Source: Branchipolynoe longqiensis | Lineage: Eukaryota; Annelida; Polychaeta; Phyllodocida; Polynoidae | DNA length: 64,000 bases | Reading direction: 5' to 3' | NCBI GenBank assembly: GCA_030323885.1 | Contig: CM059189.1 | Span: forward strand, 51,743,661-51,807,660 | Notes under the pieces: generated by a model | Seen by the model: the letters and a program-made list of their open reading frames with translations, nothing else | What the model was told of the DNA's origin: nothing | Database searches by the model: none | Program-made: the position numbers and the translations under genes | In this document: positions 1 through 64,000 of the stretch, one piece after another | How the letters are laid out: each line of letters begins with the position of its first letter | How positions within the stretch are numbered: the stretch's first letter is position 1

Positions 1-60
1 GGGCTATGTCAATGTTGTAGGTTCTGGCTTGTGCCTTACTTCTGCTAATAATACTACTGG

Positions 61-402
61 ACGCGGGGGCCGAATCGATAGAGCGCAGCTTCCCGTGCGG
101 AAGGTCATCAGTTCGATTCCCTGTCGAGCCAAAGCAATGACTTACAAAATTGGTACTTATCGCTACCTATCCTGGCACTCGGCATTATTAGGATAGGGCA
201 AGGACTGGATGGCTCGATGTCAGGATAATGTGACTGAGTGGGATATCAACTCATGGTGCTGGTGGTCTGATTTCCCAGTTGGGCAGCACTATATAACTTA
301 TAAAGTCACCATGAGTGCGCATTGTCACAAGTCGGTACCCATCCTGATATGACCTTGGATGTTGCCAGGACGTAAAACTCCAACAACCAAACCAACTTCT
401 GT
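61..402 (+). repeat. SINE-A copy (tRNA-derived SINE)
   Basis: A tRNA-like head with A-box-like GGGGCCGAATCGATAGAGC and B-box-like AGTTCGATTCC is followed by the family's conserved body. The body includes TTATTAGGATAGGGCAAGGA, TGTGACTGAGTGGGATATCA, CACAAGTCGGTACC and GATGTTGCCAGGACGTAAAA. It ends in CCAACAACCAA. At least 20 copies or fragments occur in this window. Confidence 0.85.
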
Positions 403-460
403 TTATTTGGTTATACATAAGTCTATAACAAATGTAAAACTGCTTTAAGAAGACAGGAGC

Positions 461-785
461 GGGACGTAGCTCAGGTGGTAGAGTGTCCACCTGTGAAGGT
501 GTGGATTATCCCATCAATCCTGCTCAGTGGACACATTTGCAGTTTGGGATATTTTCTGTTCCAACCAGTGGTCCACAACTGGTTCATCAAAGGTTGTGGT
601 ATGTGCTGTCCTGTCTGTGGGAAATTGCATATAAAAGACACCTTGCTGTTTATCGGAAAGAGTAGTCAAGGTGGCGGCAGCAGGTTTACTCAAAAGAAAT
701 ATGTCAGAATGACCATGCGTTTGACATCCAATAGCCAATGATAAGAAAATAAATGCGCGCTAGAGGCGTCATTAAATAAAACAAG
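461..785 (+). repeat. SINE-B copy (widespread molluscan SINE body)
   Basis: The head GACGTAGCTCAGGTGGTAGA is a clear Pol III A box. The body contains GTGGTATGTGCTGTCCTGTC, AAAGAGTAGTCAAGGTGGCG, CAGCAGGTTTACTC and GTCAGAATGACCATGCGTTT. The tail is GGCGTCATTAAATAAAAC. From memory this body and the TTAAATAAAAC tail are typical of a SINE lineage spread across molluscs. It is the best single clue to the organism. Confidence 0.85.
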
Positions 786-2062
786 CTATTTAAAAAAATG
801 AAAGACACAGTACTTACTATAATTAAGGAAGACAGTGCATCTTAATTAGCATCACAGATTGCTGGCTGGCATTGCGGTTATTAAGAGATAGTTGCCATCT
901 GAAGTAATTTCGCCCCACATTAATTTACCAACAGAAAGAAAAAAACCTGCGGGTAAATACCGGAAAACATGCATAATTAACGGAGCCTTGATGAGCATTC
1001 TGCCCGCGTACATGGTAGAGGTCAATGAGTGCATTCAGGAGGCCGCGCCGTCTAGTGAGCAGACGAGGAACCAGTCAACGCACAAAGACACGTACACTTA
1101 CATGTATAATAGAATAACCGCACTTGTATATATTTAAAATCTAACATTTAAAATCTGACCGTCCGAGCAGGTCTGGAGGCGGTAGTGACCAGATGGAGCT
1201 GGTATCAGGGTGGCCAGGAGCCACTTACAGGTGGCGCCATGGTGGCAGAAGCAGGAACTAACTACTGTCACAGTAGGATAGTATAGACGGGATCACGGTT
1301 CCGACTGCACATGCACTGAAAACGGAGTTGGCAGCAAAGCAAATGTGAATGGCCATTGAGTTTGTCAATACGCGGAGGGAAAACTTCGATTTTATTCAAA
1401 TTGAATAGAAATACATAATAATTTGGCATAAACATGCATGCACACATGCAATATAATGATCTGATGAATATAGCTAAGACAAAACTATCCATAGGTAAAC
1501 TTTTTGAGCTAGGAATCATACAGAAAACAATCTTGTTCTAAATATTAAAATGCTAAATGTGTCAACATACACTTGTTTCAGAGAAATGTATAACCAATAT
1601 CTGATTAACCCTACTCATTTTCTAGTTCTACATATGTCATTAGCCATAGGATATAAATAAAAACATTAATAAAATAAGTAAAACTGACTCTGGCTATGAC
1701 ACTAACACTAGTCTGAGTGGCCAGATTTGTCTAAATCTAAATGCACATGGCATAAGATGTGCATATTATATTGATGTAAATGCAATGCTGGATAAAAGAT
1801 TAATATCTTAATTTATTAATATATTTGTTTAGTTGGTATTCTATGTTTCAAACAAGAGCTGAGATGAGCTGAAACTAGCACATTTCATAGCTGCACCCAG
1901 TGTATTAGCATGTGTGTATTAGCATGTGCGATGTGCTTCTCGCGGGTTTGTTTTGCTCTGACGCATCCCACAATGCACCGCGCCGTTGGAATGATGATGT
2001 AGTCTATTAGTAGGTAATAACTAATATATAGAAGAGAACTGATAAGTGGTATTGTCCTTGTT
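786..2062. other. No gene seen; repeat fragments
   Basis: AT-rich sequence without supported ORFs. 1353-1410 matches the start of repeat E (CATTGAGTTTG then TTTTATTCAAA and AATAGAAAT). 1880-2010 (CATAGCTGCACCC to GGAATGATG) resembles 32062-32170, so it is a dispersed repeat. Confidence 0.5.
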
Positions 2063-2079
2063 TATATTCCCATAATCAA

Positions 2080-4395
2080 TCAATCAATAATTCCATCCTC
2101 TAGTCGAGGGTTGGATGCAATGGTTCTCCACTTGTCCCGATGTTGTGCTGTTCTGATAGACTGTGAATAATTCAAGCCTGTCCACTGTGAAATATTTGTG
2201 AACCATGATGTTCTTGGTCTCCCTCTCCCTCTGCTGCCATTCACCTTCCCTTCCAACAATGTACGGTATATTGAACTCTGACGAATGATGTGGCCAAAAT
2301 AAATAAGTTTCTTTGTCTGTATAGTGGCAAACAAGCTTTTCTTATTTTTAATTTTTCTGAGAACTTCTTTGTTGGTGATCTTCTTTGTCCATGATATGTT
2401 CATCATCCTTCGATAAGTCCACATCTCAAATGCTGCTAAACGTTTGTACATTTTCTTAGAGATTGTCCATGTCTCTGCCCCATACATTAGAGTAGACCAC
2501 ACATAACACTGAAGAATACGCTTCCTTGTTTGTATTAATATCTTACTTGATGTTAACATTCTATACATTTTGGAGAATGTTGTTCGGGCTATTGTTATCC
2601 TTCTTTTAATTTCTTCCTCACATCTCCCATCATTTGTAATCTTTTGTCCGAGATATATGAATTCGGATACTAGTTCTATGTTTGTGCCATCTATGATTAT
2701 ATTGACGTTTGGTTTATCTGTCTTTTTACTTATAGCCATTGTTTTGGTCTTCCTGGCATTCATCTTCATGTTGAATAGTATTCCAGCTTTATTGATTCTA
2801 TTCACTATATCTTGTAGGTTTTTCTCACTGTCTGCTAGTATTACACTGTCATCGGCATATCTAAGATTGTTGATGTTCATGCCACCTATTGTCACTCCCT
2901 TGCAATCTTCAATGTGTCTGAAAATCATCTCTGTGTACAGGTTAAATAGACATGGTGACAATACACACCCCTGTCGAACTCCTCGTTTAATCATAACTTC
3001 ATCCAATAGGCCCTGCTCCATTTTTATAAATGCACGTTGTGTCCAGTATAAGTTCACAATTAGTTTAATGTCTTTGCCATTGACACCAATATCTTGTAAA
3101 CATTTGATTAATAGTTCATGATTGACTCGGTCGAAGGCCTTCTCATAGTCAATAAAGCAGGCATAAACATCCTGGTTCACTTCACAATAACGTTCACAAA
3201 TCATTCTCATATTGAAAATCCCTTCACGTGTACCTCTTCCAGATATAAACCCACTTTGTACGTTACTGATTTGTTCTTCAATTTTCTGTCTGTTTCTCAG
3301 TAAAATTATTTTCAGGATCATCTTCAACATATGACTCATCAGGCTTAGTGTTCTGTACTCAGTACACAATGTTGGTTTTAGCTTCTTTGGGAGTCGTACA
3401 AATATGGATTCATTCATATTCAATGGTATAAATCCAGTCTCATAGATGTCAGTTACTAGCTTATGAATGATTTGAATCCCCACTTCATCTAGTCCTTTTA
3501 TCATTTCTGATGTTACCTGGTCACTTCCAGGAGCCTTACCTGCCTTTAGATCATTGATAGCCTTCTCAACCTCTGATACTAATATAATATTCCCATCTTC
3601 TTTCTCAATTGTGGGTGGGTTCCCTCTGTCATCATTGTATAGTTCGTTTACATATTCTTCCCATCTGGACTTTATTTCATCTTCTTCAAAGAGCATTTTG
3701 CCGTCTTTGTTCTTGATACATTTACTGCTTCTCTGTCTGTATCCTTGACCTGTTATCTCTTTCACTTTCTTGTGCATCTCTCTTGAACGATGTTGAGACT
3801 CAAGTTGTTCCACTACTTCACACTTCTTATTCCACCATTCATCTTTAGCTTTTTTGCATTCATCTTCTATTTCATTCTTCAGGTGTTTGTATTTAGGTGG
3901 ATCAGTGGTTTTCACTTTCTTCCTTTCTGCCATCTTTTCTAGTATGGTTTGCGTCATCCATGATTGCTTTGTCTCTCGTTTTTTATTTGGTAACAGCTCC
4001 TCTGCTGACTTGACCATGCTTTCTCTGAGAGCTTCCCATTCCATTTCAATGTTGTTATACTCTCTCTGAGGAGTTTCTTCATTCATCAGTACACTGAATT
4101 TGTTATGAACAGAGACATTATACTTAGTTCTGTATTTTGCATCTTTTAACATGTTCATATCCATTTGAATGTTGTTTTTAATTTTGTTCTGCTGTTTCAA
4201 TTTCACTACCATACTGATTACTACTGGATTATGATCCGAACATATGTCAGCACCTGGATATGTCCTTGCCTGTTTGATACAATTTCGATATCGTTGGTTG
4301 ACAAGAATGTAATCGATCTGGTTCCGACATACATCACCAGGGCTCTTCCATGTATATAGTCTTCTCTTTGGATGTTCAAATAAGGTGTTAGCAAT
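2080..4395 (-). pseudogene. LINE reverse transcriptase frame with the endonuclease C-terminus
   Basis: The frame is open from about 4395, upstream of the first ATG at 4212. The stretch before that ATG encodes ANTLFEHPKRRLYTWKSPGD and then SDHNPVVIS, the end of the endonuclease. The reverse transcriptase follows with INDLKAGKAPGSDQVTSEMI, FIDYEKAFDRVNHELL (motif A), GVRQGCVLSPCLFNLY (motif B) and LRYADDSVILA (motif C, catalytic YADD). The C-terminal region matches RTE elements. The RT itself has no internal stop, so the element may have died recently. Confidence 0.88.
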
Positions 4396-4404
4396 TACTA
4401 GTTT

Positions 4405-5124
4405 TTATGTCAAACAGAAATTTATCAAGTATTCACCACGATCATTTCTCTCACCTAAGCCAAATCTTCCTGTTACTGGATATTCATGTTGTTCTCCAAC
4501 TTTCGCATTCCAATCGCCCATAACAATTGTTATTTCTCCAGACTTGGTGTATTCCATTACCTTTTTGATGCTGTCATAGAACTCGTTGACTTCTTCATCA
4601 TCGTGATCTGAGGTTGGTGCATAAACTTGCAGAATGTTTATATTGAACGGTTTTCCCCTCAGCTTCATCATAATAATTCTGTCAGATACTGGCCAGAATC
4701 CAATCATTGTGGCGGCAATGGACTTCTTCATCATAATTCCAACGCCATACTGATGTTTTTCATCTCCAGAATATATCATATCTACCTCACTATCACCTAT
4801 CCTCCCGTCACCCGTCCATCTCGTCTCAGCTATACCTAGGATGTCAAGGTTTAGCGCTGTCATTTCCACTTTCAGGTTGTCATATCGGCCTGGTTTGTAC
4901 AATGTTCGTACATTCCATGTACCAATCTTTAGCACCTTTCCTCCAGTTTTCAGTTGCCTGACATCAGATGCATACCTTCCTATTTTAGGCTTTGAGTTTA
5001 CATTGTCATTACGAGGTTTCTTAATAGTTGAAGGAAAGGTGCCTCCACTGTAGCTATTAGAAGGCTTCCCCGCAGAGGGACCAGAGTTGTCTCCATCTCT
5101 AAATTTGTTTCCATTAATTACCAT
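4405..5124 (-). pseudogene. LINE endonuclease (EEP family), N-terminal part, frameshifted
   Basis: The 239-residue frame begins with a low-complexity leader. At about residue 66 it enters the endonuclease/exonuclease/phosphatase fold: LKIGTWNVRTL (first strand), then GIAETRWTGDG with the catalytic-type Glu, YAPTSDHDDEE, and IVMGDWNAKVG. It stops in the fold. The missing piece, ending in the catalytic SDHNPVV, is in a different frame just downstream (4213-4395). One indel therefore separates the halves. The enzyme nicks target DNA to prime reverse transcription. Confidence 0.85.
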
Positions 5125-5600
5125 TGCTTACTATGGGTAAATACTTGGTAGGTTCCCCTTCCTTTCCAAGGTGACTGGCCACTTACTCATCTTTGTCAGA
5201 GTGTGCCCTGATGAGCCACATCATCTTGCTGTTACACCTTCAAAGCTATTGATCTTCTAACTCATCTGCTGCTCCAGTCTTCATGCACTTGAAGGGGTGA
5301 TATCCCCTGACCACACCAACAAAGTTGATGTGCACCGCACTTAGTTTAGGCCGACAATTGAGTCGGTATGGCCGCTGGTGTGCACTACCAACTTCTGGTC
5401 TTCCCATAAATGGGACTAGCCGCACGGCAGCGGGGGTTTTAAATCAGAGTTTACCTTCTCCTAGATGAGCAGTCAGCCAAGATTGACGAGCCCCACCTGC
5501 CCGAAGCATCTGGTTTTGAGGCGCCAGAGATCCACCTTTGCCCCTTCTCCCGTCAGTAGAAACAGTTTCGCCTCGTGAAGGCCGGGAGTTGGACTTGGTT
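5125..5600 (-). mobile_element. Probable 5' UTR of the RTE LINE
   Basis: Contiguous with the endonuclease frame and without ORFs. It is GC-richer than the flanks and ends where AT-rich microsatellite begins. Assignment rests on position only, because the truncated second copy does not reach this region. Confidence 0.5.
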
Positions 5601-5721
5601 ATCAGAGGCTGTTTGATACGCATGCCATGAGAAAGTACTTTATAGGTAGTGAGAGCTTATCCTCACTATCTCTTCCGGCAATAATAACCTTGAAACCATT
5701 CCCATAATAGATTATATTATA

Positions 5722-6160
5722 TAGAGCATATATATATATATATGTATATATATATACGTATATACACCTACATAGAGAATAGAATAGCCGTGCATCTACG
5801 TATGTATATACGCATTTACCTGTCAGCGCACTGAGATAAGTACATATACATAGAGAATAGAATAACCACACTTTTATATCTTTGAAGTATAAACATTATA
5901 CAAATATAAAGGTGCGCAGGAATAGTTATTCGTTTCTCGATTATATTGATTTGTCATTATTATTATTATTACTATTATTTGTTACCCGGTTTGTTATATT
6001 ATTATTATTGTATTTCGCCAAATCCCGTTCCCTCCCGTTCCGCTCATGTTACTGCGGTCAAAGTGGACGGTGGCTGCGCGATCCGCGACTCGGATGATTA
6101 GGAATTATTTCTTCTTCTTCTTCTTCTTATAATAATAATAATTATTATTATTACTCTAAA
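5722..6160. repeat. TA and ATT microsatellites plus a repeat-O flank
   Basis: TA/TATG tracts at 5727-5765 are followed by ATT and CTT trinucleotide runs at 5955-6010 and 6110-6150. ORFs here are artefacts of the repeats. Confidence 0.85.
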
Positions 6161-6225
6161 CACTGTACTGCCTCCTTCATTTGTCATGACTGGTGGCGCC
6201 ACCTGCGGCCCTCCCCGGTAGCCGT
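6160..6225 (-). repeat. Repeat-O copy with the GGTGGCGCCACC palindrome
   Basis: TGACTGGTGGCGCCACCTGC next to GTACTGCCTCCTTCAT. The same arrangement, inverted, is at 32905-32955, with further copies at 48790-48815 and 54445-54475. Confidence 0.6.
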
Positions 6226-6269
6226 ATACCCGGAAAACATCACTGGCATCGGAGGATCTTTTCTATATA

Positions 6270-6772
6270 CAGTATAACCCCCTTAAACCAAACTTGAAGG
6301 GACCCTAGAAATTTGTTTGGATTAGCCGATCATTGGTCTAACCGAGCTTTGGCTTAGACTTTGACTTCGAGTAAGCATGTATTGCGCATGTAATATAAAA
6401 TGTATGTGGACACTTTGATTATTGTTTTTTTAAATGTATATATAGTATAACCCTGTTAAACCAAGCTCAGTTAAACCCAACAATCGGTTAATCCAAACTT
6501 TTTTCGGCGGCCCTTCAAAATACTACCATTTATAAAATAAAAAAGTTGGTGGGGTCTCAAATGACCTTATAACCACATGACAGTTTGGTTTAACCATACC
6601 GGTAGTGGCCTGGGGTCGACAATTCTGTTTGGATTAACCGATAATTTGGATTAACCGACTTTGGTTTAACCAACTTTTTATATGATAAATGGTAGTATTT
6701 GTCCGGGCCGCTGAAAAAAGTTTGTATTAACCGATCGTTTGGTTTAACCAAGCTTGGTTTAAATGGGTTATT
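6270..6772 (-). mobile_element. MITE-C copy, reverse orientation
   Basis: It starts CAGTATAACCCCCTTAAACC and contains repeated GGTTAATCCAAAC / GTTTGGATTAACCG words. It mirrors the copy at 7045-7537. A third internal terminus (TAGTATAACCCTGTTAAACC) lies at 6449. The CAGT end and TA target suggest a pogo/Tigger-related non-autonomous element. Confidence 0.75.
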
Positions 6773-6977
6773 TATGGCAATTTATGTGTATATATATGCT
6801 GTATAAGCCATTATTATATTAGTATAATAGGCCAGAAGATCCCATCTACTCCCTAGCCACTAAGTCATCGGCTGGTTACCTCTACTTATCAGGTCATCTA
6901 CTGGCACCACCTGACTTCCCCACATCGCGCCACCTACTCGCCCACGCCTCAGTAGCCATTTCGCTCACTCACTGTGC

Positions 6978-6984
6978 CGCTAAA

Positions 6985-7044
<60 letters not shown>
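6978..7044. repeat. (TA)n microsatellite between inverted MITE-C copies
   Basis: Uninterrupted TA after a short TATG stretch, directly abutting the CAGTACAATCC terminus. Confidence 0.95.
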
Positions 7045-7047
<3 letters not shown>

Positions 7048-7537
7048 TACAATCCCGTTAAACCAAGCTCGGTTAAACCAAACGATCGGTTAATCCAAAC
7101 ATTTTTCGGTGGCCCGGCAAAATACTAACATTTATCATACCAAAAAGTTGGTGAAATCAAAGTCTCTTAATCCAAGCAAAATTGTCGGGCTAGAGGCCAC
7201 TTCCGGTATGGTTAAACCAAACTTGCATATGGTTATAAAGTCATCTGACACTTTTTTTATATGATAAATGGTAGTATTTTGCGGGGCTGGAAAATGTTTG
7301 GATCAACCGATCATTTGGTTTAACCAAGCTTAGTTTAGCGGGGTTATACTGTATTTACATTAAAAAAAAAAACAATAATCAAAGTGTCCACATACATTGT
7401 ATATTACATTCATAATGCACCCACGTGTTTGCCAAAACCAAGTCAAAGTTAAAGCCAGAGCTCGATTAAACCAATGATCGGTTAATCCAAACACATTTGT
7501 AGGGTCACTTCAAGTTTGGTTTAACGGGGTTATACTG
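7045..7537 (+). mobile_element. MITE-C copy, forward
   Basis: Left end CAGTACAATCCCGTTAAACC and right end GTTTAACGGGGTTATACTG are terminal inverted repeats. An internal GCGGGGTTATACTG at 7338-7351 is a further terminus, so the unit looks like a roughly 305-bp element fused to a 190-bp tail with its own end. Confidence 0.8.
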
Positions 7538-7543
7538 TATATA

Positions 7544-7600
<57 letters not shown>

Positions 7601-7602
7601 GC
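7538..7602. repeat. (TA)n(CA)n microsatellite
   Basis: TATATG/TA repeats pass into CACACACAC at 7586-7600. Confidence 0.95.
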
Positions 7603-7889
7603 CCGGTAAGTGATGTCCGAGTGTGGCCTGAGGCCTGATAGTGTGGGTCGGAGACAGAGAGCCCCGTGCAGTACGTGGGGGCTCGGTGTAGGGGCGGGCT
7701 TGGCGACGTGTTCACGTGTTGGGGGCTGCCCAAGGTGGTCATCAGGCACAGCCGGGTGTGTCGGCATATACAGGTCCCTTTGTGGTACTCAGAAAGACAC
7801 AGGTGCCAAAGTGGAGGCACGCACCGCGACTGTCTCCACGTCGAACCTGCTCCAGTCACCTTTAGTCACGCTCGGTGCTTCCCCGCCCC

Positions 7890-8106
7890 CTTTTTTTCTC
7901 TCTCTTTTTCTTTCTCTCTCTTTCTCTCTCTGTTTCTTTCTCTCTCTCTCTGTTTCTCTCTCTCTGTTTCTTTCTCTATCTGTTTCTTTCTCTCTGTTTC
8001 TTTCTCTCTCTCTCTCTCTGTTTCTTTCTCTCTCTCTGTTTCTTTCTTTCTCTCTCTCTGTTTCTTTCTCTCTCTGTTTCTTTCTCTCTCTGTTTATTTC
8101 TTTTCT
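7890..8106. repeat. Polypyrimidine TTTCTCTC low-complexity tract
   Basis: Repeats of TTTC and TCTC with scattered TCTGTTTC. The Ser/Leu/Phe- or Arg/Glu-rich ORFs across it are artefacts. Such mirror-like polypyrimidine can form triplex DNA. Confidence 0.92.
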
Positions 8107-8118
8107 ACAACGCATTAC

Positions 8119-8452
8119 AGGACTCGGTGGCCGAATCGGTAGAGCACGGGCCTCTCGTGTGTGAGATTGGGAGTTTGGTTCCTGGTTGAGTCAAACCAAT
8201 GACTTACAAAATTGATACTTGTCGCTTCCCAGCTTGGCGCTCGGTATTAATAGAATAGGGCAAGGACTGGCTTAACTCAGTGTCAGGATAATGTGACTGA
8301 CCGGGATATCAGGTCATGGTTCCGGCAGCCTGATTTCCCAGTGAGGCAACACTAAAAGTCACCATGAGTGCGCACTGCCACAAGTCAGTACCCGTCCTAA
8401 TAATCTTAGATGTTGCCAAGACGAAAAACTCCAACAACCAACCAACCTCTCA
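8119..8452 (+). repeat. SINE-A copy, full length
   Basis: The head is GGACTCGGTGGCCGAATCGG with GTAGAGC, then a B-box-like GGTTCCTGGTTGAGTC. The body is complete and the tail is CCAACAACCAACCAAC. Confidence 0.87.
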
Positions 8453-8543
8453 CCTGGACTGTGCGCGCCACCTGGTGTCATACCCCGTCGACATGATCAC
8501 ATACCAAAAGGGGAGGTTTCCTGTTTAGGGGTGCCCCCTTATA

Positions 8544-9004
8544 GGCCGTAATCGATTAACGCCACCCGGGCGACTCGGGTCACCCGAGTTGTCAGAATTT
8601 CAAATCGAACACCGCGAGTGGAGTCGACAAAAACACGTGCCGTGTGCAAAACGACCCGACGCAAGTAACCCACCTCTTGGCTGGGGTTTGCTAGGAACGA
8701 TGACGTCACACCTGGGCTGGTACCTGTAGGATAACAGTTACCAGTATAAATCCTATTCGCTGTTTTAATGCTTTTTTTTAAATAACCCAGATTGTCAGCT
8801 TATACGATCATAAAATACTTTAAATCCTATTTTGCTGTATTTACATTGGTTATTAAAACAAATAATTAGGTTTTAGATTAAGCCACCATTTTTTACACCC
8901 CGAGCACGGAGAAGCGCATTCGTTTATTCAACCCTAGTCTGTAGGATGTGCGCATGCGCCAAAAAGTGGCTCGGGTGACCCGAGTTGATTAATCGATTAC
9001 GCCC
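8544..9004 (+). mobile_element. MITE-D copy
   Basis: The ends are GGCCGTAATCGATTAACGCC and GATTAATCGATTACGCCC, with subterminal GACTCGGGTCACCCGAG and TCGGGTGACCCGAG. The second copy is at 15649-16112, with the same interior (GTGGAGTCGACAAA and CACCTCTTGGCTGGGGTTTG). Confidence 0.75.
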
Positions 9005-9490
9005 TCAATGTTTATAAACATCGTGTATGCGCGCGCAGCTTGGCTGCAGAACGAATGCACACTGCCATTGAGTTTGCCGGTATGTGCAGTGCAAAATGTC
9101 AGTTTTATTCAAAATTAATACAAAGGCAAAGACCCAACAATGTACATTTAATATAATCCGGTTGCTAAACATGTTTTCTGTATGTGTTCCAAGCGGTTTG
9201 TTTCTGGGTGGTGTAGTTTTAGAGATATTTAATTTTTTCTGTTTGAAGATTGCTCATGGCCATTGACAATGCATTAAAGCGGCCAGCTATCCGCCGCGTG
9301 GAAAACAAACGAACTCGGAAATAGTTCAGATGTGTGCCACAGGGGTGGTGCATGCTTAGTACTGAACCTTTCCACTTGGTGGTGTACAGGAGAGTGACCT
9401 AGATGAGGGTAATTGGCATTGAGTTTGCTGGAACGCGCAGTGCGAAACGTTAGTTTTATTCAAAATTAATAGAAATCCAGAACCCTAACC
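9005..9490 (+). repeat. Repeat-E composite (two copies)
   Basis: AATGTTTATAAACAT palindrome, TTGGCTGCAGAACGA, then the E unit CATTGAGTTTGCCGG to GCTCATGGCCATTGACAATG. The E unit contains TTTTATTCAAAATTAATA and TATGTGTTCCAAGCGGTTTG. A partial second E unit begins at 9416. Other copies: 11636-11850, 13262-13500, 13520-13725, and minus-strand copies at 16968-17350. Confidence 0.7.
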
Positions 9491-9492
9491 TT

Positions 9493-9752
9493 GAGGAAAT
9501 ATATTTGTGTAATGTGAAATATATGTTAGTACAATTACATTGCATAATTCAATGAGAAACAGATATAGATGAAAAAGTTTTTTTGTTGTTGAATATAAAA
9601 AAAGTCCTGCAGTGGAGGGGGTTTGAACACACACAACCAAACAACTTCTATTCACAAGTCCTACACTCTAACCACTAGGCCACAGAGACCACACATAATT
9701 GCTACCCTCAGTTCAGGCTATTTGTGTAGAGGACATCACATATAAAACGTGT
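9493..9752 (-). repeat. Left outer arm of the palindrome: tRNA-like unit
   Basis: The minus strand carries GTGGCCTAGTGGTTAGAGTG (A box) and GTTCAAACCCCCTCCACTGC (B box), flanked by TTTTATATGTGATGTCCTCT and TTCTCATTGAATTATGCA. The same unit in the opposite direction is 11023-11282, alike by eye at roughly 85 percent. Confidence 0.75.
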
Positions 9753-9789
9753 GTGTGTATGTGTTTGTTTTGTTTGTTGTTGTTTTACA

Positions 9790-10080
9790 TGCTAGCACCA
9801 TCTAAGGTCATATCAGGACAGGTACCGACTTGTGACAGTGTGCACTAATGGCAACTTTATCATGCCCCACTGGAATACCAGGCCACCAGCACCATGACCT
9901 GATATCCCACTCAGTCACATTGTCCTGACACTGAGCCAACCAGTCCTTGTCCTATCCTAATAATGCCAAGCGCCAGACTAGGAAGCAACAAGTATCAATT
10001 TTAAAGTCATTGGTTTGACTCGACCAGGATTCAAACTCACAACCCCACGATCTAACAACACGGGAGACGGATGCTCTAAC
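9790..10080 (-). repeat. SINE-A copy, left inner arm of the palindrome
   Basis: Reads from the ACATGCTAGCACCATCTAAG tail back to the tRNA-like head near 10080. It shares the uncommon variants CTGGAATACC and CAGACTAGGAAGCAACAAG with its mirror copy at 10083-10345. Confidence 0.85.
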
Positions 10081-10082
10081 TC

Positions 10083-10345
10083 GAATCCTGGTCGAGTCAA
10101 ACCAATGACTTTAAAATTGATACTTGTTGCTTCCTAGTCTGGCGCTCGGCATTATTAGGATAGGACAAGGACTGGTTGGCTCAGTGTCATGATAATGTGA
10201 CTGAGTGGGATATCAGGTCATGGTACTGGTGGCATGGTATTCCAGTGGGGCAGCACTATAGAGTTGCCATGCGCGCGCACTGTCACAAGTCGGTACCTGT
10301 CCTGATATGACCTTAGATGTTGCTAGGATGTAAAACAACACACAA
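10083..10345 (+). repeat. SINE-A copy, right inner arm of the palindrome
   Basis: Starts CGAATCCTGGTCGAGTCAAA and ends at ATGTTGCTAGGATGTAAAAC. It is the mirror of 9790-10035, with some substitutions, so the two arms are diverged. Confidence 0.85.
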
Positions 10346-10349
10346 AAAA

Positions 10350-10703
10350 CGTATGTACGTATGTACGCACAAACATATGTACGTACATACGTACGTACAT
10401 ACATACATACGTATGTACGTACATATGTACATACATACATGCATGCATACACATGTACATACATACATACATACATATGTACATACATACGTACATACAT
10501 ATGTGCATATGTACATACGTACGTACATACGTATGTATGTACATATGTATGTATGTACATACATACGTATGTCTCTATACATACATACATGCGTAAATAC
10601 ATGTAAATATATGTGTGCGTACGTACGTACGTACGTACGTACATACGTACGCACGCACGCATGCACACACACACACGCACGCACGCACGCACGCACGCAC
10701 ACA

Positions 10704-10763
<60 letters not shown>

Positions 10764-11022
10764 CCACGCACGTACGTACGTACGTACGTACGTACGTACG
10801 TACGCACGCACGCACGTACGTACGTACGTACGTACGTACGTACGTACGTACGTACGTACGTACGTACGTACGTACGTACGCACGTACGTACGTACGTACG
10901 TACGTACGTACGTACGTACGTACGTACGTACGTACGTACGTACGTACGTACGTACGTACGTACGTACGTACGTACGTACGTACGTACGTACGTACGTACG
11001 TACGTACGTACGTACGTACAAA
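10350..11022. repeat. Expanded CGTA/CATA/CACG microsatellite
   Basis: Mixed GTAC/CATA words at 10350-10625, CACG repeats at 10660-10765, then almost pure CGTA to 11020. All long Tyr/Val/Arg/Thr ORFs here are artefacts. CGTA is self-complementary in register (TACG/CGTA), so single strands can form hairpins. Confidence 0.95.
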
Positions 11023-11282
11023 CCTTTTATATGTGATGTCCTATACACAAATACCCTGAAGTGAGACTACTAATTATGTGGGGTCTCTGTGGCCTAGTGG
11101 TTAGAGTGTTGAACTTGTAATCTGAAGTTGTTTGGTGGTGTGGGTTCAAACCCCATCCACAGCAGAACACTTTTTACATTCATCAACAAAAAAAAACGTT
11201 TTTCATTTTTTCTGTTTCTCATTGAATTATGCATTGTAATTGTACTAACACATATTTTACATTACACAAATATATTTCCTGA
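11023..11282 (+). repeat. Right outer arm of the palindrome: tRNA-like unit
   Basis: GGTCTCTGTGGCCTAGTGGT, TAGAGTG and GGGTTCAAACCCCATCC are A- and B-box-like. Flanking sequence matches the left arm in inverse order. It may be a tRNA-derived SINE family of its own. Confidence 0.7.
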
Positions 11283-11635
11283 TTGAACTACTCTAAAGAA
11301 GATTGAAAATACTCCAGTTTTACTCTCCCTTATCTCCACTCACCCAGCCATTTTTAAAACAACAGCTGCCAGCAAATGCTTCTGATCCTGTTGCCGGCGA
11401 GCACCGCAATTTCAGCCAATCACAGCGCAGCTTTTCCATTGCAAATGGCCGCCGCCTGTGGGGGCGGCCATTTTGGACACAACAAACTGCCTTTGCAGTT
11501 CAGACTAGCATCACCCTGGTCCCCTACTCTCCCCACACATACTTGGTTCATTTAAACATAAAAACTAAACAAAGTTGTGCTTGGAGAGCATTTGTCGGAG
11601 TACGAGCAGTGTCCCAGCGAGCTATAGCTGGTCCC

Positions 11636-11990
11636 TTTAAGTTTGCCAATACGCACAGTGCAAAACGTCAATTTTATTCAAAATTAATAGAAATGCAGAA
11701 CCCTAACCTTATAAATTTAATATAATCTTTACGTTGAATATGTTTTCTATATGTGTTCCAAACGGTTTGTTTCTAGGTGGTGTGGTTTTAGAGATATTTC
11801 ACTTTTGTTGTATGAAGATTGCTCATAGCCATTGAGTTTGCTATGTGACCCTGTGTCGTCCTGCAGCCAAGCAGCGCGCGCACTGACCTAAATACTTATG
11901 CCGACGTCATATCAATACGTCTATGCGGGACGCCTTGGACGCCGTGACGTCACTGCGTGACGTCATCACGTCAGTCACGCCAAGTGGGAT
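11636..11990 (+). repeat. Repeat-E copy with its CpG-rich extension
   Basis: TTTGCCAATACGCACAGTGC through CTCATAGCCATTGAGTTTGC, then GTCGTCCTGCAGCCAAGCAG, CACTGACCTAAATAC and GACGTCATAT. The same extension occurs at 13715-13810. Confidence 0.7.
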
Positions 11991-12213
11991 GAATTATGGT
12001 GGTTGTCGCTCTGCACTTGGACTGCGCCAATTGCTACAACAACCACAGACATAATGACGTTGTGAGTACGCTTAATTAGAGGATGCAGGAGGGCGGGGTT
12101 CAGTGGGCGTTGTATGGCGAAGTCTGGACGGCCACACTCATCTGTGGCCCACACAGGACTTAGTGTGGCCTCCTGACGTCATTAGCACCATTAGCACAAT
12201 TTATGCACGGTGT

Positions 12214-12520
12214 TCTCTGTGGGTGAGTGATTAGAGTGTCTGACTTTTTTTCTGGTCAGACTCCTAATCTGAAGGTCGGTGGTTCGATTCCCCTTGCCCC
12301 CACCTTTGCCAATTTGGATTTCCACCGCTGTGGATAACTTACAGCGTCATCAAAGGCCGGTTGCTCTCATACCATGTCTATGTGGTGTGGGAGGTTAAAA
12401 ATCCCTTGGGTCGGTAAAAGTGTAGGCTCGGGCTTTCTATCGCAAAACTGTCTAATGGTGAAAACAAGTCTATTCAGACTTATCTCTGATCGGCAGTATA
12501 AAGCTTCAAGAAAAAGAAAA
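12214..12520 (+). repeat. SINE-C copy (tRNA-derived)
   Basis: GTGGGTGAGTGATTAGAGTG is A-box-like and GGTGGTTCGATTCCCC B-box-like. The body has TTTCCACCGCTGTGGATAAC, TTACAGCGTCATCAAAGGCC and AAAAGTGTAGGCTCGGGCTT, and an A-rich end (AAGAAAAAGAAAAAAAA) at 12509-12525. A second copy is at 56665-56990. Confidence 0.8.
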
Positions 12521-12907
12521 AAAATGCACGTGATAGAGCGCGAAACAATAGTACGTTGTTTGGGTGTCGGTGCAGAACTGGTTGAACATGTCATCTCATT
12601 TAATGTTCTAGAAGGAGTCTATACCCCCATCACACCAAAGTAGTTCTCAAAACGTCCGACACCATTCTAAAACGGAGGTAGAATGTAACTGCCAAAAATT
12701 GTGAAATGCTCAAAGTTCTAGAGCACCCTTCCGCCCTTGCCCGTCATTGCAGTTCATAAAAAGTTAGTAAAACGTTGCTACTACATTCACTACGTTTGCA
12801 CACAGTTTGAGCCCGTTCGGCAACATTTTCAAGAACGTAGTAAAGACTATTTTGGTGTGATGGGGGTGTTGGCGAAACAAAAGCGCCGAAGTCCTGGGTA
12901 GTTTAAT

Positions 12908-13250
12908 TAAAGGTGCACGGTCTGATAAAGCATCAAATTGACAAAACCAAAACAATTATCTATATTTGATTCTACATATCCAACTTAGATACATTTACAT
13001 GTATTACACATTTGTTGCCACATAGAAGGGGATACCGAGACAATGTAATAGAACCTGTTACTGCTGAAGCCTATGGTGTAAGAGTCTGGGCATCCTTGCC
13101 AAAACTAATTTACATGTTTGTATTTCAAATATCTCAAAAGTTAGCCATTTAAAATAAGTTACTTCAAACTAAAGTAAGGCAGAATATAACAATCACATTA
13201 ATATATTTATCTCAGAAAAATGATAGAAACTCAAAACCATTGGACTATAG
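12908..13250 (+). mobile_element. MITE-F copy
   Basis: Ends TTAAAGGTGCACGGTCTGAT and AACCATTGGACTAT approximate the family inverted repeat TTAAAGCTGCATAGTCCGAT. Interior markers are CTACATATCCAACTTAGATA, TTACTGCTGAAGCCTATGGT and TTTAAAATAAGTTACTTCAA. Confidence 0.75.
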
Positions 13251-13261
13251 TCCCCTTTCAA

Positions 13262-13810
13262 TGTTTATAAACATTGTGTATGCGTGCGCACCTTGGCTGC
13301 AGAACGATGGCACACTGCCATTGAGCTTGCCGCTACGTACGGTGCAAAACATCAATTTTATTCAAAATTAATAGAAATGCAGAACCCTACCCTTATAAAT
13401 GTAATATAATATGTTCGTTACATATGTTTTCTATATGTGTTCCAAGCGGTTTGTTTCTAGGGATATTTAACTTTTTCTGTATCAATATTGCTCACGGCCA
13501 TTGACAATACATTGACTCATTGAGTTTGCCGATACATGCAGTTCAAAATGTCAATTTTATTCAAAATTAATAGAAATGCAGAACCCTAACCTTAAAAATG
13601 TAATATAAACTGTTGAATTGAATATGTTTTCTATATGTGTTCCGAGCGGTTTGTGTCTAGGTGATGTGGTTTTAGAGATATTTCACCTTTTCTCTATCAC
13701 GATTGCTCATATCCATTGAGTTTGCAGTGCGACAGTGTGTCGTCCTGCAGCCAAGCAGCGCGGGCACTGACCTAAATACCTATACTGACGTCATATGAAA
13801 TAGGTCTAGG
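13262..13810 (+). repeat. Repeat-E composite, two tandem E units
   Basis: AATGTTTATAAACATTGTGT, then E units at 13318-13500 and 13522-13725, then the GTCGTCCTGCAGCCAAGCAG extension. Confidence 0.7.
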
Positions 13811-13811
13811 C

Positions 13812-13918
13812 AACTTTAATTAATTATCTAAGTTGGATATGTAGGATTAAATCTAGGTCAATGTTTTGGTTTGTGAAAACTTGATGCTTTCATCGGACTA
13901 TGCAGCTTTAATAAGCGG
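13812..13918 (-). mobile_element. MITE-F terminal fragment
   Basis: Minus-strand left end: TTAAAGCTGCATAGTCCGAT, GAAAGCATCAAG and TCCAACTTAGATAATT. The rest of the element is absent. Confidence 0.6.
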
Positions 13919-14045
13919 CCCCCGGATGCGCATGCGCAGCGCAATGTGCAGGAAGCTGGGAGCCTCTTAAACTGCGCATGTCCGGGATGGCCGACCCGTC
14001 AGTACCAGGACGCGCCTCTTTTTCTATCAGGACATGACACGTGTA

Positions 14046-14300
14046 GGTTGTTGGTTGTTGGAGTCTCACTTCCTGGCAACATCTAATGTCATATCAGGAC
14101 GAGTACCGACTTGCTACAGTGCGCACAATCATGATGACTTTATAGTGCTTGCCCCACCGGGAGACCAGGCTGCCAGCACCATGACCTGATATCCCACTCA
14201 GTCACATTATCCTGATGCTGATCCAACCAGTCCTTGCCCTGTCGTAATAATGCAGAGTGATAAGTATAAATTTTTAAGTCATTGGTTTGACTCGACTGTA
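14046..14300 (-). repeat. SINE-A copy, head truncated
   Basis: From GTTGGTTGTTGGAGTCTCAC to GTCATTGGTTTGACTCGAC. The tRNA-like head beyond the GAGTC is missing. Confidence 0.85.
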
Positions 14301-14667
14301 TATGTTTCTTTTTTCCCTTATCTTGTTCTTTACCTATCATTCATGTACCAATGTTTTGCTTATTTCCCTGTAATTGTCTATCTATATATTGGTGTAGATT
14401 TCTTTACTGTGAGGAGGCAAATATCATTAGGGCTGGAAGATCAGTGCATTAGTACTGACAACATGTTATTCAGAGGGATAAAAATACTTGAAAAAAAAGA
14501 AGAAGGTACTTAAAGCCTTGGCCACCATCTCTCTTTGCCAGGGGGTTTTAGCTGATTTTGTAACGTTGGCCGCACATTGTCCCTCCTCATGGTTAGGAGT
14601 GAGTTCATCCGGGTGAGTTCATCGTTACTAGTGTCTCCACTAACTCTTTGGTTTCCAGTGGCGTTCT

Positions 14668-15420
14668 GGTGTCGCAGTTTCAGCTCCCTGTCAGTTTCCG
14701 CCGTGCGCATCGCTTCTGCGCATGTGTCAAAATCTAACAGCATCGTCTGCGCATGTATCAAAATCCACCCAGATTCAAACTGTCAACTAAGACAGTTCAC
14801 TAAGACTTATTTGGATATTCACTACAACCGTGGCCTAAGACAGTTGACTAAGACAGTTGAATAAGACATATGGTTGTTGGAGTCTTACTTCCTGGCAACA
14901 TCTAACATCATATCCGGACGAGTACCGACTTGCTACAGTGCACACAATCATGATGACTTTATAGTGCTTGCCCCACTGGGAGACCAGGCTGCCAGCACCA
15001 TGACCTATCCAAACTATCCAATTGATAAACATATTGTCTCTTTGCAGTTTTCTGCAGTGATCGTTTCATTGTCAATGTCACTATAGTTAGGTATGTGCAC
15101 GTCCGCGCACTACGCGATGGCCGTTTTCTGCCAAATAATTTGACTTGATTTCAATGCTCAAACTCCATCGATGATGTTTAATGACAATAACAGATATTAA
15201 TTATACACATACAGCTTTAACAGAGATAGCCTTAGGTACACATAGATATCTAATAGTAATACACAACAGCAACAGAGTACGGCGGAAACTGAAAGGCAGC
15301 TGAAACTGAAAGGCAGCTGAAACTGCCACATGCTGCAGTTTGAAGGCATCAGGGAATCCGCGCATGCGCAGAAGCAACTGAAAGGCAGGTGAAACTGACA
15401 GGGAGCTGAAACTGCGACAC
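14668..15420. repeat. Inverted pair of a 65-bp GC-rich segment
   Basis: 14668-14735 (GTGTCGCAGTTTCAGCTCCC, then CGCTTCTGCGCATG) recurs inverted at 15357-15422 (CATGCGCAGAAGC, then CAGGGAGCTGAAACTGCGAC). The right member is followed by tandem CTGAAAGGCAGCTGAAA words at 15295-15325. Confidence 0.65.
14872..15004 (-). repeat. SINE-A 3' fragment
   Basis: GGTTGTTGGAGTCTTACTTC to GCCAGCACCATGACCT. It shares the uncommon AATCATGATGACTTTATAGT with the 14046 copy, so the two are related by duplication. Confidence 0.82.
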
Positions 15421-15648
15421 CGGACTCTATCGCATCCAGCGCCCTCACCAGGGGCCTGGCTGCGAACTGCACGCCTCACTGCGCCGCGGCCGGTGCCGTG
15501 TCATTCATTATCTTTTACTCGTGTAGGCAGAGTGGACTCTATTTCTGGGTTCAATCTGGTTTTGGGCAGGCCGTCCGCGTTCTCTGGTCGTGGTAGCGTG
15601 GCACACAGCTTTGCCATTTCTGTTCTGATCATGGGCGGGGCCCATAAT

Positions 15649-16112
15649 GGCCGTAATCGATTAACACGACCCGGGCGACTCCGGTCACCCGAGTCATCAG
15701 AATTTCAAATAGAACACCGCGAGTGGAGTCGACAAATACATGTGCCGTGTGCAGAACAACCCAACCCCAGTAACCCACCTCTTGGCTGGGGTTTGCAAGG
15801 AGCGATGATGTCACATTTGCGCTGGTACCGTCCTGCAGGATAACAGACATCGGTACCAGTCATACATATTTTTTTGGTGGTAGTAACATAGATTAATGAA
15901 ATGGAAATATCACTAAACTATGCCATCATAAAAATATTTAAATCATATTTTGCTGTAATTATATCAGCTATTAAAAAACAAATAAAAGGGCCACCATTTT
16001 TGTCACCCCAAGCGTGGAGAAGCGTATTCGATTATTCGACCCGAGTCTGCAGGATGTGCGCATGCGCCAAAAAGTGGCTCAGGTGACCAGAGTCGATTAA
16101 TCGATTACACCC
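15649..16112 (+). mobile_element. MITE-D copy
   Basis: Ends GGCCGTAATCGATTAACACG and GATTAATCGATTACACCC. Interior parallels 8544-9004 throughout, with point changes. Confidence 0.75.
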
Positions 16113-16289
16113 AAAGTGTTAATTAATTTGGCCGTGTTCTGGTCATGGGCGGGGCCCAGAGGGTGTTCACTAATTTGGCCATGTTCGCAGCTAGGTTGGG
16201 TCCCTGCGCGCTGCGCGTCCAACGCCGCCTTCTCACTCGGAATAAATTGTTCTAGGAAGAAGCCCGTTGGCCCTGCCCTACCTGCCGCG

Positions 16290-16935
16290 GCCTCGGTCGT
16301 GCAGGTACCACAGCAGGTGTGACGCACAGGTACCACTGTAGTACAGGCGTGCATGTATCACTGTGGTACCGGCATGCAGGTACCACAGTGGTACCTGCCC
16401 TGCTTGCCAGGGCCTCGGTCGTGCAGGTACCACATCAAGTGTGATGCGCAAGTACCACTGTAGTATCGGTATGCAAGTACCACTGTGGTACCGGCGTGCA
16501 GGTACCACAGCAGGTTCGACGTGCAGGGACCACTGTAATACTCGCCTGCAGGTACCACTGTGGTACCGGCGTGCAGGTACCACAGCAGGTGCGACGTGCA
16601 GGGACCACTGTATTACCGGCGTGCAGGTACCACTGTGGTACCGGCGTGCAGGTACCACATCAGGTGCGACATGCAGGTACCACTGTAGTACTGGCGTGCA
16701 GGCACCACTGTGGTACCGGCGTGCAGGCACCACTGTGGTACCGGTGAGTGTCATGCAGGTACCAATGTGGTATCAACATAATGTACCACTGTGGTACCGG
16801 CATGCAGGTACCACAGCAGGTGCAATGCGCAGGGACCACTGTAGTACCGGCATGCAGGCACCACTGTGGTACCGGTGTGCAGGTACCACCATAGTACTGG
16901 CATGCAGGTACCACTGTGGTACCGGTGTGGCGGTT
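16290..16935. repeat. 25-bp minisatellite with GGTACC palindromes
   Basis: About 25 units resembling CAGGTACCACTGTGGTACCG plus GCGTG. Most units hold GGTACCACTGTGGTACC, a near-perfect inverted repeat, so the array can fold into a chain of hairpins. Variants with GTGCGACGTGCAGGGACC give a higher order of about 75 bp. Translations on both strands are artefacts. Confidence 0.93.
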
Positions 16936-16959
16936 TCAGCCGTGTCCCGTACTCAGCCA

Positions 16960-17350
16960 TGTACCTATACTCAAACTCAAGGCATTGTCAATGGTGGTGA
17001 GTAATTTTCATACAGAAAATACAGAACAAGTGAAATATCTCTAAAAGCACACCACCTATTAACAAATCGTTTGGTACACATATAGAAAACATCTTCACCA
17101 AAAAGATTATATTAAATTTATAAGGTTAGGGTTCTTGATTTCTATTAATTTTGATTAAAACTAATGTTTTGCACTGCGCATACCATCAAACTCAAGGCAT
17201 TGTCAATGGTGGTGAGCACTCTTCATACAGAAAATCCAGGAAAAGTGAAATATCTCTAAAACCACACCACCTAGAAACAAATCGCTTGGTACACATATAG
17301 AAAACATCTTTACCAAAAACATTATATTAAATGTATAAGGTTAGTGACTT
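16960..17350 (-). repeat. Two tandem repeat-E units, reverse
   Basis: AACTCAAGGCATTGTCAATG begins units at about 16970 and 17189. Each contains AAACCACACCACCTA-type sequence and AAAACATCTT. They separate two blocks of the GGTACC minisatellite. Confidence 0.7.
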
Positions 17351-17429
17351 AAGACCATTGAAAATGCCTTGAGTTTGAGCATAGGTACACAGCTGAGTAC
17401 GGGACACGGCTGAAACTGCCACACTGGCA

Positions 17430-17532
17430 TGCAGGAACACATCAGGTGCGACGCGCAGGTACCAATGTGGTACCGGTGTGCAGGTACCACCATAGTACCG
17501 GCGTGCAGGTACCACTGTGGTACCGGCGTGCG
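17430..17532. repeat. Second block of the GGTACC minisatellite
   Basis: Four units, GTACCAATGTGGTACCGGTG onward, continuous in sequence with the array at 16290-16935. Confidence 0.88.
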
Positions 17533-17954
17533 GCGTACAGGTGAGGCCGAGGCTGGCGCCGCTGCGCGTTCACGGCGTGTACACAAACGTCGCCAGAGAC
17601 GCTGGGTGTTTGTTTACACGCTGCAAAACGCCGACGGTAACGCGCTAAAAAGTCACGTGACGACGGCTCGGGAGGACCGGGGGGGGGGGGGGGTACTACA
17701 TTAGACCCCTCCAGACGGGACCGGCCACACCGGGAGCCCGGCCACACCGCCCGGCACCCGGGCCCAGTAACCGGGCGGTGTTTGCCTCACACCCCGGGGA
17801 CCGTCAAGTCTGCGCCGTGGTCTATTTCAGTATCCAAAGACCGGACACATGTTCATCATGTCTCCACTGGGAAACCTGGCGCACTGGGGGTTTTCCCGAG
17901 CTGAGGTCAGAGGTCACAGGCACGGCGACTTCAATTTTGATTTAATGATATTTA
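17533..17954. other. GC-rich stretch, no gene supported
   Basis: CpG-rich sequence with a G12 run at 17681-17692 and tandem GACCGG/CACACCG words (17700-17770). Short ORFs show no recognisable domain. Confidence 0.4.
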
Positions 17955-18246
17955 TTTGTTGGAGTTTTGCGTTCTGGCAACATCTAAGGTCATATCACCA
18001 GGACTTAAAAACTAATGACTTAAAAAATTGATACTTGTCGCTTCCTAGCCAGGCGCTCGGCATTATTAGGATAGGGCAAGGACTGGTTGGCTCAGTGTCA
18101 CGATGATGTGTTTGAGTGGGTGCTGGCTGTCTGGTCTCCCAGTGGGACAGAGCTAAAAAGTTGCCATGAGTGTGCACTGTCACAAGTCAGTACCCATCCT
18201 GATAGGACCTTAGATGTTGCCAGGACATAAAGAACTCCAACAAATA
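17955..18246 (+). repeat. SINE-A copy arranged as a foldback
   Basis: 17955-17996 is the SINE 3' end reversed (TTTGTTGGAGTTTTGCGTTC). Then from 18005 the body runs forward to GAACTCCAACAAAT. The two tips are inverted repeats that would pair around the body. Confidence 0.75.
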
Positions 18247-19777
18247 ACATACATTATGTGATGTACAACCACCTTATTATTTTCTAAGTCATCTACCATA
18301 CTGATCTGTTATTAAATTGTTCATCTATTAATATTATGCAACCGGACCGATAGTGTCATCCCCTGCCTTCAAAGGTTGTAACCCGTCTGGCGGCGTTCAC
18401 TCACTCTGCCCACAATTTTCCAGAAATATTGTGTATATTGTACATATTATGTTTATTATATATGGCATATATAATGTATATTATGTATATTATTATTACA
18501 TATATTATATATAGTATATATATATTATGTTTAACCGTTTCGCAGCTCTCTCAGCCTAATGCGAGCCTATGTGTTGTTTCTATAATAATAATATCCGAGT
18601 GAATTTCCTGGGCCTGCCGCGGGCCGCCGCTGCCTCTCGTCCCTCCGCCAGTTGACCGCCTTCATGCTGTGTAACCCGGGCTAAGGGCAGAAAGCCAAAG
18701 TGCCATAGAGATACGGATTGACCCTCTTCCCGTATTTGATAGACGTATATTAATTATTCCCTTAATTCACTGGCTCTCCTCCCCACCATTTAGCTTGTTA
18801 TGTAATAATTTAAATAGTCCAGACCAAAGAAGGTGGTTACTATTTCCCAGGAGGGGCTGATTGGTTTCATACAGCCCCCTGGGTAGAAGGCCCTTAATTA
18901 CATATATAATAATCGAATATCAATGTCAAGTTGACCATAGCGGTTAATATACTTAGGGACTGACGAATAGTAAAGAATGCAAGGAACGTTCCAATCACCT
19001 TGTAGAGCTCACAACTTTATTCATGTTCCTACTGGTACAATCTAAGTTCTTTAATAACGATCAATACGAATACATACATCCCCCACGTTTGATTAAGTTA
19101 AAACAGTTTGGAATTCCGGCAATTAAAGCCTAAATCTCGTCTAAAACATCAGCGCATGTAGCAACACGTCTGATCGGTCTGAGCCCGAGCGCTCGACCTC
19201 CTTACATTGCTAGGAGAGTCGCAACCTGCGTCTCCTAGCAACGAGTTACAGCAGTGAACCCGGCCCCGCATTTTATGGCCAATGAGGGTCTGTCTTGGCG
19301 AGCAGCCTGCATTTCCAAATGTGGGTTGATCAGCCCAAGCCCGCAATGGTCACAGCTCGAGTATAGTCTCGCCCACTTCACATATATTTTACCAACAGGG
19401 CACATTTTATTATAGTGAAGAAACCTACTGACACTCTGACAGGCAAATGGCTACGGGGTCTGTGGAAGACTATAAATAGTATAAGATAACAAAGAGACGG
19501 ACATATTTTGTTGTAAATTATCCCACGCTCCCAACAAAAGAAGGGGACTCAAAGAAACACTACTGTATCCAGATACACATTTAGACATTTTAGATATTTT
19601 TTATTCACAATTTCTATACACTGTTCCACAAACATATACTATTCCGTTAACAATAAGAATTGCAGGAACAGTGTAACCAGTAATGGTTGTCTTCCCACTG
19701 CCCCTTATAAACAAAATAATCCATAGAACAACATCATGAGCCCTGGAACTAATATACAATTAACCTACACACCGCTA
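18247..19777. other. No supported gene; TA-rich tract and a GC-rich block
   Basis: 18440-18540 is TA-rich. 18598-18708 is distinctly GC-rich (CTGGGCCTGCCGCGGGCCGC). The minus strand there has a pyrimidine-AG (TTTCTGCCCTTAG) and an open frame with HSMKAVNWRRDERQRRPAAG, but no partner exon or known domain. The rest is unassigned. Confidence 0.35.
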
Positions 19778-20058
19778 TTATGTCTAGTACACACCTACCG
19801 TATGCGATTCGCGCACTAAAACCCGCGACTCGACCCGACCAGCTTAAAACTGAAAACGGGCCGATTCGTTTTTCGAATCGCGAATCGCAATCGTAAGCGG
19901 CCGCTTTTAGCACTAAAAACTCAGTTTTATGCGCGGATCGCAATCGCTAGGTGTGCGCGGGGAGCGCACACCAAGCGATTTTTGTGGGCGAAACGGGCAG
20001 TTTTCGATCGTATACGGGAGGTGTGCGCACACAAACGGTAGGTGTGTACCGGGCATAA
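19778..20058 (+). mobile_element. MITE-G, about 280 bp
   Basis: Perfect 15-bp inverted ends GTACACACCTACCGT (19788-19802) and ACGGTAGGTGTGTAC (20035-20049), extending imperfectly outward to TTATG. The interior is rich in CGATTCGC/GCGAATCG words. Only copy seen here. Confidence 0.65.
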
Positions 20059-20335
20059 GGAAACAAACACATGTTTAGAAAAAGATACGATGAGATCAGG
20101 ACATTTTCATCAATAGACAAATTCTGTGGTTCAAATATTGGTTCTATAGAGCCTGGGGTAACAATCACGACATAATTTGTTGTTACAATTTATTGTATCT
20201 GCATATTGACTTAATAATACAGATTTTATCCTGCGCTTAAAACATGACTGTAACTTGTAAGACATTCACACCAATCAGGGTACCATGCATTCCATAAAGA
20301 GCGATATGCGTACAATAGGAGTGCATAACAACATA

Positions 20336-20395
20336 ACAACATAACAACACAACAACACAACATAACAACATAACATAACAACAGAAGAGCTGCCT
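20336..20395. repeat. AACAACATAAC short tandem array
   Basis: Irregular repeats of AACAACATAAC and ACAACAC. Confidence 0.85.
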
Positions 20396-20502
20396 GGTAA
20401 GACGGGTGTGGCCGTGATGAAGTGAAGGAATCGGATCTTACTGTGCGCAAACTTGGACGGTCATGCCGAGATTGTGGAGTGCCGATAAGATAACGCTTGT
20501 TT

Positions 20503-20866
20503 ATTTGTTGTTGTTTTACGTCCTAGCGACATCCAAGGTCATATCAGGACGGGTACCGACTTGTGACAGTGCGCACTCATGGCGACTTTATAGTGCTGCC
20601 CCACTTGGAGACCAGGCTGCCGGCAACATGACCTGATATCCCGCTCAGTCACATTATCCTGACACTGAGCCAACCAGTTCTTGTGAAAGTACAATGTATC
20701 TCATTAGCATATATTGCAGTTCTTGCCCTATCTTATCAATGCCGATCGGCATGCTAGGAAGCGACAAATGTCAGTTTTAAAGTCATTGGTTTGACTCGAC
20801 TGGGAACCGAACTCCCGACCTTCCGGACGCGAGTCCCGCGCTCTACCAATTAGGCCACGACGCCCG
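20503..20866 (-). repeat. SINE-A copy with a 36-bp insert
   Basis: From TTGTTGTTGTTTTACGTCCT to a well-kept head (TCCCGCGCTCTACCAATTAG, GCCACGACGCCCGG on plus). About 36 bp (AAAGTACAATG to TTGCAG, near 20684-20720) interrupts the conserved CCAGTCCTTGCCCTATC. Confidence 0.85.
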
Positions 20867-20895
20867 GTATAAGATAACGCAGTTGCTAATTTATT

Positions 20896-20995
20896 AAAGC
20901 TGCATAGTCCGATGAAATTATAAAAATTTCGAAGCCGAAATACTTTTCTAGATTTGATTCTAGATATGCAACTTATATACTGATGCACTTATTTA
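20896..20995 (+). mobile_element. MITE-F left-end fragment
   Basis: TTAAAGCTGCATAGTCCGATG, TTTGATTCTAGATATGCAAC and TGATGCACTTATTTATTAA match the family's left part only. Confidence 0.6.
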
Positions 20996-21069
20996 TTAAC
21001 GTTGTTTTTTGGGGTTGTTTTTCTTGCTCTATCAAACTCGAAGGGGATAGATATTAAGGCGATTAAAAA

Positions 21070-21800
21070 AAAAAAAATTGTTTGTTTGTTTAACGACCCC
21101 TCAGCACAAAAAGTGTAAGCCAATTCAATGTATGAGCCAAGAACACCCTTAACTGCCAACAGCTACCTAGCAGTCTTTCCCTATTTCGGATCGACCTAGA
21201 ATAGCCTACCCCAGAATAGGGCTACTAGAGCAAATAATGCGCCAGTACTAAAGCAGACCAGAAGCCAAATAAAAGCTCATAAGAGAAGCGCGCTGGAAAT
21301 GGCTACCAAGGTGTGGAATCCTCAAACGGTAAAGGAATGACAAATTGCTGACCTAAAAACTTAGAAAAAATATCTGTGCAAAATAAGGCTAGGAAACCTC
21401 CAATAAGCTGCACTGCAAAGGGGCATGTGATATGTTACAGCCCACCACCAGCGGGACGCCCAAGGAAGGTAACCATGCCAAAAGTAGCCAGATAACACAC
21501 CACACAGCTACGTAAAAGCCTATGATATGTAAATAGGAGTAGCCTAGTCTAGTAATAGGAGTAGAACAAAATAAAATAATACATATATGCCAAGAAAATA
21601 AAAAAAAACTAACATAGGCTACTAACCATACCAACCAATTATCTATCTACTAGTACTACTGAAATGCAGGCAATCAAATGCCTTATCAGCAGCAACTGTG
21701 TGGTAAGATAACACCAACACTACAGCTGGCCAGCATTGAAAACAAGCCTGGGTACCCGGGCTTATATGCTATGGACAGTATAAATACAGCCTCAATAAAC
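21070..21800 (-). repeat. Repeat H, long copy
   Basis: Includes GTTTGTTTAACGACCCCTCA, AAGCCAATTCAATG, and the right part TACTGAAATGCAGGCAATCA to GGACAGTATAAATACAGCCT. The right part recurs at 33385-33560 and more weakly at 31915-32010. Superfamily unknown and strand arbitrary. Confidence 0.55.
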
Positions 21801-21824
21801 AAACAAAAGAAGAGAAAAAAAAGA

Positions 21825-22622
21825 ACCCGTTACTGCTGAAGCCTATCGGTGTCAGACTTTTGACATGCTTGCCAGAGTTAATTGGGCATTTTTCACTTCA
21901 AATGTCTCCAAAGTTAGCCATTTAAAGTAAAAATCACTTCAAACTAACATAAGGTAGATCATAACAATCAACCTAATACAGTATAACCCCGTTAAACCAA
22001 GTTCAGTTAAACCAAACGATCGGTTAATCCAAACTTTTTCGGCGGCCCGCCAAAATACTACCATTTATCATATACAAAATTTGGTTAAACCAAAGTCGGT
22101 TAATCCAAATTATCGGTTAATCCAAACAAAATTGTCGGACCTCAGGCCACTCCGGTATGGTTAAACAAAACTTTCATGTGGTTATAAGGTTATCTGAGAC
22201 CCCACCGACTTTTTTATATGATAAATTATTTAGAATGTCAATTCCAATAGTGAGATGGCCGGAAGACCACGCTGACAAATGTCATATTCAGATGAATAAA
22301 TACTTTACCAACAAACAAAAAACAACAACAAAAAAATGGTAGTATTTTGCTGGGCTGCTGATAAAATTTGGTTTAACCGAGATTGGTTTAACATAAAAAA
22401 ACCAACATAAAAAACAATAATCAAAGTGTCCATATACGTTGTATATTACATGTGCAATACATGCTTACTCAAAGTCAAAGTCAAAGCTTGGTTAAACCAA
22501 TGATCGGTTAATCCAAACAAATGTCTAGGGTCCCTTCAAGTTTGGTTTAGAGGGGTTATACTGTAATCTATTTATCTCAACATTTGACTGAAACTCAAAA
22601 CCATCGGACTATGCAACTTTAA
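21825..22622 (+). mobile_element. MITE-F right half, split by a nested MITE-C
   Basis: TTACTGCTGAAGCCTATCGG to AATCAACCTAATA (21978), then after the insertion ATCTATTTATCTCA to CATCGGACTATGCAACTTTA. Intact MITE-F copies read CTAATATATTTATCTCA here, which marks the insertion point. Confidence 0.85.
21979..22563 (+). mobile_element. MITE-C nested in MITE-F, TA target duplication
   Basis: Ends CAGTATAACCCCGTTAAACC and TTTAGAGGGGTTATACTG. The flanks are TA at 21977-21978 and TA at 22564-22565, the duplication expected of Tc1/mariner-pogo insertion. An extra 110 bp of unrelated sequence with an A-rich end (22226-22336) lies inside, within a GATAAATGGTAGTATTT word. Confidence 0.88.
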
Positions 22623-22636
22623 CCTACAACAACGTG

Positions 22637-22838
22637 GAGTACCCCCCCCCCCCCCGCCCGCCCGCTATCCGCCCGGACCACGCCCCCCGCCCCCGCTCGC
22701 CTCCTGCTCCCTCCCCCAAGTATATATACTTGTCGCTAATCAGTGAGGTAGTAATCAGTCTCGCCGCGTGGTGGCGTTTTTATCTGTCCCCGGCGGCCGG
22801 CGTCTCCGTGGGAGATACGTCTGTAGATAGGTAGCTCT

Positions 22839-22869
<31 letters not shown>

Positions 22870-22985
22870 TACCCTCCAAACACACCCCACCCCAAACACC
22901 CCAAGCACTGTCACAAGTCGGTACCCAACCTGATAAGTGAAATAACCTGAGATGTTGCCAGGATGTAAAACCTCAGCAAACTATA
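22637..22985 (+). repeat. Poly(C) tracts and a SINE-A 3' fragment
   Basis: C runs of about 14 at 22641 and about 28 at 22839 flank a pyrimidine-rich region. 22904-22975 is the SINE-A end (CACTGTCACAAGTCGGTACC to ATGTTGCCAGGATGTAAAAC). Confidence 0.8.
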
Positions 22986-23092
22986 TCTACACACACTCAT
23001 ATATATGTTATGTTATATATATATATTATGTATATATATATATAACATAACATGCATATATGTACTGTATATGCCCTAAATATATATACAGG

Positions 23093-23253
23093 AGCGGGAC
23101 GTAGCTCAGGCACTAGAGTGTCCACCTGTGAAGGTGTGGGTCATCTGATCGATCCTGCTCAGTGGACCAATTTGCAGTCTGAGCTCTTTTCCGTTCCAAC
23201 CAGTGGTCCACAACTGGTTCATCAAAGGATGTGGTATGTGCTGTCCTGTCTGG
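23093..23253 (+). repeat. SINE-B 5' half
   Basis: GAGCGGGACGTAGCTCAGGC to TGTGGTATGTGCTGTCCTGT, then cut by a G-rich tract. The B-box-like region is degraded. Confidence 0.83.
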
Positions 23254-23310
23254 GGCGGGGTGGGGGTGGGGGTGGGGGTGGGGGAGGAGGGCGGGGGGGG
23301 GGGCGGAACC
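23254..23310 (+). repeat. G-rich tract able to form G-quadruplexes
   Basis: Repeated GGGGTG/GGGGGTG then G11. At least six runs of four or more G within 57 bp. Confidence 0.85.
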
Positions 23311-23514
23311 ATAATATTCGCACATGTCAATCACCCACTCAGGCCCCTCCTACTCACCTCTCCACGCCCTCTCACCTCCACTACAGCCAATCACAACACT
23401 CCCCCAGCTGAGCTCCTCAGCCGCAAACCCCATGATGGTCACTCCGCTCCCAACCACAGGACTGACCACAGCAACCTTTTTTACTCACCCACCCACTTCA
23501 CGACTTAATCATAA

Positions 23515-23900
23515 CATTATATAAATATAATTATGATATCATATCTCCTTATTAATTATAAGCTAATTAATCAAAATGTTTAATGACATTTATCACACTT
23601 ATATACTATATTTATCATACGTAAATATTATACTTTACTATATTAAGTAACTTATGCTACCCGCTAGTTACCATCATATATACATGTATACATATTATAT
23701 ATACATCTTATATGTACATATTATATATACACATATATATCAATTTATATATATATATATACGCATTATATATACACATATATACATATTATATACACTC
23801 ATATACACATTATATGTAGATATATTGTGTGATGTATATATATATAAAATGTGATATATATGTGATATATATTTATAGCAAACATTTATAAATTGCATAT
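23515..23900. repeat. TATATACA-type AT-rich low complexity
   Basis: Irregular TATATACATATT repeats. No coding sequence. Confidence 0.85.
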
Positions 23901-24122
23901 TCCCTCAAAACCAACTCATTCAAATACTTCTCATAATCCTATAATATCGATGGACGGATGGTTTAAACGAACCCAAATCATCGCCATTCGACAAATAAAT
24001 GAAAGTTGATCTAGGCATCCGGATATATTACACGCATTAATTTAAAGCAATCGACAGTTCATTAATAGAAAATGTGATATAGTCAGTTTCCCCGCCCAAT
24101 GTGCCGCAGTAATTGGTCACCA

Positions 24123-24177
24123 CCGGAAGTAGCATTAAGTCCTACTTCCGGGACTCCCGCGTGGCATTCTGGGAATG
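24123..24177. promoter_or_regulatory. Inverted ETS-type sites and a ZNF143-like site
   Basis: CCGGAAGTAG (24123-24132) and its exact inverse CTACTTCCGG (24142-24151) are separated by 9 bp. GCATTCTGGGAATG (24164-24177) contains the reverse of TCCCAGAATGC, the core of the ZNF143/STAF element. Such clusters mark TATA-less promoters in animals. No first exon is apparent next to it, and a MITE starts 38 bp downstream. Confidence 0.35.
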
Positions 24178-24214
24178 AGAGCTCGAACGAAAATAAGTTG
24201 CAGGTGCTATCGTA

Positions 24215-24810
24215 AGCTGTATTCACACGGGCAAAATCTAAAGCGATCTACAGAAGGCGAATCATATGAAGCGATTTAGATGCGCGTTCACACGGGCAGT
24301 ACTTGGGCCGGAAATCGATATCTGCGCATGAGCAAGTCCAGACTAACCAGCGCCATTTTGGGTTCGTCGATGCCGGCACGAGAGAGTGTGGGTTCGACCT
24401 AGATATGTATTGACTGAATCGTATTGGTTTGGAACGGTCAAAACTTCTGCTGGGCAGTGAAACCCTAAAAATAAATGATGAAAAAAATATATGTGCGCAG
24501 CTAGTGGTTTCATAGACTAAATTATATAATATGCGCTTTTGATCGACCAGAAAGTCAACAAACCAAGGTCTCGACTGCGCATGCGTGTGACATCATAAAT
24601 CGCTTCATATGCGTTCACACGGGCAAGATAAAACGTTTCAACATAGATCGGTTCCTGTAGACCACCTCGCGAAGCGTTTTACAATAAACGATTTATATGA
24701 ATCGATTCAGCCCTAAAACGCCCCAGCCGTGCGTTCACACGGCAAATCTGAGTCGAACTACGCAAGTGGTTTTGCGTGAGGCGTTTTAACTTGCCCGTGT
24801 GAATACAGCT
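24215..24810 (+). mobile_element. MITE-I, 596 bp, perfect 20-bp inverted ends
   Basis: AGCTGTATTCACACGGGCAA (24215-24234) and TTGCCCGTGTGAATACAGCT (24791-24810) are exact inverses. GTA precedes and follows, a possible 3-bp target duplication as in PIF/Harbinger. Further GTTCACACGGGCA words inside suggest an internally rearranged element. Confidence 0.8.
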
Positions 24811-24927
24811 GTAGAGATAGTTGTGATTCCAGGTCATTTGGTTATTGGCATCGTTCATTAATTCACCTTCTCACACTACCCGGTGATGTCGGACGATGCG
24901 GGGCGTTGACCGGACTGAGGCGACCAG

Positions 24928-25172
24928 ACGGGATGACCAGGTGAGTTGAGCGTCTGTCTCGCATTCTGGTTGATCGTGGGATTCGACCCCTGGTCGAGTC
25001 AAACCAATGACTTACAAAATCAATACTTGTCGTTTCCTAGCCAGGCGCTCAGCATTATTAGGATAGAGCAAGGACTGGTTGGCTCAGTGTGGGATATCAG
25101 GTCATTGTGCTGGCGGCCTGGTCTCCCAGTGGGGCAGCACTATTAAGTTGCCATGAGTGCACTCTGTCACAA
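24928..25172 (+). repeat. SINE-A copy with internal deletion
   Basis: Head ATGACCAGGTGAGTTGAGCG, then GGTCGAGTCAAACCAATGAC and the body to GAGTGCACTCTGTCACAA. It lacks AGGATAATGTGACTGAG between GTGT and GGGATATC. Confidence 0.82.
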
Positions 25173-25174
25173 TT

Positions 25175-25705
25175 GCTCTCACTCATGAATAACAGAATTT
25201 GATATCATCCGTGAATATTACGCTCATAAATAACAGTGTTTTGATACTACTACTAGTACTAGCAGTGAATAGTTAATCTGTGCTTTTTTGGGTTGTTTGG
25301 TTTTGATTAATGTTCGCCATGTTGACAGTGACAGCTACTCATAATACACGGTTGTCAATTTTAGCACGTTATTATTTTCACGCTCATAATTGATAAATAA
25401 CAGAATTTGATATTAGCAGTGAATATCACACTCTTAAATTGGTTGGTTGTTGGGCTTTAGTTTTACCTCCTTGCAACATCTAAGGTCATAACAGGATGGG
25501 TACTTTAATATTAGCAGTGAATAGTCGATCTCTGCTTTGCCCCCTTTGTTTCCCCCCATGTCCATGATGTTGACAGTGACTGCCGCTGTTTTCAATTTTA
25601 GCACTCGATTTATTAAGTCATGCTCATAAATAACAATTTGATATTAACGATGCATATCACGCTCACAAATAACACAATTTGATATTAGCAATGAATAGTC
25701 GATCT
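25175..25705. repeat. Tandem AATAACAGAATTTGATATTA units with a SINE-A tail inside
   Basis: Units of 'CTCATAAATAACAG.ATTTGATATTAGCAGTGAATA' recur about six times with variable spacers. 25440-25503 is a reversed SINE-A 3' end (GGTTGGTTGTTGG to GATGGGTAC). Confidence 0.75.
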
Positions 25706-25734
25706 GTGCTTCTTATAATGGTTGCTTTGAACCC

Positions 25735-26837
25735 ACAATGTACAGCTATACTAGCCTGGATAACGCTAATCTTGTGGGTTTTTTTAACCCAGGGATAGGC
25801 TAACACGGGATAGGGATGCACACATAGTGTTAACACCGCTCCATGCATACCGTGTTTCTTACTGCTACCCCCAATATCCAATGTTTACTTTTTGTACTGA
25901 GGGATAGTTAAACAAACACACACAGCTATCCGTGGGATAGGCGCTATCCCCGGGATAGGCTCGCTAACACCGCTTCTTGCATATGGCCCCAGGGGCCAAA
26001 TGTATGAACAACTTTTTATCGGCTTCGGTGTTAAGGGCGGCTGCCGGCTTAGCTAACGCCGGTGTTGGAATATGTGTCATGGGAAATGTATGTGGCCAAA
26101 GCGCGGCTTGGTTAGGTAACCGATGCGTTATTTATAGATTTGGGGAACCCCTCTGAGCCTGTTGCTGGCAAGCACCACAATTTAACAATATTGTCGCCGA
26201 TGCGGTGGCGGCGGCCTTAATATTGTGTCGATTTTAGGGTTAATTCAATGAAATTTCACGTTTTGAGTATGTAATTATTGCTGAGCCTGTTGCCGGCGAG
26301 CACCGCTATTTCACAATATCAGCGGCGGTGGTGGCGATAATATCGGTTCGATTATTGGTTTAATTTGACCAAAATTCGGCGGCAGCATTAATATCGCTTC
26401 GATTTTAGGGTTAATTTGATCAAATTTCACGTTTTGAGTATGTAATTCTGTTAAATATGATAGCATTGAATAGATTTGGGCCTAATATATAGCCACCGAT
26501 ACGGCAGTGATTTGTTTTGTTTAGATTCGGCAGTATGAATATCGGCGCCGATATAGCCGCAGTGTTAATATGGCTTCGATTTTAGGGTTAATTTAATCAA
26601 ATTTCACATATTGAGTATGTAATTCTGTTAAATATGATAGCATTGAATAGATTTGGGCCTAATTGGTCCCTAACACCGACGGTAAGCTTGATATGGCTTG
26701 GGGTTAGCGTAGACGACGTTAAGCTCGTGGTGTTTGCCTAACACCGCCACATACATTGCGACTTTTCTCTGCTAAACCAGAAATCCTGTCCAAAACCAGT
26801 TTTAGCTTGCTAACACCGACACATACATTTGGCCCCA
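25735..26837. mobile_element. MITE-J region with CTAACACCG repeats
   Basis: GGGGCCAAATGTATG (25992-26006) and its inverse CATACATTTGGCCCC (26822-26836) bound an 845-bp element. Inside are three imperfect repeats of GATTTTAGGGTTAATTTGAT with TTGAGTATGTAATTCTGTTA (26230-26650). The flank 25735-25980 also carries GGGATAGGCT and CTAACACCGC words. Confidence 0.6.
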
Positions 26838-26969
26838 GATGATGCCCACCACCACTCCTAGTCCGACAGACAAATATCATATCTGTGCTCGACCTTTCAT
26901 TCATGTTTACATCTTATCTAGTTGCGAAGATATGACTTATGAGGAAAATGGATTTTCTCTGATTTAGTG

Positions 26970-27155
26970 GCAGCCATCTTAAATTTTACATTTGTATTTG
27001 GACTGTCTCTGTCATTGTATATGGTTGACTGGAAATAACAGAGGAACAGCAACAAATACAAGGATGGGGGAGGGGAGCAGGGAGAGAACTGAGGCTGAGG
27101 GTTTTGTTTTGATTTTGAAAATGTGATGTATTTATTGGACTATGCAGTTTTAAGG
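26970..27155 (+). repeat. Dispersed repeat also found at 56040-56180
   Basis: TCTTAAATTTTACATTTGTA, CTGTCTCTGTCATTGTATAT and AACAGAGGAACAGCAACAAA recur at 56041-56120. A MITE-F end (GGACTATGCAGTTTTAAGG) follows at 27137-27155. Confidence 0.65.
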
Positions 27156-27631
27156 TCGGCGTTGTTGTCAGCTTGGTTAAAGCAACGCATTAAATGGAAA
27201 AGTTATGGATTTGTCGGTTATTGGTGGTTGCTATGGAAATTAACATAATTGGTTGCCTCAACACCAAAAGTGGACCTATGTCAGATAGGAATGCGCTAGC
27301 AAGAAGTGGTTAACTTTGTTAGCCAGCAAAACACCTACGGTAATTATTGTTGGGAATTCAGATATGCAATTTGGTAACAATCGAAGGCAATAAACAGTCG
27401 ACAATTGACGAGAGATGGCCATGACAAGAAATATCCAGGAACCTGCACCAATTTGCATATTACCGCCGTGCCTCAATAGAATAATCAAATGTAGAGAAAT
27501 GGAAGGCAGATGCTACAATTGATGATTGATACCTGTGCACCTAGATGGGAGTACTCTATTTGTATCCTCGAAATAATAGTTTGATTTAAGATGTCTCACG
27601 CCGGATATCACGTGATTAGTTCGTCGCATTA

Positions 27632-27695
27632 CCTTAAAGTTGCATAGTCCGACGGTTTTGAGCTATTGTCAATTTCTGAGATAAATATATTAAAT
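27632..27695 (-). mobile_element. MITE-F right-end fragment
   Basis: TTAAAGTTGCATAGTCCGACG, GAGATAAATATATTAAATGT: the family's right end in reverse. Confidence 0.65.
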
Positions 27696-27741
27696 GTACC
27701 GTTATGATACGCAGCGAAGGAGGAAGACAAGGCAGGGATGG

Positions 27742-28470
27742 AACCAATAAAGCTGGAATACTATTCAACTGGAATACTATTCAACATGAAGATGAATGCC
27801 AGGAAGACCAAAACAATGGTTATAAGTAAAAAGACAGATAAACCAAATATTAATATAACCATAGATGGCACAAACATAGAACAGTATCCGAATTCATATA
27901 TCTCGGACAAAAGATTACAAATGATGGGAGATGTGAGGAAGAAATTAAGAGAAGGATAACAATAGCCCGAACAACATTCTCCAAAATGTATAGAGTGCTA
28001 ACAGCAAGTAAGATATTAATACATACAAGGAAGCGTATTCTTCAGTGTTATGTGTGGTCTACTCTAATGTATGGGGCGGAGACATGGGCAATCTCTAAGA
28101 AAATTTACAAATGTTTAGCAGCATTTGAGATATGGACTTATCAAAGGATGATGAAAATATCATGGACAAAGAAGATCACCAACAAAGAAGTTCTCAGAAA
28201 AATTAAAAATAAGAAATGCTTGTTTGCCACTATACAGACAAAGAAACTCATTTATTTTGGCCACATCATTCGTCAGAGTTCAATATGCTGTACATTGTTG
28301 GAAGGGAAGGTGAATGGCAGCAGAGGGAGAGGGAGACCAAGAACATCATGGTTTACAAATATTTCACAGTGGACAGGCTTGAATTATTCAGTCTATCAGA
28401 ACAGCACACCATCGGGACAAGTGGAGAACCATTGCATCCAACCCTCGACTAGAGGACGGAACTATTGATT
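27742..28470 (+). pseudogene. 5'-truncated RTE LINE copy (RT C-terminal third)
   Basis: Same family as 2063-5600. Frames at 27738-27959 and 27986-28468 encode KMNARKTKTMVISKKTDKPN, then SKILIHTRKRILQCYVWSTL and RGRGRPRTSWFTNISQWTG. Frameshifts separate them. CTGGAATACTATTCAAC is duplicated in tandem at the 5' edge. The copy ends CTAGAGGACGGAACTATTGA, the same 3' end as the long copy. Confidence 0.88.
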
Positions 28471-28495
28471 GAGTCAGGTGCGAGAGGTCTTATAC

Positions 28496-29025
28496 CCCTG
28501 TCACACTACGACGTAACGAGCCAACGTAAGCCTGACATGGTGATTTTTCATCATGACGTTGATGTACGTTATGATGACGTAAGAATGACGTTAGACTGAT
28601 GTCAAGCTACATCACATTACGTCGAGTTATGTCGAGGTTTTGGACATGTTCAAAACTTTCGACGTACCTCGAACGTAAGGGTTTACGTTCGCCATACATT
28701 CTGTACACGTTCAGCGAACATCAATGACGTTAAACGGACATTAGTCAAACGCTGCTCACTACGTTCAACTGCGTTCCACTACATTGACCCACATTAAACC
28801 GGGTGGAAATGTCCACGCAGTGTAATGGGAATGTCAGGATAACATCAGAACGTCAGGAGAACGTACATTCAACATACGTTCAACATTTCGCCACCATCTC
28901 ATGACGTATGTAACATCACGTAACATTCTTCTGGCGATGGAATAACATTCATAACATTCCGTGAGCGTAATGCCATTGTCCTCTCTCATTGAATGACGGT
29001 ATCACTACGTCATAGTGTGACAGGG
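28496..29025 (+). mobile_element. MITE-K, about 530 bp, TGACGT-rich
   Basis: Ends CCCTGTCACACTACG and CATAGTGTGACAGGG are inverted repeats. The interior is packed with ACGT/ACGTTC words (for example GACGTACCTCGAACGTAAGG). Confidence 0.72.
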
Positions 29026-29139
29026 CCTTTACAGAGTGCAATGAAGAAAGTACAATAAACAACAGGAAGTAACATGAGATTGAGAGGTAATAAATGAGGC
29101 ATTGGACAATGTAATGTAAAAAGTCAATATTCAGCGTCA

Positions 29140-29323
29140 GGGGGGGGGGGGGGGGGGAGGGAGGCCCTGAAGAGCCTCCAAATTTCGAGGTAGGGTATGA
29201 CGCCGTCTCCCGAGCATACTCGACGTATGCCCAACGTATACATAGCGTATGACGCTGTGTTGGTCAAAAACCGCATACGTCAGCATACGCTAAGGCCATA
29301 CGTTGTAGTGTGACAGCCCCTTT
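29140..29323 (-). mobile_element. MITE-L half element with a G tract
   Basis: G16 at 29142-29157, then CATACG-rich sequence ending GTTGTAGTGTGACAGCCCCTTT. This right end matches the full copy at 53845-54266. No left end is seen. Confidence 0.6.
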
Positions 29324-29680
29324 ATGTTGAGTAAAATCCAATAGCTACGATCCGATTGTATATGCTTTCCATCAACATATACTCTCCGAGACAGGTCACG
29401 ACTGTCTCTTATTGAGCATATGGTTGCATGGCGATTTTCCCATTCTTTGATTACTTGTAAAATATTCCGATATATGGCAGGGGGGGTACTATTATGTAAT
29501 GTATTATTCATATGCCTAGCCAGTGGATTCAAAGTCAGACACATATATATATGTGTGTGTGTGTATATATATATGTATAGATTGGGTTGTCTACTGAGTT
29601 CATGTGGATGACATAGTGAGTGTTAGCAGGTTGAGTGGTGGCACTCAGGACCTGGCCCTTCTGCCTGTCCAGGGTTCAAC

Positions 29681-30072
29681 CTAGATACAAGATTCACCCT
29701 GTACTTGTAGTACACAGGTGAAGGACAACTTAGTGTAAATACGGGCGAAAATAGGTTTAGTATGGAACATGAACTAGAAACTGTGGCTCCAGTATCAAAT
29801 GGCTACCCATATAGGGACATAGTTAGTGAAATGGGCGAGAATGCAAAAAGACAAGATGGCGGTGCTAGAACGCCGTCGATTTCACTTTTAATTTTATTAT
29901 ATTTTTCAACTCAAAGGTAGCGGGTAAATATGAAGACACCAACAAAGAATAAATGTTGCTTTTTAGATTGTGAAATTAGGCTCTCATTTCATTAACCCGC
30001 TTTTTCGACCGTTTTTATATAGGGCTGGTATTCACCCGTGTACTGTGAGTACCGGGTGAATCCTTTATCTAG
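29681..30072 (+). mobile_element. MITE-M copy 1
   Basis: Ends CTAGATACAAGATTCACCC and GGGTGAATCCTTTATCTAG are inverted repeats. Interior ATACGGGCGAAAAT and CAACTCAAAGGTAGCGGGTA match copy 2 at 39266-39659. Confidence 0.75.
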
Positions 30073-30714
30073 GGTCAACCCATCCAATAGGGTTCAATGC
30101 AATCAGGCTGTGAGGTGCAGCCAGGGCAGTGTTGGTGGTGGCGAGGCAGCCACTGGTGGTGGGCACACTACTGGTTGTCATGGGGACTAGGAATGCTGTT
30201 CTCCTATTGGGTGACAGGGGTGGTGTGATACCCTACCTGGGAACCTATGTACTGTAAAAAATAGAGATGGAAGGCTTGCCCTTCCCTTACTCTCTTCACT
30301 CTTACTTTCTCTTTCTTCTTATCTGTATCCTATTTCAATACAGCCTACTTGCACAGACACAGATCCTACTTCCACAGACACTGATTTGTGTAATTTAAAC
30401 AGGTAGAATTATACTAAATTTCAAACATACTTCAAACACTTTAATTTGTGCCAAACATAAATAAAATGTGATTATATTTGAATAAAAAAACTACTACTGC
30501 ATCAAATTTCTCGGCAGGTCTGTTTGCCATTTCCAGGCAGAGGTGCAGGAGTTTTCTGCTATTATCGCTCAGTTTCAAAGCTGAGAACTGCACACACAAA
30601 CCATTATTCAGAGAAACAATTATTATTACTAATATAATTGATGCTTAAAATAAAATAATGACGGCTTTAGTCTGGCGCACTGAGTTCTCACAAGCACGAG
30701 AAGAGGCGGTCATT
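30073..30714. other. No gene seen
   Basis: A GGTGGTGG-rich stretch (30120-30240) and AT-rich sequence. No ORF or repeat match within the window. Confidence 0.35.
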
Positions 30715-31505
30715 TAAAAAAATGAACCAACTGACAACAGATGGGTATGACATCCACCTGTGCTGGGTGCCTGGCCATGCCGACATACAAGGAAACAAAC
30801 GAGCTGATCGGGCTGCGAAGAAGGCCCTGAACTGTGATCTTGAACCGTGTCTGATCCCTCACTCTGATCTGAAACCACTAATAGCCACCCACATAAAATC
30901 CAAATGGCAACATGAGTGGGATGAAAACATTAATAAACTTAAAGAAATTGAACCATCTGTGGGAAAACCACCACAGACTCATTCGGGAGGTCGGTGGGAC
31001 CAAGTGGTCCTTAGCCGCTGCTGTATTGGCCACTCGTGGCTTACACATGCTTTTCTGCTCAAGAGGGAACCTCCCCCTGAATGTATTGGGTGTCAGTCCC
31101 CGCTGACACTCAAACACATTTGACTAAGATGCGTTGATTTTTTTGCCCTGCGCCAACAGTTCTACACTGCAGACAGTATGCATGAGCTTTTTACTAAGGT
31201 AAAACAGGAAAACATTTTAGCCTTTTTGAGGGCAGCTGGACTGTACCACCTCATATAGTTTACTAAATAGATTCTATCAATTATTAATAAAACTTTTCTT
31301 TTTCTATGGGAATTTGTTTCCCTTGACAACAAATATATGATTGTGAGCTTTCTAATTTAATGAGTGTCTATTAGCACATAATTGATCGTCTGCTTTTACA
31401 TGTAAAAGCGATGGTTTGAACAAAAAACAAACATTTCTCGCCGTGAATATGGCCTATGGTGCCGACACGACGTAAAGCAACCACTAATCAATCAATCAAT
31501 CAATC
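30715..31505 (+). pseudogene. 5'-truncated I/Nimb-type LINE: RNase H domain and 3' UTR
   Basis: The frame from 30722 encodes HLCWVPGHADIQGNKRADRA AKKAL, the end of an RNase H domain (WVPGHxxIxGNxxAD with its catalytic Asp). CIGCQSPLTLKHI follows, a cysteine/histidine motif near the C-terminus of I-group LINEs. TGA at 31121-31123 interrupts it, but the frame then continues LRCVDFFALRQQFYTADSMH and closes at TAG 31258. The 3' UTR ends in AATC repeats (31487-31505). The same 3' end recurs reversed at 60261-60330 and 60812-60925. Confidence 0.82.
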
Positions 31506-31859
31506 AGAGGCAGGTTTATATCCGGTGAGCCAGGATGCATGATTGTGCGAGTCCAAATGCGATGGGACAAGTTCAAATGGCTCGAGCGGGTTCGAATGCG
31601 CTGGTTGCACTCCTCGTTGTCGCGCTGTTTATGCTTATGCTCTGATTTGTATAGATCTAAATGCAGATGGTGTAAATTTGGTATTCTAACTTTCAAACTA
31701 TCTAAGGACAGGGCATGGGTGAAAGGATGCTGTATCAAACCACAATGGGATGGGATCCTCTCCCGCAGGCCTGTATGTCATCTGCGTATATGTACATAGT
31801 AGGCTAAGTTATCATATACAGGTTAGGAAAAAAAACTTTGAAAATTCAAAAAACCTAAT

Positions 31860-32175
31860 ATAGAAACTACTAACACCCAAAACCGCAAAGGTTGGCCCGA
31901 GAAAGATCAGGTAAACACTCCTGAGTGCGGGACCAGACCAATCCAGTATCACAGCTGTCCAGCATTGAAAACAAGCACTCTCACAGGAGCTTATACGTTA
32001 TCGGAAGAATAAAAAACTTGTCACAAAAAAAACCCAATGTAATGTAACAAACGAATAAGATTCCATAGCTGCACTCACTGCTTCAACATGCACCACATGC
32101 GTTGCGCGGGTTTGTTGTGTTTTTATGCATCCCACAATGCAGTGCACGGCTGGAATTATGAACTTGTCTATTACC
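31860..32175. repeat. Repeat-H fragment and a second dispersed repeat
   Basis: CAGCTGTCCAGCATTGAAAA (31947 onward) belongs to repeat H. 32062-32170 matches 1880-1995 (CATAGCTGCAC, GCGCGGGTTTGTTGTGTTTT, GCATCCCACAATGCA). Confidence 0.55.
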
Positions 32176-32648
32176 TGGGGATTTCACTTCTGATCAGTTC
32201 CGAATGAAGCTGTAAAATACTTGTCAAAAAGTCAGTCGAAAAGAAGCAACAAAGTCGCTCAGGCGAAATAAACAGAAACGACAGACATGGGCACCAATTA
32301 TAATAGTTTATCATGACTTAATTATAAAGTATCTGGGTGTGCTGCACCAAAGGCAAGTCCATATATATATATCTATATCTATACATACAAGTATATATCT
32401 GTATATATATATATATATGACAACTTGCAGTCACAGCGAATACACGGACATATCAATTACAGTATTTACACAAATTAAACCATACACAATACTCGTGCTT
32501 TGAAAGCCATGTTAGACATTATGTGCTGACAAATTTATACAAATTACTGGATTCAAATTCAACAAAGTAGACCATTAACTGATATATATATATCTATAGT
32601 ATATATGGATATATATATATATGGTTATATATAGGATATATCCATACA

Positions 32649-32826
32649 CAGTTAAACCTCTCTAAATCGACCGACCATGGGACCGATTTTAAGTAGTCCA
32701 TTTAGGGAGGTGGTCGGTTTAGAGAGTTAGAATATCCCTACAATGGTATTGTTGGGACCCAAATAAAGCGATCGATATAGAGGAGTGGTCGATCTGTGGA
32801 GGGGTCGGTATAGAGAGGTTTTACTG
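32649..32826 (+). mobile_element. MITE-N copy 1 (Tigger-like ends)
   Basis: CAGTTAAACCTCTCTAAATC and GGTATAGAGAGGTTTTACTG are inverted, with TA flanks to the right. Only 178 bp. The CAGT start and TA target match pogo/Tigger elements. Confidence 0.8.
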
Positions 32827-32879
32827 TATATGGCTGTATATATGTACATATATATTTATACATAATTATATGTTTTTAG

Positions 32880-33050
32880 GGTATGCAGGTACCGAGGAGC
32901 GCCGGAGGTGGCGCCACCAGTTATGAACATGAAGGAGGCAGTACAGTATATATTGTAATAATAATAACACACACAATAATAATAATAAGGAAATAATTCC
33001 CTTCCACGCCTTTATACTCGCATAATGCGTTATACATCACATATATCTAT
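32880..33050 (+). repeat. Repeat-O copy
   Basis: GGAGGTGGCGCCACCAGTTA, GAAGGAGGCAGTACAGTATA, AATAATAATAAGG, then AATTCCCTTCCACGCCTTTA, CTCGCATAATGCG and ATACATCACATATAT. Confidence 0.7.
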
Positions 33051-33299
33051 ATATGACAACTTGCAGTCAGAGCGAATACACATACATATCAATTAAGTAT
33101 TTACACAAATTAAACCATACACAATACTCGTGCTTTGAAAGCCGCGTTTGAAATTATATGCGGACAAATTTATACAAATTAGTGGATTCAAATCCAACAA
33201 AGTAGACCATTGATTGACACCTTACATGTCATCTGTAGCTCCTCCTGCAATGTTCACATTAACCCCGTGACCCGGGTTCTAATCCACACAGAGTAACTT

Positions 33300-33560
33300 A
33301 AAGCTGCGGAATCCAATGGGAGTTGATAATTCTAGAAACCAGAAACATTCACCGAGATCTGATCCTATGTATCCAACTAAGGCCATACCATACCAATCAA
33401 TTATCTATCTGCTACTGAAATGCGGGCAATCAAAAAATACCTTATCAGCAGCCACTGTGTGGTAAGATAACACCAACATTACAACTGGCCAGCATTGAAA
33501 ACAAGCCTGGGTACCCGGGCTTATATGCTATGGACAGTATAAATACAGCCTCAATAAGAA
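33300..33560 (+). repeat. MITE-F left fragment followed by repeat H
   Basis: 33298-33380 resembles the MITE-F left end. 33385-33560 matches 21640-21800 closely (CTTATCAGCAGCCACTGTGT, AACAAGCCTGGGTACCCGGG). Confidence 0.65.
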
Positions 33561-33587
33561 TTTTTTTTTAATCTTTAAAAAAAAAGG

Positions 33588-33785
33588 CCTCAGTCACACT
33601 ACGTCTGGCGACCGCTTGCGACCACTTTGGACCAAGGAACCCACAGTCACTGGTGACCTTGCGACCAAAGAAACGGTTGCTGATGTTGCAAGGCGATTCT
33701 TTAGTGCAATAGTGCAACCTCCTTGCGACCATTTTGGTCACAAGGTCATCAGCAAACACTGAGGGCGATTTGCAACAAGTTGTGT
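33588..33785 (+). mobile_element. MITE-P half element
   Basis: CCTCAGTCACACTACGTCTG then GCGACCGCTTGCGACCACTT. The far inverted end is missing. Confidence 0.6.
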
Positions 33786-33984
33786 ACACTTTGCGATTAA
33801 CCCTTTTCTTTCTGGTTGGAAAGTGATGACAAGCAGTTGCAAGTAGTAGTCTGACTGGGCTGACAGGTAGGTACCCATCAAATATTTATTGCAATTTGGT
33901 GCTCCTTTGCTAGTTGAAAACTGGTATAAAAAAAACAACCCAAAACCCCAATTATGTCCAGTATTTCCGTGTGTACACCAACAT

Positions 33985-34142
33985 TAACTTACTATGACTT
34001 CACTTCAAATATCCCCAAATTTAACGTTTAAAATAAGTTATTTCAAAGTAGAGTAAAAGAGATTATAACCACCAACCTAATATATTTTTCATCTACAAAT
34101 ATGGTAGGAATTCAAAACCGTCGGATTGTGCAGCTGTAACTC
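33985..34142 (+). mobile_element. MITE-F right half
   Basis: TTTAAAATAAGTTATTTCAA, CCAACCTAATATATTTTTCA, AAAACCGTCGGATTGTGCAG. Confidence 0.7.
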
Positions 34143-34391
34143 CACAATGACTACATGGACGTTTACAACCCGCGTCACTTATACAACAAGGTCATGAGAG
34201 CAGACATGAAACAGGGCGCGTCTTAACTTAGAAAGCATAAATAATTTTTTACAAATAAATTGAATACCATTACCCAACTTTCGATAGAAATATACACTGG
34301 TTTTCAGGTTGCATTAAAGCGCATGCTTTTTAAGTTACTACTCCTAAAATTGAGAGCAGTCCACCCAGATTCACAAACAACACAGCTAATA

Positions 34392-34659
34392 CCCCAGTCG
34401 CACTACTGCTTGCGACACTTATGATCACTTTGCCACCGCAAAATAAGTTAGGCACAAAGAGGTCACAAGTGGTCGCCAACATCCTTGTGACAAAAATGGT
34501 TGCAAGGATGTTGCAGCGACTGCACTAAAAACCTCCTTGCGACCAAAATGGTTGCAAGTAGGTCAGCGACCATTGCTTTGGTTGCAAGGTCACCGGTGAC
34601 TGTGGGTTCCTTGGTCCAAAGTGGACGCAAGCAGTCGCAAGCCATAGTGTGACTGGGGC
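34392..34659 (+). mobile_element. MITE-P copy
   Basis: CCCCAGTCGCACTACTGCTT and CATAGTGTGACTGGGG are inverted ends. Interior made of GGTTGCAAG/CTTGCGACC words. Other full copies: 36075-36360 and 58525-58798. Confidence 0.8.
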
Positions 34660-34663
34660 TTTA

Positions 34664-34728
34664 TCTAGATAGTAGATCAGTAGATATCTAGATAGTAGAT
34701 CAGTAGATAACTAGATAGTAGATCATTA
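34664..34728. repeat. 23-bp tandem repeat, three units
   Basis: TAGATAGTAGATCAGTAGAT repeated with small changes. Confidence 0.85.
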
Positions 34729-35078
34729 CAACAAAATGTGACTGAGTTTGAAATGACCCAGTGACCTAATTACATCATAATGATGACATATAAACGCAAC
34801 AATCACCAACATGAGTGCTTCAGATGAAAAAGTTGAGTTGGTACACACGCAGTGAACAAGTAAGGTAGGTAAAACTAGGACTAAATACTCACACAGGCTC
34901 TTAAATCTAACACAACCTAGCCTGGTACAGAGGCTGCCAACGCTGTCAGGCACAAAGGTCGTCATCATTCCATATAGTACCTGCTAGAAATCACAATCGG
35001 AAAATAGTAGTCAATTTGGCTTCCGTTTAGAGATCACCGCAGTGGGTGGGGGGGGGGGCGGGTGGAAGGGTAGGAATA

Positions 35079-35281
35079 CAGTAAAACCTCTAAATCGACC
35101 GACCATGGGACCAACTTTAATATAAATGGTCCATTTAGGCAGGTGGTCGGTTTAGGGAGTTTTTTCCCCGTTACAATGGTATTGTATGGGCGATCGCTTG
35201 GGACCAAAATAAAGCGATCGATATAGGGGGGGGGGGGGGGTCATTGATCTGTGGAGGTGGTCGGTTAGAGCGACTTTACTG
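35079..35281 (+). mobile_element. MITE-N copy 2 with a G tract inside
   Basis: CAGTAAAACCTCTAAATCGA to CGGTTAGAGCGACTTTACTG. A G15 run at 35226-35240 replaces the short G run of copy 1. A G-rich tract also precedes it (35043-35059). Confidence 0.8.
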
Positions 35282-35593
35282 TATTGTGTATGTGGATAGA
35301 TCCAGAGCAGTCTGACTGTCGGGTCCTCACGAATAAGTGTTCGGCTTTTCGCTGGTCCCTCAGAAAGGACTGAAGCTGTGACCCAGCACACCGTGTTGCA
35401 GCTTCAGCTTACACACCCGAAAGTTGCGTTGGTGCCGCTCCCAGTCATCATCATCCCCTTAGACCCTATACTTTAAATTATCTTTGCAGCGATAACCACG
35501 TGCCTCCTGATGACCAAACTTGGTTCGGTTCTTCCATACATTTGTTTTTAATGTAGATTGAATGGGAATTTTCTTAGCAAATATTTCATTTTC

Positions 35594-35900
35594 AGGGATG
35601 AAAGTGTTCTTTGACAAAATATGTGGAAATCAAAGTGAGATTAGTAAATTGACAGCGAATTGCCCCCCCCCCCCCTTCCCCCCATAGGATTAGCACTGTC
35701 AGGGAATGGCGGAAAATTGAGAGAAGTCATATTTCAACTATCCCTTGTTTTGACTATATTATCGTCCATCCCTAACTCTGTCTTGCTTGTGTTTTATGTT
35801 CTAGTAACATTTACAGTCACGGGATTCGAACCAGCCAACTGTTGTCATATAGGGCCTACAACGTGATTCCGGAACATTTTCTTTAAAGTTAATCAGTAAA
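35594..35900 (+). repeat. Repeat-Q copy with a poly(C) run
   Basis: CAGGGATGAAAGTGTTCTTT, C13 at 35663-35675, CCATAGGATTAGCACTGTCA, then TTTTATGTTCTAGTAACATT. Other copies at 55497, 56295-56590 and 60676-60815. Confidence 0.7.
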
Positions 35901-36074
35901 TATAAAAAATCGCGGAAATCCGCGAAATCGTGGAGACCTTTCCTGCCTGCACATGAGATAAAACACTACTTTGTGTTCATAGTGCGCGTCTATTCACCAC
36001 TACTCCCACCTCTCGGAGTGTAAGCTGTATCTACGAGTTACTGCGCTGAGTTGCAGCTTCAGTGCTTCCTTATA

Positions 36075-36360
36075 CCCCAGTCACACTACTGCTTGCGACT
36101 GCTTGCGACCACTTTTCAACCATAAAAAATGGGTGGTCGTAAAATAGTCCTCAGTGGTTGCCGATCTCCTTGGTCATAAGGTGGCAGCTACTGCACTAAA
36201 AACCTCCTTGCGACCAAAATGGTTGCCCAAAGGTCGGCGACCATTGTTTTAGTCACCCAGAGGTCAGCAACCATTGCTTTGGTCACAAGATCACCGGTGA
36301 CTGCGGGTTCTTTGGTCCAAAGTGGTCACAAATTGGTCACAAGCCATAGTGTAACCGGGG
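36075..36360 (+). mobile_element. MITE-P copy
   Basis: CCCCAGTCACACTACTGCTT to CATAGTGTAACCGGGG. Confidence 0.8.
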
Positions 36361-36814
36361 TTTTAGGGCCCAATGTAACAGTGAACACAGGTATTGACAT
36401 TGCTGTTGCCAGTTCCACTAGCCTCACAGTGGAGCAAGAAGCAGGACCTTACGTACCATAAACCCCAACAATGATTACATCGATTTGAATAGAATGTGTA
36501 ATTATATCACTTTAAACAAAACATGAAAAATACAAGTCCATGTATGTGTGTTCAATACAAGTTCTTTTCTTATAAAGTTGAAAAAATGAAACATTGTCCA
36601 AACAATAAATGGAAGTATATCATAACATTCAATATGCTAGTATAGTTATCTTTCACAATCCTCTCAACATGTCTTAGTATACATAATAAATATAATACCA
36701 TAGTGAAAACAAAATACAGCCAGAAAAGAATACCAATTGCCATGCTGGTTTCGCTAAGCAGCCAAGCCGCTCCAGTGGCGCTCGCTGCTGTGACGTGTGG
36801 AGTGGGTAGACAAC

Positions 36815-37260
36815 CGCACTGTCGCCATCAGCCCCACACCCTGCCTGGCACGAGAAGACAGCACCAGCGCTGGGCACCCGTCATGGCCACAGCGCGGGTA
36901 GACCTCACATCCGGCATCAGCCCCACAACCTGCCCGGCACGAGAAGACAGTGCACCTGACGGGATCCCATCATGGCAAGCGCGCAAGTTGACCACACTTC
37001 CGGCACCAGTCCACACTCTGCCCGCCATGAGAAGACAGCGCCACCTGACGGGAACCCGTCATGGCAAGAGCGCGAGTTGACTGCACTTCCGGCACCAGTC
37101 CACGCCCTGCCCGACAGGAGAAAAGATCGGCAACGACGGGCACTTGTCATGGCCACAGCGCGAGTAGACCACATAGCTGGCATCAGCCCCCACCCTGCCC
37201 GGCACGAGCAGACAGCGCCACCTGACGGGCATCCATCACAGCTACAGCGCATTGCCTGTA
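36815..37260. repeat. Minisatellite of about 90 bp, five units
   Basis: Each unit has CTGCCCGGCACGAGAAGACA, CACCTGACGGG, CATGGCAAGCGCG and CACTTCCGGCACCAGTCCAC, with variants. ORFs on both strands arise from its high GC and are not genes. Confidence 0.88.
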
Positions 37261-37538
37261 GAGATGTAGCCTAGAATATGGCGGCATCAGCAGCTACAGC
37301 GGGAGTGACGTCACTTCTCTAAAGCACACCTATATCGAACATACAGGCGATACCGAAGTGACTGATGACTCAAACAGCCCGCAACAAAGCTTACAACAAC
37401 AACCTTACAGAAACCCAGAACAGTTCAATAGCTCTAATTCTGTGAGATACCTCAATCGATACAGCTAGTTTAAAAATATAATCCACAACACTGGCATCTC
37501 ACAATGTAAATATAAAAATACTTATAGACTCTCCACAG

Positions 37539-37605
37539 GAAGAGTTGCTTCTGAAGACAAACTTGATATTGCCTGCGTTGCTACTGATCCATTAGGGAAA
37601 CACAG
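37539..37605 (+). CDS. Orphan exon-like segment (uncertain)
   Basis: 67 nt between CTCTCCACAG and CACAG|GTTAGT. One frame is fully open (two leading bases, 21 codons, two trailing bases) and encodes RVASEDKLDIACVATDPLGK HR. Other frames have stops. I do not recognise the protein, and no neighbouring exon on the plus strand supports it. It could be chance, or one exon of a gene with large introns. Confidence 0.25.
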
Positions 37606-38164
37606 GTTAGTTAGTCACACGCCAATTTCTCTAATTAAAAAAGAACACTAAAGTACATACATCTGCTAGTCTCAACCATGGACCCTACTACTAGCCGCGT
37701 TGAGAGAAAACCGTCATCTTGACTATAGGACCTAAATCTTTAGGTCATTGCACTGTTCACATTCAAGGCAAGCATGATTTTATCCAGAGCAAAATATCCA
37801 CCTTTTTGAGAATATATATATATATGGATAGTGAAAATCGCGTTATCGCATGTAATAAGTTCTGGAGTCCCTCCCCCATCCCACCCCACGCAAATAGGGT
37901 GGGGTGGGTCCGGCTGCTCCTCGCTGGCCCCTTGCGTGCGGGCACAGCACGCCACTCGCTCAGAAGTCATATGCAGGTAGTCAAATGCCCATATTTACAT
38001 TTAATATTTCCTTGGGTGCCAATAAGTAGACTCTGTATGTGCTATTTATTACGCTAAGTATCTAACCAAATTAAACAGTGCTGTCTTACAAGCCGTGCTG
38101 GACACGAGGACTTCAGAGTGCAGCTTTTGTCACCTAGTTAGCGCAAAGCGGCAGGGGCGTCCCT
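37606..38164. other. No gene supported
   Basis: Mixed sequence with a small TA run (37807-37824) and a CCCCACCC-rich patch (37870-37910). The ORF at 37719-38057 has no recognisable domain. Confidence 0.3.
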
Positions 38165-39020
38165 CTGTAAAGCTGACTTAGAGTCACTCAGTGGCAACCA
38201 CACAGAGGGTGCCATCTCATTAACATATCGCAGTCACTCAGTGGCAACCACACAGAGGGTGCCACCATCTCATTAACATATCGCAGTCACTCAGTGGCCA
38301 CTAGACAGAGGGCGCCACCATCTCATTAACATATCGCAGTCACTCAGTGGCAACTGGACATAGGGCACCATCTCATTAACATATCGTAGTCACTCAGTGG
38401 CAACCACACAGGGCGGCGCCATCTCATTAACATATCGTAGTCACTCAGTGGCAACCACACAGAAGTCACCACCATCTCATTAACATATTGCAGTCGCTCA
38501 GTGGCAACCACACAGAGGGCGCCATCATCTCATTAACATATCGTAGTCACTCAGTGGCAACCACACAGGGCGCCACCATCTCATTAACATACCGCAGTCA
38601 CTCAGTGGCCACTAGACAGAGGGTGCCACCATCTCATTAACATATCAGTCACTCAGTGGCAACCACACAGTGGGCGCCGCCATCTCATTAACATATCGTA
38701 GTCACTCAGTGGCAACCACACAGAGGGCACCACCATCTCCTTAACATATCGCAGTCACTCAATGGCAACCACACAGAGGGTCCTAGCAGCTCACTAACAT
38801 ATCGTAGTCACTCAGTGGCAACTAAACAGAGGGCGCCACCATCCCATTAACATATCGTAGTCACTCAGTGGCAACTAGACAGGGCACCAGCAGCCTGCGA
38901 ACATATCGCAGTCATTCAGTGGTGGTCACACCGTGGGCGCCAGCAGCTCAGTAAAATATTGCAGTCACTCAGTGGCAATCACACAGAGGGGCACCACCAT
39001 CTCATTAACATATCACACTC
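38165..39020. repeat. Minisatellite of about 53 bp, about 16 units
   Basis: The unit is CAGTCACTCAGTGGCAACCA, CACAGAGGGCGCCACC, ATCTCATTAACATATCG. Length varies by deletions in the GGGCGCCACC part. The right-hand units (38880-38960) are the most diverged. Confidence 0.95.
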
Positions 39021-39265
39021 AGCAAAGCCAAAGTCTTCCAACTTTGTCTATCCCATTTAAATGATAAAAGCAATGCGTACATCACAAATCGTTTCTGATA
39101 TCACGTAATTTCTGTGCGCCCCAGGAGTTACGCTAATATTTTCATGACCGAGGGCAAACAAGCCCCTGCCAAACCGACTTCCTAACATATAAATAGCATT
39201 CACCTCAGCAGATTCTCTTACAATTCCACTAGACTGCGACACCAGCGTCGTCCAGCCATACAGCA

Positions 39266-39659
39266 TAGATAAAAGATTCACCTCGTACTTGCGAATGACA
39301 ACATAGTCTGAATACGGGCGAAAATTGCTTTAGTATGGAACAGGAAGTAGAATTTGTGGTTCCAATATCTAATGGCTACTTATATCGGCAGAGTTGGTGA
39401 AATGGGAGAGAATCCAAAAAGACAACATGGCGACCACAGAATGCTGTAAATTTCACTTTTAAGTAAATTAAACTATATGCTTTATTTCATTTTTCAACTC
39501 AAAAGTAGCGGGTAAATGTGAAGATATATATGAAGGATATATTTTGATTTTTAAAATAAGAATTTAATTGCTGATTTCATTTACCCAGCCGTTCACCACT
39601 TTTTCTAATGGGTTGTTTTTCACCCCTACTGCAAGTACGCGGTGAATCTATTATCTCCA
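39266..39659 (+). mobile_element. MITE-M copy 2
   Basis: AGATAAAAGATTCACCTCGT and CGCGGTGAATCTATTATCT are inverted. Interior aligns with 29681-30072. Confidence 0.75.
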
Positions 39660-39787
39660 GCTAGCAAGGATTTTCGGTGCACTTTAATAGACATATCTGA
39701 TTCATGGAAAGAGAACAAATGAACAAACATATTTTGGCCAGGAATTTTGTGACGTCATTCAAAAATAGGCCACGTTTGGCTGCCGTC

Positions 39788-40062
39788 TTAAAGTTGAATA
39801 GTTTGATGGTTTTGTATTTCTGCAATTCTTTTAAAAAAGGAAATACCAAGTCAATTTAATAGAACCTGATATTGCAGAAGCCTATGTTATCAGCATTTTG
39901 GCGTGCTTGCAACAATTAATTTGGCATGTTTAACTTCAAAATATAACTAAAAAGTTAGTTATTAAAAATCAGTTACTTCGAAATAAAATAAAATAAATTA
40001 CAATGATCACCTAATCTCAGAAAATGACAAAATCTCAAGACCATCGGACTATGCAATTTTAA
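39788..40062 (+). mobile_element. MITE-F copy, shortened
   Basis: TTAAAGTTGAATAGTTTGAT to ACCATCGGACTATGCAATTT. Lacks the CTACATATCC part. Confidence 0.72.
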
Positions 40063-40429
40063 TATCGCGTGCTCAAATACTTCAGCACCGCAAAGTGCAA
40101 ACCCGCACACCCCACCCACTTATAGTTGATAACTACCGCAGTATATTCCAGTGACGACAGTCGGGGAGTTGAGATAACCTGTATTGACAATTTGTAAATA
40201 TAACCTGTACACAAACGCTTCCTATTGCATTAAGCTCATATATAAATTATTAGAATCCACTTACCACAATAACTAATGCAGTGCACACCTTAATCTGCAG
40301 CAATAAGGACCCTGGTGCAACCTAGCGGTTGTCCAGCCCTCAACCTGCGCCATCTATAAACAACACTACACATATTATTCACATAAGCCTTTTTAATTCC
40401 TTATTTGAAAATATACTTTAGAAATAAAT

Positions 40430-40512
40430 GCATTATTTTAAACATTTATTTCTGTTTGTTTGTTGTTGTTTTACACAACAAATAAATAAACAAATAAATG
40501 TTTAAAATAATG
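40430..40512. repeat. Perfect-stem palindrome of about 25 bp per arm
   Basis: CATTATTTTAAACATTTATT and AATAAATGTTTAAAATAATG flank a loop of GTTTGTTTGTTGTTGTTTTA and a few bases. It could extrude as a hairpin. Confidence 0.8.
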
Positions 40513-40607
40513 TGCAGCTTCTTTTTCTCCTGGTGCTGACCTGACACCAAACCCATGTCATATTGAGCAAAACGCACCGCGTCTGCCTTATTTGCTGACA
40601 TTACGCT

Positions 40608-40951
40608 TAAAGCTGCATAGACCGATGAATCATCAAATTTTCAAAACCAAAACAATTATCTAGAATTGATTCTACATATCTAACCTAGATACCCGTGCAC
40701 TTATTAAACATTTGTTGCCACCTAGAAGGCAATACCGAGGCCAATTGAATAAAACCGGTTACTGCTGAAGCCTATGGTGTCAGAGTTTTGGCATGCTTGC
40801 CAAAACTAATTTTACGTTTGCACTTTGGATATCTCAAAAGTTAGCAATTTAAAATAAAAGTTATTTCAAATTAATATAAGGTAGAATATAACAATCAGTC
40901 TAATATATTTATTTATCTTATAAAAATGACATAAACCCAAAACCATCGGAC
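40608..40951 (+). mobile_element. MITE-F copy, nearly complete
   Basis: TTAAAGCTGCATAGACCGAT, CTACATATCTAACCTAGATA, TTACTGCTGAAGCCTATGGT, ending AAACCATCGGAC, where the last bases of the inverted end are lost. Confidence 0.8.
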
Positions 40952-41309
40952 ACACCCAGAAATCCATCCCGATTCATTAGCAAGCTTCCACTGCATACTT
41001 TGATATTTTACGTGTATGTCATTTGGATCAATCTCATTTTTAAATTTGACACCAAATGTGACACCTTCTGTACACAGGCGCAATACAATAATCTAGTGCT
41101 GGTGTGAATTGAACTCCTTATGTGGCACTAGTCTATTCTATCAAGGTCAGGTCAACTGTTATGGTAAGTACATCTACTGACCTAAGAGATAGAAATACCA
41201 TTTAAAAATGTTAAAAAATCATAATTGATGGTCCACTGATTAAACAAATGGCTTTGGACAATTAAAACGATACTGAAAAGAGAAATCCACCAAGACCGAC
41301 CATCTATTG

Positions 41310-41992
41310 ATTATAGGGATGTGGTAATAGGGATGTGGTCATAGGGATGTGATCATAGGGATGTGATTATATTTATAGGGATGAAATAATAGGGATGTGA
41401 TCATAGGGATGTGATTATGGGTATAGGATCATAGGGGTCTGATTATAGGGATGTGATTATAGGCATGTGATTATAGGTATATGATCATAGGGGTGTGATT
41501 ATAGGGATGGGATTATTGGGATAGGATTATATTAATAGGGATGAGATCATAGGGATGTGATTATATTTATAGGGATGTAATAATAGGGATGTAATCATAG
41601 GGATGCTATATATGTATAGAATCATAGGGGTGTGATTATAGGGATGTGATTATAGGTCTAGGATCATAGGGTGTGATTATAGGTATAGGATAATAGGGGT
41701 GATTATAGGGATGGGATCATTGGGATAGGATTATATTAATAGGGATGTGATAATAGGGATGTAATAATAGGGATTTGATCATATGGATGTGATCATAGGA
41801 TGTAATTATAGCTATAGGATCATAGGGGTGTGATTATAGGAGGTGATTATAGGTATAGGATCATAGGGTGTTTTTATAAGGTCATAGGGGTGTGATTATA
41901 GGGATGGGATTATTGGGATAGGATTATATTAATAGGGATGTGATAATAGGGATGAAATTATAGGGATAGGATTTTAGGGGCTGACGCATAGG
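41310..41992. repeat. Minisatellite of TAGGGATGTGATTATAGG-type units in the receptor 3' region
   Basis: Roughly 17-19 bp units, over 30 copies, with a higher order marked by GGGATAGGATTATATTAATA at 41519, 41714 and 41918. On the gene strand it reads ATCACATCCCTATAATCACA. It starts 82 bp past the CI-MPR stop codon. Confidence 0.92.
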
Positions 41993-42073
41993 GTAGTGGC
42001 TATAGAGAGGAGACAACAGGAAGCCGAGTAATAGGGGCAACGTTTATAGGGAGCCACATGACGGGTGGCACAA

Positions 42074-42202
42074 TTATTGGATAAGGTCATCATCGCTGTC
42101 ATCATCGAAAGTGGGCAGGTGCGCATTGATGTCGGAGAAGGCGGTGACCGCGTTAGTCGAGTTGTTGGCGATCAGGAACTCATCCTCATCCAGCGAGGAC
42201 AG
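42074..42202 (-). CDS. IGF2R: CI-MPR-like terminal exon: acidic cytosolic tail and stop
   Basis: The terminal coding exon of 42 codons plus TAA follows acceptor CTTATCTCCAACAG. It encodes LSSLDEDEFLIANNSTNAVT and continues to HLPTFDDDSDDDLIQ. The end matches the known CI-MPR and sortilin tail type: a casein-kinase-2 serine in an acidic run, then a DxxLL-like signal bound by GGA adaptors. Here the second Leu is Ile. It begins in phase 0, as the 55368-55440 exon requires, although 13.2 kb lies between them. The stop is followed by 83 bp of unique sequence and then a minisatellite, which presumably forms part of the 3' UTR. I found no clear polyadenylation signal close by. Confidence 0.9.
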   Translation of the reverse strand: MSSLDEDEFLIANNSTNAVTAFSDINAHLPTFDDDSDDDLIQ

Positions 42203-42249
42203 CTGTTGGAGATAAGCACAGAGGGATATTTGAAAATAGGTCTCTTTTT

Positions 42250-42488
42250 GTTTGTTTGCTTGTTGCTGTTTTATGTCCTAGCAATATCTAAGATCACATC
42301 AGGACGAGCACTGATTTGTGACAGTGCGCACTCATGATGACTTGATAGTGCTGCCCAAATGGGAGACCAGGCCGCCAGCACCATGAACCGCAAGCCCACA
42401 CAGATAAAATATCCGACACTGTGCTAACCAGTCCTTGGCATATCCTAATAATGCAGAACGCCAGGCTAGGTAGCGACAAGTATCAATA
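42250..42488 (-). repeat. SINE-A copy, head missing
   Basis: TTGCTGTTTTATGTCCTAGC to GGTAGCGACAAGTATCAAT. It inserts about 48 bp upstream of the last CI-MPR exon, close to its branch-point region. Confidence 0.83.
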
Positions 42489-42561
42489 CCAGGTCAGACA
42501 GATAATTGACCAGTAGATGGCTATAGCTTCATATCCCTGCACTCAAATGGATTACCATATT

Positions 42562-42566
42562 TTATG

Positions 42567-42612
<46 letters not shown>
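42562..42612. repeat. (TA)n microsatellite
   Basis: TATG then pure TA next to the foldback element. Confidence 0.93.
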
Positions 42613-42615
<3 letters not shown>

Positions 42616-42616
42616 T

Positions 42617-42919
42617 AGTTATACGAATCTTACCTGGGTATAGATGATGGATAACTGTTGTTTTCCCGAGGTAGAAGCCTCGGGTAGACGTGGGCTAGGG
42701 AGAAGGAAGCACGTGAGGTACCAGCAATTTTAACCTACTTATTCAGGATAAAAATGATCTTTCAATACAATGGATACTATGATTTTCCCGTAACGGTACA
42801 CCAACGGGATAGACGTGGCAGGGCGTGGTGGGTGGGCCCTAGCCCATGTCTACCCGAGGCTTCTACCTCGGGAAAACAACAGTTATCCATCATCTATACC
42901 CAGGTAAGATTCGTATAAC
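42617..42919. mobile_element. 303-bp foldback element with 79-bp inverted ends, related to the DIRS termini
   Basis: 42617-42695 and 42841-42919 are inverted repeats with about one internal mismatch (ATACGAATCTTACCTGGGTA and TACCCAGGTAAGATTCGTAT at the tips). Just inside the left arm, 42695-42729 (CTAGGGAGAAGGAAGCACGT then GAGGTACCAGCAATT) matches the inverse of 47920-47957, the subterminal part of the neighbouring DIRS element. No ORF is present. I read it as a non-autonomous relative. Confidence 0.7.
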
Positions 42920-43050
42920 AATACTATTTTACCTCGGTATACAGCCTCAGGCTAGCCTCAGGCTAGGGAGACCTTTACATAATTCATTTTTATCCTTAAT
43001 ATCATCCATTCTTATATAATATTCAACATTTTTGTTCTCACCTATTCTTG

Positions 43051-44160
43051 TTAGTTGGCGAGCAGGCACTTTGCAATGCCGGGAGGCTTTTCTAGTCGCT
43101 TGTTGTAATGTTTTGCAAACGACTTAGCCGTCTTCCAGCCTGCATGCGCTAGTATTCTTTTCACAGAAACACCTAGCAACCGTGCCTTGGAGACCATGGC
43201 ACCTCTAGTTGAGTGGGATGAGTATTTGCTCGTATCCACTCCAGCCAATTTCAACACCGTAATTGTCCATCTGGCAAGGGTGTCTCGTGAAATTGCTTTA
43301 TGTGGCCTTATAAAGCTCACTAATAGTTGTTGTGATGCACGTAAATCCTTTGTCTTAGATATATAAGCCCGTATGGCTGACACAACACATAATTTCCGAT
43401 CACTCGGAAAACAGTCTAAGTGAACCGTAGATAAAGGGTCACCTAACGTGTTCGATTTAAGCAATTGTGCTAAATCAAACGTAGCTTGTTTCTTGTCTAT
43501 TTCTAATCCAGTTAAAGACAAAGCAACAATCGTCTGTCCTCTGTGTCCGGTTACTAATAATAACAGGACCGCGACCTTAAAACCTAATTGTTTTAAATCT
43601 AACCACGAGTTGTGAGGCCAAGCCTGAAACAACTTAAATACTACAGACACATCCCAAAACGGACTATACTTTGGTTTTGGAGGATTCCTTTGATAAATTG
43701 AACGAAGTAAATATCCAAGAACATAATGTTTTCCAACTGTTTCACCATCAATTCTCGGTAATATGATTGATAACGCACATCTTGCCGCATTAATCGACCC
43801 AAAGGATAGTCCCTCATCCTCTAGAGAATGAAGAAAACGAGCTACTTGTGAAATTGTTGGATTTGTTGGCTTAACTTTCATTAACAAACAATGTACACCC
43901 CATTTCTTTAAATAGGATGTGTACATTTTGACAGTTCCTGGCCTCCAGGCATCAGCTACTATCCTATTCTCAGTAATTTTGTCCAATCCAAATTGGCGCA
44001 GCTGGTTCCTTAGAAAAGGAATGCCAATAGGGGCGTCGTTGACACGTCGCCGTGAACCACTAACGGTCCGTGGTGTGTCAGATTCCCGAGTTTTCTTGGG
44101 AATCGTATATGTTCTTTTGCCAGTTGTGAAACTGCTGGCAGCCAAGGTTGCGTGTCCCAA
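43051..44160 (-). CDS. DIRS tyrosine recombinase
   Basis: 369 residues, intact. The N-terminal SAM-like core-binding part contains TVKMYTSYLKKWGVHCLLMK. The catalytic domain carries the tyrosine-recombinase set: Arg207 in TGHRGQT, His316 and Arg319 in SSHSTRGA, His339 in LAHAGWKTAKSF, and nucleophile Tyr352 in KHYNKRL. Recombinases of this type integrate the circular DIRS intermediate without target duplication. The start overlaps the end of the polyprotein reading frame, as is usual in DIRS elements. Confidence 0.9.
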   Translation of the reverse strand: MGHATLAASSFTTGKRTYTIPKKTRESDTPRTVSGSRRRVNDAPIGIPFLRNQLRQFGLDKITENRIVADAWRPGTVKMYTSYLKKWGVHCLLMKVKPTNPTISQVARFLHSLEDEGLSFGSINAARCALSIILPRIDGETVGKHYVLGYLLRSIYQRNPPKPKYSPFWDVSVVFKLFQAWPHNSWLDLKQLGFKVAVLLLLVTGHRGQTIVALSLTGLEIDKKQATFDLAQLLKSNTLGDPLSTVHLDCFPSDRKLCVVSAIRAYISKTKDLRASQQLLVSFIRPHKAISRDTLARWTITVLKLAGVDTSKYSSHSTRGAMVSKARLLGVSVKRILAHAGWKTAKSFAKHYNKRLEKPPGIAKCLLAN

Positions 44161-44402
44161 TCGGGCACCACAAGTATCGCATGTGTCCTTTCCAGACCGA
44201 TTTTCCTGACAACTCGGCTGATAATGCTAAATGGTGGGAAAATATAAAAATAATTATTTTCCCAGGTAATAGCAAATGCATCTACCTTCCAAGCCTCCGG
44301 TTCAGGATGCCAAGAAACATAACAAGGTAATTTGTTATTATTTCGTGATGCAAATAAGTCAACTTCAGGTGTACCCCATTTTTCACAAATGAATTTAAAC
44401 AA
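44010..44402 (-). pseudogene. Frameshifted C-terminal part of the DIRS RT/RNase H polyprotein
   Basis: FKFICEKWGTPEVDLFASRN and SWHPEPEAWKVDAFAITW match the typical DIRS segment directly after RNase H (WGxPxVDLFASR, then VDAF, then W). VVPDWDTQPWLPAVSQLA follows. It overlaps the RNase H ORF by 121 bp in a different frame, and overlaps the start of the recombinase ORF. A programmed shift is possible, but a disabling indel is simpler. Confidence 0.82.
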
Positions 44403-45895
44403 AGGTGTAAATGGTCATGGAAATTTCTACTTTTATGGTCTGCAAGTGTATTTTGTGACCCTGGAATATGCGCTACAGTCAGCCAGACTTGTTGAGCCTG
44501 TGCCCAGTTCCAAATCAGTTTAGACAACTGATTGCAAGGCTTTGATTTGGTTCCACCAATGTTACGAATATATGCCATGGCAGTAGTATTATCAGTTAGT
44601 ATTCTAACTTGTGATTTATGTATCTTTACTAAACTACATAAGCCCAGATAAATAGCACGCAATTCTAGTGCATTAATATGGTCTGATTTTTCATCATCAA
44701 GCCATCTACCTCCTGTTGTGACCTCATCTCGATGAGCTCCCCAACCTTCTAACGAAGCATCAGTAGTAATTACCGTATTAGGTTCCGCCATGCGGATTGG
44801 ATTTGGTGAACTTGCTATATGTTGCATCCACCATCCAATATCCTGTAGCCCTTCTTGCGAAATAAACATCTTTCGCTCAAAATTCCCTTTAGTTCGTGTT
44901 AACGCTAAATTTTTATCTATTTCTAGAGATTTAATATGGGCCTTCCCGTATAGAATAGCGGGTGCATACGATATCATTATTCCAATAAGGACTGCGACCT
45001 GTCTAATTTTAGGTTTTGGTAACTTAATAAGCTGGGTCGCTGTATTCATAAACTTAATTAGTTTTTGTTCTGTTATCGACACTGTAAGAGACTGTGTATC
45101 CAGAATAAACCCTAAACATTTGAGTTGTTTTGTTGGTTTAAACACTGACTTTTGTGGATGTACATAAAACCCCAATTTAGTAAGTAATGCACATAAATCC
45201 AACACTGCATTCTCACAATCAATTTGTGTTGATGCAATAATAAAGGAATCATCTATGTATGGAAACATTATATGACCCTTCCGCGCCATTACTGAAAAAA
45301 CAGGTTTAAGCAGTTTAGTGAATAAACGAGGGGCACAAGCTAAACCATTCGGCATGCAAGTAAACTCATAGAGTTGGTTATCCCAAAGAAACCGAAGAAA
45401 TTTCCGGTCTTTTTCACTTATGGGAAGCATATAATATGCATCTTGTAAATCAACACTAGCCATCCACGCATCTGGCGTAATCAGATCGCGTGCTGTATCT
45501 AGCGAGAACATTTTAAAATGTCGATATTCAACCATTTTATTAAGGATTGTTAAATCCAGGATCATTCGAACCTCACCATTAGGCTTTGGTCTCGAGAAGA
45601 TGTTTGAAATAAACTCTCCTGAACAGTATGTCACTTTTTGTATAATTCCTTTCTCAAAGAATTTTTGTACCTGTTTAGTTAGTGCCTCTCGTTCAACTGG
45701 TTCAATGTTATAAGGAAAAGGTATCCTGCCTTGTACCGGAATTTGTGTGAAGGGAATATGAACACCCCTAACTATTTGTAAAATTTCTTGGTCACTAGTA
45801 ATTTTGTGCCACTCAGAAATATGATTATTAATATTACCAGCCACAAAGTTGCTTACAGTTTGTGTGGTTTTAGAGGCTGGAAGGACTTGTAACAT
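44282..45895 (-). CDS. DIRS reverse transcriptase / RNase H, 3' end frameshifted
   Basis: 537 residues. RT motifs are RMILDLTILNKMV (about 110-122), ASVDLQDAYYMLPIS with catalytic Asp149 (motif A), FTCMPNGLACAPRLFTKLL (motif B) and FPYIDDSFIIA (YIDD at 213-216, motif C). RNase H follows with VITTDASLEGWGAH, RILTDNTTAMAYI and HIPGSQNTLADHKSR. After residue 490 or so the frame becomes meaningless. The expected continuation is in another frame at 44010-44402, so an indel lies near 44405-44425. Confidence 0.88.
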   Translation of the reverse strand: MLQVLPASKTTQTVSNFVAGNINNHISEWHKITSDQEILQIVRGVHIPFTQIPVQGRIPFPYNIEPVEREALTKQVQKFFEKGIIQKVTYCSGEFISNIFSRPKPNGEVRMILDLTILNKMVEYRHFKMFSLDTARDLITPDAWMASVDLQDAYYMLPISEKDRKFLRFLWDNQLYEFTCMPNGLACAPRLFTKLLKPVFSVMARKGHIMFPYIDDSFIIASTQIDCENAVLDLCALLTKLGFYVHPQKSVFKPTKQLKCLGFILDTQSLTVSITEQKLIKFMNTATQLIKLPKPKIRQVAVLIGIMISYAPAILYGKAHIKSLEIDKNLALTRTKGNFERKMFISQEGLQDIGWWMQHIASSPNPIRMAEPNTVITTDASLEGWGAHRDEVTTGGRWLDDEKSDHINALELRAIYLGLCSLVKIHKSQVRILTDNTTAMAYIRNIGGTKSKPCNQLSKLIWNWAQAQQVWLTVAHIPGSQNTLADHKSRNFHDHLHLCLNSFVKNGVHLKLTYLHHEIITNYLVMFLGILNRRLGR

Positions 45896-45909
45896 TTGTG
45901 TTTGAACCT

Positions 45910-47259
45910 CTACTTGGACCCGCCCCTGGGGAAGGGTCTCGGCGAGTTGACACCTCGGCCTAGTGGCCGTGCAGTGTTGTCGGTCCAGCCTGAGCGAGCG
46001 CCCCGGCCCCGAAAACCTTGACCGAAGTTTGAACCCGATCTGGTTCCCCTGGTGAACCGCCGTGGACGAAAATCCCCTCGTGACCTTTTGAAACGAGGAG
46101 TTTCCTGTTTCTTCTTACCATCCATGTTTTTGCCACTCTTGGCTGCAGTTTCTACCTCTTTATAGAGGTATTGTAGTTGACCGCCAAACATTTTGGTGTT
46201 ATCTAAAGGTTTCCCTTTAATCGGCTCTGGAGCAAGAAAGAGCGTAAACTCTTTCCCATCATTATCAGTCACCTTCTTTGAGCGAGCCACTTCTTTGCCA
46301 GCATCTGTGCAAACTGACTTGAAAACATTTTCATATCTTCGATACGACAGGTAATTACCTGCCGCCGCCAACAATGCAATACCTTTGTCCATCGTCTTAG
46401 CCAAAGACGAGAACTTGTTTTCTTGTTGCATTCTGTTTGCTACAGGAGCAATAGCTGTTAAGGTACCAAGCACCGCCTTATGCACTATGTGCAACACACC
46501 CTCAAATCTCTTACGGTCCTCCGTCATATTGACATCTCGATCCATCTCCTTAATGATGGAGTTGGGAACACCTTTTATGCCTGTTAGCTCATCTGATAAT
46601 TTAGAAATAATCTCCGCCGGCTTAAACGTGCGGAAATGGCCATTAATGTTCTCACGCATAAGCGTAGTGGTTTTCACCCGCTTAGCCCTTGGCTTCTCGA
46701 CTTTCTTAGCCACTTTGCCTCCAATGGCAGCATAGACACCTTCATATTGCGTGTCTGAGTCCGATTCCGTAGACGTGGAATCCGTGGACGAGTCAGAAGA
46801 AGAAGAAACTTTCCTCTTCTTCTTCTTCTTCTTCTTGGACTTGGTCTTGCGCTTTTTGCGAAGCCCAGTCTTCCCCCTCTCCTTGGTGAATTCATCACCC
46901 GAAGAAACAATGTGTTTCTTCTTCTTTCTTCGTTTAGGAGAAGGAGGAGGAGCCCTAAGCTCCATCTCTGAGTCTGTGTCGGAGAAATCCTCCACAGAAG
47001 ACTCTTCTTGCACACTCCGTTTACGAGACACCGGTGGTTTGAGAGCCATTATGTGACTCTCCATCGCCGCAAACCGCGTCTCCCAATTTTGAGGCGCGGC
47101 GCCGCCAGGCACTATGTCCTCCTCGGAGAGAATATGCGCCCCGGGCTGTGTCGCAGGCCCTGCCGACAACACGGGTGAGGAGTCGTACTCCTCGTCCTCG
47201 CCACTCGGAACACGCCCCTCGGCTGCTGCTGCACCGCGCTTACTCCGCTTCGTGGCCAT
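45910..47259 (-). CDS. DIRS Gag-like protein
   Basis: 449 residues. The N-terminus is acidic (SGEDEEYDSSPVLSAG). A Lys-rich stretch at about residues 130-150 (KKKKKKRK) and a Ser/Asp-rich stretch follow. A globular middle holds NGHFRTFKPAEIISKLSDEL and LSYRRYENVFKSV. The C-terminus is Arg/Gly-rich (FRGRGARSGW) and probably binds RNA. There is no zinc knuckle. It ends 14 bp before the reverse transcriptase ORF. The function is inferred from position and composition, as DIRS Gag is poorly conserved. Confidence 0.8.
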   Translation of the reverse strand: MATKRSKRGAAAAEGRVPSGEDEEYDSSPVLSAGPATQPGAHILSEEDIVPGGAAPQNWETRFAAMESHIMALKPPVSRKRSVQEESSVEDFSDTDSEMELRAPPPSPKRRKKKKHIVSSGDEFTKERGKTGLRKKRKTKSKKKKKKKRKVSSSSDSSTDSTSTESDSDTQYEGVYAAIGGKVAKKVEKPRAKRVKTTTLMRENINGHFRTFKPAEIISKLSDELTGIKGVPNSIIKEMDRDVNMTEDRKRFEGVLHIVHKAVLGTLTAIAPVANRMQQENKFSSLAKTMDKGIALLAAAGNYLSYRRYENVFKSVCTDAGKEVARSKKVTDNDGKEFTLFLAPEPIKGKPLDNTKMFGGQLQYLYKEVETAAKSGKNMDGKKKQETPRFKRSRGDFRPRRFTRGTRSGSNFGQGFRGRGARSGWTDNTARPLGRGVNSPRPFPRGGSK

Positions 47260-47988
47260 CGAGAGCTGAATTGATCAGTCCCGGTATATATATATATGTC
47301 ACAACATGGTTGTTTAAAACTCATTTGGACATCTATTGGTGTTAGAGAACGTGTTTATACCGTTATAACACAGGCGTAATAAGCTAAATTTGTGCGTGGG
47401 TTGTGGGTCAAGCCCAAACCTTACGCGGGGTCGGGACCAGTGTATCGGCCCGCCCATCCCTCTGTCACGCACACTTCTCCCACCTGTGACTACAACGTCA
47501 ACAAGTTGGAGAAAATGCTACGAAACTCGGAGAAACGCCTGAAAAGTTTGTGGGGAGTCTATAAAAGAAACCCAGGAGCATCTCCAACATTACTCTCTAT
47601 TAGAGTACGAGAGAATTTCCACAGGAGACGAGGCAGAGCCCACATCTCTACCCATAATCACACGGTGACTCGGGTGTTGACAGAACCGCTAATGACCGGT
47701 TTCAATCCTTCGAGAAGGAATTCTATCCTTGGTTTTTTATAACCAAATAACTCGTCCAAAATGGACCAAAGAAAGTCTAAACTTTCCATAATGATGCTCT
47801 AATGCATCATAATTAAGCTAACCACAGTTTTTATGATACTTACTGCGTATTAGCTTGTATGTAGACTAAATTTGCCGGAGCAACCCAACGACACGTAATC
47901 CAGTCGTGAGTTGTATATGCTAATTGCTGGTACCTCACATGCTTCCTTCTCCCTAGCCTGAGGCTAGCCTGAGGCTGTATATCGAGGT

Positions 47989-47992
<4 letters not shown>

Positions 47993-48058
<66 letters not shown>
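47993..48058. repeat. (TA)n microsatellite at the DIRS 5' edge
   Basis: About 30 TA units directly abut the element terminus. The other edge lies near TA-rich sequence too. Confidence 0.95.
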
Positions 48059-48059
<1 letters not shown>

Positions 48060-48376
48060 CTTTTCACATAAAGTGATTTAGAGGGCTGTGCCTTATTGGT
48101 ACCAAAAGGCGTCGGTGAAGTCGCCACAAGAGCCCTCGTGGCCCGCAGCAATGGAGGCAGACAGGCCTGCCGAACGCCCATTGGTTGAATAATAATAACT
48201 AAACTAATCCAATAAAAAAACAATTCCTTCGTACCGAAGATTCATGTGCTATGTAATTAATTATATTAATATAAATATGTATTCAGTAATTATTATATAT
48301 ATTCGGTAATTATTGTCTCCGGCGATGCAAGTTGTGCAAGTTTGCGTTAAATATTTATAGCCGTATATTAATATAC

Positions 48377-48379
<3 letters not shown>

Positions 48380-48420
<41 letters not shown>
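48380..48420. repeat. (TA)n microsatellite
   Basis: TA repeats ending at a MITE-N terminus, as expected from TA-target preference. Confidence 0.93.
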
Positions 48421-48421
<1 letters not shown>

Positions 48422-48560
48422 TAAAACCTCTCTAACTGACCACCTCCACAGATTGACCATTCCCCTATATTGATCGCTTTATTTGGGTCCCAAATGATCG
48501 CCGATACAATACCATTTTAATGATAAAAAAAACTCCCTAAACCGACCACCTCCCAAAATG
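48419..48560 (-). mobile_element. MITE-N copy 3, truncated
   Basis: CAGTAAAACCTCTCTAACTG, GATCGCTTTATTTGGGTCCC and ACTCCCTAAACCGACCACCT. Relative to the other copies it is reversed and lacks the far terminus. Confidence 0.78.
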
Positions 48561-48565
48561 GATGT

Positions 48566-48597
<32 letters not shown>

Positions 48598-48626
48598 ATG
48601 TATATATATATATGTGTATATATATG

Positions 48627-48668
<42 letters not shown>

Positions 48669-48835
48669 CACATTATATATGTGATGTATAACACATTATG
48701 CAAGTATAAAAATACGGAAGGGAATTGTTTCTAATTATTGATATTATTGAGATTACCATTCGTTATACTCCACGAGACTCTGCACTTGACAGGTGGCGCC
48801 ACCTGCAGCCCACCTCACCTCCAACGGGTGTCGAC
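48560..48835 (-). repeat. (TG)n, (TA)n and a repeat-O copy
   Basis: TG run at 48570-48596, TA runs to 48668, then TATGTGATGTATAACACATT, ACGGAAGGGAATTG and GACAGGTGGCGCCACCTGCA, which is repeat O reversed. Confidence 0.75.
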
Positions 48836-49154
48836 AAGACTAGTGTCAGTCGCAGCGGAGGAATATACGGAATATTATTGACCTGGTAAATGACATCACT
48901 TTACCAGTGAGTAAATCCAGTCTACCAGTTAGTGAGACCCGAGTTTAACCACTTTACCTGTGAATGACGCGCCACCTGGTGAGCACCTTACTGACAGGAC
49001 ATGCTAATTGATGCGTCACTTAGCGCTAACTGGCGATGCGCATGCCGCGTCCCACCTCAACGCGTTGTATCCAGGCGCATGCCCACTGCGCACCCGGCGC
49101 GTTTCCGTCGTGTTAGGCGTGCATTCCATTGTTGAGCGAAACTCCCAGCACGAG

Positions 49155-49437
49155 TGATTGGTTGGTTGGTTATTGGAGTTTTTCGTCCTGGCAACATCTA
49201 ATGTCATATCAGGATGGGTACCGACTTGTGACAGTGCACTCATCGCAACTTTAATAGTGCTACCCCACTGGGAGACTAGGCCACCAGCACCATGACCTGA
49301 TATCCCACTCAGTCACATTATCTTGACACTGAGCCAACCAGTCCTTGCCATATCCCAATAATGCCGAGCGCCTGGCTATGAAGCGGCAAGTATATATTTT
49401 TAAGTCATTGGTTTGACTCGACCAGGGTTCGAAATCC
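49155..49437 (-). repeat. SINE-A copy 1 of the duplicated block
   Basis: GGTTGGTTGGTTATTGGAGT to ACTCGACCAGGGTTCGAAAT. The outer part of the tRNA-like head is missing and the unit body starts at once. Confidence 0.87.
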
Positions 49438-50167
49438 CTGCACCTTTATGAATATGCCGTAAGGCCTCAATGTGGCTGCCTTGTGTATCAGAGCTGTACA
49501 TTAGGTTACCTTGAATAAACAGCAATTGCATTAAAAAAGTATTTAACTGCTCCGACATTAGAGATCCCAACTGCTCCGATTTTGTAGGAAGATTTCCGAT
49601 TTTGGTTACTCTCTTTTGATATTACGATTCCATGTGCAAATCTCCCGATTTTCACTCTTACTCACTTAACAAAAAAGAAGCTAATACGAAAGGCAAAATC
49701 AGCTACATCAGTGGCTCAAGGTGGCAAGCTGAGCCTAGAAAATGACAAATAGACACACGGTGGGATACACGGTGGGACTTGCATGAAAAAGCATATAATA
49801 TAATAATATATACACATTATATATCGTATGATTATACTTGGTCATGATATATATTCAATTCTCATGCAGCGTGTTGCCACACACAAACTTATCTTCCTAA
49901 CAAAATGTTAAAATCTTCCTATTTTTGGTCACACAATGTTGGCATTTCTGCAACACACGTCAATGCTCTGCTGAGTTATGACTAGGATGACGTAGCTTCG
50001 CCCCCCCGCACCTCCACTAATTTCCTTTTCATTGACAATTTCCTCAGACTGATAGCTGCACCCTGTTGCTGACGCAGGTCTTTAAATCTCCCAGATAATT
50101 TTAAACGCGACAGCGTAATATGTTGACAATCATCAACTCAGCAGGGAGCATCAAGATTCCATTTGCT

Positions 50168-50500
50168 TGTTTGTTGTTTTACGTCCTAGCAACATCTAAG
50201 GTCATATCACGACGGGTACCGACTTGTGAGAGTGCACGGTCATGGTGACTTTATAGTGCTGCCCCACTGGGAGACCAGGCCACCAGCACCATGACCTGAT
50301 ATCCCACTCAGTCACATTATCCTGACACTGAGTTAACAAGTCCTTGCCCTATCCTAATAATGCCGAGCGCCTGGCTAGGAAGAGCCAAGTATAAATTTGT
50401 ATGTCATATGTTTGACTCCGCCAGGGTTCGAACCCACAAACCCATGGGTTTGGATCCCCCGATTTCCCAAAACAGGAGGCGGTTTCTCAACTCATTCGGC
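50168..50500 (-). repeat. SINE-A copy inside unit 1
   Basis: TTTGTTGTTTTACGTCCTAG to a head with the CATTCGGCCATTCCGTTTGG variant. It shares GGAAGAGCCAAGTATAAATT with the unit 2 copy. Confidence 0.87.
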
Positions 50501-50983
50501 CATTCCGTTTGGTTGGGGCATGAAGAAAGATAGATGAGAATGGCCTGACAAAACAAAAATCAGGAAAATATTTGATGAATTTTTGTGACTTCTAAAGTGA
50601 CGGGAGAAGCCAGGATGGTCACACAATTTTTCCCTATCCAGGGGGGAAAAATTGGGAAGATCAAACATCCGGTATTCCAGAAGATTCTCAGCTATGAGAA
50701 AGAAAATGAAAACAGAAACTACACCCTTTGAACTAAGCACCTATAGGACGTTCAAAATGTGATTCATTGACTGGGTTTGACGTCATAGCAATATCTGAGG
50801 ACAGGACAGGTACCAACATTTAATAGCGCGCACTCATGGTGGTCTATTTATTATGCGGTCTGACTCAGCGGGGGATTGATCCCATTACCTGCAGTCCATT
50901 AGTAAGTTTTTGGTCTCATTACTTCTTGTCCTTCATTTTAACCTTACAGCTGGGAGTTGTTTGTTTCACCCTAACAGCTGGGT

Positions 50984-51238
50984 TGGTTGGTTGTTGGAGT
51001 TTTACATCCTGGGAACATCTAAGGTCATATCAGAACGGGCACCGACTTGTGAGAGTGCGCACTCATGGCGACTTTATAGTGCTGCTCCACTGGGTGACTT
51101 TATAATGCTGCCTCACTGCTAGGACGCGACAAGTAAATATTTTTAAGTCATTGGTTTGACTCGACCAGGGTTCGAAACCCCACGATCTACCAAATCGAGA
51201 GACGGACACCTCCACGCATTCGACCATCCCGTCTGGTC
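50984..51238 (-). repeat. SINE-A copy between units, central deletion
   Basis: GGTTGGTTGTTGGAGTTTTA, then duplicated GTGACTTTATAATGCTGC, then a jump to CTAGGACGCGACAAG. The head CGACCATCCCGTCTGGTC is kept. Confidence 0.85.
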
Positions 51239-52017
51239 ACCGAGAAAGCACTACCTCTAGAAAACACTGCACCTTTATGAATATGCCGTAACGCCTCAAT
51301 GTGGCCGTAACGCCTCAGAGCTGTACATTAGGTTACCTTGAATAAACAGCAATTGCATTAAAAAAGTATTTTAAAAACTGCTCAGACATTAGAGATCCCA
51401 ACTGCTCCGATTTTGTAGGAAGATTTCCGATGTTGGTTACTCTCTTTTGATATTACGCTTCCATGTGCAAATCTCCCGATTTTCACTCTTACTCACTTTA
51501 AAAAAAAGAAGCTAATAGTAATACGAAAGGCAAAATCAGCTACATCAGCGGCTCAAGGTGGCAAGCCGAGCCTAGAAAATGACAAATAGACACACGGTGG
51601 GTAACACGGTGGGACTTGCATGAAAAAGCATATAATATAATAATATATACACATTATATATCACATGATTATACTTGGTCATGATATATATTCAATTCTC
51701 ATGCAGCGTGTTGCCACACACAAACTTATCTCCCTAATAAAATGTTAAAATCTTCCTATGTTTGGTCACACAATGTTGGCATTTTACAACACAGGTCAAT
51801 GCTCTGCTGAGTTTTGACTAGGATGACGTAGCTTCGCCCCCTGCACCTCCACTAATTTCCTTTACATTGACAATTTCCTCAGACTGATAGCTGCACCCTG
51901 TTGCTGACGCAGGTCTTTAAATCTGCTTTCCGCTTCTTAACATTCCCAGATAATTTTAAACACGACACCGTAATATGTTGACAATCATCAACTCAGCAGG
52001 GAGCATCAAGATCCATT

Positions 52018-52370
52018 TGCTTGTCTGTTGTTTTACGTCCTAGCAACGTCTAAGGTCATATCACAATGGGTAACGACTTGTGAGAGTGCACAGTCATGGC
52101 AACTTTATAGTGCTGCCCCACTGGGAGACCAGGCCACCAGCACCATGACCTGATATCCCACTCAGTCACATTATCCTGACACTGAGCCAACAAGTCCTTG
52201 CCCTATCCTAATAATGCCGGGCGCCTGGCTAGGAAGAGCCAAGTATAAATTTGTATGTCATATGTTTGACTCCGCCAGGGTTCGAACCCACAAATCCATG
52301 GGTTTGGATCCCCCGATTTCCCAAAACAGGAGACGGACGCTCAACTCATTCGGCCATTCCGTTTGGTTGG
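52018..52370 (-). repeat. SINE-A copy inside unit 2
   Basis: TGTCTGTTGTTTTACGTCCT to CATTCGGCCATTCCGTTTGG, paralogous to 50168-50500. Confidence 0.87.
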
Positions 52371-52842
52371 GCCATGTAGAAACATAGATGAGAATGGCCT
52401 GACAAAACAAAAATCAGGAAAATATTTGATGAATTTTTGTGACTTCTAAACTGATGGGAGAAGCCAGGATGGTCACAAATTGTTACCGTATCCAGGGGGG
52501 AAAAATTGGGAAGATCAAACATCCGCAATTCCAGAAGATTCTCAGCTATGAGAAAGAAAATGAAAACAGAAACTACACCCTTTGAACTAAGCACCTATAG
52601 GACGTTCAAAATGTGATTCATTGACTGGGTTTGACGTCATAGCAACATCTGAGGACAGGGCAAGTACCAACATTTAATAGCGCGCACTCATGGTGGTCTA
52701 TTTATTATACGGTCTGACTCAGCGGGGGATTGATCCCATTACCTGCAGTCCATTAGTAAGTTTTTGGTCTCATTACTTCTTGTCCTTCATTTCAACCTTA
52801 CAGCTGGGAGTTGTTTGTTTCACCCTAAGAGCTGGGTTGCTT

Positions 52843-53244
52843 GGTTGTTGGAGTTTTACATCCTGGGAACATCTAAGGTCATATCACGCCGGGTACCGAC
52901 TTGTGAGAGTGCGCACTCATGGCGACTTTATAGTGCTGCCCCAGTGGGTGACTTTATAATGCTGCCCCAATGGGTGACTTTATAGTGCTGCCCCACTGGG
53001 TGACTTTCTACTGCTGCCCCACTGGGAGACCACACTGCCAACACCATAACCTGATATCTTACTCAGTCACATTATCCTGACACTGAGTCAACCAGTCCTT
53101 GCCATATCCTAATAATGCCGAGCGCCTGGCTAGGAAGCGACAAGTATCAATTCTGTAACTCATTGGTTTGACTCGACCTGGAATCGAACTCCCGATGTCC
53201 CGCACGGGAGGCCTGCGCTCTACCGACTGAGCCACTGGGTCCGG
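52843..53244 (-). repeat. SINE-A copy 3 of the block, with a 28-bp internal tandem
   Basis: The GGTGACTTTATAGTGCTGCC CCACT segment is repeated about four times (52921-53030). The head is well kept (GACCTGGAATCGAACTCCCG, CTCTACCGACTGAGCCAC). Confidence 0.87.
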
Positions 53245-53245
53245 T

Positions 53246-53844
53246 GCCTAACAGTTGGGAGTGCCCTGTTACACCCTAACCAGTGACAGTGCCTTCTCCA
53301 GGGTCGGCTCACCCACACACACACAAGGTCTGTGAGGACCTTTCTGGCGGTTCCACAGAACCTTTCTTTCCATACTACAATACGCGTTTCCTACTCGTCT
53401 ATAATAGATCACTGTGTGAAGGAGTCGTTCCGATTCCATCCGCAACTCATTATTAAATTTGTTTATGGAAACTGTTGTTTTTTTTTTTAGCAAAAAACCA
53501 TTTTCGATTTCAAACTTGGAAAAAGGTTATATTGTTCGTTTTATTTCTCACATACCATTTGTGATTTTCCTACAGTTGTATGTTTATTTGGCACACATTT
53601 CTGCGCTCTATTTGACCTGTTTTAAACGTAATATTTTAGTCAGTTACGTTTAACCACTGTATGACCCCCCAATATCCGATGTTTACTTTTTGTCGTAGGA
53701 AGGGAGCCGTTAAACAAACAAACAAATCTAATAAAAGACATGTTCCGTTATATCCGCATACAACAACACCCAAACCTTTCATTCGGGATATGAAGGCAAA
53801 CCATCTGTACAATACCTCAATTAAGAAGTGCTATTCATACTAGT
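53246..53844. other. No gene supported
   Basis: AT-rich sequence with short ORFs lacking domains. 53664-53710 (CCCAATATCCGATGTTTACT) resembles 25870-25915. Confidence 0.35.
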
Positions 53845-54266
53845 TAAAGGGGCTGTCACATTAGGTTTTTTTGCGGGAGCGTATGGCGGCGTAGGCGCGT
53901 TACGTCATATACATCGGCATACGCCGTATACGCTACTCATACGCTACGCATACGCTACTCATACGCCGCCAGATGCCGGCTTATGTGAAGCGTATGAGGC
54001 ATACGCCGCCATACGCTTTCATAAATCCGTCCGTCCAAATTTTTTTGTGCATGCTAAAAAAAACTCGACCTATGAGGGCGTATGGCCCATACTGTCAAAA
54101 GATGTCACAGCACGCTCCCATACACTCCTCATACGCTCCTCGTAGGTTCCACATACGCTCAAAACCACCCGAAAGGTCACCAAATGTCATCATAGGCCGG
54201 CACGCGCAGGACCTACGTAGTTTTCAATACGCTCCCGCCATACGCCGTAATGTGACAGGGCCTTTA
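53845..54266 (+). mobile_element. MITE-L, full copy
   Basis: TAAAGGGGCTGTCACATTAG and TAATGTGACAGGGCCTTTA are inverted ends. The interior is packed with CATACGC/GCGTATG words. Terminal sequence overlaps that of MITE-K although the interiors differ. Confidence 0.78.
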
Positions 54267-54312
54267 GGCCACTTACCCTTCTCACCTGTCTAAACCTATC
54301 TTGCCCTATCAG

Positions 54313-54338
54313 CCCCCCCCCCCCCCCCCCCCCCCCCA
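54313..54338. repeat. Poly(C) run of about 26
   Basis: Uninterrupted C after TATCAG and before ACCATCC. Confidence 0.95.
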
Positions 54339-54439
54339 CCATCCACGCCCCAAATCACAAGTATAAGTTTAAGAAGCCTGTATATTCCACGTTGTCGTCA
54401 CACAGTGAAGCGCAGAGGCAGCGCCCGTAGTTAGGGTCT

Positions 54440-54680
54440 GGGCCGATGGTGGCGCCACCAGTACCAGCATGTAGGATAAGGAGTGAATACATCGAGAATA
54501 GTGGTTGGTTGGTTTGTTTGTTGTTTTACGTCCTAGCAACATCTAGGGTCATATCTCATTCGGCCATCCGGTCTGGTCATAGTGGTTGGTAGATAATGAA
54601 TAGAAAATTAATAATAATAATTCCCTTCCATGCCTTTATATTCGCATAATTCTTATACATCACATATATATTCACGGGCT
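54440..54680 (+). repeat. Repeat O split by a SINE-A 3' fragment
   Basis: GATGGTGGCGCCACCAGTAC then, at 54508-54584, GTTTGTTTGTTGTTTTACGT with CATCTAGGGTCATATC and CATTCGGCCATCCGGTCTGG. After it comes AATTCCCTTCCATGCCTTTA and TACATCACATATATATTCAC. The SINE is internally deleted. Confidence 0.7.
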
Positions 54681-55084
54681 CTGACTATATTCAGAGACCG
54701 TGTGTATATTATCTACGTTCTCTGATATATTGCGGAATTGTGCACGGTCCCATTTGAACATAGCCACCATTTGGTGGAATCCATCTGTACGATTATGTGG
54801 TAAACCATATCGATGGTGCTATCTAATGTTGGAATTAACAACACTCGCGGTTTCTTGACCCAAAATGGATGCCACTCTGGTCGAAGTAACCAATGTTAGT
54901 AAAAACAATAAAAACTGTAATGGTGAACGGTAGGCACAAAAACGTGCGATTAATAACCTATACATAGCGAAGCATCTGTGGAGTACGATGATGCGCGTTG
55001 GAAGCGCAGATTAACAGAGGAGTAGTGATCAGAATGACCCTAAAACTTAACGGTATTATATATACATGATGATGATCTCACACA

Positions 55085-55290
55085 TGTTGGCAACAATGTG
55101 GTGTCCCCTCTGTGGGAAAGCGCATATAATTTATAAAGGACCTGTTTCTGCTTATCGGAAAGAGTAGCCTATGTGTCTCCAGCGGGTTTCCTCCAAAGAA
55201 ATGTCAGAATGACCATATGGTAGACGTCCAATAGCCGATGATAAAAATCAATGTGCTCTAGAGGCGTCGTTAAATAAAACAAACTTTCTT
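55085..55290 (+). repeat. SINE-B, 5' truncated
   Basis: TGTTGGCAACAATGTGGTGT, TCGGAAAGAGTAGCCTATGT, CCAGCGGGTTTCCTCCAAAG, GTCCAATAGCCGATGATAAA, ending GCGTCGTTAAATAAAACAAA. It lies 78 bp from the 55368-55440 exon. Confidence 0.85.
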
Positions 55291-55367
55291 TAAGTCAACG
55301 CTATTTTTCCTGCGGCAGGCTGGGGTAGGTTGCCACAACCTGCCGCAGCCTGCCCATGGGCACTCAC

Positions 55368-55440
55368 CGTCGAGTACTTGATGAGGGCGCCTCCATGTCG
55401 CCGTTGGAACAGCCGCCGGACTCCCCGCTTAAACGTCCTT
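55368..55440 (-). CDS. IGF2R: CI-MPR-like exon: basic cytosolic juxtamembrane segment
   Basis: The 73-nt exon has one leading base that completes AG|A (Arg) from the previous exon, then 24 codons ending at a codon boundary. The acceptor is a strong TGTTGTCCTCCTTGCAG and the donor is ACG|GTGAGT. It encodes RTFKRGVRRLFQRRHGGALI then KYST. The cluster of basic residues suits the inner face of the membrane. The final YST joins Leu at the start of the next exon to make YSTL, a YxxPhi internalisation signal of the type bound by AP adaptors. The other two frames of the exon carry stops or break the phase. Confidence 0.87.
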
Positions 55441-55496
55441 CTGCAAGGAGGACAACAGATTTTGTTGTTTTTGTTGTAAATATAGTTTATTCATTG

Positions 55497-56035
55497 AATC
55501 AGGGATGAAAGTGGTCTTCAGCAAAAAATGCGGTTTTCAAACCCAAGATTAAAACACTGAAGGCTAATTTCCGTGATTTTTCTTTTTTTTTTGGTAAATA
55601 TGTTTATTCTGCTGAATAAGTCTTTTGTCAGTGCCGAAGCACTGGTCTTCCAGCCATTTTTCAATTCAGTGTTATTTACACAAAAGGTATATAGAATAAG
55701 GTGTACAATACCTGTTGAATAGACAATTTGCACCATGTAACACAATGAAATTCTGAAACCCAAAAGTTCCATAACAATATGGTACAGTAGTGTCATATAA
55801 CTAGATCAATATTAGTCAATGTGAGTATTTACACAGTATTTAGAATGTAAGCAGAAGTTATCTTCTGTATTCAGTTGGTAAACTTGTAGTAAGTTTTAAT
55901 GTTCAGTTGCAGTTAGGCAAGCGGTATATAAATCTTGGTTTGTTAGGAAAATTCTAGTGTAACTCTAATGTAGTGAGTTATGTGAGTTTATGAATTATGT
56001 TGTAAGCGTGAAGCAGTGGGACCAATCCCAGTGCA
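55497..56035. repeat. Repeat-Q fragment and unassigned intron
   Basis: CAGGGATGAAAGTGGTCTTC at 55500 begins a repeat-Q fragment. The rest is AT-rich intron sequence without features. Confidence 0.5.
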
Positions 56036-56039
56036 TTTA

Positions 56040-56304
56040 GGTCTTAAATTTTACATTTTTACCTGGACCGTCTCTGTCATCGTATATGGTTGAGTGGAGA
56101 TAACAGAGGAACAGCAACAAATTATAAAAGTGGGGGCTGGGGGGGGGGGGGGGGAGAGAAACCGAGGCTGAGGGTTTGGTGGTCTGCCACTTACGGTATG
56201 GTGACGCCATGGAAAATACTTTACTGCAACTGCATAAGGGCCTGCCCAATCCGATGTACTCTTAGTGAGTTTTTAATGATAATGCAGTGATAATGCAGAT
56301 TCCC

Positions 56305-56335
<31 letters not shown>

Positions 56336-56590
56336 ATAGGATTAGCACAGTCAGGGAATCGTAGAAAAAATACCGGAAGTCAGGTTTAAACTGCCATTGC
56401 TGTGCCTGTATTATCGACCATATTAACTATTTCTTGTTTGAGTTTCTTATTCTAGCAACATCTAAAGTCATATAAGAACAGCATTTGAACTCACCAATTG
56501 TTGCCATATACCACCGATTCCTTGGGATTTTGTTTAACGTTATTGGGTGAATATAAAAAAATTGTGGAAGTCTACAAAATGGCAGAGATC
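56040..56590. repeat. Dispersed repeat (as 26970) and repeat Q with a long poly(C)
   Basis: 56041-56180 matches 26970-27110, with G13-16 at 56137. 56305-56336 is C-only (about 29). CCATAGGATTAGCACAGTCA, TCTAGCAACATCTAAAGTCA and TTGTTGCCATATACC follow, as in the 35594 copy. Confidence 0.7.
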
Positions 56591-56664
56591 TTTTATCTCT
56601 GTTGAATAAAGTCTTTTGTCATACAAACATGCTTTCAATGGCCTATATAACTTTAAAGTGGCGT

Positions 56665-56990
56665 TCTCTGTGGTGGAGTGGTTAGTGTCTAACATTTTTC
56701 TAGGTCAGACTCCTAATCTGAGGGTCGGCGGTTCGATTCCCCATGCCCCCAGCTCTGCCAATTTGGATTTCCACCGCTGTGTATAACTTACAGCGTCATC
56801 AAAGGCCGGTTGCTCTCATACCATGTCTATGTGGTATGCGAGGTTAAAATCCCTTGGGTCGGTAAAAGTGTAGGCTCGGGCTTTCTATCGACCAGCAGTG
56901 GAATGAGGAAGACCAGTCTGACTGAAATTTCCCCTGCTTAAACAACTAATGGACCAAAAAAAAAAAGAAAAAAAAAGAACCCCATCTTCC
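56665..56990 (+). repeat. SINE-C copy
   Basis: GTTCTCTGTGGTGGAGTGGT, GGCGGTTCGATTCCCCATGC, TTTCCACCGCTGTGTATAAC, AAAAGTGTAGGCTCGGGCTT, and an A-rich tail (56957-56980). The 3' end lies about 40 bp from the transmembrane exon's donor site. Confidence 0.82.
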
Positions 56991-57020
56991 GAGATGTGCG
57001 ACGGGGTTCAGCCCACTCAC

Positions 57021-57167
57021 CTGGTCTCCACCTTGGCGAATATGACGAGGAGTCCGACGACGATTATGAGGGCTATGCTTCCCCCTACGATGGCCCCCGC
57101 TGTGCTCTGCGCCATCACCGGGGAGAGGTTCCCACCGCCGGGACCCGCCCGGGACGCCCTCCCTCCA
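57021..57167 (-). CDS. IGF2R: CI-MPR-like exon: lumenal stalk and transmembrane segment
   Basis: The 147-nt exon has one leading base (completing Ile with the previous exon), 48 codons and two trailing bases. The acceptor is GGACAG and the donor is CAG|GTGAGT. It encodes a Gly/Ser/Arg-rich stalk, then STAGAIVGGSIALIIVVGLL and VIFA (a single hydrophobic helix of about 22 residues), then the positive stop-transfer KVETR. The helix followed by basic residues sets type I topology, with the MRH repeats in the lumen. The exon is GC-rich compared with the AT-rich repeats around it, as expected of constrained coding sequence. Confidence 0.87.
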
Positions 57168-57239
57168 CTGTCCAACAAATTCATCAAAATGGATGCTTGG
57201 TTAGTTGGTTGGTTGCAAGGTCCGTACACATGAGAAGAT

Positions 57240-57530
57240 ATGGAATTCAAGGCTGTTTCAAGGCTTTTCAAGGCTGTTTTTTATAGGGATTCAGGCGAGT
57301 ATTGGCGTTTTATTGTTGATAGGTATATCGGATTATCCTATGCCGAATTCATTTGGATTTAGTCCGAAATCGCCATTCAGAATTTTGGACTAATTTAGAT
57401 CAGTGGGGCCAGTTTAATGGAATTCAAGGCTTTTCAAGACTAATTACCCAAAATAGGTTAAAATCAAGGCTTTTCAAGACCAATTACCCAAAATAGGTTA
57501 AATTCAGGGCTTTGAAAGTTCCAAGTGGAA
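57240..57530. repeat. AAGGCTTTTCAAGAC short repeats
   Basis: GGAATTCAAGGCTTTTCAAG recurs at 57241, 57419 and 57463, with CCCAAAATAGGTTAAA twice. Intronic. Confidence 0.7.
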
Positions 57531-57559
57531 TTCCACAAGAAGTCTCGCATAAGTCACGT

Positions 57560-57610
57560 TGTTTGCTGTTGTTTTACGTCCTAGCAACATCTAAGGTCAT
57601 ATCAGGACGG
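57560..57610 (-). repeat. SINE-A 3' fragment
   Basis: TTTGCTGTTGTTTTACGTCC TAGCAACATCTAAGG and ATATCAGGACGG only. Confidence 0.75.
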
Positions 57611-57729
57611 CAGAAGTTATGTTTAACATCTGTCGGCCGGCTGTCTTCTTAGATAACAGTCTCAAACATGGCATAATTAGGCACCGTCGGACCCCCCCCG
57701 GGGCCTTAACCTGGGCTGCGTTCAAGTCT

Positions 57730-58010
57730 ACATGCGAGTCTGAACAACATTTAGCTGTCCGGTGCCTTGAAAATGGCGGCCTCCATGGCATGCAGCCATT
57801 TGCAATTGAAAGAACAGTTCTGATTGGCTGACACAGACGGCCATTTTGGAGACGGTTTTGCCTATTACTTGAAAAATGAAAAGCGTGATATCTCGGGAGC
57901 CGACTCCGAGGTGCACCTAGAATTCAAATTGGTCAAAAAGACTTCACGGAGCCATCTCGGAATTGGCTCTGAGGTGTACCCTGTACATGGCACAGTGAAC
58001 AGGGGGAAAT
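57730..58010. repeat. Repeat with ATTTGCAATTGAAAGAACAG, also at 59240-59400
   Basis: AGTTCTGATTGGCTGA and AATGGCGGCC/GGCCATTT words recur at 59260-59370 in a related arrangement, and weakly at 11412-11470. Family unknown. Confidence 0.5.
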
Positions 58011-58162
58011 GATAGATTGTCTTATTTGAGAGTTAAAACTATATCATTTCAAATTTTGTTATAGATGTAGGGTCGGCTATATATATGTAGTAGTCTGCAC
58101 TGACCTCTCAGGCAAGTAACCACATAGACAGGTAGGCGTGGGTAGTATGGTGATATAAGGGA

Positions 58163-58234
58163 GCCTAGGTGGTGTAATGGTTAGCACACTGGCCTGGAGT
58201 GCAAAGAGATGTGGGTTCGAGTCCCGCTCTAGGC
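58163..58234 (+). tRNA. tRNA-like cloverleaf, probably a pseudogene or SINE head
   Basis: 72 nt that fold as a tRNA. The acceptor GCCTAGG pairs with TCTAGGC (one G-T). The D arm is GTGT/GCAC with loop AATGGTTA. The T arm is GTGGG/CCCGC with loop TTCGAGT. The anticodon stem (CTGGC/GCAAA) pairs at only three of five positions and the loop CTGGAGT would read GGA (Ser). The long variable arm of serine tRNAs is absent. A and B boxes are intact. I do not think it is a functional tRNA. Confidence 0.4.
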
Positions 58235-58524
58235 GCAATATTTCCCATTTTCATCACTCCCATGACATTATATATATTTTTTTCTTCTCAGTAATTTAAC
58301 AAGCTAAAATCAGAAACATGAATAACTCGAGGGTGGGTGGTAAATACATTTGTCCTCTCGTATTATCCAATTGGATTAGCAAAAAATAATGTTTGTCTGT
58401 CTGTCTCTCCGTCTGCTCTCTCGGTCGCCTTGTTTCTCTGTCTCTATCTGCCTCTATCTGTCTGTCTGTTCACCTGTCCATCTATCTATCTACACACATT
58501 CAAATCCTCACTAAAACAGCAATA

Positions 58525-58798
58525 CCCCAGTCACATTACTGCTTGCGACCACTTTGCGACCACAAAAAAGAGGTGGCCACAAAATGGTCGCAAAGTTGTT
58601 CTCAGTGGTCATTGACTTTGCAACCATTTCAGTCACAAGGAGGTTGCAGCTATTGCACTACAAACGTCCTTGCTACCAAAATCATCACCCAGAGGTCAGA
58701 GAGCATTGCTTTGGTTGCAAGGTCATGAGTTCTTTGCTCCAAAGTGGTTGCAAAAGGGCTGCACACAAAGTAGTCACAAGCAGTAGTGTGACTGAGGC
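58525..58798 (+). mobile_element. MITE-P copy
   Basis: CCCCAGTCACATTACTGCTT and AGCAGTAGTGTGACTGAGG. It lies about 98 bp from the MRH exon donor in the receptor intron. Confidence 0.8.
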
Positions 58799-58895
58799 TT
58801 ATCTAAGCACCATGAAGCTTGGCAACGAAACGCGCTCAATTTAACTGAACAATAACATACAAAGATGCCAAAAGGCGAAAAGCTGTGCTACTTAC

Positions 58896-58981
58896 ATCAT
58901 TGGCTGAACGCAGATGAGAGACGTGTACCAGTCAAACAGGTAGACGCAGCTGCGTGACCTGCCTATGAACAGGGGCCCCGT
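58896..58981 (-). CDS. IGF2R: CI-MPR-like exon: end of the last MRH repeat (FDWYTSLIC)
   Basis: The 86-nt exon starts at a codon boundary and ends with two bases of a split codon. The acceptor is a good pyrimidine-AG (CTGTCTTTCAG, reading back into the intron) and the donor is a consensus GTAAGT. It encodes TGPLFIGRSRSCVYLFDWYT then SLICVQPM. The pattern cysteine, x-Y-x-F-x-W-x-T, cysteine is the hallmark of the C-terminal strands of an MRH domain, where these two cysteines form conserved disulfides. It lies in the lumenal part of the receptor just before the membrane span. It is too short to appear as an ORF starting with ATG, so it is easily missed. Confidence 0.9.
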
Positions 58982-59751
58982 CTGAAAGACATGCGCACAG
59001 TGGACGAAAGTTTGGAAACGCTACGCATAACACCGGAAGTATCCGGATCTATTATAACTTTACTAATGCCTATAGAGCTAGCAATGGATGTATTCGACTG
59101 GGCCTTTCTATACGCATATCAAAATATAGTTCTTTACAAATTCCTATTCGACTGGGACAGGAAGAGGGTTTCTATACCTATGAATCGAATGTGTTTTGTG
59201 GCTCCATCCATAAGGTCACATGGTGTATTTCAAGATGGCTGACATGGAAAGGTTGTAAATGAACAGCTCTGATTGGTTCTTTTCGATTGCAAATGGCCAC
59301 CCCCATACAGGGCAGTCATTTGCAATGGAAGATAACAGCTCTGATTGGCTGAAACCACTGAAGCCATTTGACTGGTCCTCTTTGCATTTGAAAACCAAGT
59401 TCACTGCGCAGGTGGGCGGACCCTAAATCTTGCGGATGGAAAGGTCCCAGTCGAATGTCTCCAATTTAACGGACTATACAAGGACCAGAATGTGTACGTG
59501 TAATCACTGCACTGTGCAACTTTAAGAAAAGCAACAGCTCTTGATCAATTTTAATGTGTCCTCAAGATTTGCCTGTTTAATGTAGTTTTTATTTGGTAAG
59601 CGAAAGTTCTTTATCCTCCATTCATTGTGAGCAAGTTATAAATATGTTATATTTATTGCTTTACTGTATAGCACCTTAGAATGGCACTCTGTTATATTTA
59701 CATTGTTCATTTGTTTGTTGAAGTTTTATGTCCGTGACAACATATAAGGTC

Positions 59752-60092
59752 AATTTGTTGGTTGTTTTAGTTTTACATCCTAGCAACATCTAAGGTCATA
59801 TCAGGATGGGTACTGACTTATGGCAGTGTGCACTCATGGTGACTTTATAATGCTGCCCCACTGGAAAATCAGGCCGCCAGGACCATGACCCGATATCCCA
59901 CTCAGTCACATTATCCTGACACTGAGCTAACCAGTCCTTGCCCTATCCTATTAATGCTGAGCGTTAGGCTAGGCTAGGTAGCGACAATTATCAATTTTGT
60001 AAGTCACTGGTTTCACTCAATCGGGAATCAAACTCTCGATCTCCCACTCGGGAAGCCTGCGCTCCACCTCTTCGGCCACCGTGTCCGGTGTT
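59752..60092 (-). repeat. SINE-A copy, full length
   Basis: TTTGTTGGTTGTTTTAGTTT to a full head (TCGGGAATCAAACTCTCGAT, CGCTCCACCTCTTCGGCCAC, CGTGTCCGG). It sits 46 bp from the donor of the 60138 exon. Confidence 0.87.
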
Positions 60093-60137
60093 AAATTTAC
60101 ATTATGATCAATTACACGTTCATGAACACACAACTAC

Positions 60138-60247
60138 CTCATTTAGCTGTGACGTCATGCAGTGGAAGACAATGACGGTGCTGGCCTTGTGGCTGCTGTC
60201 TGACTGGCACGACGTACTTGACGTGAACTCCGCTTCTACAACGTCAT
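60138..60247 (-). CDS. IGF2R: CI-MPR-like exon: MRH repeat, strand containing the TVIVFHC motif
   Basis: The 110-nt exon has two leading bases, then 36 open codons, and ends in phase 0. It encodes SCQSDSSHKASTVIVFHC, the MRH pattern of a cysteine, a short polar stretch, a hydrophobic T-V-I-x-F strand and a second cysteine. The donor is GAG|GTAGTT, acceptable but not ideal. The acceptor follows TGTTAACAG. A second AG 12 nt further in (after GTTGTAG, exon then 60138-60235) keeps the same phase and would drop four residues. The acceptor lacks a clear pyrimidine tract because a LINE 3' tail of AATC repeats lies directly upstream. The next exon continues the same MRH repeat in frame. Confidence 0.75.
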
Positions 60248-60260
60248 CTGTTAACAGTGA

Positions 60261-60330
60261 TTGATTGATTGGTTGTTGTTTTACGCCATGTCGGCAACAA
60301 AGGCCATATTCACGGAGAGAAGTGTTTAAC
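60261..60330 (-). mobile_element. I-type LINE 3' tail next to the MRH exon acceptor
   Basis: On the minus strand: CTCCGTGAATATGGCCTTTG, TTGCCGACATGGCGTAAAAC, then AATCAATCAATCA. The same 3' end closes the LINE at 31430-31505. Confidence 0.8.
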
Positions 60331-60675
60331 TTGTATTCTGTCCATTTTCGTTTAACCATCTCTTTTACGTGAAATATAAAATGTAGTTTTATACAGAGAG
60401 TAAAAGCTGTTCCTAGTGAACGCAGCGTCAACAACTGGCGCCATCAGGTATCATCACTGTGGTTACTTTCACACCCCTTTTACAGCTTCTATCGCTATCC
60501 TAGACATCTAAGAGGATGACGCGTCTACTTACAGATGGCCAGGGTTAGTGTTGTAAAACCTTTCATCAAATTGAATTTTTATCTAGAAATATTTAGCCTG
60601 CTTAATGGAATTATTTTCTCAAAATGGAGCTAATTACTCAATTAATTTCACTGAAATTTAATCCGACTGAATCAA

Positions 60676-60925
60676 TCAGGGATGAAAGTGGTCTTGGACA
60701 AAAAACGTGGAAAATAGACAGAGAACCAATGGCGAATTTCCCCGAAAACGCGGATTTTTGCCCATAGGATTAGCACTGTCAAGAAATCGCAGAAAAATGC
60801 CGGATTGATTAATTGATTGGTAGTTGCTTTACACCGTGTCGGCAGCATAGGCCATATTCATGTTTGTTTTTTGTTCAAACCATCGCTTTTACATGTAAAA
60901 GCAGACAATCAATTGTACATGTTGC
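60676..60925 (-). repeat. Repeat Q and a second LINE 3' tail
   Basis: CAGGGATGAAAGTGGTCTTG and CCATAGGATTAGCACTGTCA without C expansion. Then 60812-60925, minus strand: TTTTACATGTAAAAGCGATG, GAATATGGCCTATGCTGCCG, AATCAATTAATC. Confidence 0.75.
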
Positions 60926-61134
60926 GAGAACATGGGTAATTGAATGCGTATGACCGACGTCTCATTTCGAATGGATACAAAGCATCTCTATTCTATTTAT
61001 AGATTAACCCCCGCCGCCGGGGCTCACCACCACCTAGTGTAAGAATTTGACGTTAACGAACTAGCCGCCTTTGATTCACTTTCGTCTTAGCTGCGGTTCG
61101 ATCAACATATACTACTAAGCCTTGGGTTTTTGAG

Positions 61135-61500
61135 TTGAGGACAGCGTTAAAATGCCGTCAACCAAATCAAGGCATCACAAACGGGACCAGGTCTCTACAA
61201 CCCCTCAGTCTACTTCACCGGTTAGTTGTCGATACTTCTACCACTGCACCAGTCGTATCTCGTTCAAGCCGTACCGTGGAACGGCGTGAGGGAAGGGATG
61301 ATAGCACGGGGTCTGTCCCCGAGACACTGGCAAGAAAAACGAAGGACACACAGGCATCGCTGGCGATTGCACTCGCAGGGATCCAGAAACAAATATCTGA
61401 CTTGTCCGAGGGATTCGACGCGCGAATCAATGAAATAACAAAAAGGGTTGACAGGCGTCAGGGATCCAGATCCCCCAGTCTGACACGCAGCCACAGACAC
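61135..61500 (+). pseudogene. Ngaro-like Gag, N-terminal part
   Basis: Open in this frame through LARKTKDTQASLAIALAGIQ and KQISDLSEGFDARINEITKR, a likely coiled coil. After about 61500 sense continues in the frame of 61509, so an indel is likely. An alternative ATG at 61152 is in another frame and stops after 45 codons. Confidence 0.55.
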
Positions 61501-61508
61501 GTCACGTC

Positions 61509-62135
61509 ATGTCACACGAAGCCGTATCAACTCAAGGCACCCCAGACGGTGCAGGCGGTCACCGACCATGGGAATACACACGTACGGCTTCAACATCTCC
61601 GCGCCAGACAAGGAGATATCATGACGACCAGGACTATGATGATAAATGCAGGAGATCGGGTAGCGAGGCATCATACCGCAGACCCGATCATCATCATCAT
61701 GATTATGAGCACAATGACAGGCGCTATCAGCTTAACCCAGGCCCATCATTTAGCATGGACGGAACCGATGACGCCCGCAATGAAGCTGTCAATGAGCTTC
61801 TCGTCGCCGCCGGTTCAGCACTGGGAAAACGCAAAGGTACAAATATTTTAGTGCCTCACAGGTACATTATACGCGGAAATCGAAATGAGAGGATCGGGTT
61901 GGAGGAGGCATCATGGCACAAATATTTTGCGGCTATGTACCGTATGTCTAAGGACAAGAAGCTTCCACTCGGATGGGCGGAACATGTTAGCGAGCATATG
62001 TATCAGCTCTCTGTGGTGGCCGCTAACTGGGACTGGCATACATGCCGTCAATGGTCAGAGACGGTATTCACAATGATCGCAGACGGTCGCCTGTGGTTGG
62101 AAAGACGCATACGCCATCAAGGATGTGCAGTGTGA
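61509..62135 (+). pseudogene. Ngaro-like Gag, middle part
   Basis: Encodes a polar leader, then ILVPHRYIIRGNRNERIGLE, ASWHKYFAAMYRMSKDKKLP and HTCRQWSETVFTMIADGRLW. This region, with its conserved aromatic residues, resembles capsid parts of Ngaro-type Gag. Near 62085 sense moves to the next fragment's frame (CGWKDAYAIKDVQCDVCAIG). Confidence 0.6.
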
Positions 62136-62493
62136 TGTCTGTGCGATTGGCACCAGGGTCGAGAAGTCAAAACAAGGAACCCGTACCACCAGACGCAATG
62201 ACGGGGTGCCGACGGCAGCGGCCGTGGGCTCAGACGGGAAACCTAGCACGGACCACACACGGCCGACATATGTCAAAGACGTGGACGGGAAACCTTGTAG
62301 CCAGTGGAACTGGGGCGAGGATTGCGGCTTTTCAACCTCACATGGCCTGCAGCCAGACAGGAAAGCTCATTTGTGTGCCTGGTGCGCAAATAAATATAAG
62401 CGTGTCAACGCCCACCAGGAGAAGGTATGTTTCAACAAGAAAAGATTCTTTGATAAAGTGAATGGCCCAGCAAAGGACAAAAAGGATTTTTAG
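62085..62493 (+). pseudogene. Ngaro-like Gag, Cys/His finger part
   Basis: CSQWNWGEDCGFSTSHGLQP then HLCAWCANKYKRVNAHQEKV C. The pattern C-x7-C, later H-x2-C-x2-C, is the finger seen at the Gag C-terminus of many Ngaro elements. It closes at TAG 62491-62493. Confidence 0.68.
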
Positions 62494-62494
62494 A

Positions 62495-63272
62495 CACCGG
62501 TTGGGCTGATTCCGCGCAGTTCAACTTACAAACATCGGATAGCATCGCGGACAGTGGGATAGCAGAACCAGTGAGTAATGTACGGAATGGGCCTAATGGC
62601 GAAACAACCGCACGCCAAGTAAGGAAGCGTAAACGTGACGTTGATTTCACACAAACGAGGAAGCGATATGTATTTGCACCGACAGATGAGGGGCAGGGGT
62701 CAAGCAGCCCATTAATCACACTCAACCGCTGTCAGGCAGCTGGGACCGAGACAGAAACCACAGTTGAGGATACTAATGACGTCAGCGAACGTGCACCGCA
62801 GCATGGCAGAGGCGACGTAAAAATTGATGGGGCCGCGGCAAGTGACCCAGATAACGAAGCTTTGAGACATTGTATCGATTCCAACCATAACGGTAACTCG
62901 GGCACTGGCTGTCGCCGCCCAACCGGCTGGCTGAGTGAGGGCAGGGGTCATGCACTGTCTGCACCTACATCGCCGCACACTACAGATACTGGTATAGGAA
63001 GCAAACAACCAATTAAACTTCACAGAGACGCAGGAATAATAGCCGAGGATAACAGCAATTACAAACACGACGCTTACGACAAAGTGAAACAATTATTTCA
63101 CGGGAGCCCACCACGCTATGATGATAGACCACCGGACAGACTGCTGGTTGAGGACCATGTCGACACTGATGGTATCGACCAAATACTCGACATGGTGTCG
63201 GTCGATCAAACTACACACTACGACCCGCCTCATACGCCTGCTACATATAGGCACACCCTTAACAACATATGA
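62495..63272 (+). CDS. Ngaro-like ORF2 N-terminal region
   Basis: The same frame as the reverse transcriptase downstream, open from just after the Gag stop (DTGWADSAQFNLQTSDSIAD) to TGA at 63270. Low-complexity polar sequence with a basic patch RKRKRDVDF and no known domain. The single TGA separates it from the RT domain. Readthrough or a nonsense mutation are both possible. Confidence 0.55.
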
Positions 63273-64000
63273 CCATTTGCTAACGAGACACTCTGGACGA
63301 ATCACCGTTGGTATATGGAAATTTATGCTCAGGTTAGGCTGTCTGCCATTCCAAATTACATCGGGCAACGTCTTTCAATACCATCGGGTCTGAAAATCAA
63401 GGCCTGGAGGGCGTTGCTCGTGGACTATCACGACAAACAGCTACCGGATTTTTTGGAATTTGGGTGGCCTGCAGACTACACCGCCGATAAGCCGCCCATT
63501 TCGTCTAAGGCGAACCATCACACCGATCCTGAAAATGTCGCGCATATGCGCAACTACATAAACACGGAACTTGGACATGGCGCCATGCTCGGACCATTCA
63601 AGGAGGCACCATTCACACCATGGACGCAAGTCAGTCCTATCATGACCTGCGACAAACAAAAATCTGACAAAAAGAGAATCATAGTCGATTTAAGCTACCC
63701 CGGTGGAGCAAGTGTAAATGCCGGCATCAGGAAAGCCCAATATGAGGGACAACTGGCCACTTACACTCTTCCCGGCATCTTGGATCTGGCGGATGAAGTG
63801 ACGCGTTTGGGACAGGGAGCCTTTATCTGGTGTGCGGACCTTGCCAGAGCTTACAGGCAGCTACGGGCTTGCCCACTTTCTACGCCATTACTAGGTATAA
63901 CATTAGATGACCAAATCTACATAGACATTGCTCCCCCGTTTGGCTGCCGCACGTCTTCCATCGCATGTGCGCGTACAACAAATGCAGTCGTTTACCTGAT
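63273..64000 (+). CDS. Ngaro/DIRS-like reverse transcriptase, open to the window edge
   Basis: 242 codons without a stop, running off the window. It begins ANETLWTNHRWYMEIYAQVR. RT motif 1-2 is KKRIIVDLSYPGGASVNAGI, the signature of DIRS/Ngaro RTs (DLS-P-G-SVN-GI). Motif A is IWCADLARAYRQLRACPLST with the catalytic Asp. IDIAPPFGCRTSSIACARTT is motif B, and the YxDD motif lies beyond the end. It has no ATG near its start, so a scan for ATG-initiated complete ORFs misses it. Confidence 0.82.

What the first reader, a model, noticed from the sequence alone, without database searches (positions are those of the whole stretch)
42074..60247. Five phase-matched exons of a CI-MPR/IGF2R-like lysosomal sorting receptor hidden in repeats
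None of the five exons stands out as an ORF, yet splice sites, phases and protein motifs all agree. The MRH end is CVYLFDWYTSLIC. One transmembrane helix follows, then a tail ending FDDDSDDDLIQ. This is the only host gene I can support.
Basis: partly seen in the sequence, partly recalled or inferred. Interest (0 to 1): 0.8.

Follow-up and report, generated by a model that had tools for sequence, protein, structure and literature searches.

The report
Ordinary animal CI-MPR gene, 3' end

Summary
Confirmed and ordinary. On the minus strand the window holds the last five exons (60247-60138, 58981-58896, 57167-57021, 55440-55368, 42202-42074) of a CI-MPR/IGF2R gene. One border needs care: the exon with CVYLFDWYTSLIC starts at 58981; the acceptor at 58958 is out of phase with the exon before. 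All exons joined give one open frame of 2,405 aa in 42 exons over 112,871 bp, every intron GT-AG, with a leader peptide, 15 CIMR repeats (Pfam, 1,007 bits, E 0), one membrane helix and a 71-residue tail. The best relative is the annotated CI-MPR-like protein of Haliotis asinina (41% identity, whole length); bovine CI-MPR is the best solved structure (E 0). The four mannose-6-phosphate contact residues are kept in domains 3, 5 and 9, not in 15. No fibronectin-II insert was found, as in the 8 non-vertebrates aligned. The host is not a deuterostome by the tree and probably a lophotrochozoan (weak support, 78). Expression was not testable. Low score: new member of a known family.

The parts
60138..60247 (-). 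exon 38 of 42: part of MRH domain 15 (DVVEAEFTSSTSC...STVIVFHCMTSQLNE), enters with 2 bases of a split codon, leaves in phase 0
   Evidence: open frame, AG/GT borders, in phase with upstream exon C4:51812391-51812132; aligned to relatives
58896..58981 (-). exon 39: end of MRH domain 15, TGPLFIGRSRSCVYLFDWYTSLICVQPM
   Evidence: pattern unique in window; acceptor at 58981 is the in-phase one; aligned to relatives
57021..57167 (-). exon 40: stalk and single transmembrane helix (AGAIVGGSIALIIVVGLLVIFA)
   Evidence: column-aligned with the helix of relatives
55368..55440 (-). exon 41: start of cytoplasmic tail, basic stretch then IKYST
42074..42202 (-). exon 42: end of tail, LSSLDEDEFLI...FDDDSDDDLIQ, stop TAA
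   Evidence: pattern unique in window
42203..55367 (-). last intron, 13,165 bp, holding a DIRS-like retroelement
   Evidence: length from exon borders; ORFs 43051-44160, 44282-45895, 45910-47259

Best explanation
[quoted passage not shown] IGF2R in mammals) of an invertebrate, probably a lophotrochozoan. The protein is a type I membrane receptor: leader peptide, 15 MRH repeats in the lumen, one membrane helix, a tail of 71 residues. Inferred mechanism: domains 3, 5 and 9 bind mannose-6-phosphate on new lysosomal enzymes in the trans-Golgi; the tail's tyrosine motif (YSTL) and acidic dileucine motifs (EDEFLI, DDSDDDLI) recruit clathrin adaptors of the GGA and AP types, carry the cargo to endosomes and recycle the receptor. 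Shown here: gene structure, domain number, conserved binding residues, tail motifs. Inferred: expression, M6P binding, adaptor binding, traffic.
For: PF00878 matches only at this locus, same strand, 9 of 9. 42 exons, all introns GT-AG, one open frame of 2,405 codons with a single terminal stop. Pfam CIMR 15 stretches, 1,006.7 bits. 205 relatives at E<=0.001 among 7,984 scored candidates, 120 listed; the best is the CI-MPR-like protein of Haliotis asinina, 41% identity, 100% coverage of the 2,366-aa query without exon 1. Bovine CI-MPR 6um1 E 0, query residues 7-1899 and 1902-2330 in order. Q, R, E, Y in domains 3, 5, 9 in register with cat CI-MPR. Tail ends DDSDDDLIQ against DDSDDDLLE in Haliotis and Gigantopelta. 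An upstream exon MFYFKLFAVIVISVSYWIYLSSAEC..., hydrophobic leader by eye, has the right phase.
Against: No RNA evidence. Splice sites were picked by hand with phase as one criterion, so phase agreement is partly built in; the independent check is the end-to-end homology. Donor of exon 38 (gag|gtagtt) is weak by my score (1.4). Domain 15 has R, S, R, Y where cat has Q, S, E, Y. The same alignment shows that contact residues are not always kept in relatives: in domain 3 Haliotis, Gigantopelta, Aplysia and Tubulanus lack the E and Tachypleus lacks all four; in domain 9 Gigantopelta lacks the Q. The final motif is LI, not LL. Whether the genome makes the M6P mark is unknown: seven requests for PF11380 and one for PF18440 did not complete. 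Copy number rests on a search that scores only the best candidates.
Confidence: 0.97

Rival explanations
1. The exons are a decayed or processed pseudogene copy of a CI-MPR.
For: Parts of exons are locally duplicated inside introns upstream of the window, as in a locus with many repeats.
Against: Introns are kept, so it is not processed; no stop or frameshift in 2,405 codons over 42 exons; no second CIMR locus among the 9 matches.
Confidence: 0.02
2. A receptor of the family that no longer works through mannose-6-phosphate, like Drosophila LERP, and sorts cargo by protein contacts.
For: Domain 15 lacks two of the contact residues; LERP lacks M6P-binding residues and flies lack enzymes of the mark (PMC4610224, abstract and passages). 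The M6P-making enzymes were not found or excluded here.
Against: All four contact residues are kept in domains 3, 5 and 9, three of the four mammalian sites; 15 repeats, not 5 as in LERP.
Confidence: 0.05
3. The five exons belong to another MRH protein (ELAPOR, CD-MPR, GNPTG) and not to a CI-MPR.
For: Pfam also lists weaker matches to ATG27, Man-6-P_recep, PRKCSH_1 and an ELAPOR1 model.
Against: CIMR scores 1,007 bits against 279 for the next; 15 repeats, colinear with CI-MPRs; in the 120 relatives listed, those with a functional name are called CI-MPR, IGF2 receptor, MPRI or lysosomal enzyme receptor protein, the rest hypothetical, unnamed or 'MRH domain-containing'.
Confidence: 0.01

Closest known systems
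[quoted passage not shown]
   Same: colinear over the whole query, one membrane helix, short tail with IKYSxL and a DDSDDDL[LI] end; 41% identity over 100% of the query
   Different: ends LIQ instead of LLE; tail 71 residues against 84; another species
Vertebrate CI-MPR/IGF2R (bovine 6um1; cat P0053)
   Same: domain order, M6P residues of domains 3, 5, 9, tail end DDSDxDL
   Different: no fibronectin type II insert found in domain 13, tail 71 residues against 165 in cat, domain 15 residues differ; IGF2 binding not expected (PMC6779898, passages)
Drosophila LERP
   Same: receptor family; acidic dileucine and tyrosine-type sorting motifs (PMC4610224, passages)
   Different: LERP has 5 repeats and lacks M6P residues; this protein has 15 and keeps them in three domains
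Cation-dependent M6P receptor (CD-MPR)
   Same: MRH-type homology (CD-MPR chains listed at E 2e-5)
   Different: one MRH repeat only (recalled); a separate CD-MPR-like exon lies on another contig

Membership tests
CI-MPR / IGF2R | 15 tandem MRH (CIMR) repeats in the lumen | tested here: met
   Pfam PF00878, 15 stretches, 1,006.7 bits
CI-MPR / IGF2R | end-to-end colinearity with known CI-MPRs | tested here: met
   Haliotis 41% over 100%; bovine 6um1 in two ordered stretches
CI-MPR / IGF2R | type I topology: signal peptide, one membrane helix, cytoplasmic tail | tested here: met
   exon 1 hydrophobic leader and exon 40 helix aligned with relatives; judged by eye, no topology program was run
CI-MPR / IGF2R | M6P contact residues in domains 3, 5, 9 | tested here: met
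   Q, R, E, Y at all 12 positions; which residues to look at is recalled, except that PMC7481795 (passages) names four essential residues per site
CI-MPR / IGF2R | M6P contact residues in domain 15 | tested here: not met
   R, S, R, Y; cat has Q, S, E, Y; the 8 non-vertebrates aligned vary there too, so I do not treat it as defining outside vertebrates
CI-MPR / IGF2R | C-terminal acidic-cluster dileucine | tested here: met
   DDSDDDLIQ; relatives end for example DDSDDDLLE, DDSDEDLLA, DDSDEDMIL
CI-MPR / IGF2R | fibronectin type II insert in domain 13 (vertebrate feature) | tested here: not met
   absent in the model and in the 8 non-vertebrates aligned, present in cat; PF00040 is listed for vertebrate and some unnamed hits, for no named invertebrate
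CI-MPR / IGF2R | binding of M6P ligands and lysosomal traffic | not testable with these tools
   needs protein and cells

The most novel reading that the evidence does not exclude
The locus is rich in local tandem copies, some of which include a splice site and the start of an exon (6 of 41 acceptors, 2 of 41 donors). If some copies are used, the animal could make receptors with alternative MRH segments. The evidence does not exclude this, but the rate at splice sites (8 of 82) is below that at random non-exon points of the same gene region (54 of 300).
Probability: 0.03. Interest if true: 0.35.

Novelty: new member of a known kind. Interest (0 to 1): 0.1.

Why it matters
It confirms that an exon chain read by eye from repeat-rich DNA was a real gene, and it adds one more invertebrate CI-MPR with 15 repeats and three intact M6P sites, in line with M6P sorting being old in animals and reduced in flies. 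It opens no long-standing question.

Tried and rejected
Pfam on the five window exons alone fell below the cut-off; solved by going upstream. The 58958 acceptor for exon 39 was rejected for phase. The idea that tandem duplication at exon edges is special to this gene's splice sites was tested against 300 random non-exon points and dropped. The fibronectin II insert was looked for by alignment only; a missed symmetrical exon in domain 13 cannot be fully excluded, but the 8 non-vertebrate relatives aligned lack it too. Host identity: the quick tree of 22 proteins keeps this one out of the deuterostomes (support 99) and out of the sampled molluscs (94); the fork that joins it with molluscs and a nemertean has only 78. 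Its branch is long (1.24) and its composition deviates, and annelids, brachiopods and chitons were not sampled, so no phylum is claimed. The search for GlcNAc-1-phosphotransferase did not complete. No structure prediction was run, as sequence evidence sufficed.

Full report
The observation. On the minus strand of the window, five exons with AG/GT borders read in phase: 60247-60138, 58981-58896, 57167-57021, 55440-55368 and 42202-42074, ending in TAA. Degenerate patterns for CVYLFDWY and FDDDxDDD each match once in the window and in none of 100 shuffles. The five pieces together hit bovine CI-MPR at E 1.8e-15, best aligned to its last MRH domain and membrane helix; Pfam gave 13.4 bits, under its cut-off of 22.5. 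One border needed care: the exon with CVYLFDWYTSLIC has an acceptor at 58958 that is out of phase with the exon before it, and an in-phase one at 58981 that adds TGPLFIG. Relatives have residues in the same stretch.

Upstream. The window is C4:51743661-51807660 of a 1.85-Gb assembly with no name. The CIMR model PF00878 finds 9 places there among 16 scored candidates, all on C4, minus strand, 51825474 to 51892421. Fourteen 10-kb stretches upstream were taken. A profile made from those exons and bovine pieces marked a row of exons in which I counted 15 'NVC'-type segments, one per MRH domain. Joining them by hand, with AG/GT borders and phases, gave 41 exons in one open frame. A pattern search for the start gave two candidates, one of which codes a hydrophobic leader followed by CVLNNYDFLPLDAD, the counterpart of the relatives' N-terminus, in phase. 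The whole model is 42 exons, 112,871 bp (C4:51898604-51785734), 2,405 residues, one stop at the end, all introns GT-AG. Because phase was used in choosing borders, phase agreement alone is not proof; the homology is.

Identity. Pfam finds 15 CIMR stretches, 1,006.7 bits. Of 5.8 billion proteins, 205 matched at E<=0.001 among the 7,984 candidates scored; 120 were listed. The best is annotated as CI-MPR-like of Haliotis asinina (41% identity, 100% coverage of the 2,366-aa query); other molluscs, a nemertean, amphioxus, hemichordates, echinoderms, vertebrates and arthropods follow. By MAFFT the identity to Haliotis is 42.3% over 2,303 positions. The best solved structure is bovine CI-MPR, in two ordered stretches.

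Function. CI-MPR has carbohydrate sites in domains 3, 5, 9 and 15 (PMC7481795, passages). The four contact residues, chosen by recall of the mammalian literature as Q, R, E, Y and aligned with cat CI-MPR, are all present in domains 3, 5 and 9 of this protein; domain 15 has R, S, R, Y. (The legend shown lists Gln, Arg, Glu and Arg for domain 9; the Tyr is recalled.) Some relatives lack one or more of these residues: in domain 3 Haliotis, Gigantopelta, Aplysia and Tubulanus lack the E, Tachypleus all four, and in domain 9 Gigantopelta lacks the Q. The tail has 71 residues, against 84 in Haliotis and 165 in cat, with IKYSTL, EDEFLI and DDSDDDLIQ; the motif classes are recalled. [quoted passage not shown] Affinity for IGF2 is described as a placental-mammal trait, with orthologous molecules present throughout the animal kingdom (PMC6779898, passages). 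So the protein most likely sorts M6P-tagged enzymes. PF02157 has 4 matches elsewhere in the genome; the best, on contig C15, reads by eye like the membrane end and tail of a CD-MPR, and I did not resolve the other three. The enzyme that makes the mark could not be checked, since the search did not complete.

Host. A quick tree of 22 proteins keeps this one out of the deuterostomes (support 99) and out of the sampled molluscs (94); it joins molluscs and a nemertean with only 78, on a long branch and with deviating composition. It is probably a lophotrochozoan; unsampled groups such as chitons, annelids or brachiopods remain open.

Surroundings. The last intron (13,165 bp) holds a retroelement with a reverse transcriptase and a tyrosine-recombinase match under Pfam's cut-off, between inverted repeats, so DIRS-like. 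Locally duplicated segments are common across the gene: 54 of 300 random non-exon points and 8 of 82 splice sites lie in them.

Verdict. The gene is an ordinary orthologue of a known receptor.

Noticed in passing
window 43051-47259 (-), inside the last intron: Three consecutive ORFs (449, 537, 369 aa): no Pfam match, RVT_1 plus weak RNase H-like match, and a phage-integrase match under its cut-off; CCTAGCCTGAGGCTAGCCTGAGGCT at 42967 and its reverse complement at 47976 on the minus strand. A DIRS-like retroelement.
   Followed up: partly
window 2080-5124 (-): Adjacent ORFs with reverse transcriptase (710 aa) and endonuclease (239 aa) domains: a LINE-type element downstream of the gene.
   Followed up: partly
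window 41308-41979: Degenerate ATAGGGATG-type tandem array starting about 95 bp past the receptor's stop codon, so perhaps in the 3' UTR or just behind it.
   Followed up: no
C4 upstream of the window, e.g. 51894411-51893914, 51885366-51885106, 51859602-51858736: Tandem copies (2 to about 5) of segments that span a splice site and an exon start; not more frequent at splice sites than at random non-exon points (8 of 82 against 54 of 300).
   Followed up: partly
C15:49812585-49812710 (+), locus L024: Open stretch reading GAKGIDQLPNCAFWQEFGNLQA after a hydrophobic run, which resembles a CD-MPR tail (resemblance by recall; PF02157 match E 1.9e-12): a second M6P-receptor-type gene in this genome.
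   Followed up: partly
window 61135-63272 (+): Three ORFs of 208-238 aa without Pfam match in the intron between exons 37 and 38; perhaps a mobile element.
   Followed up: no
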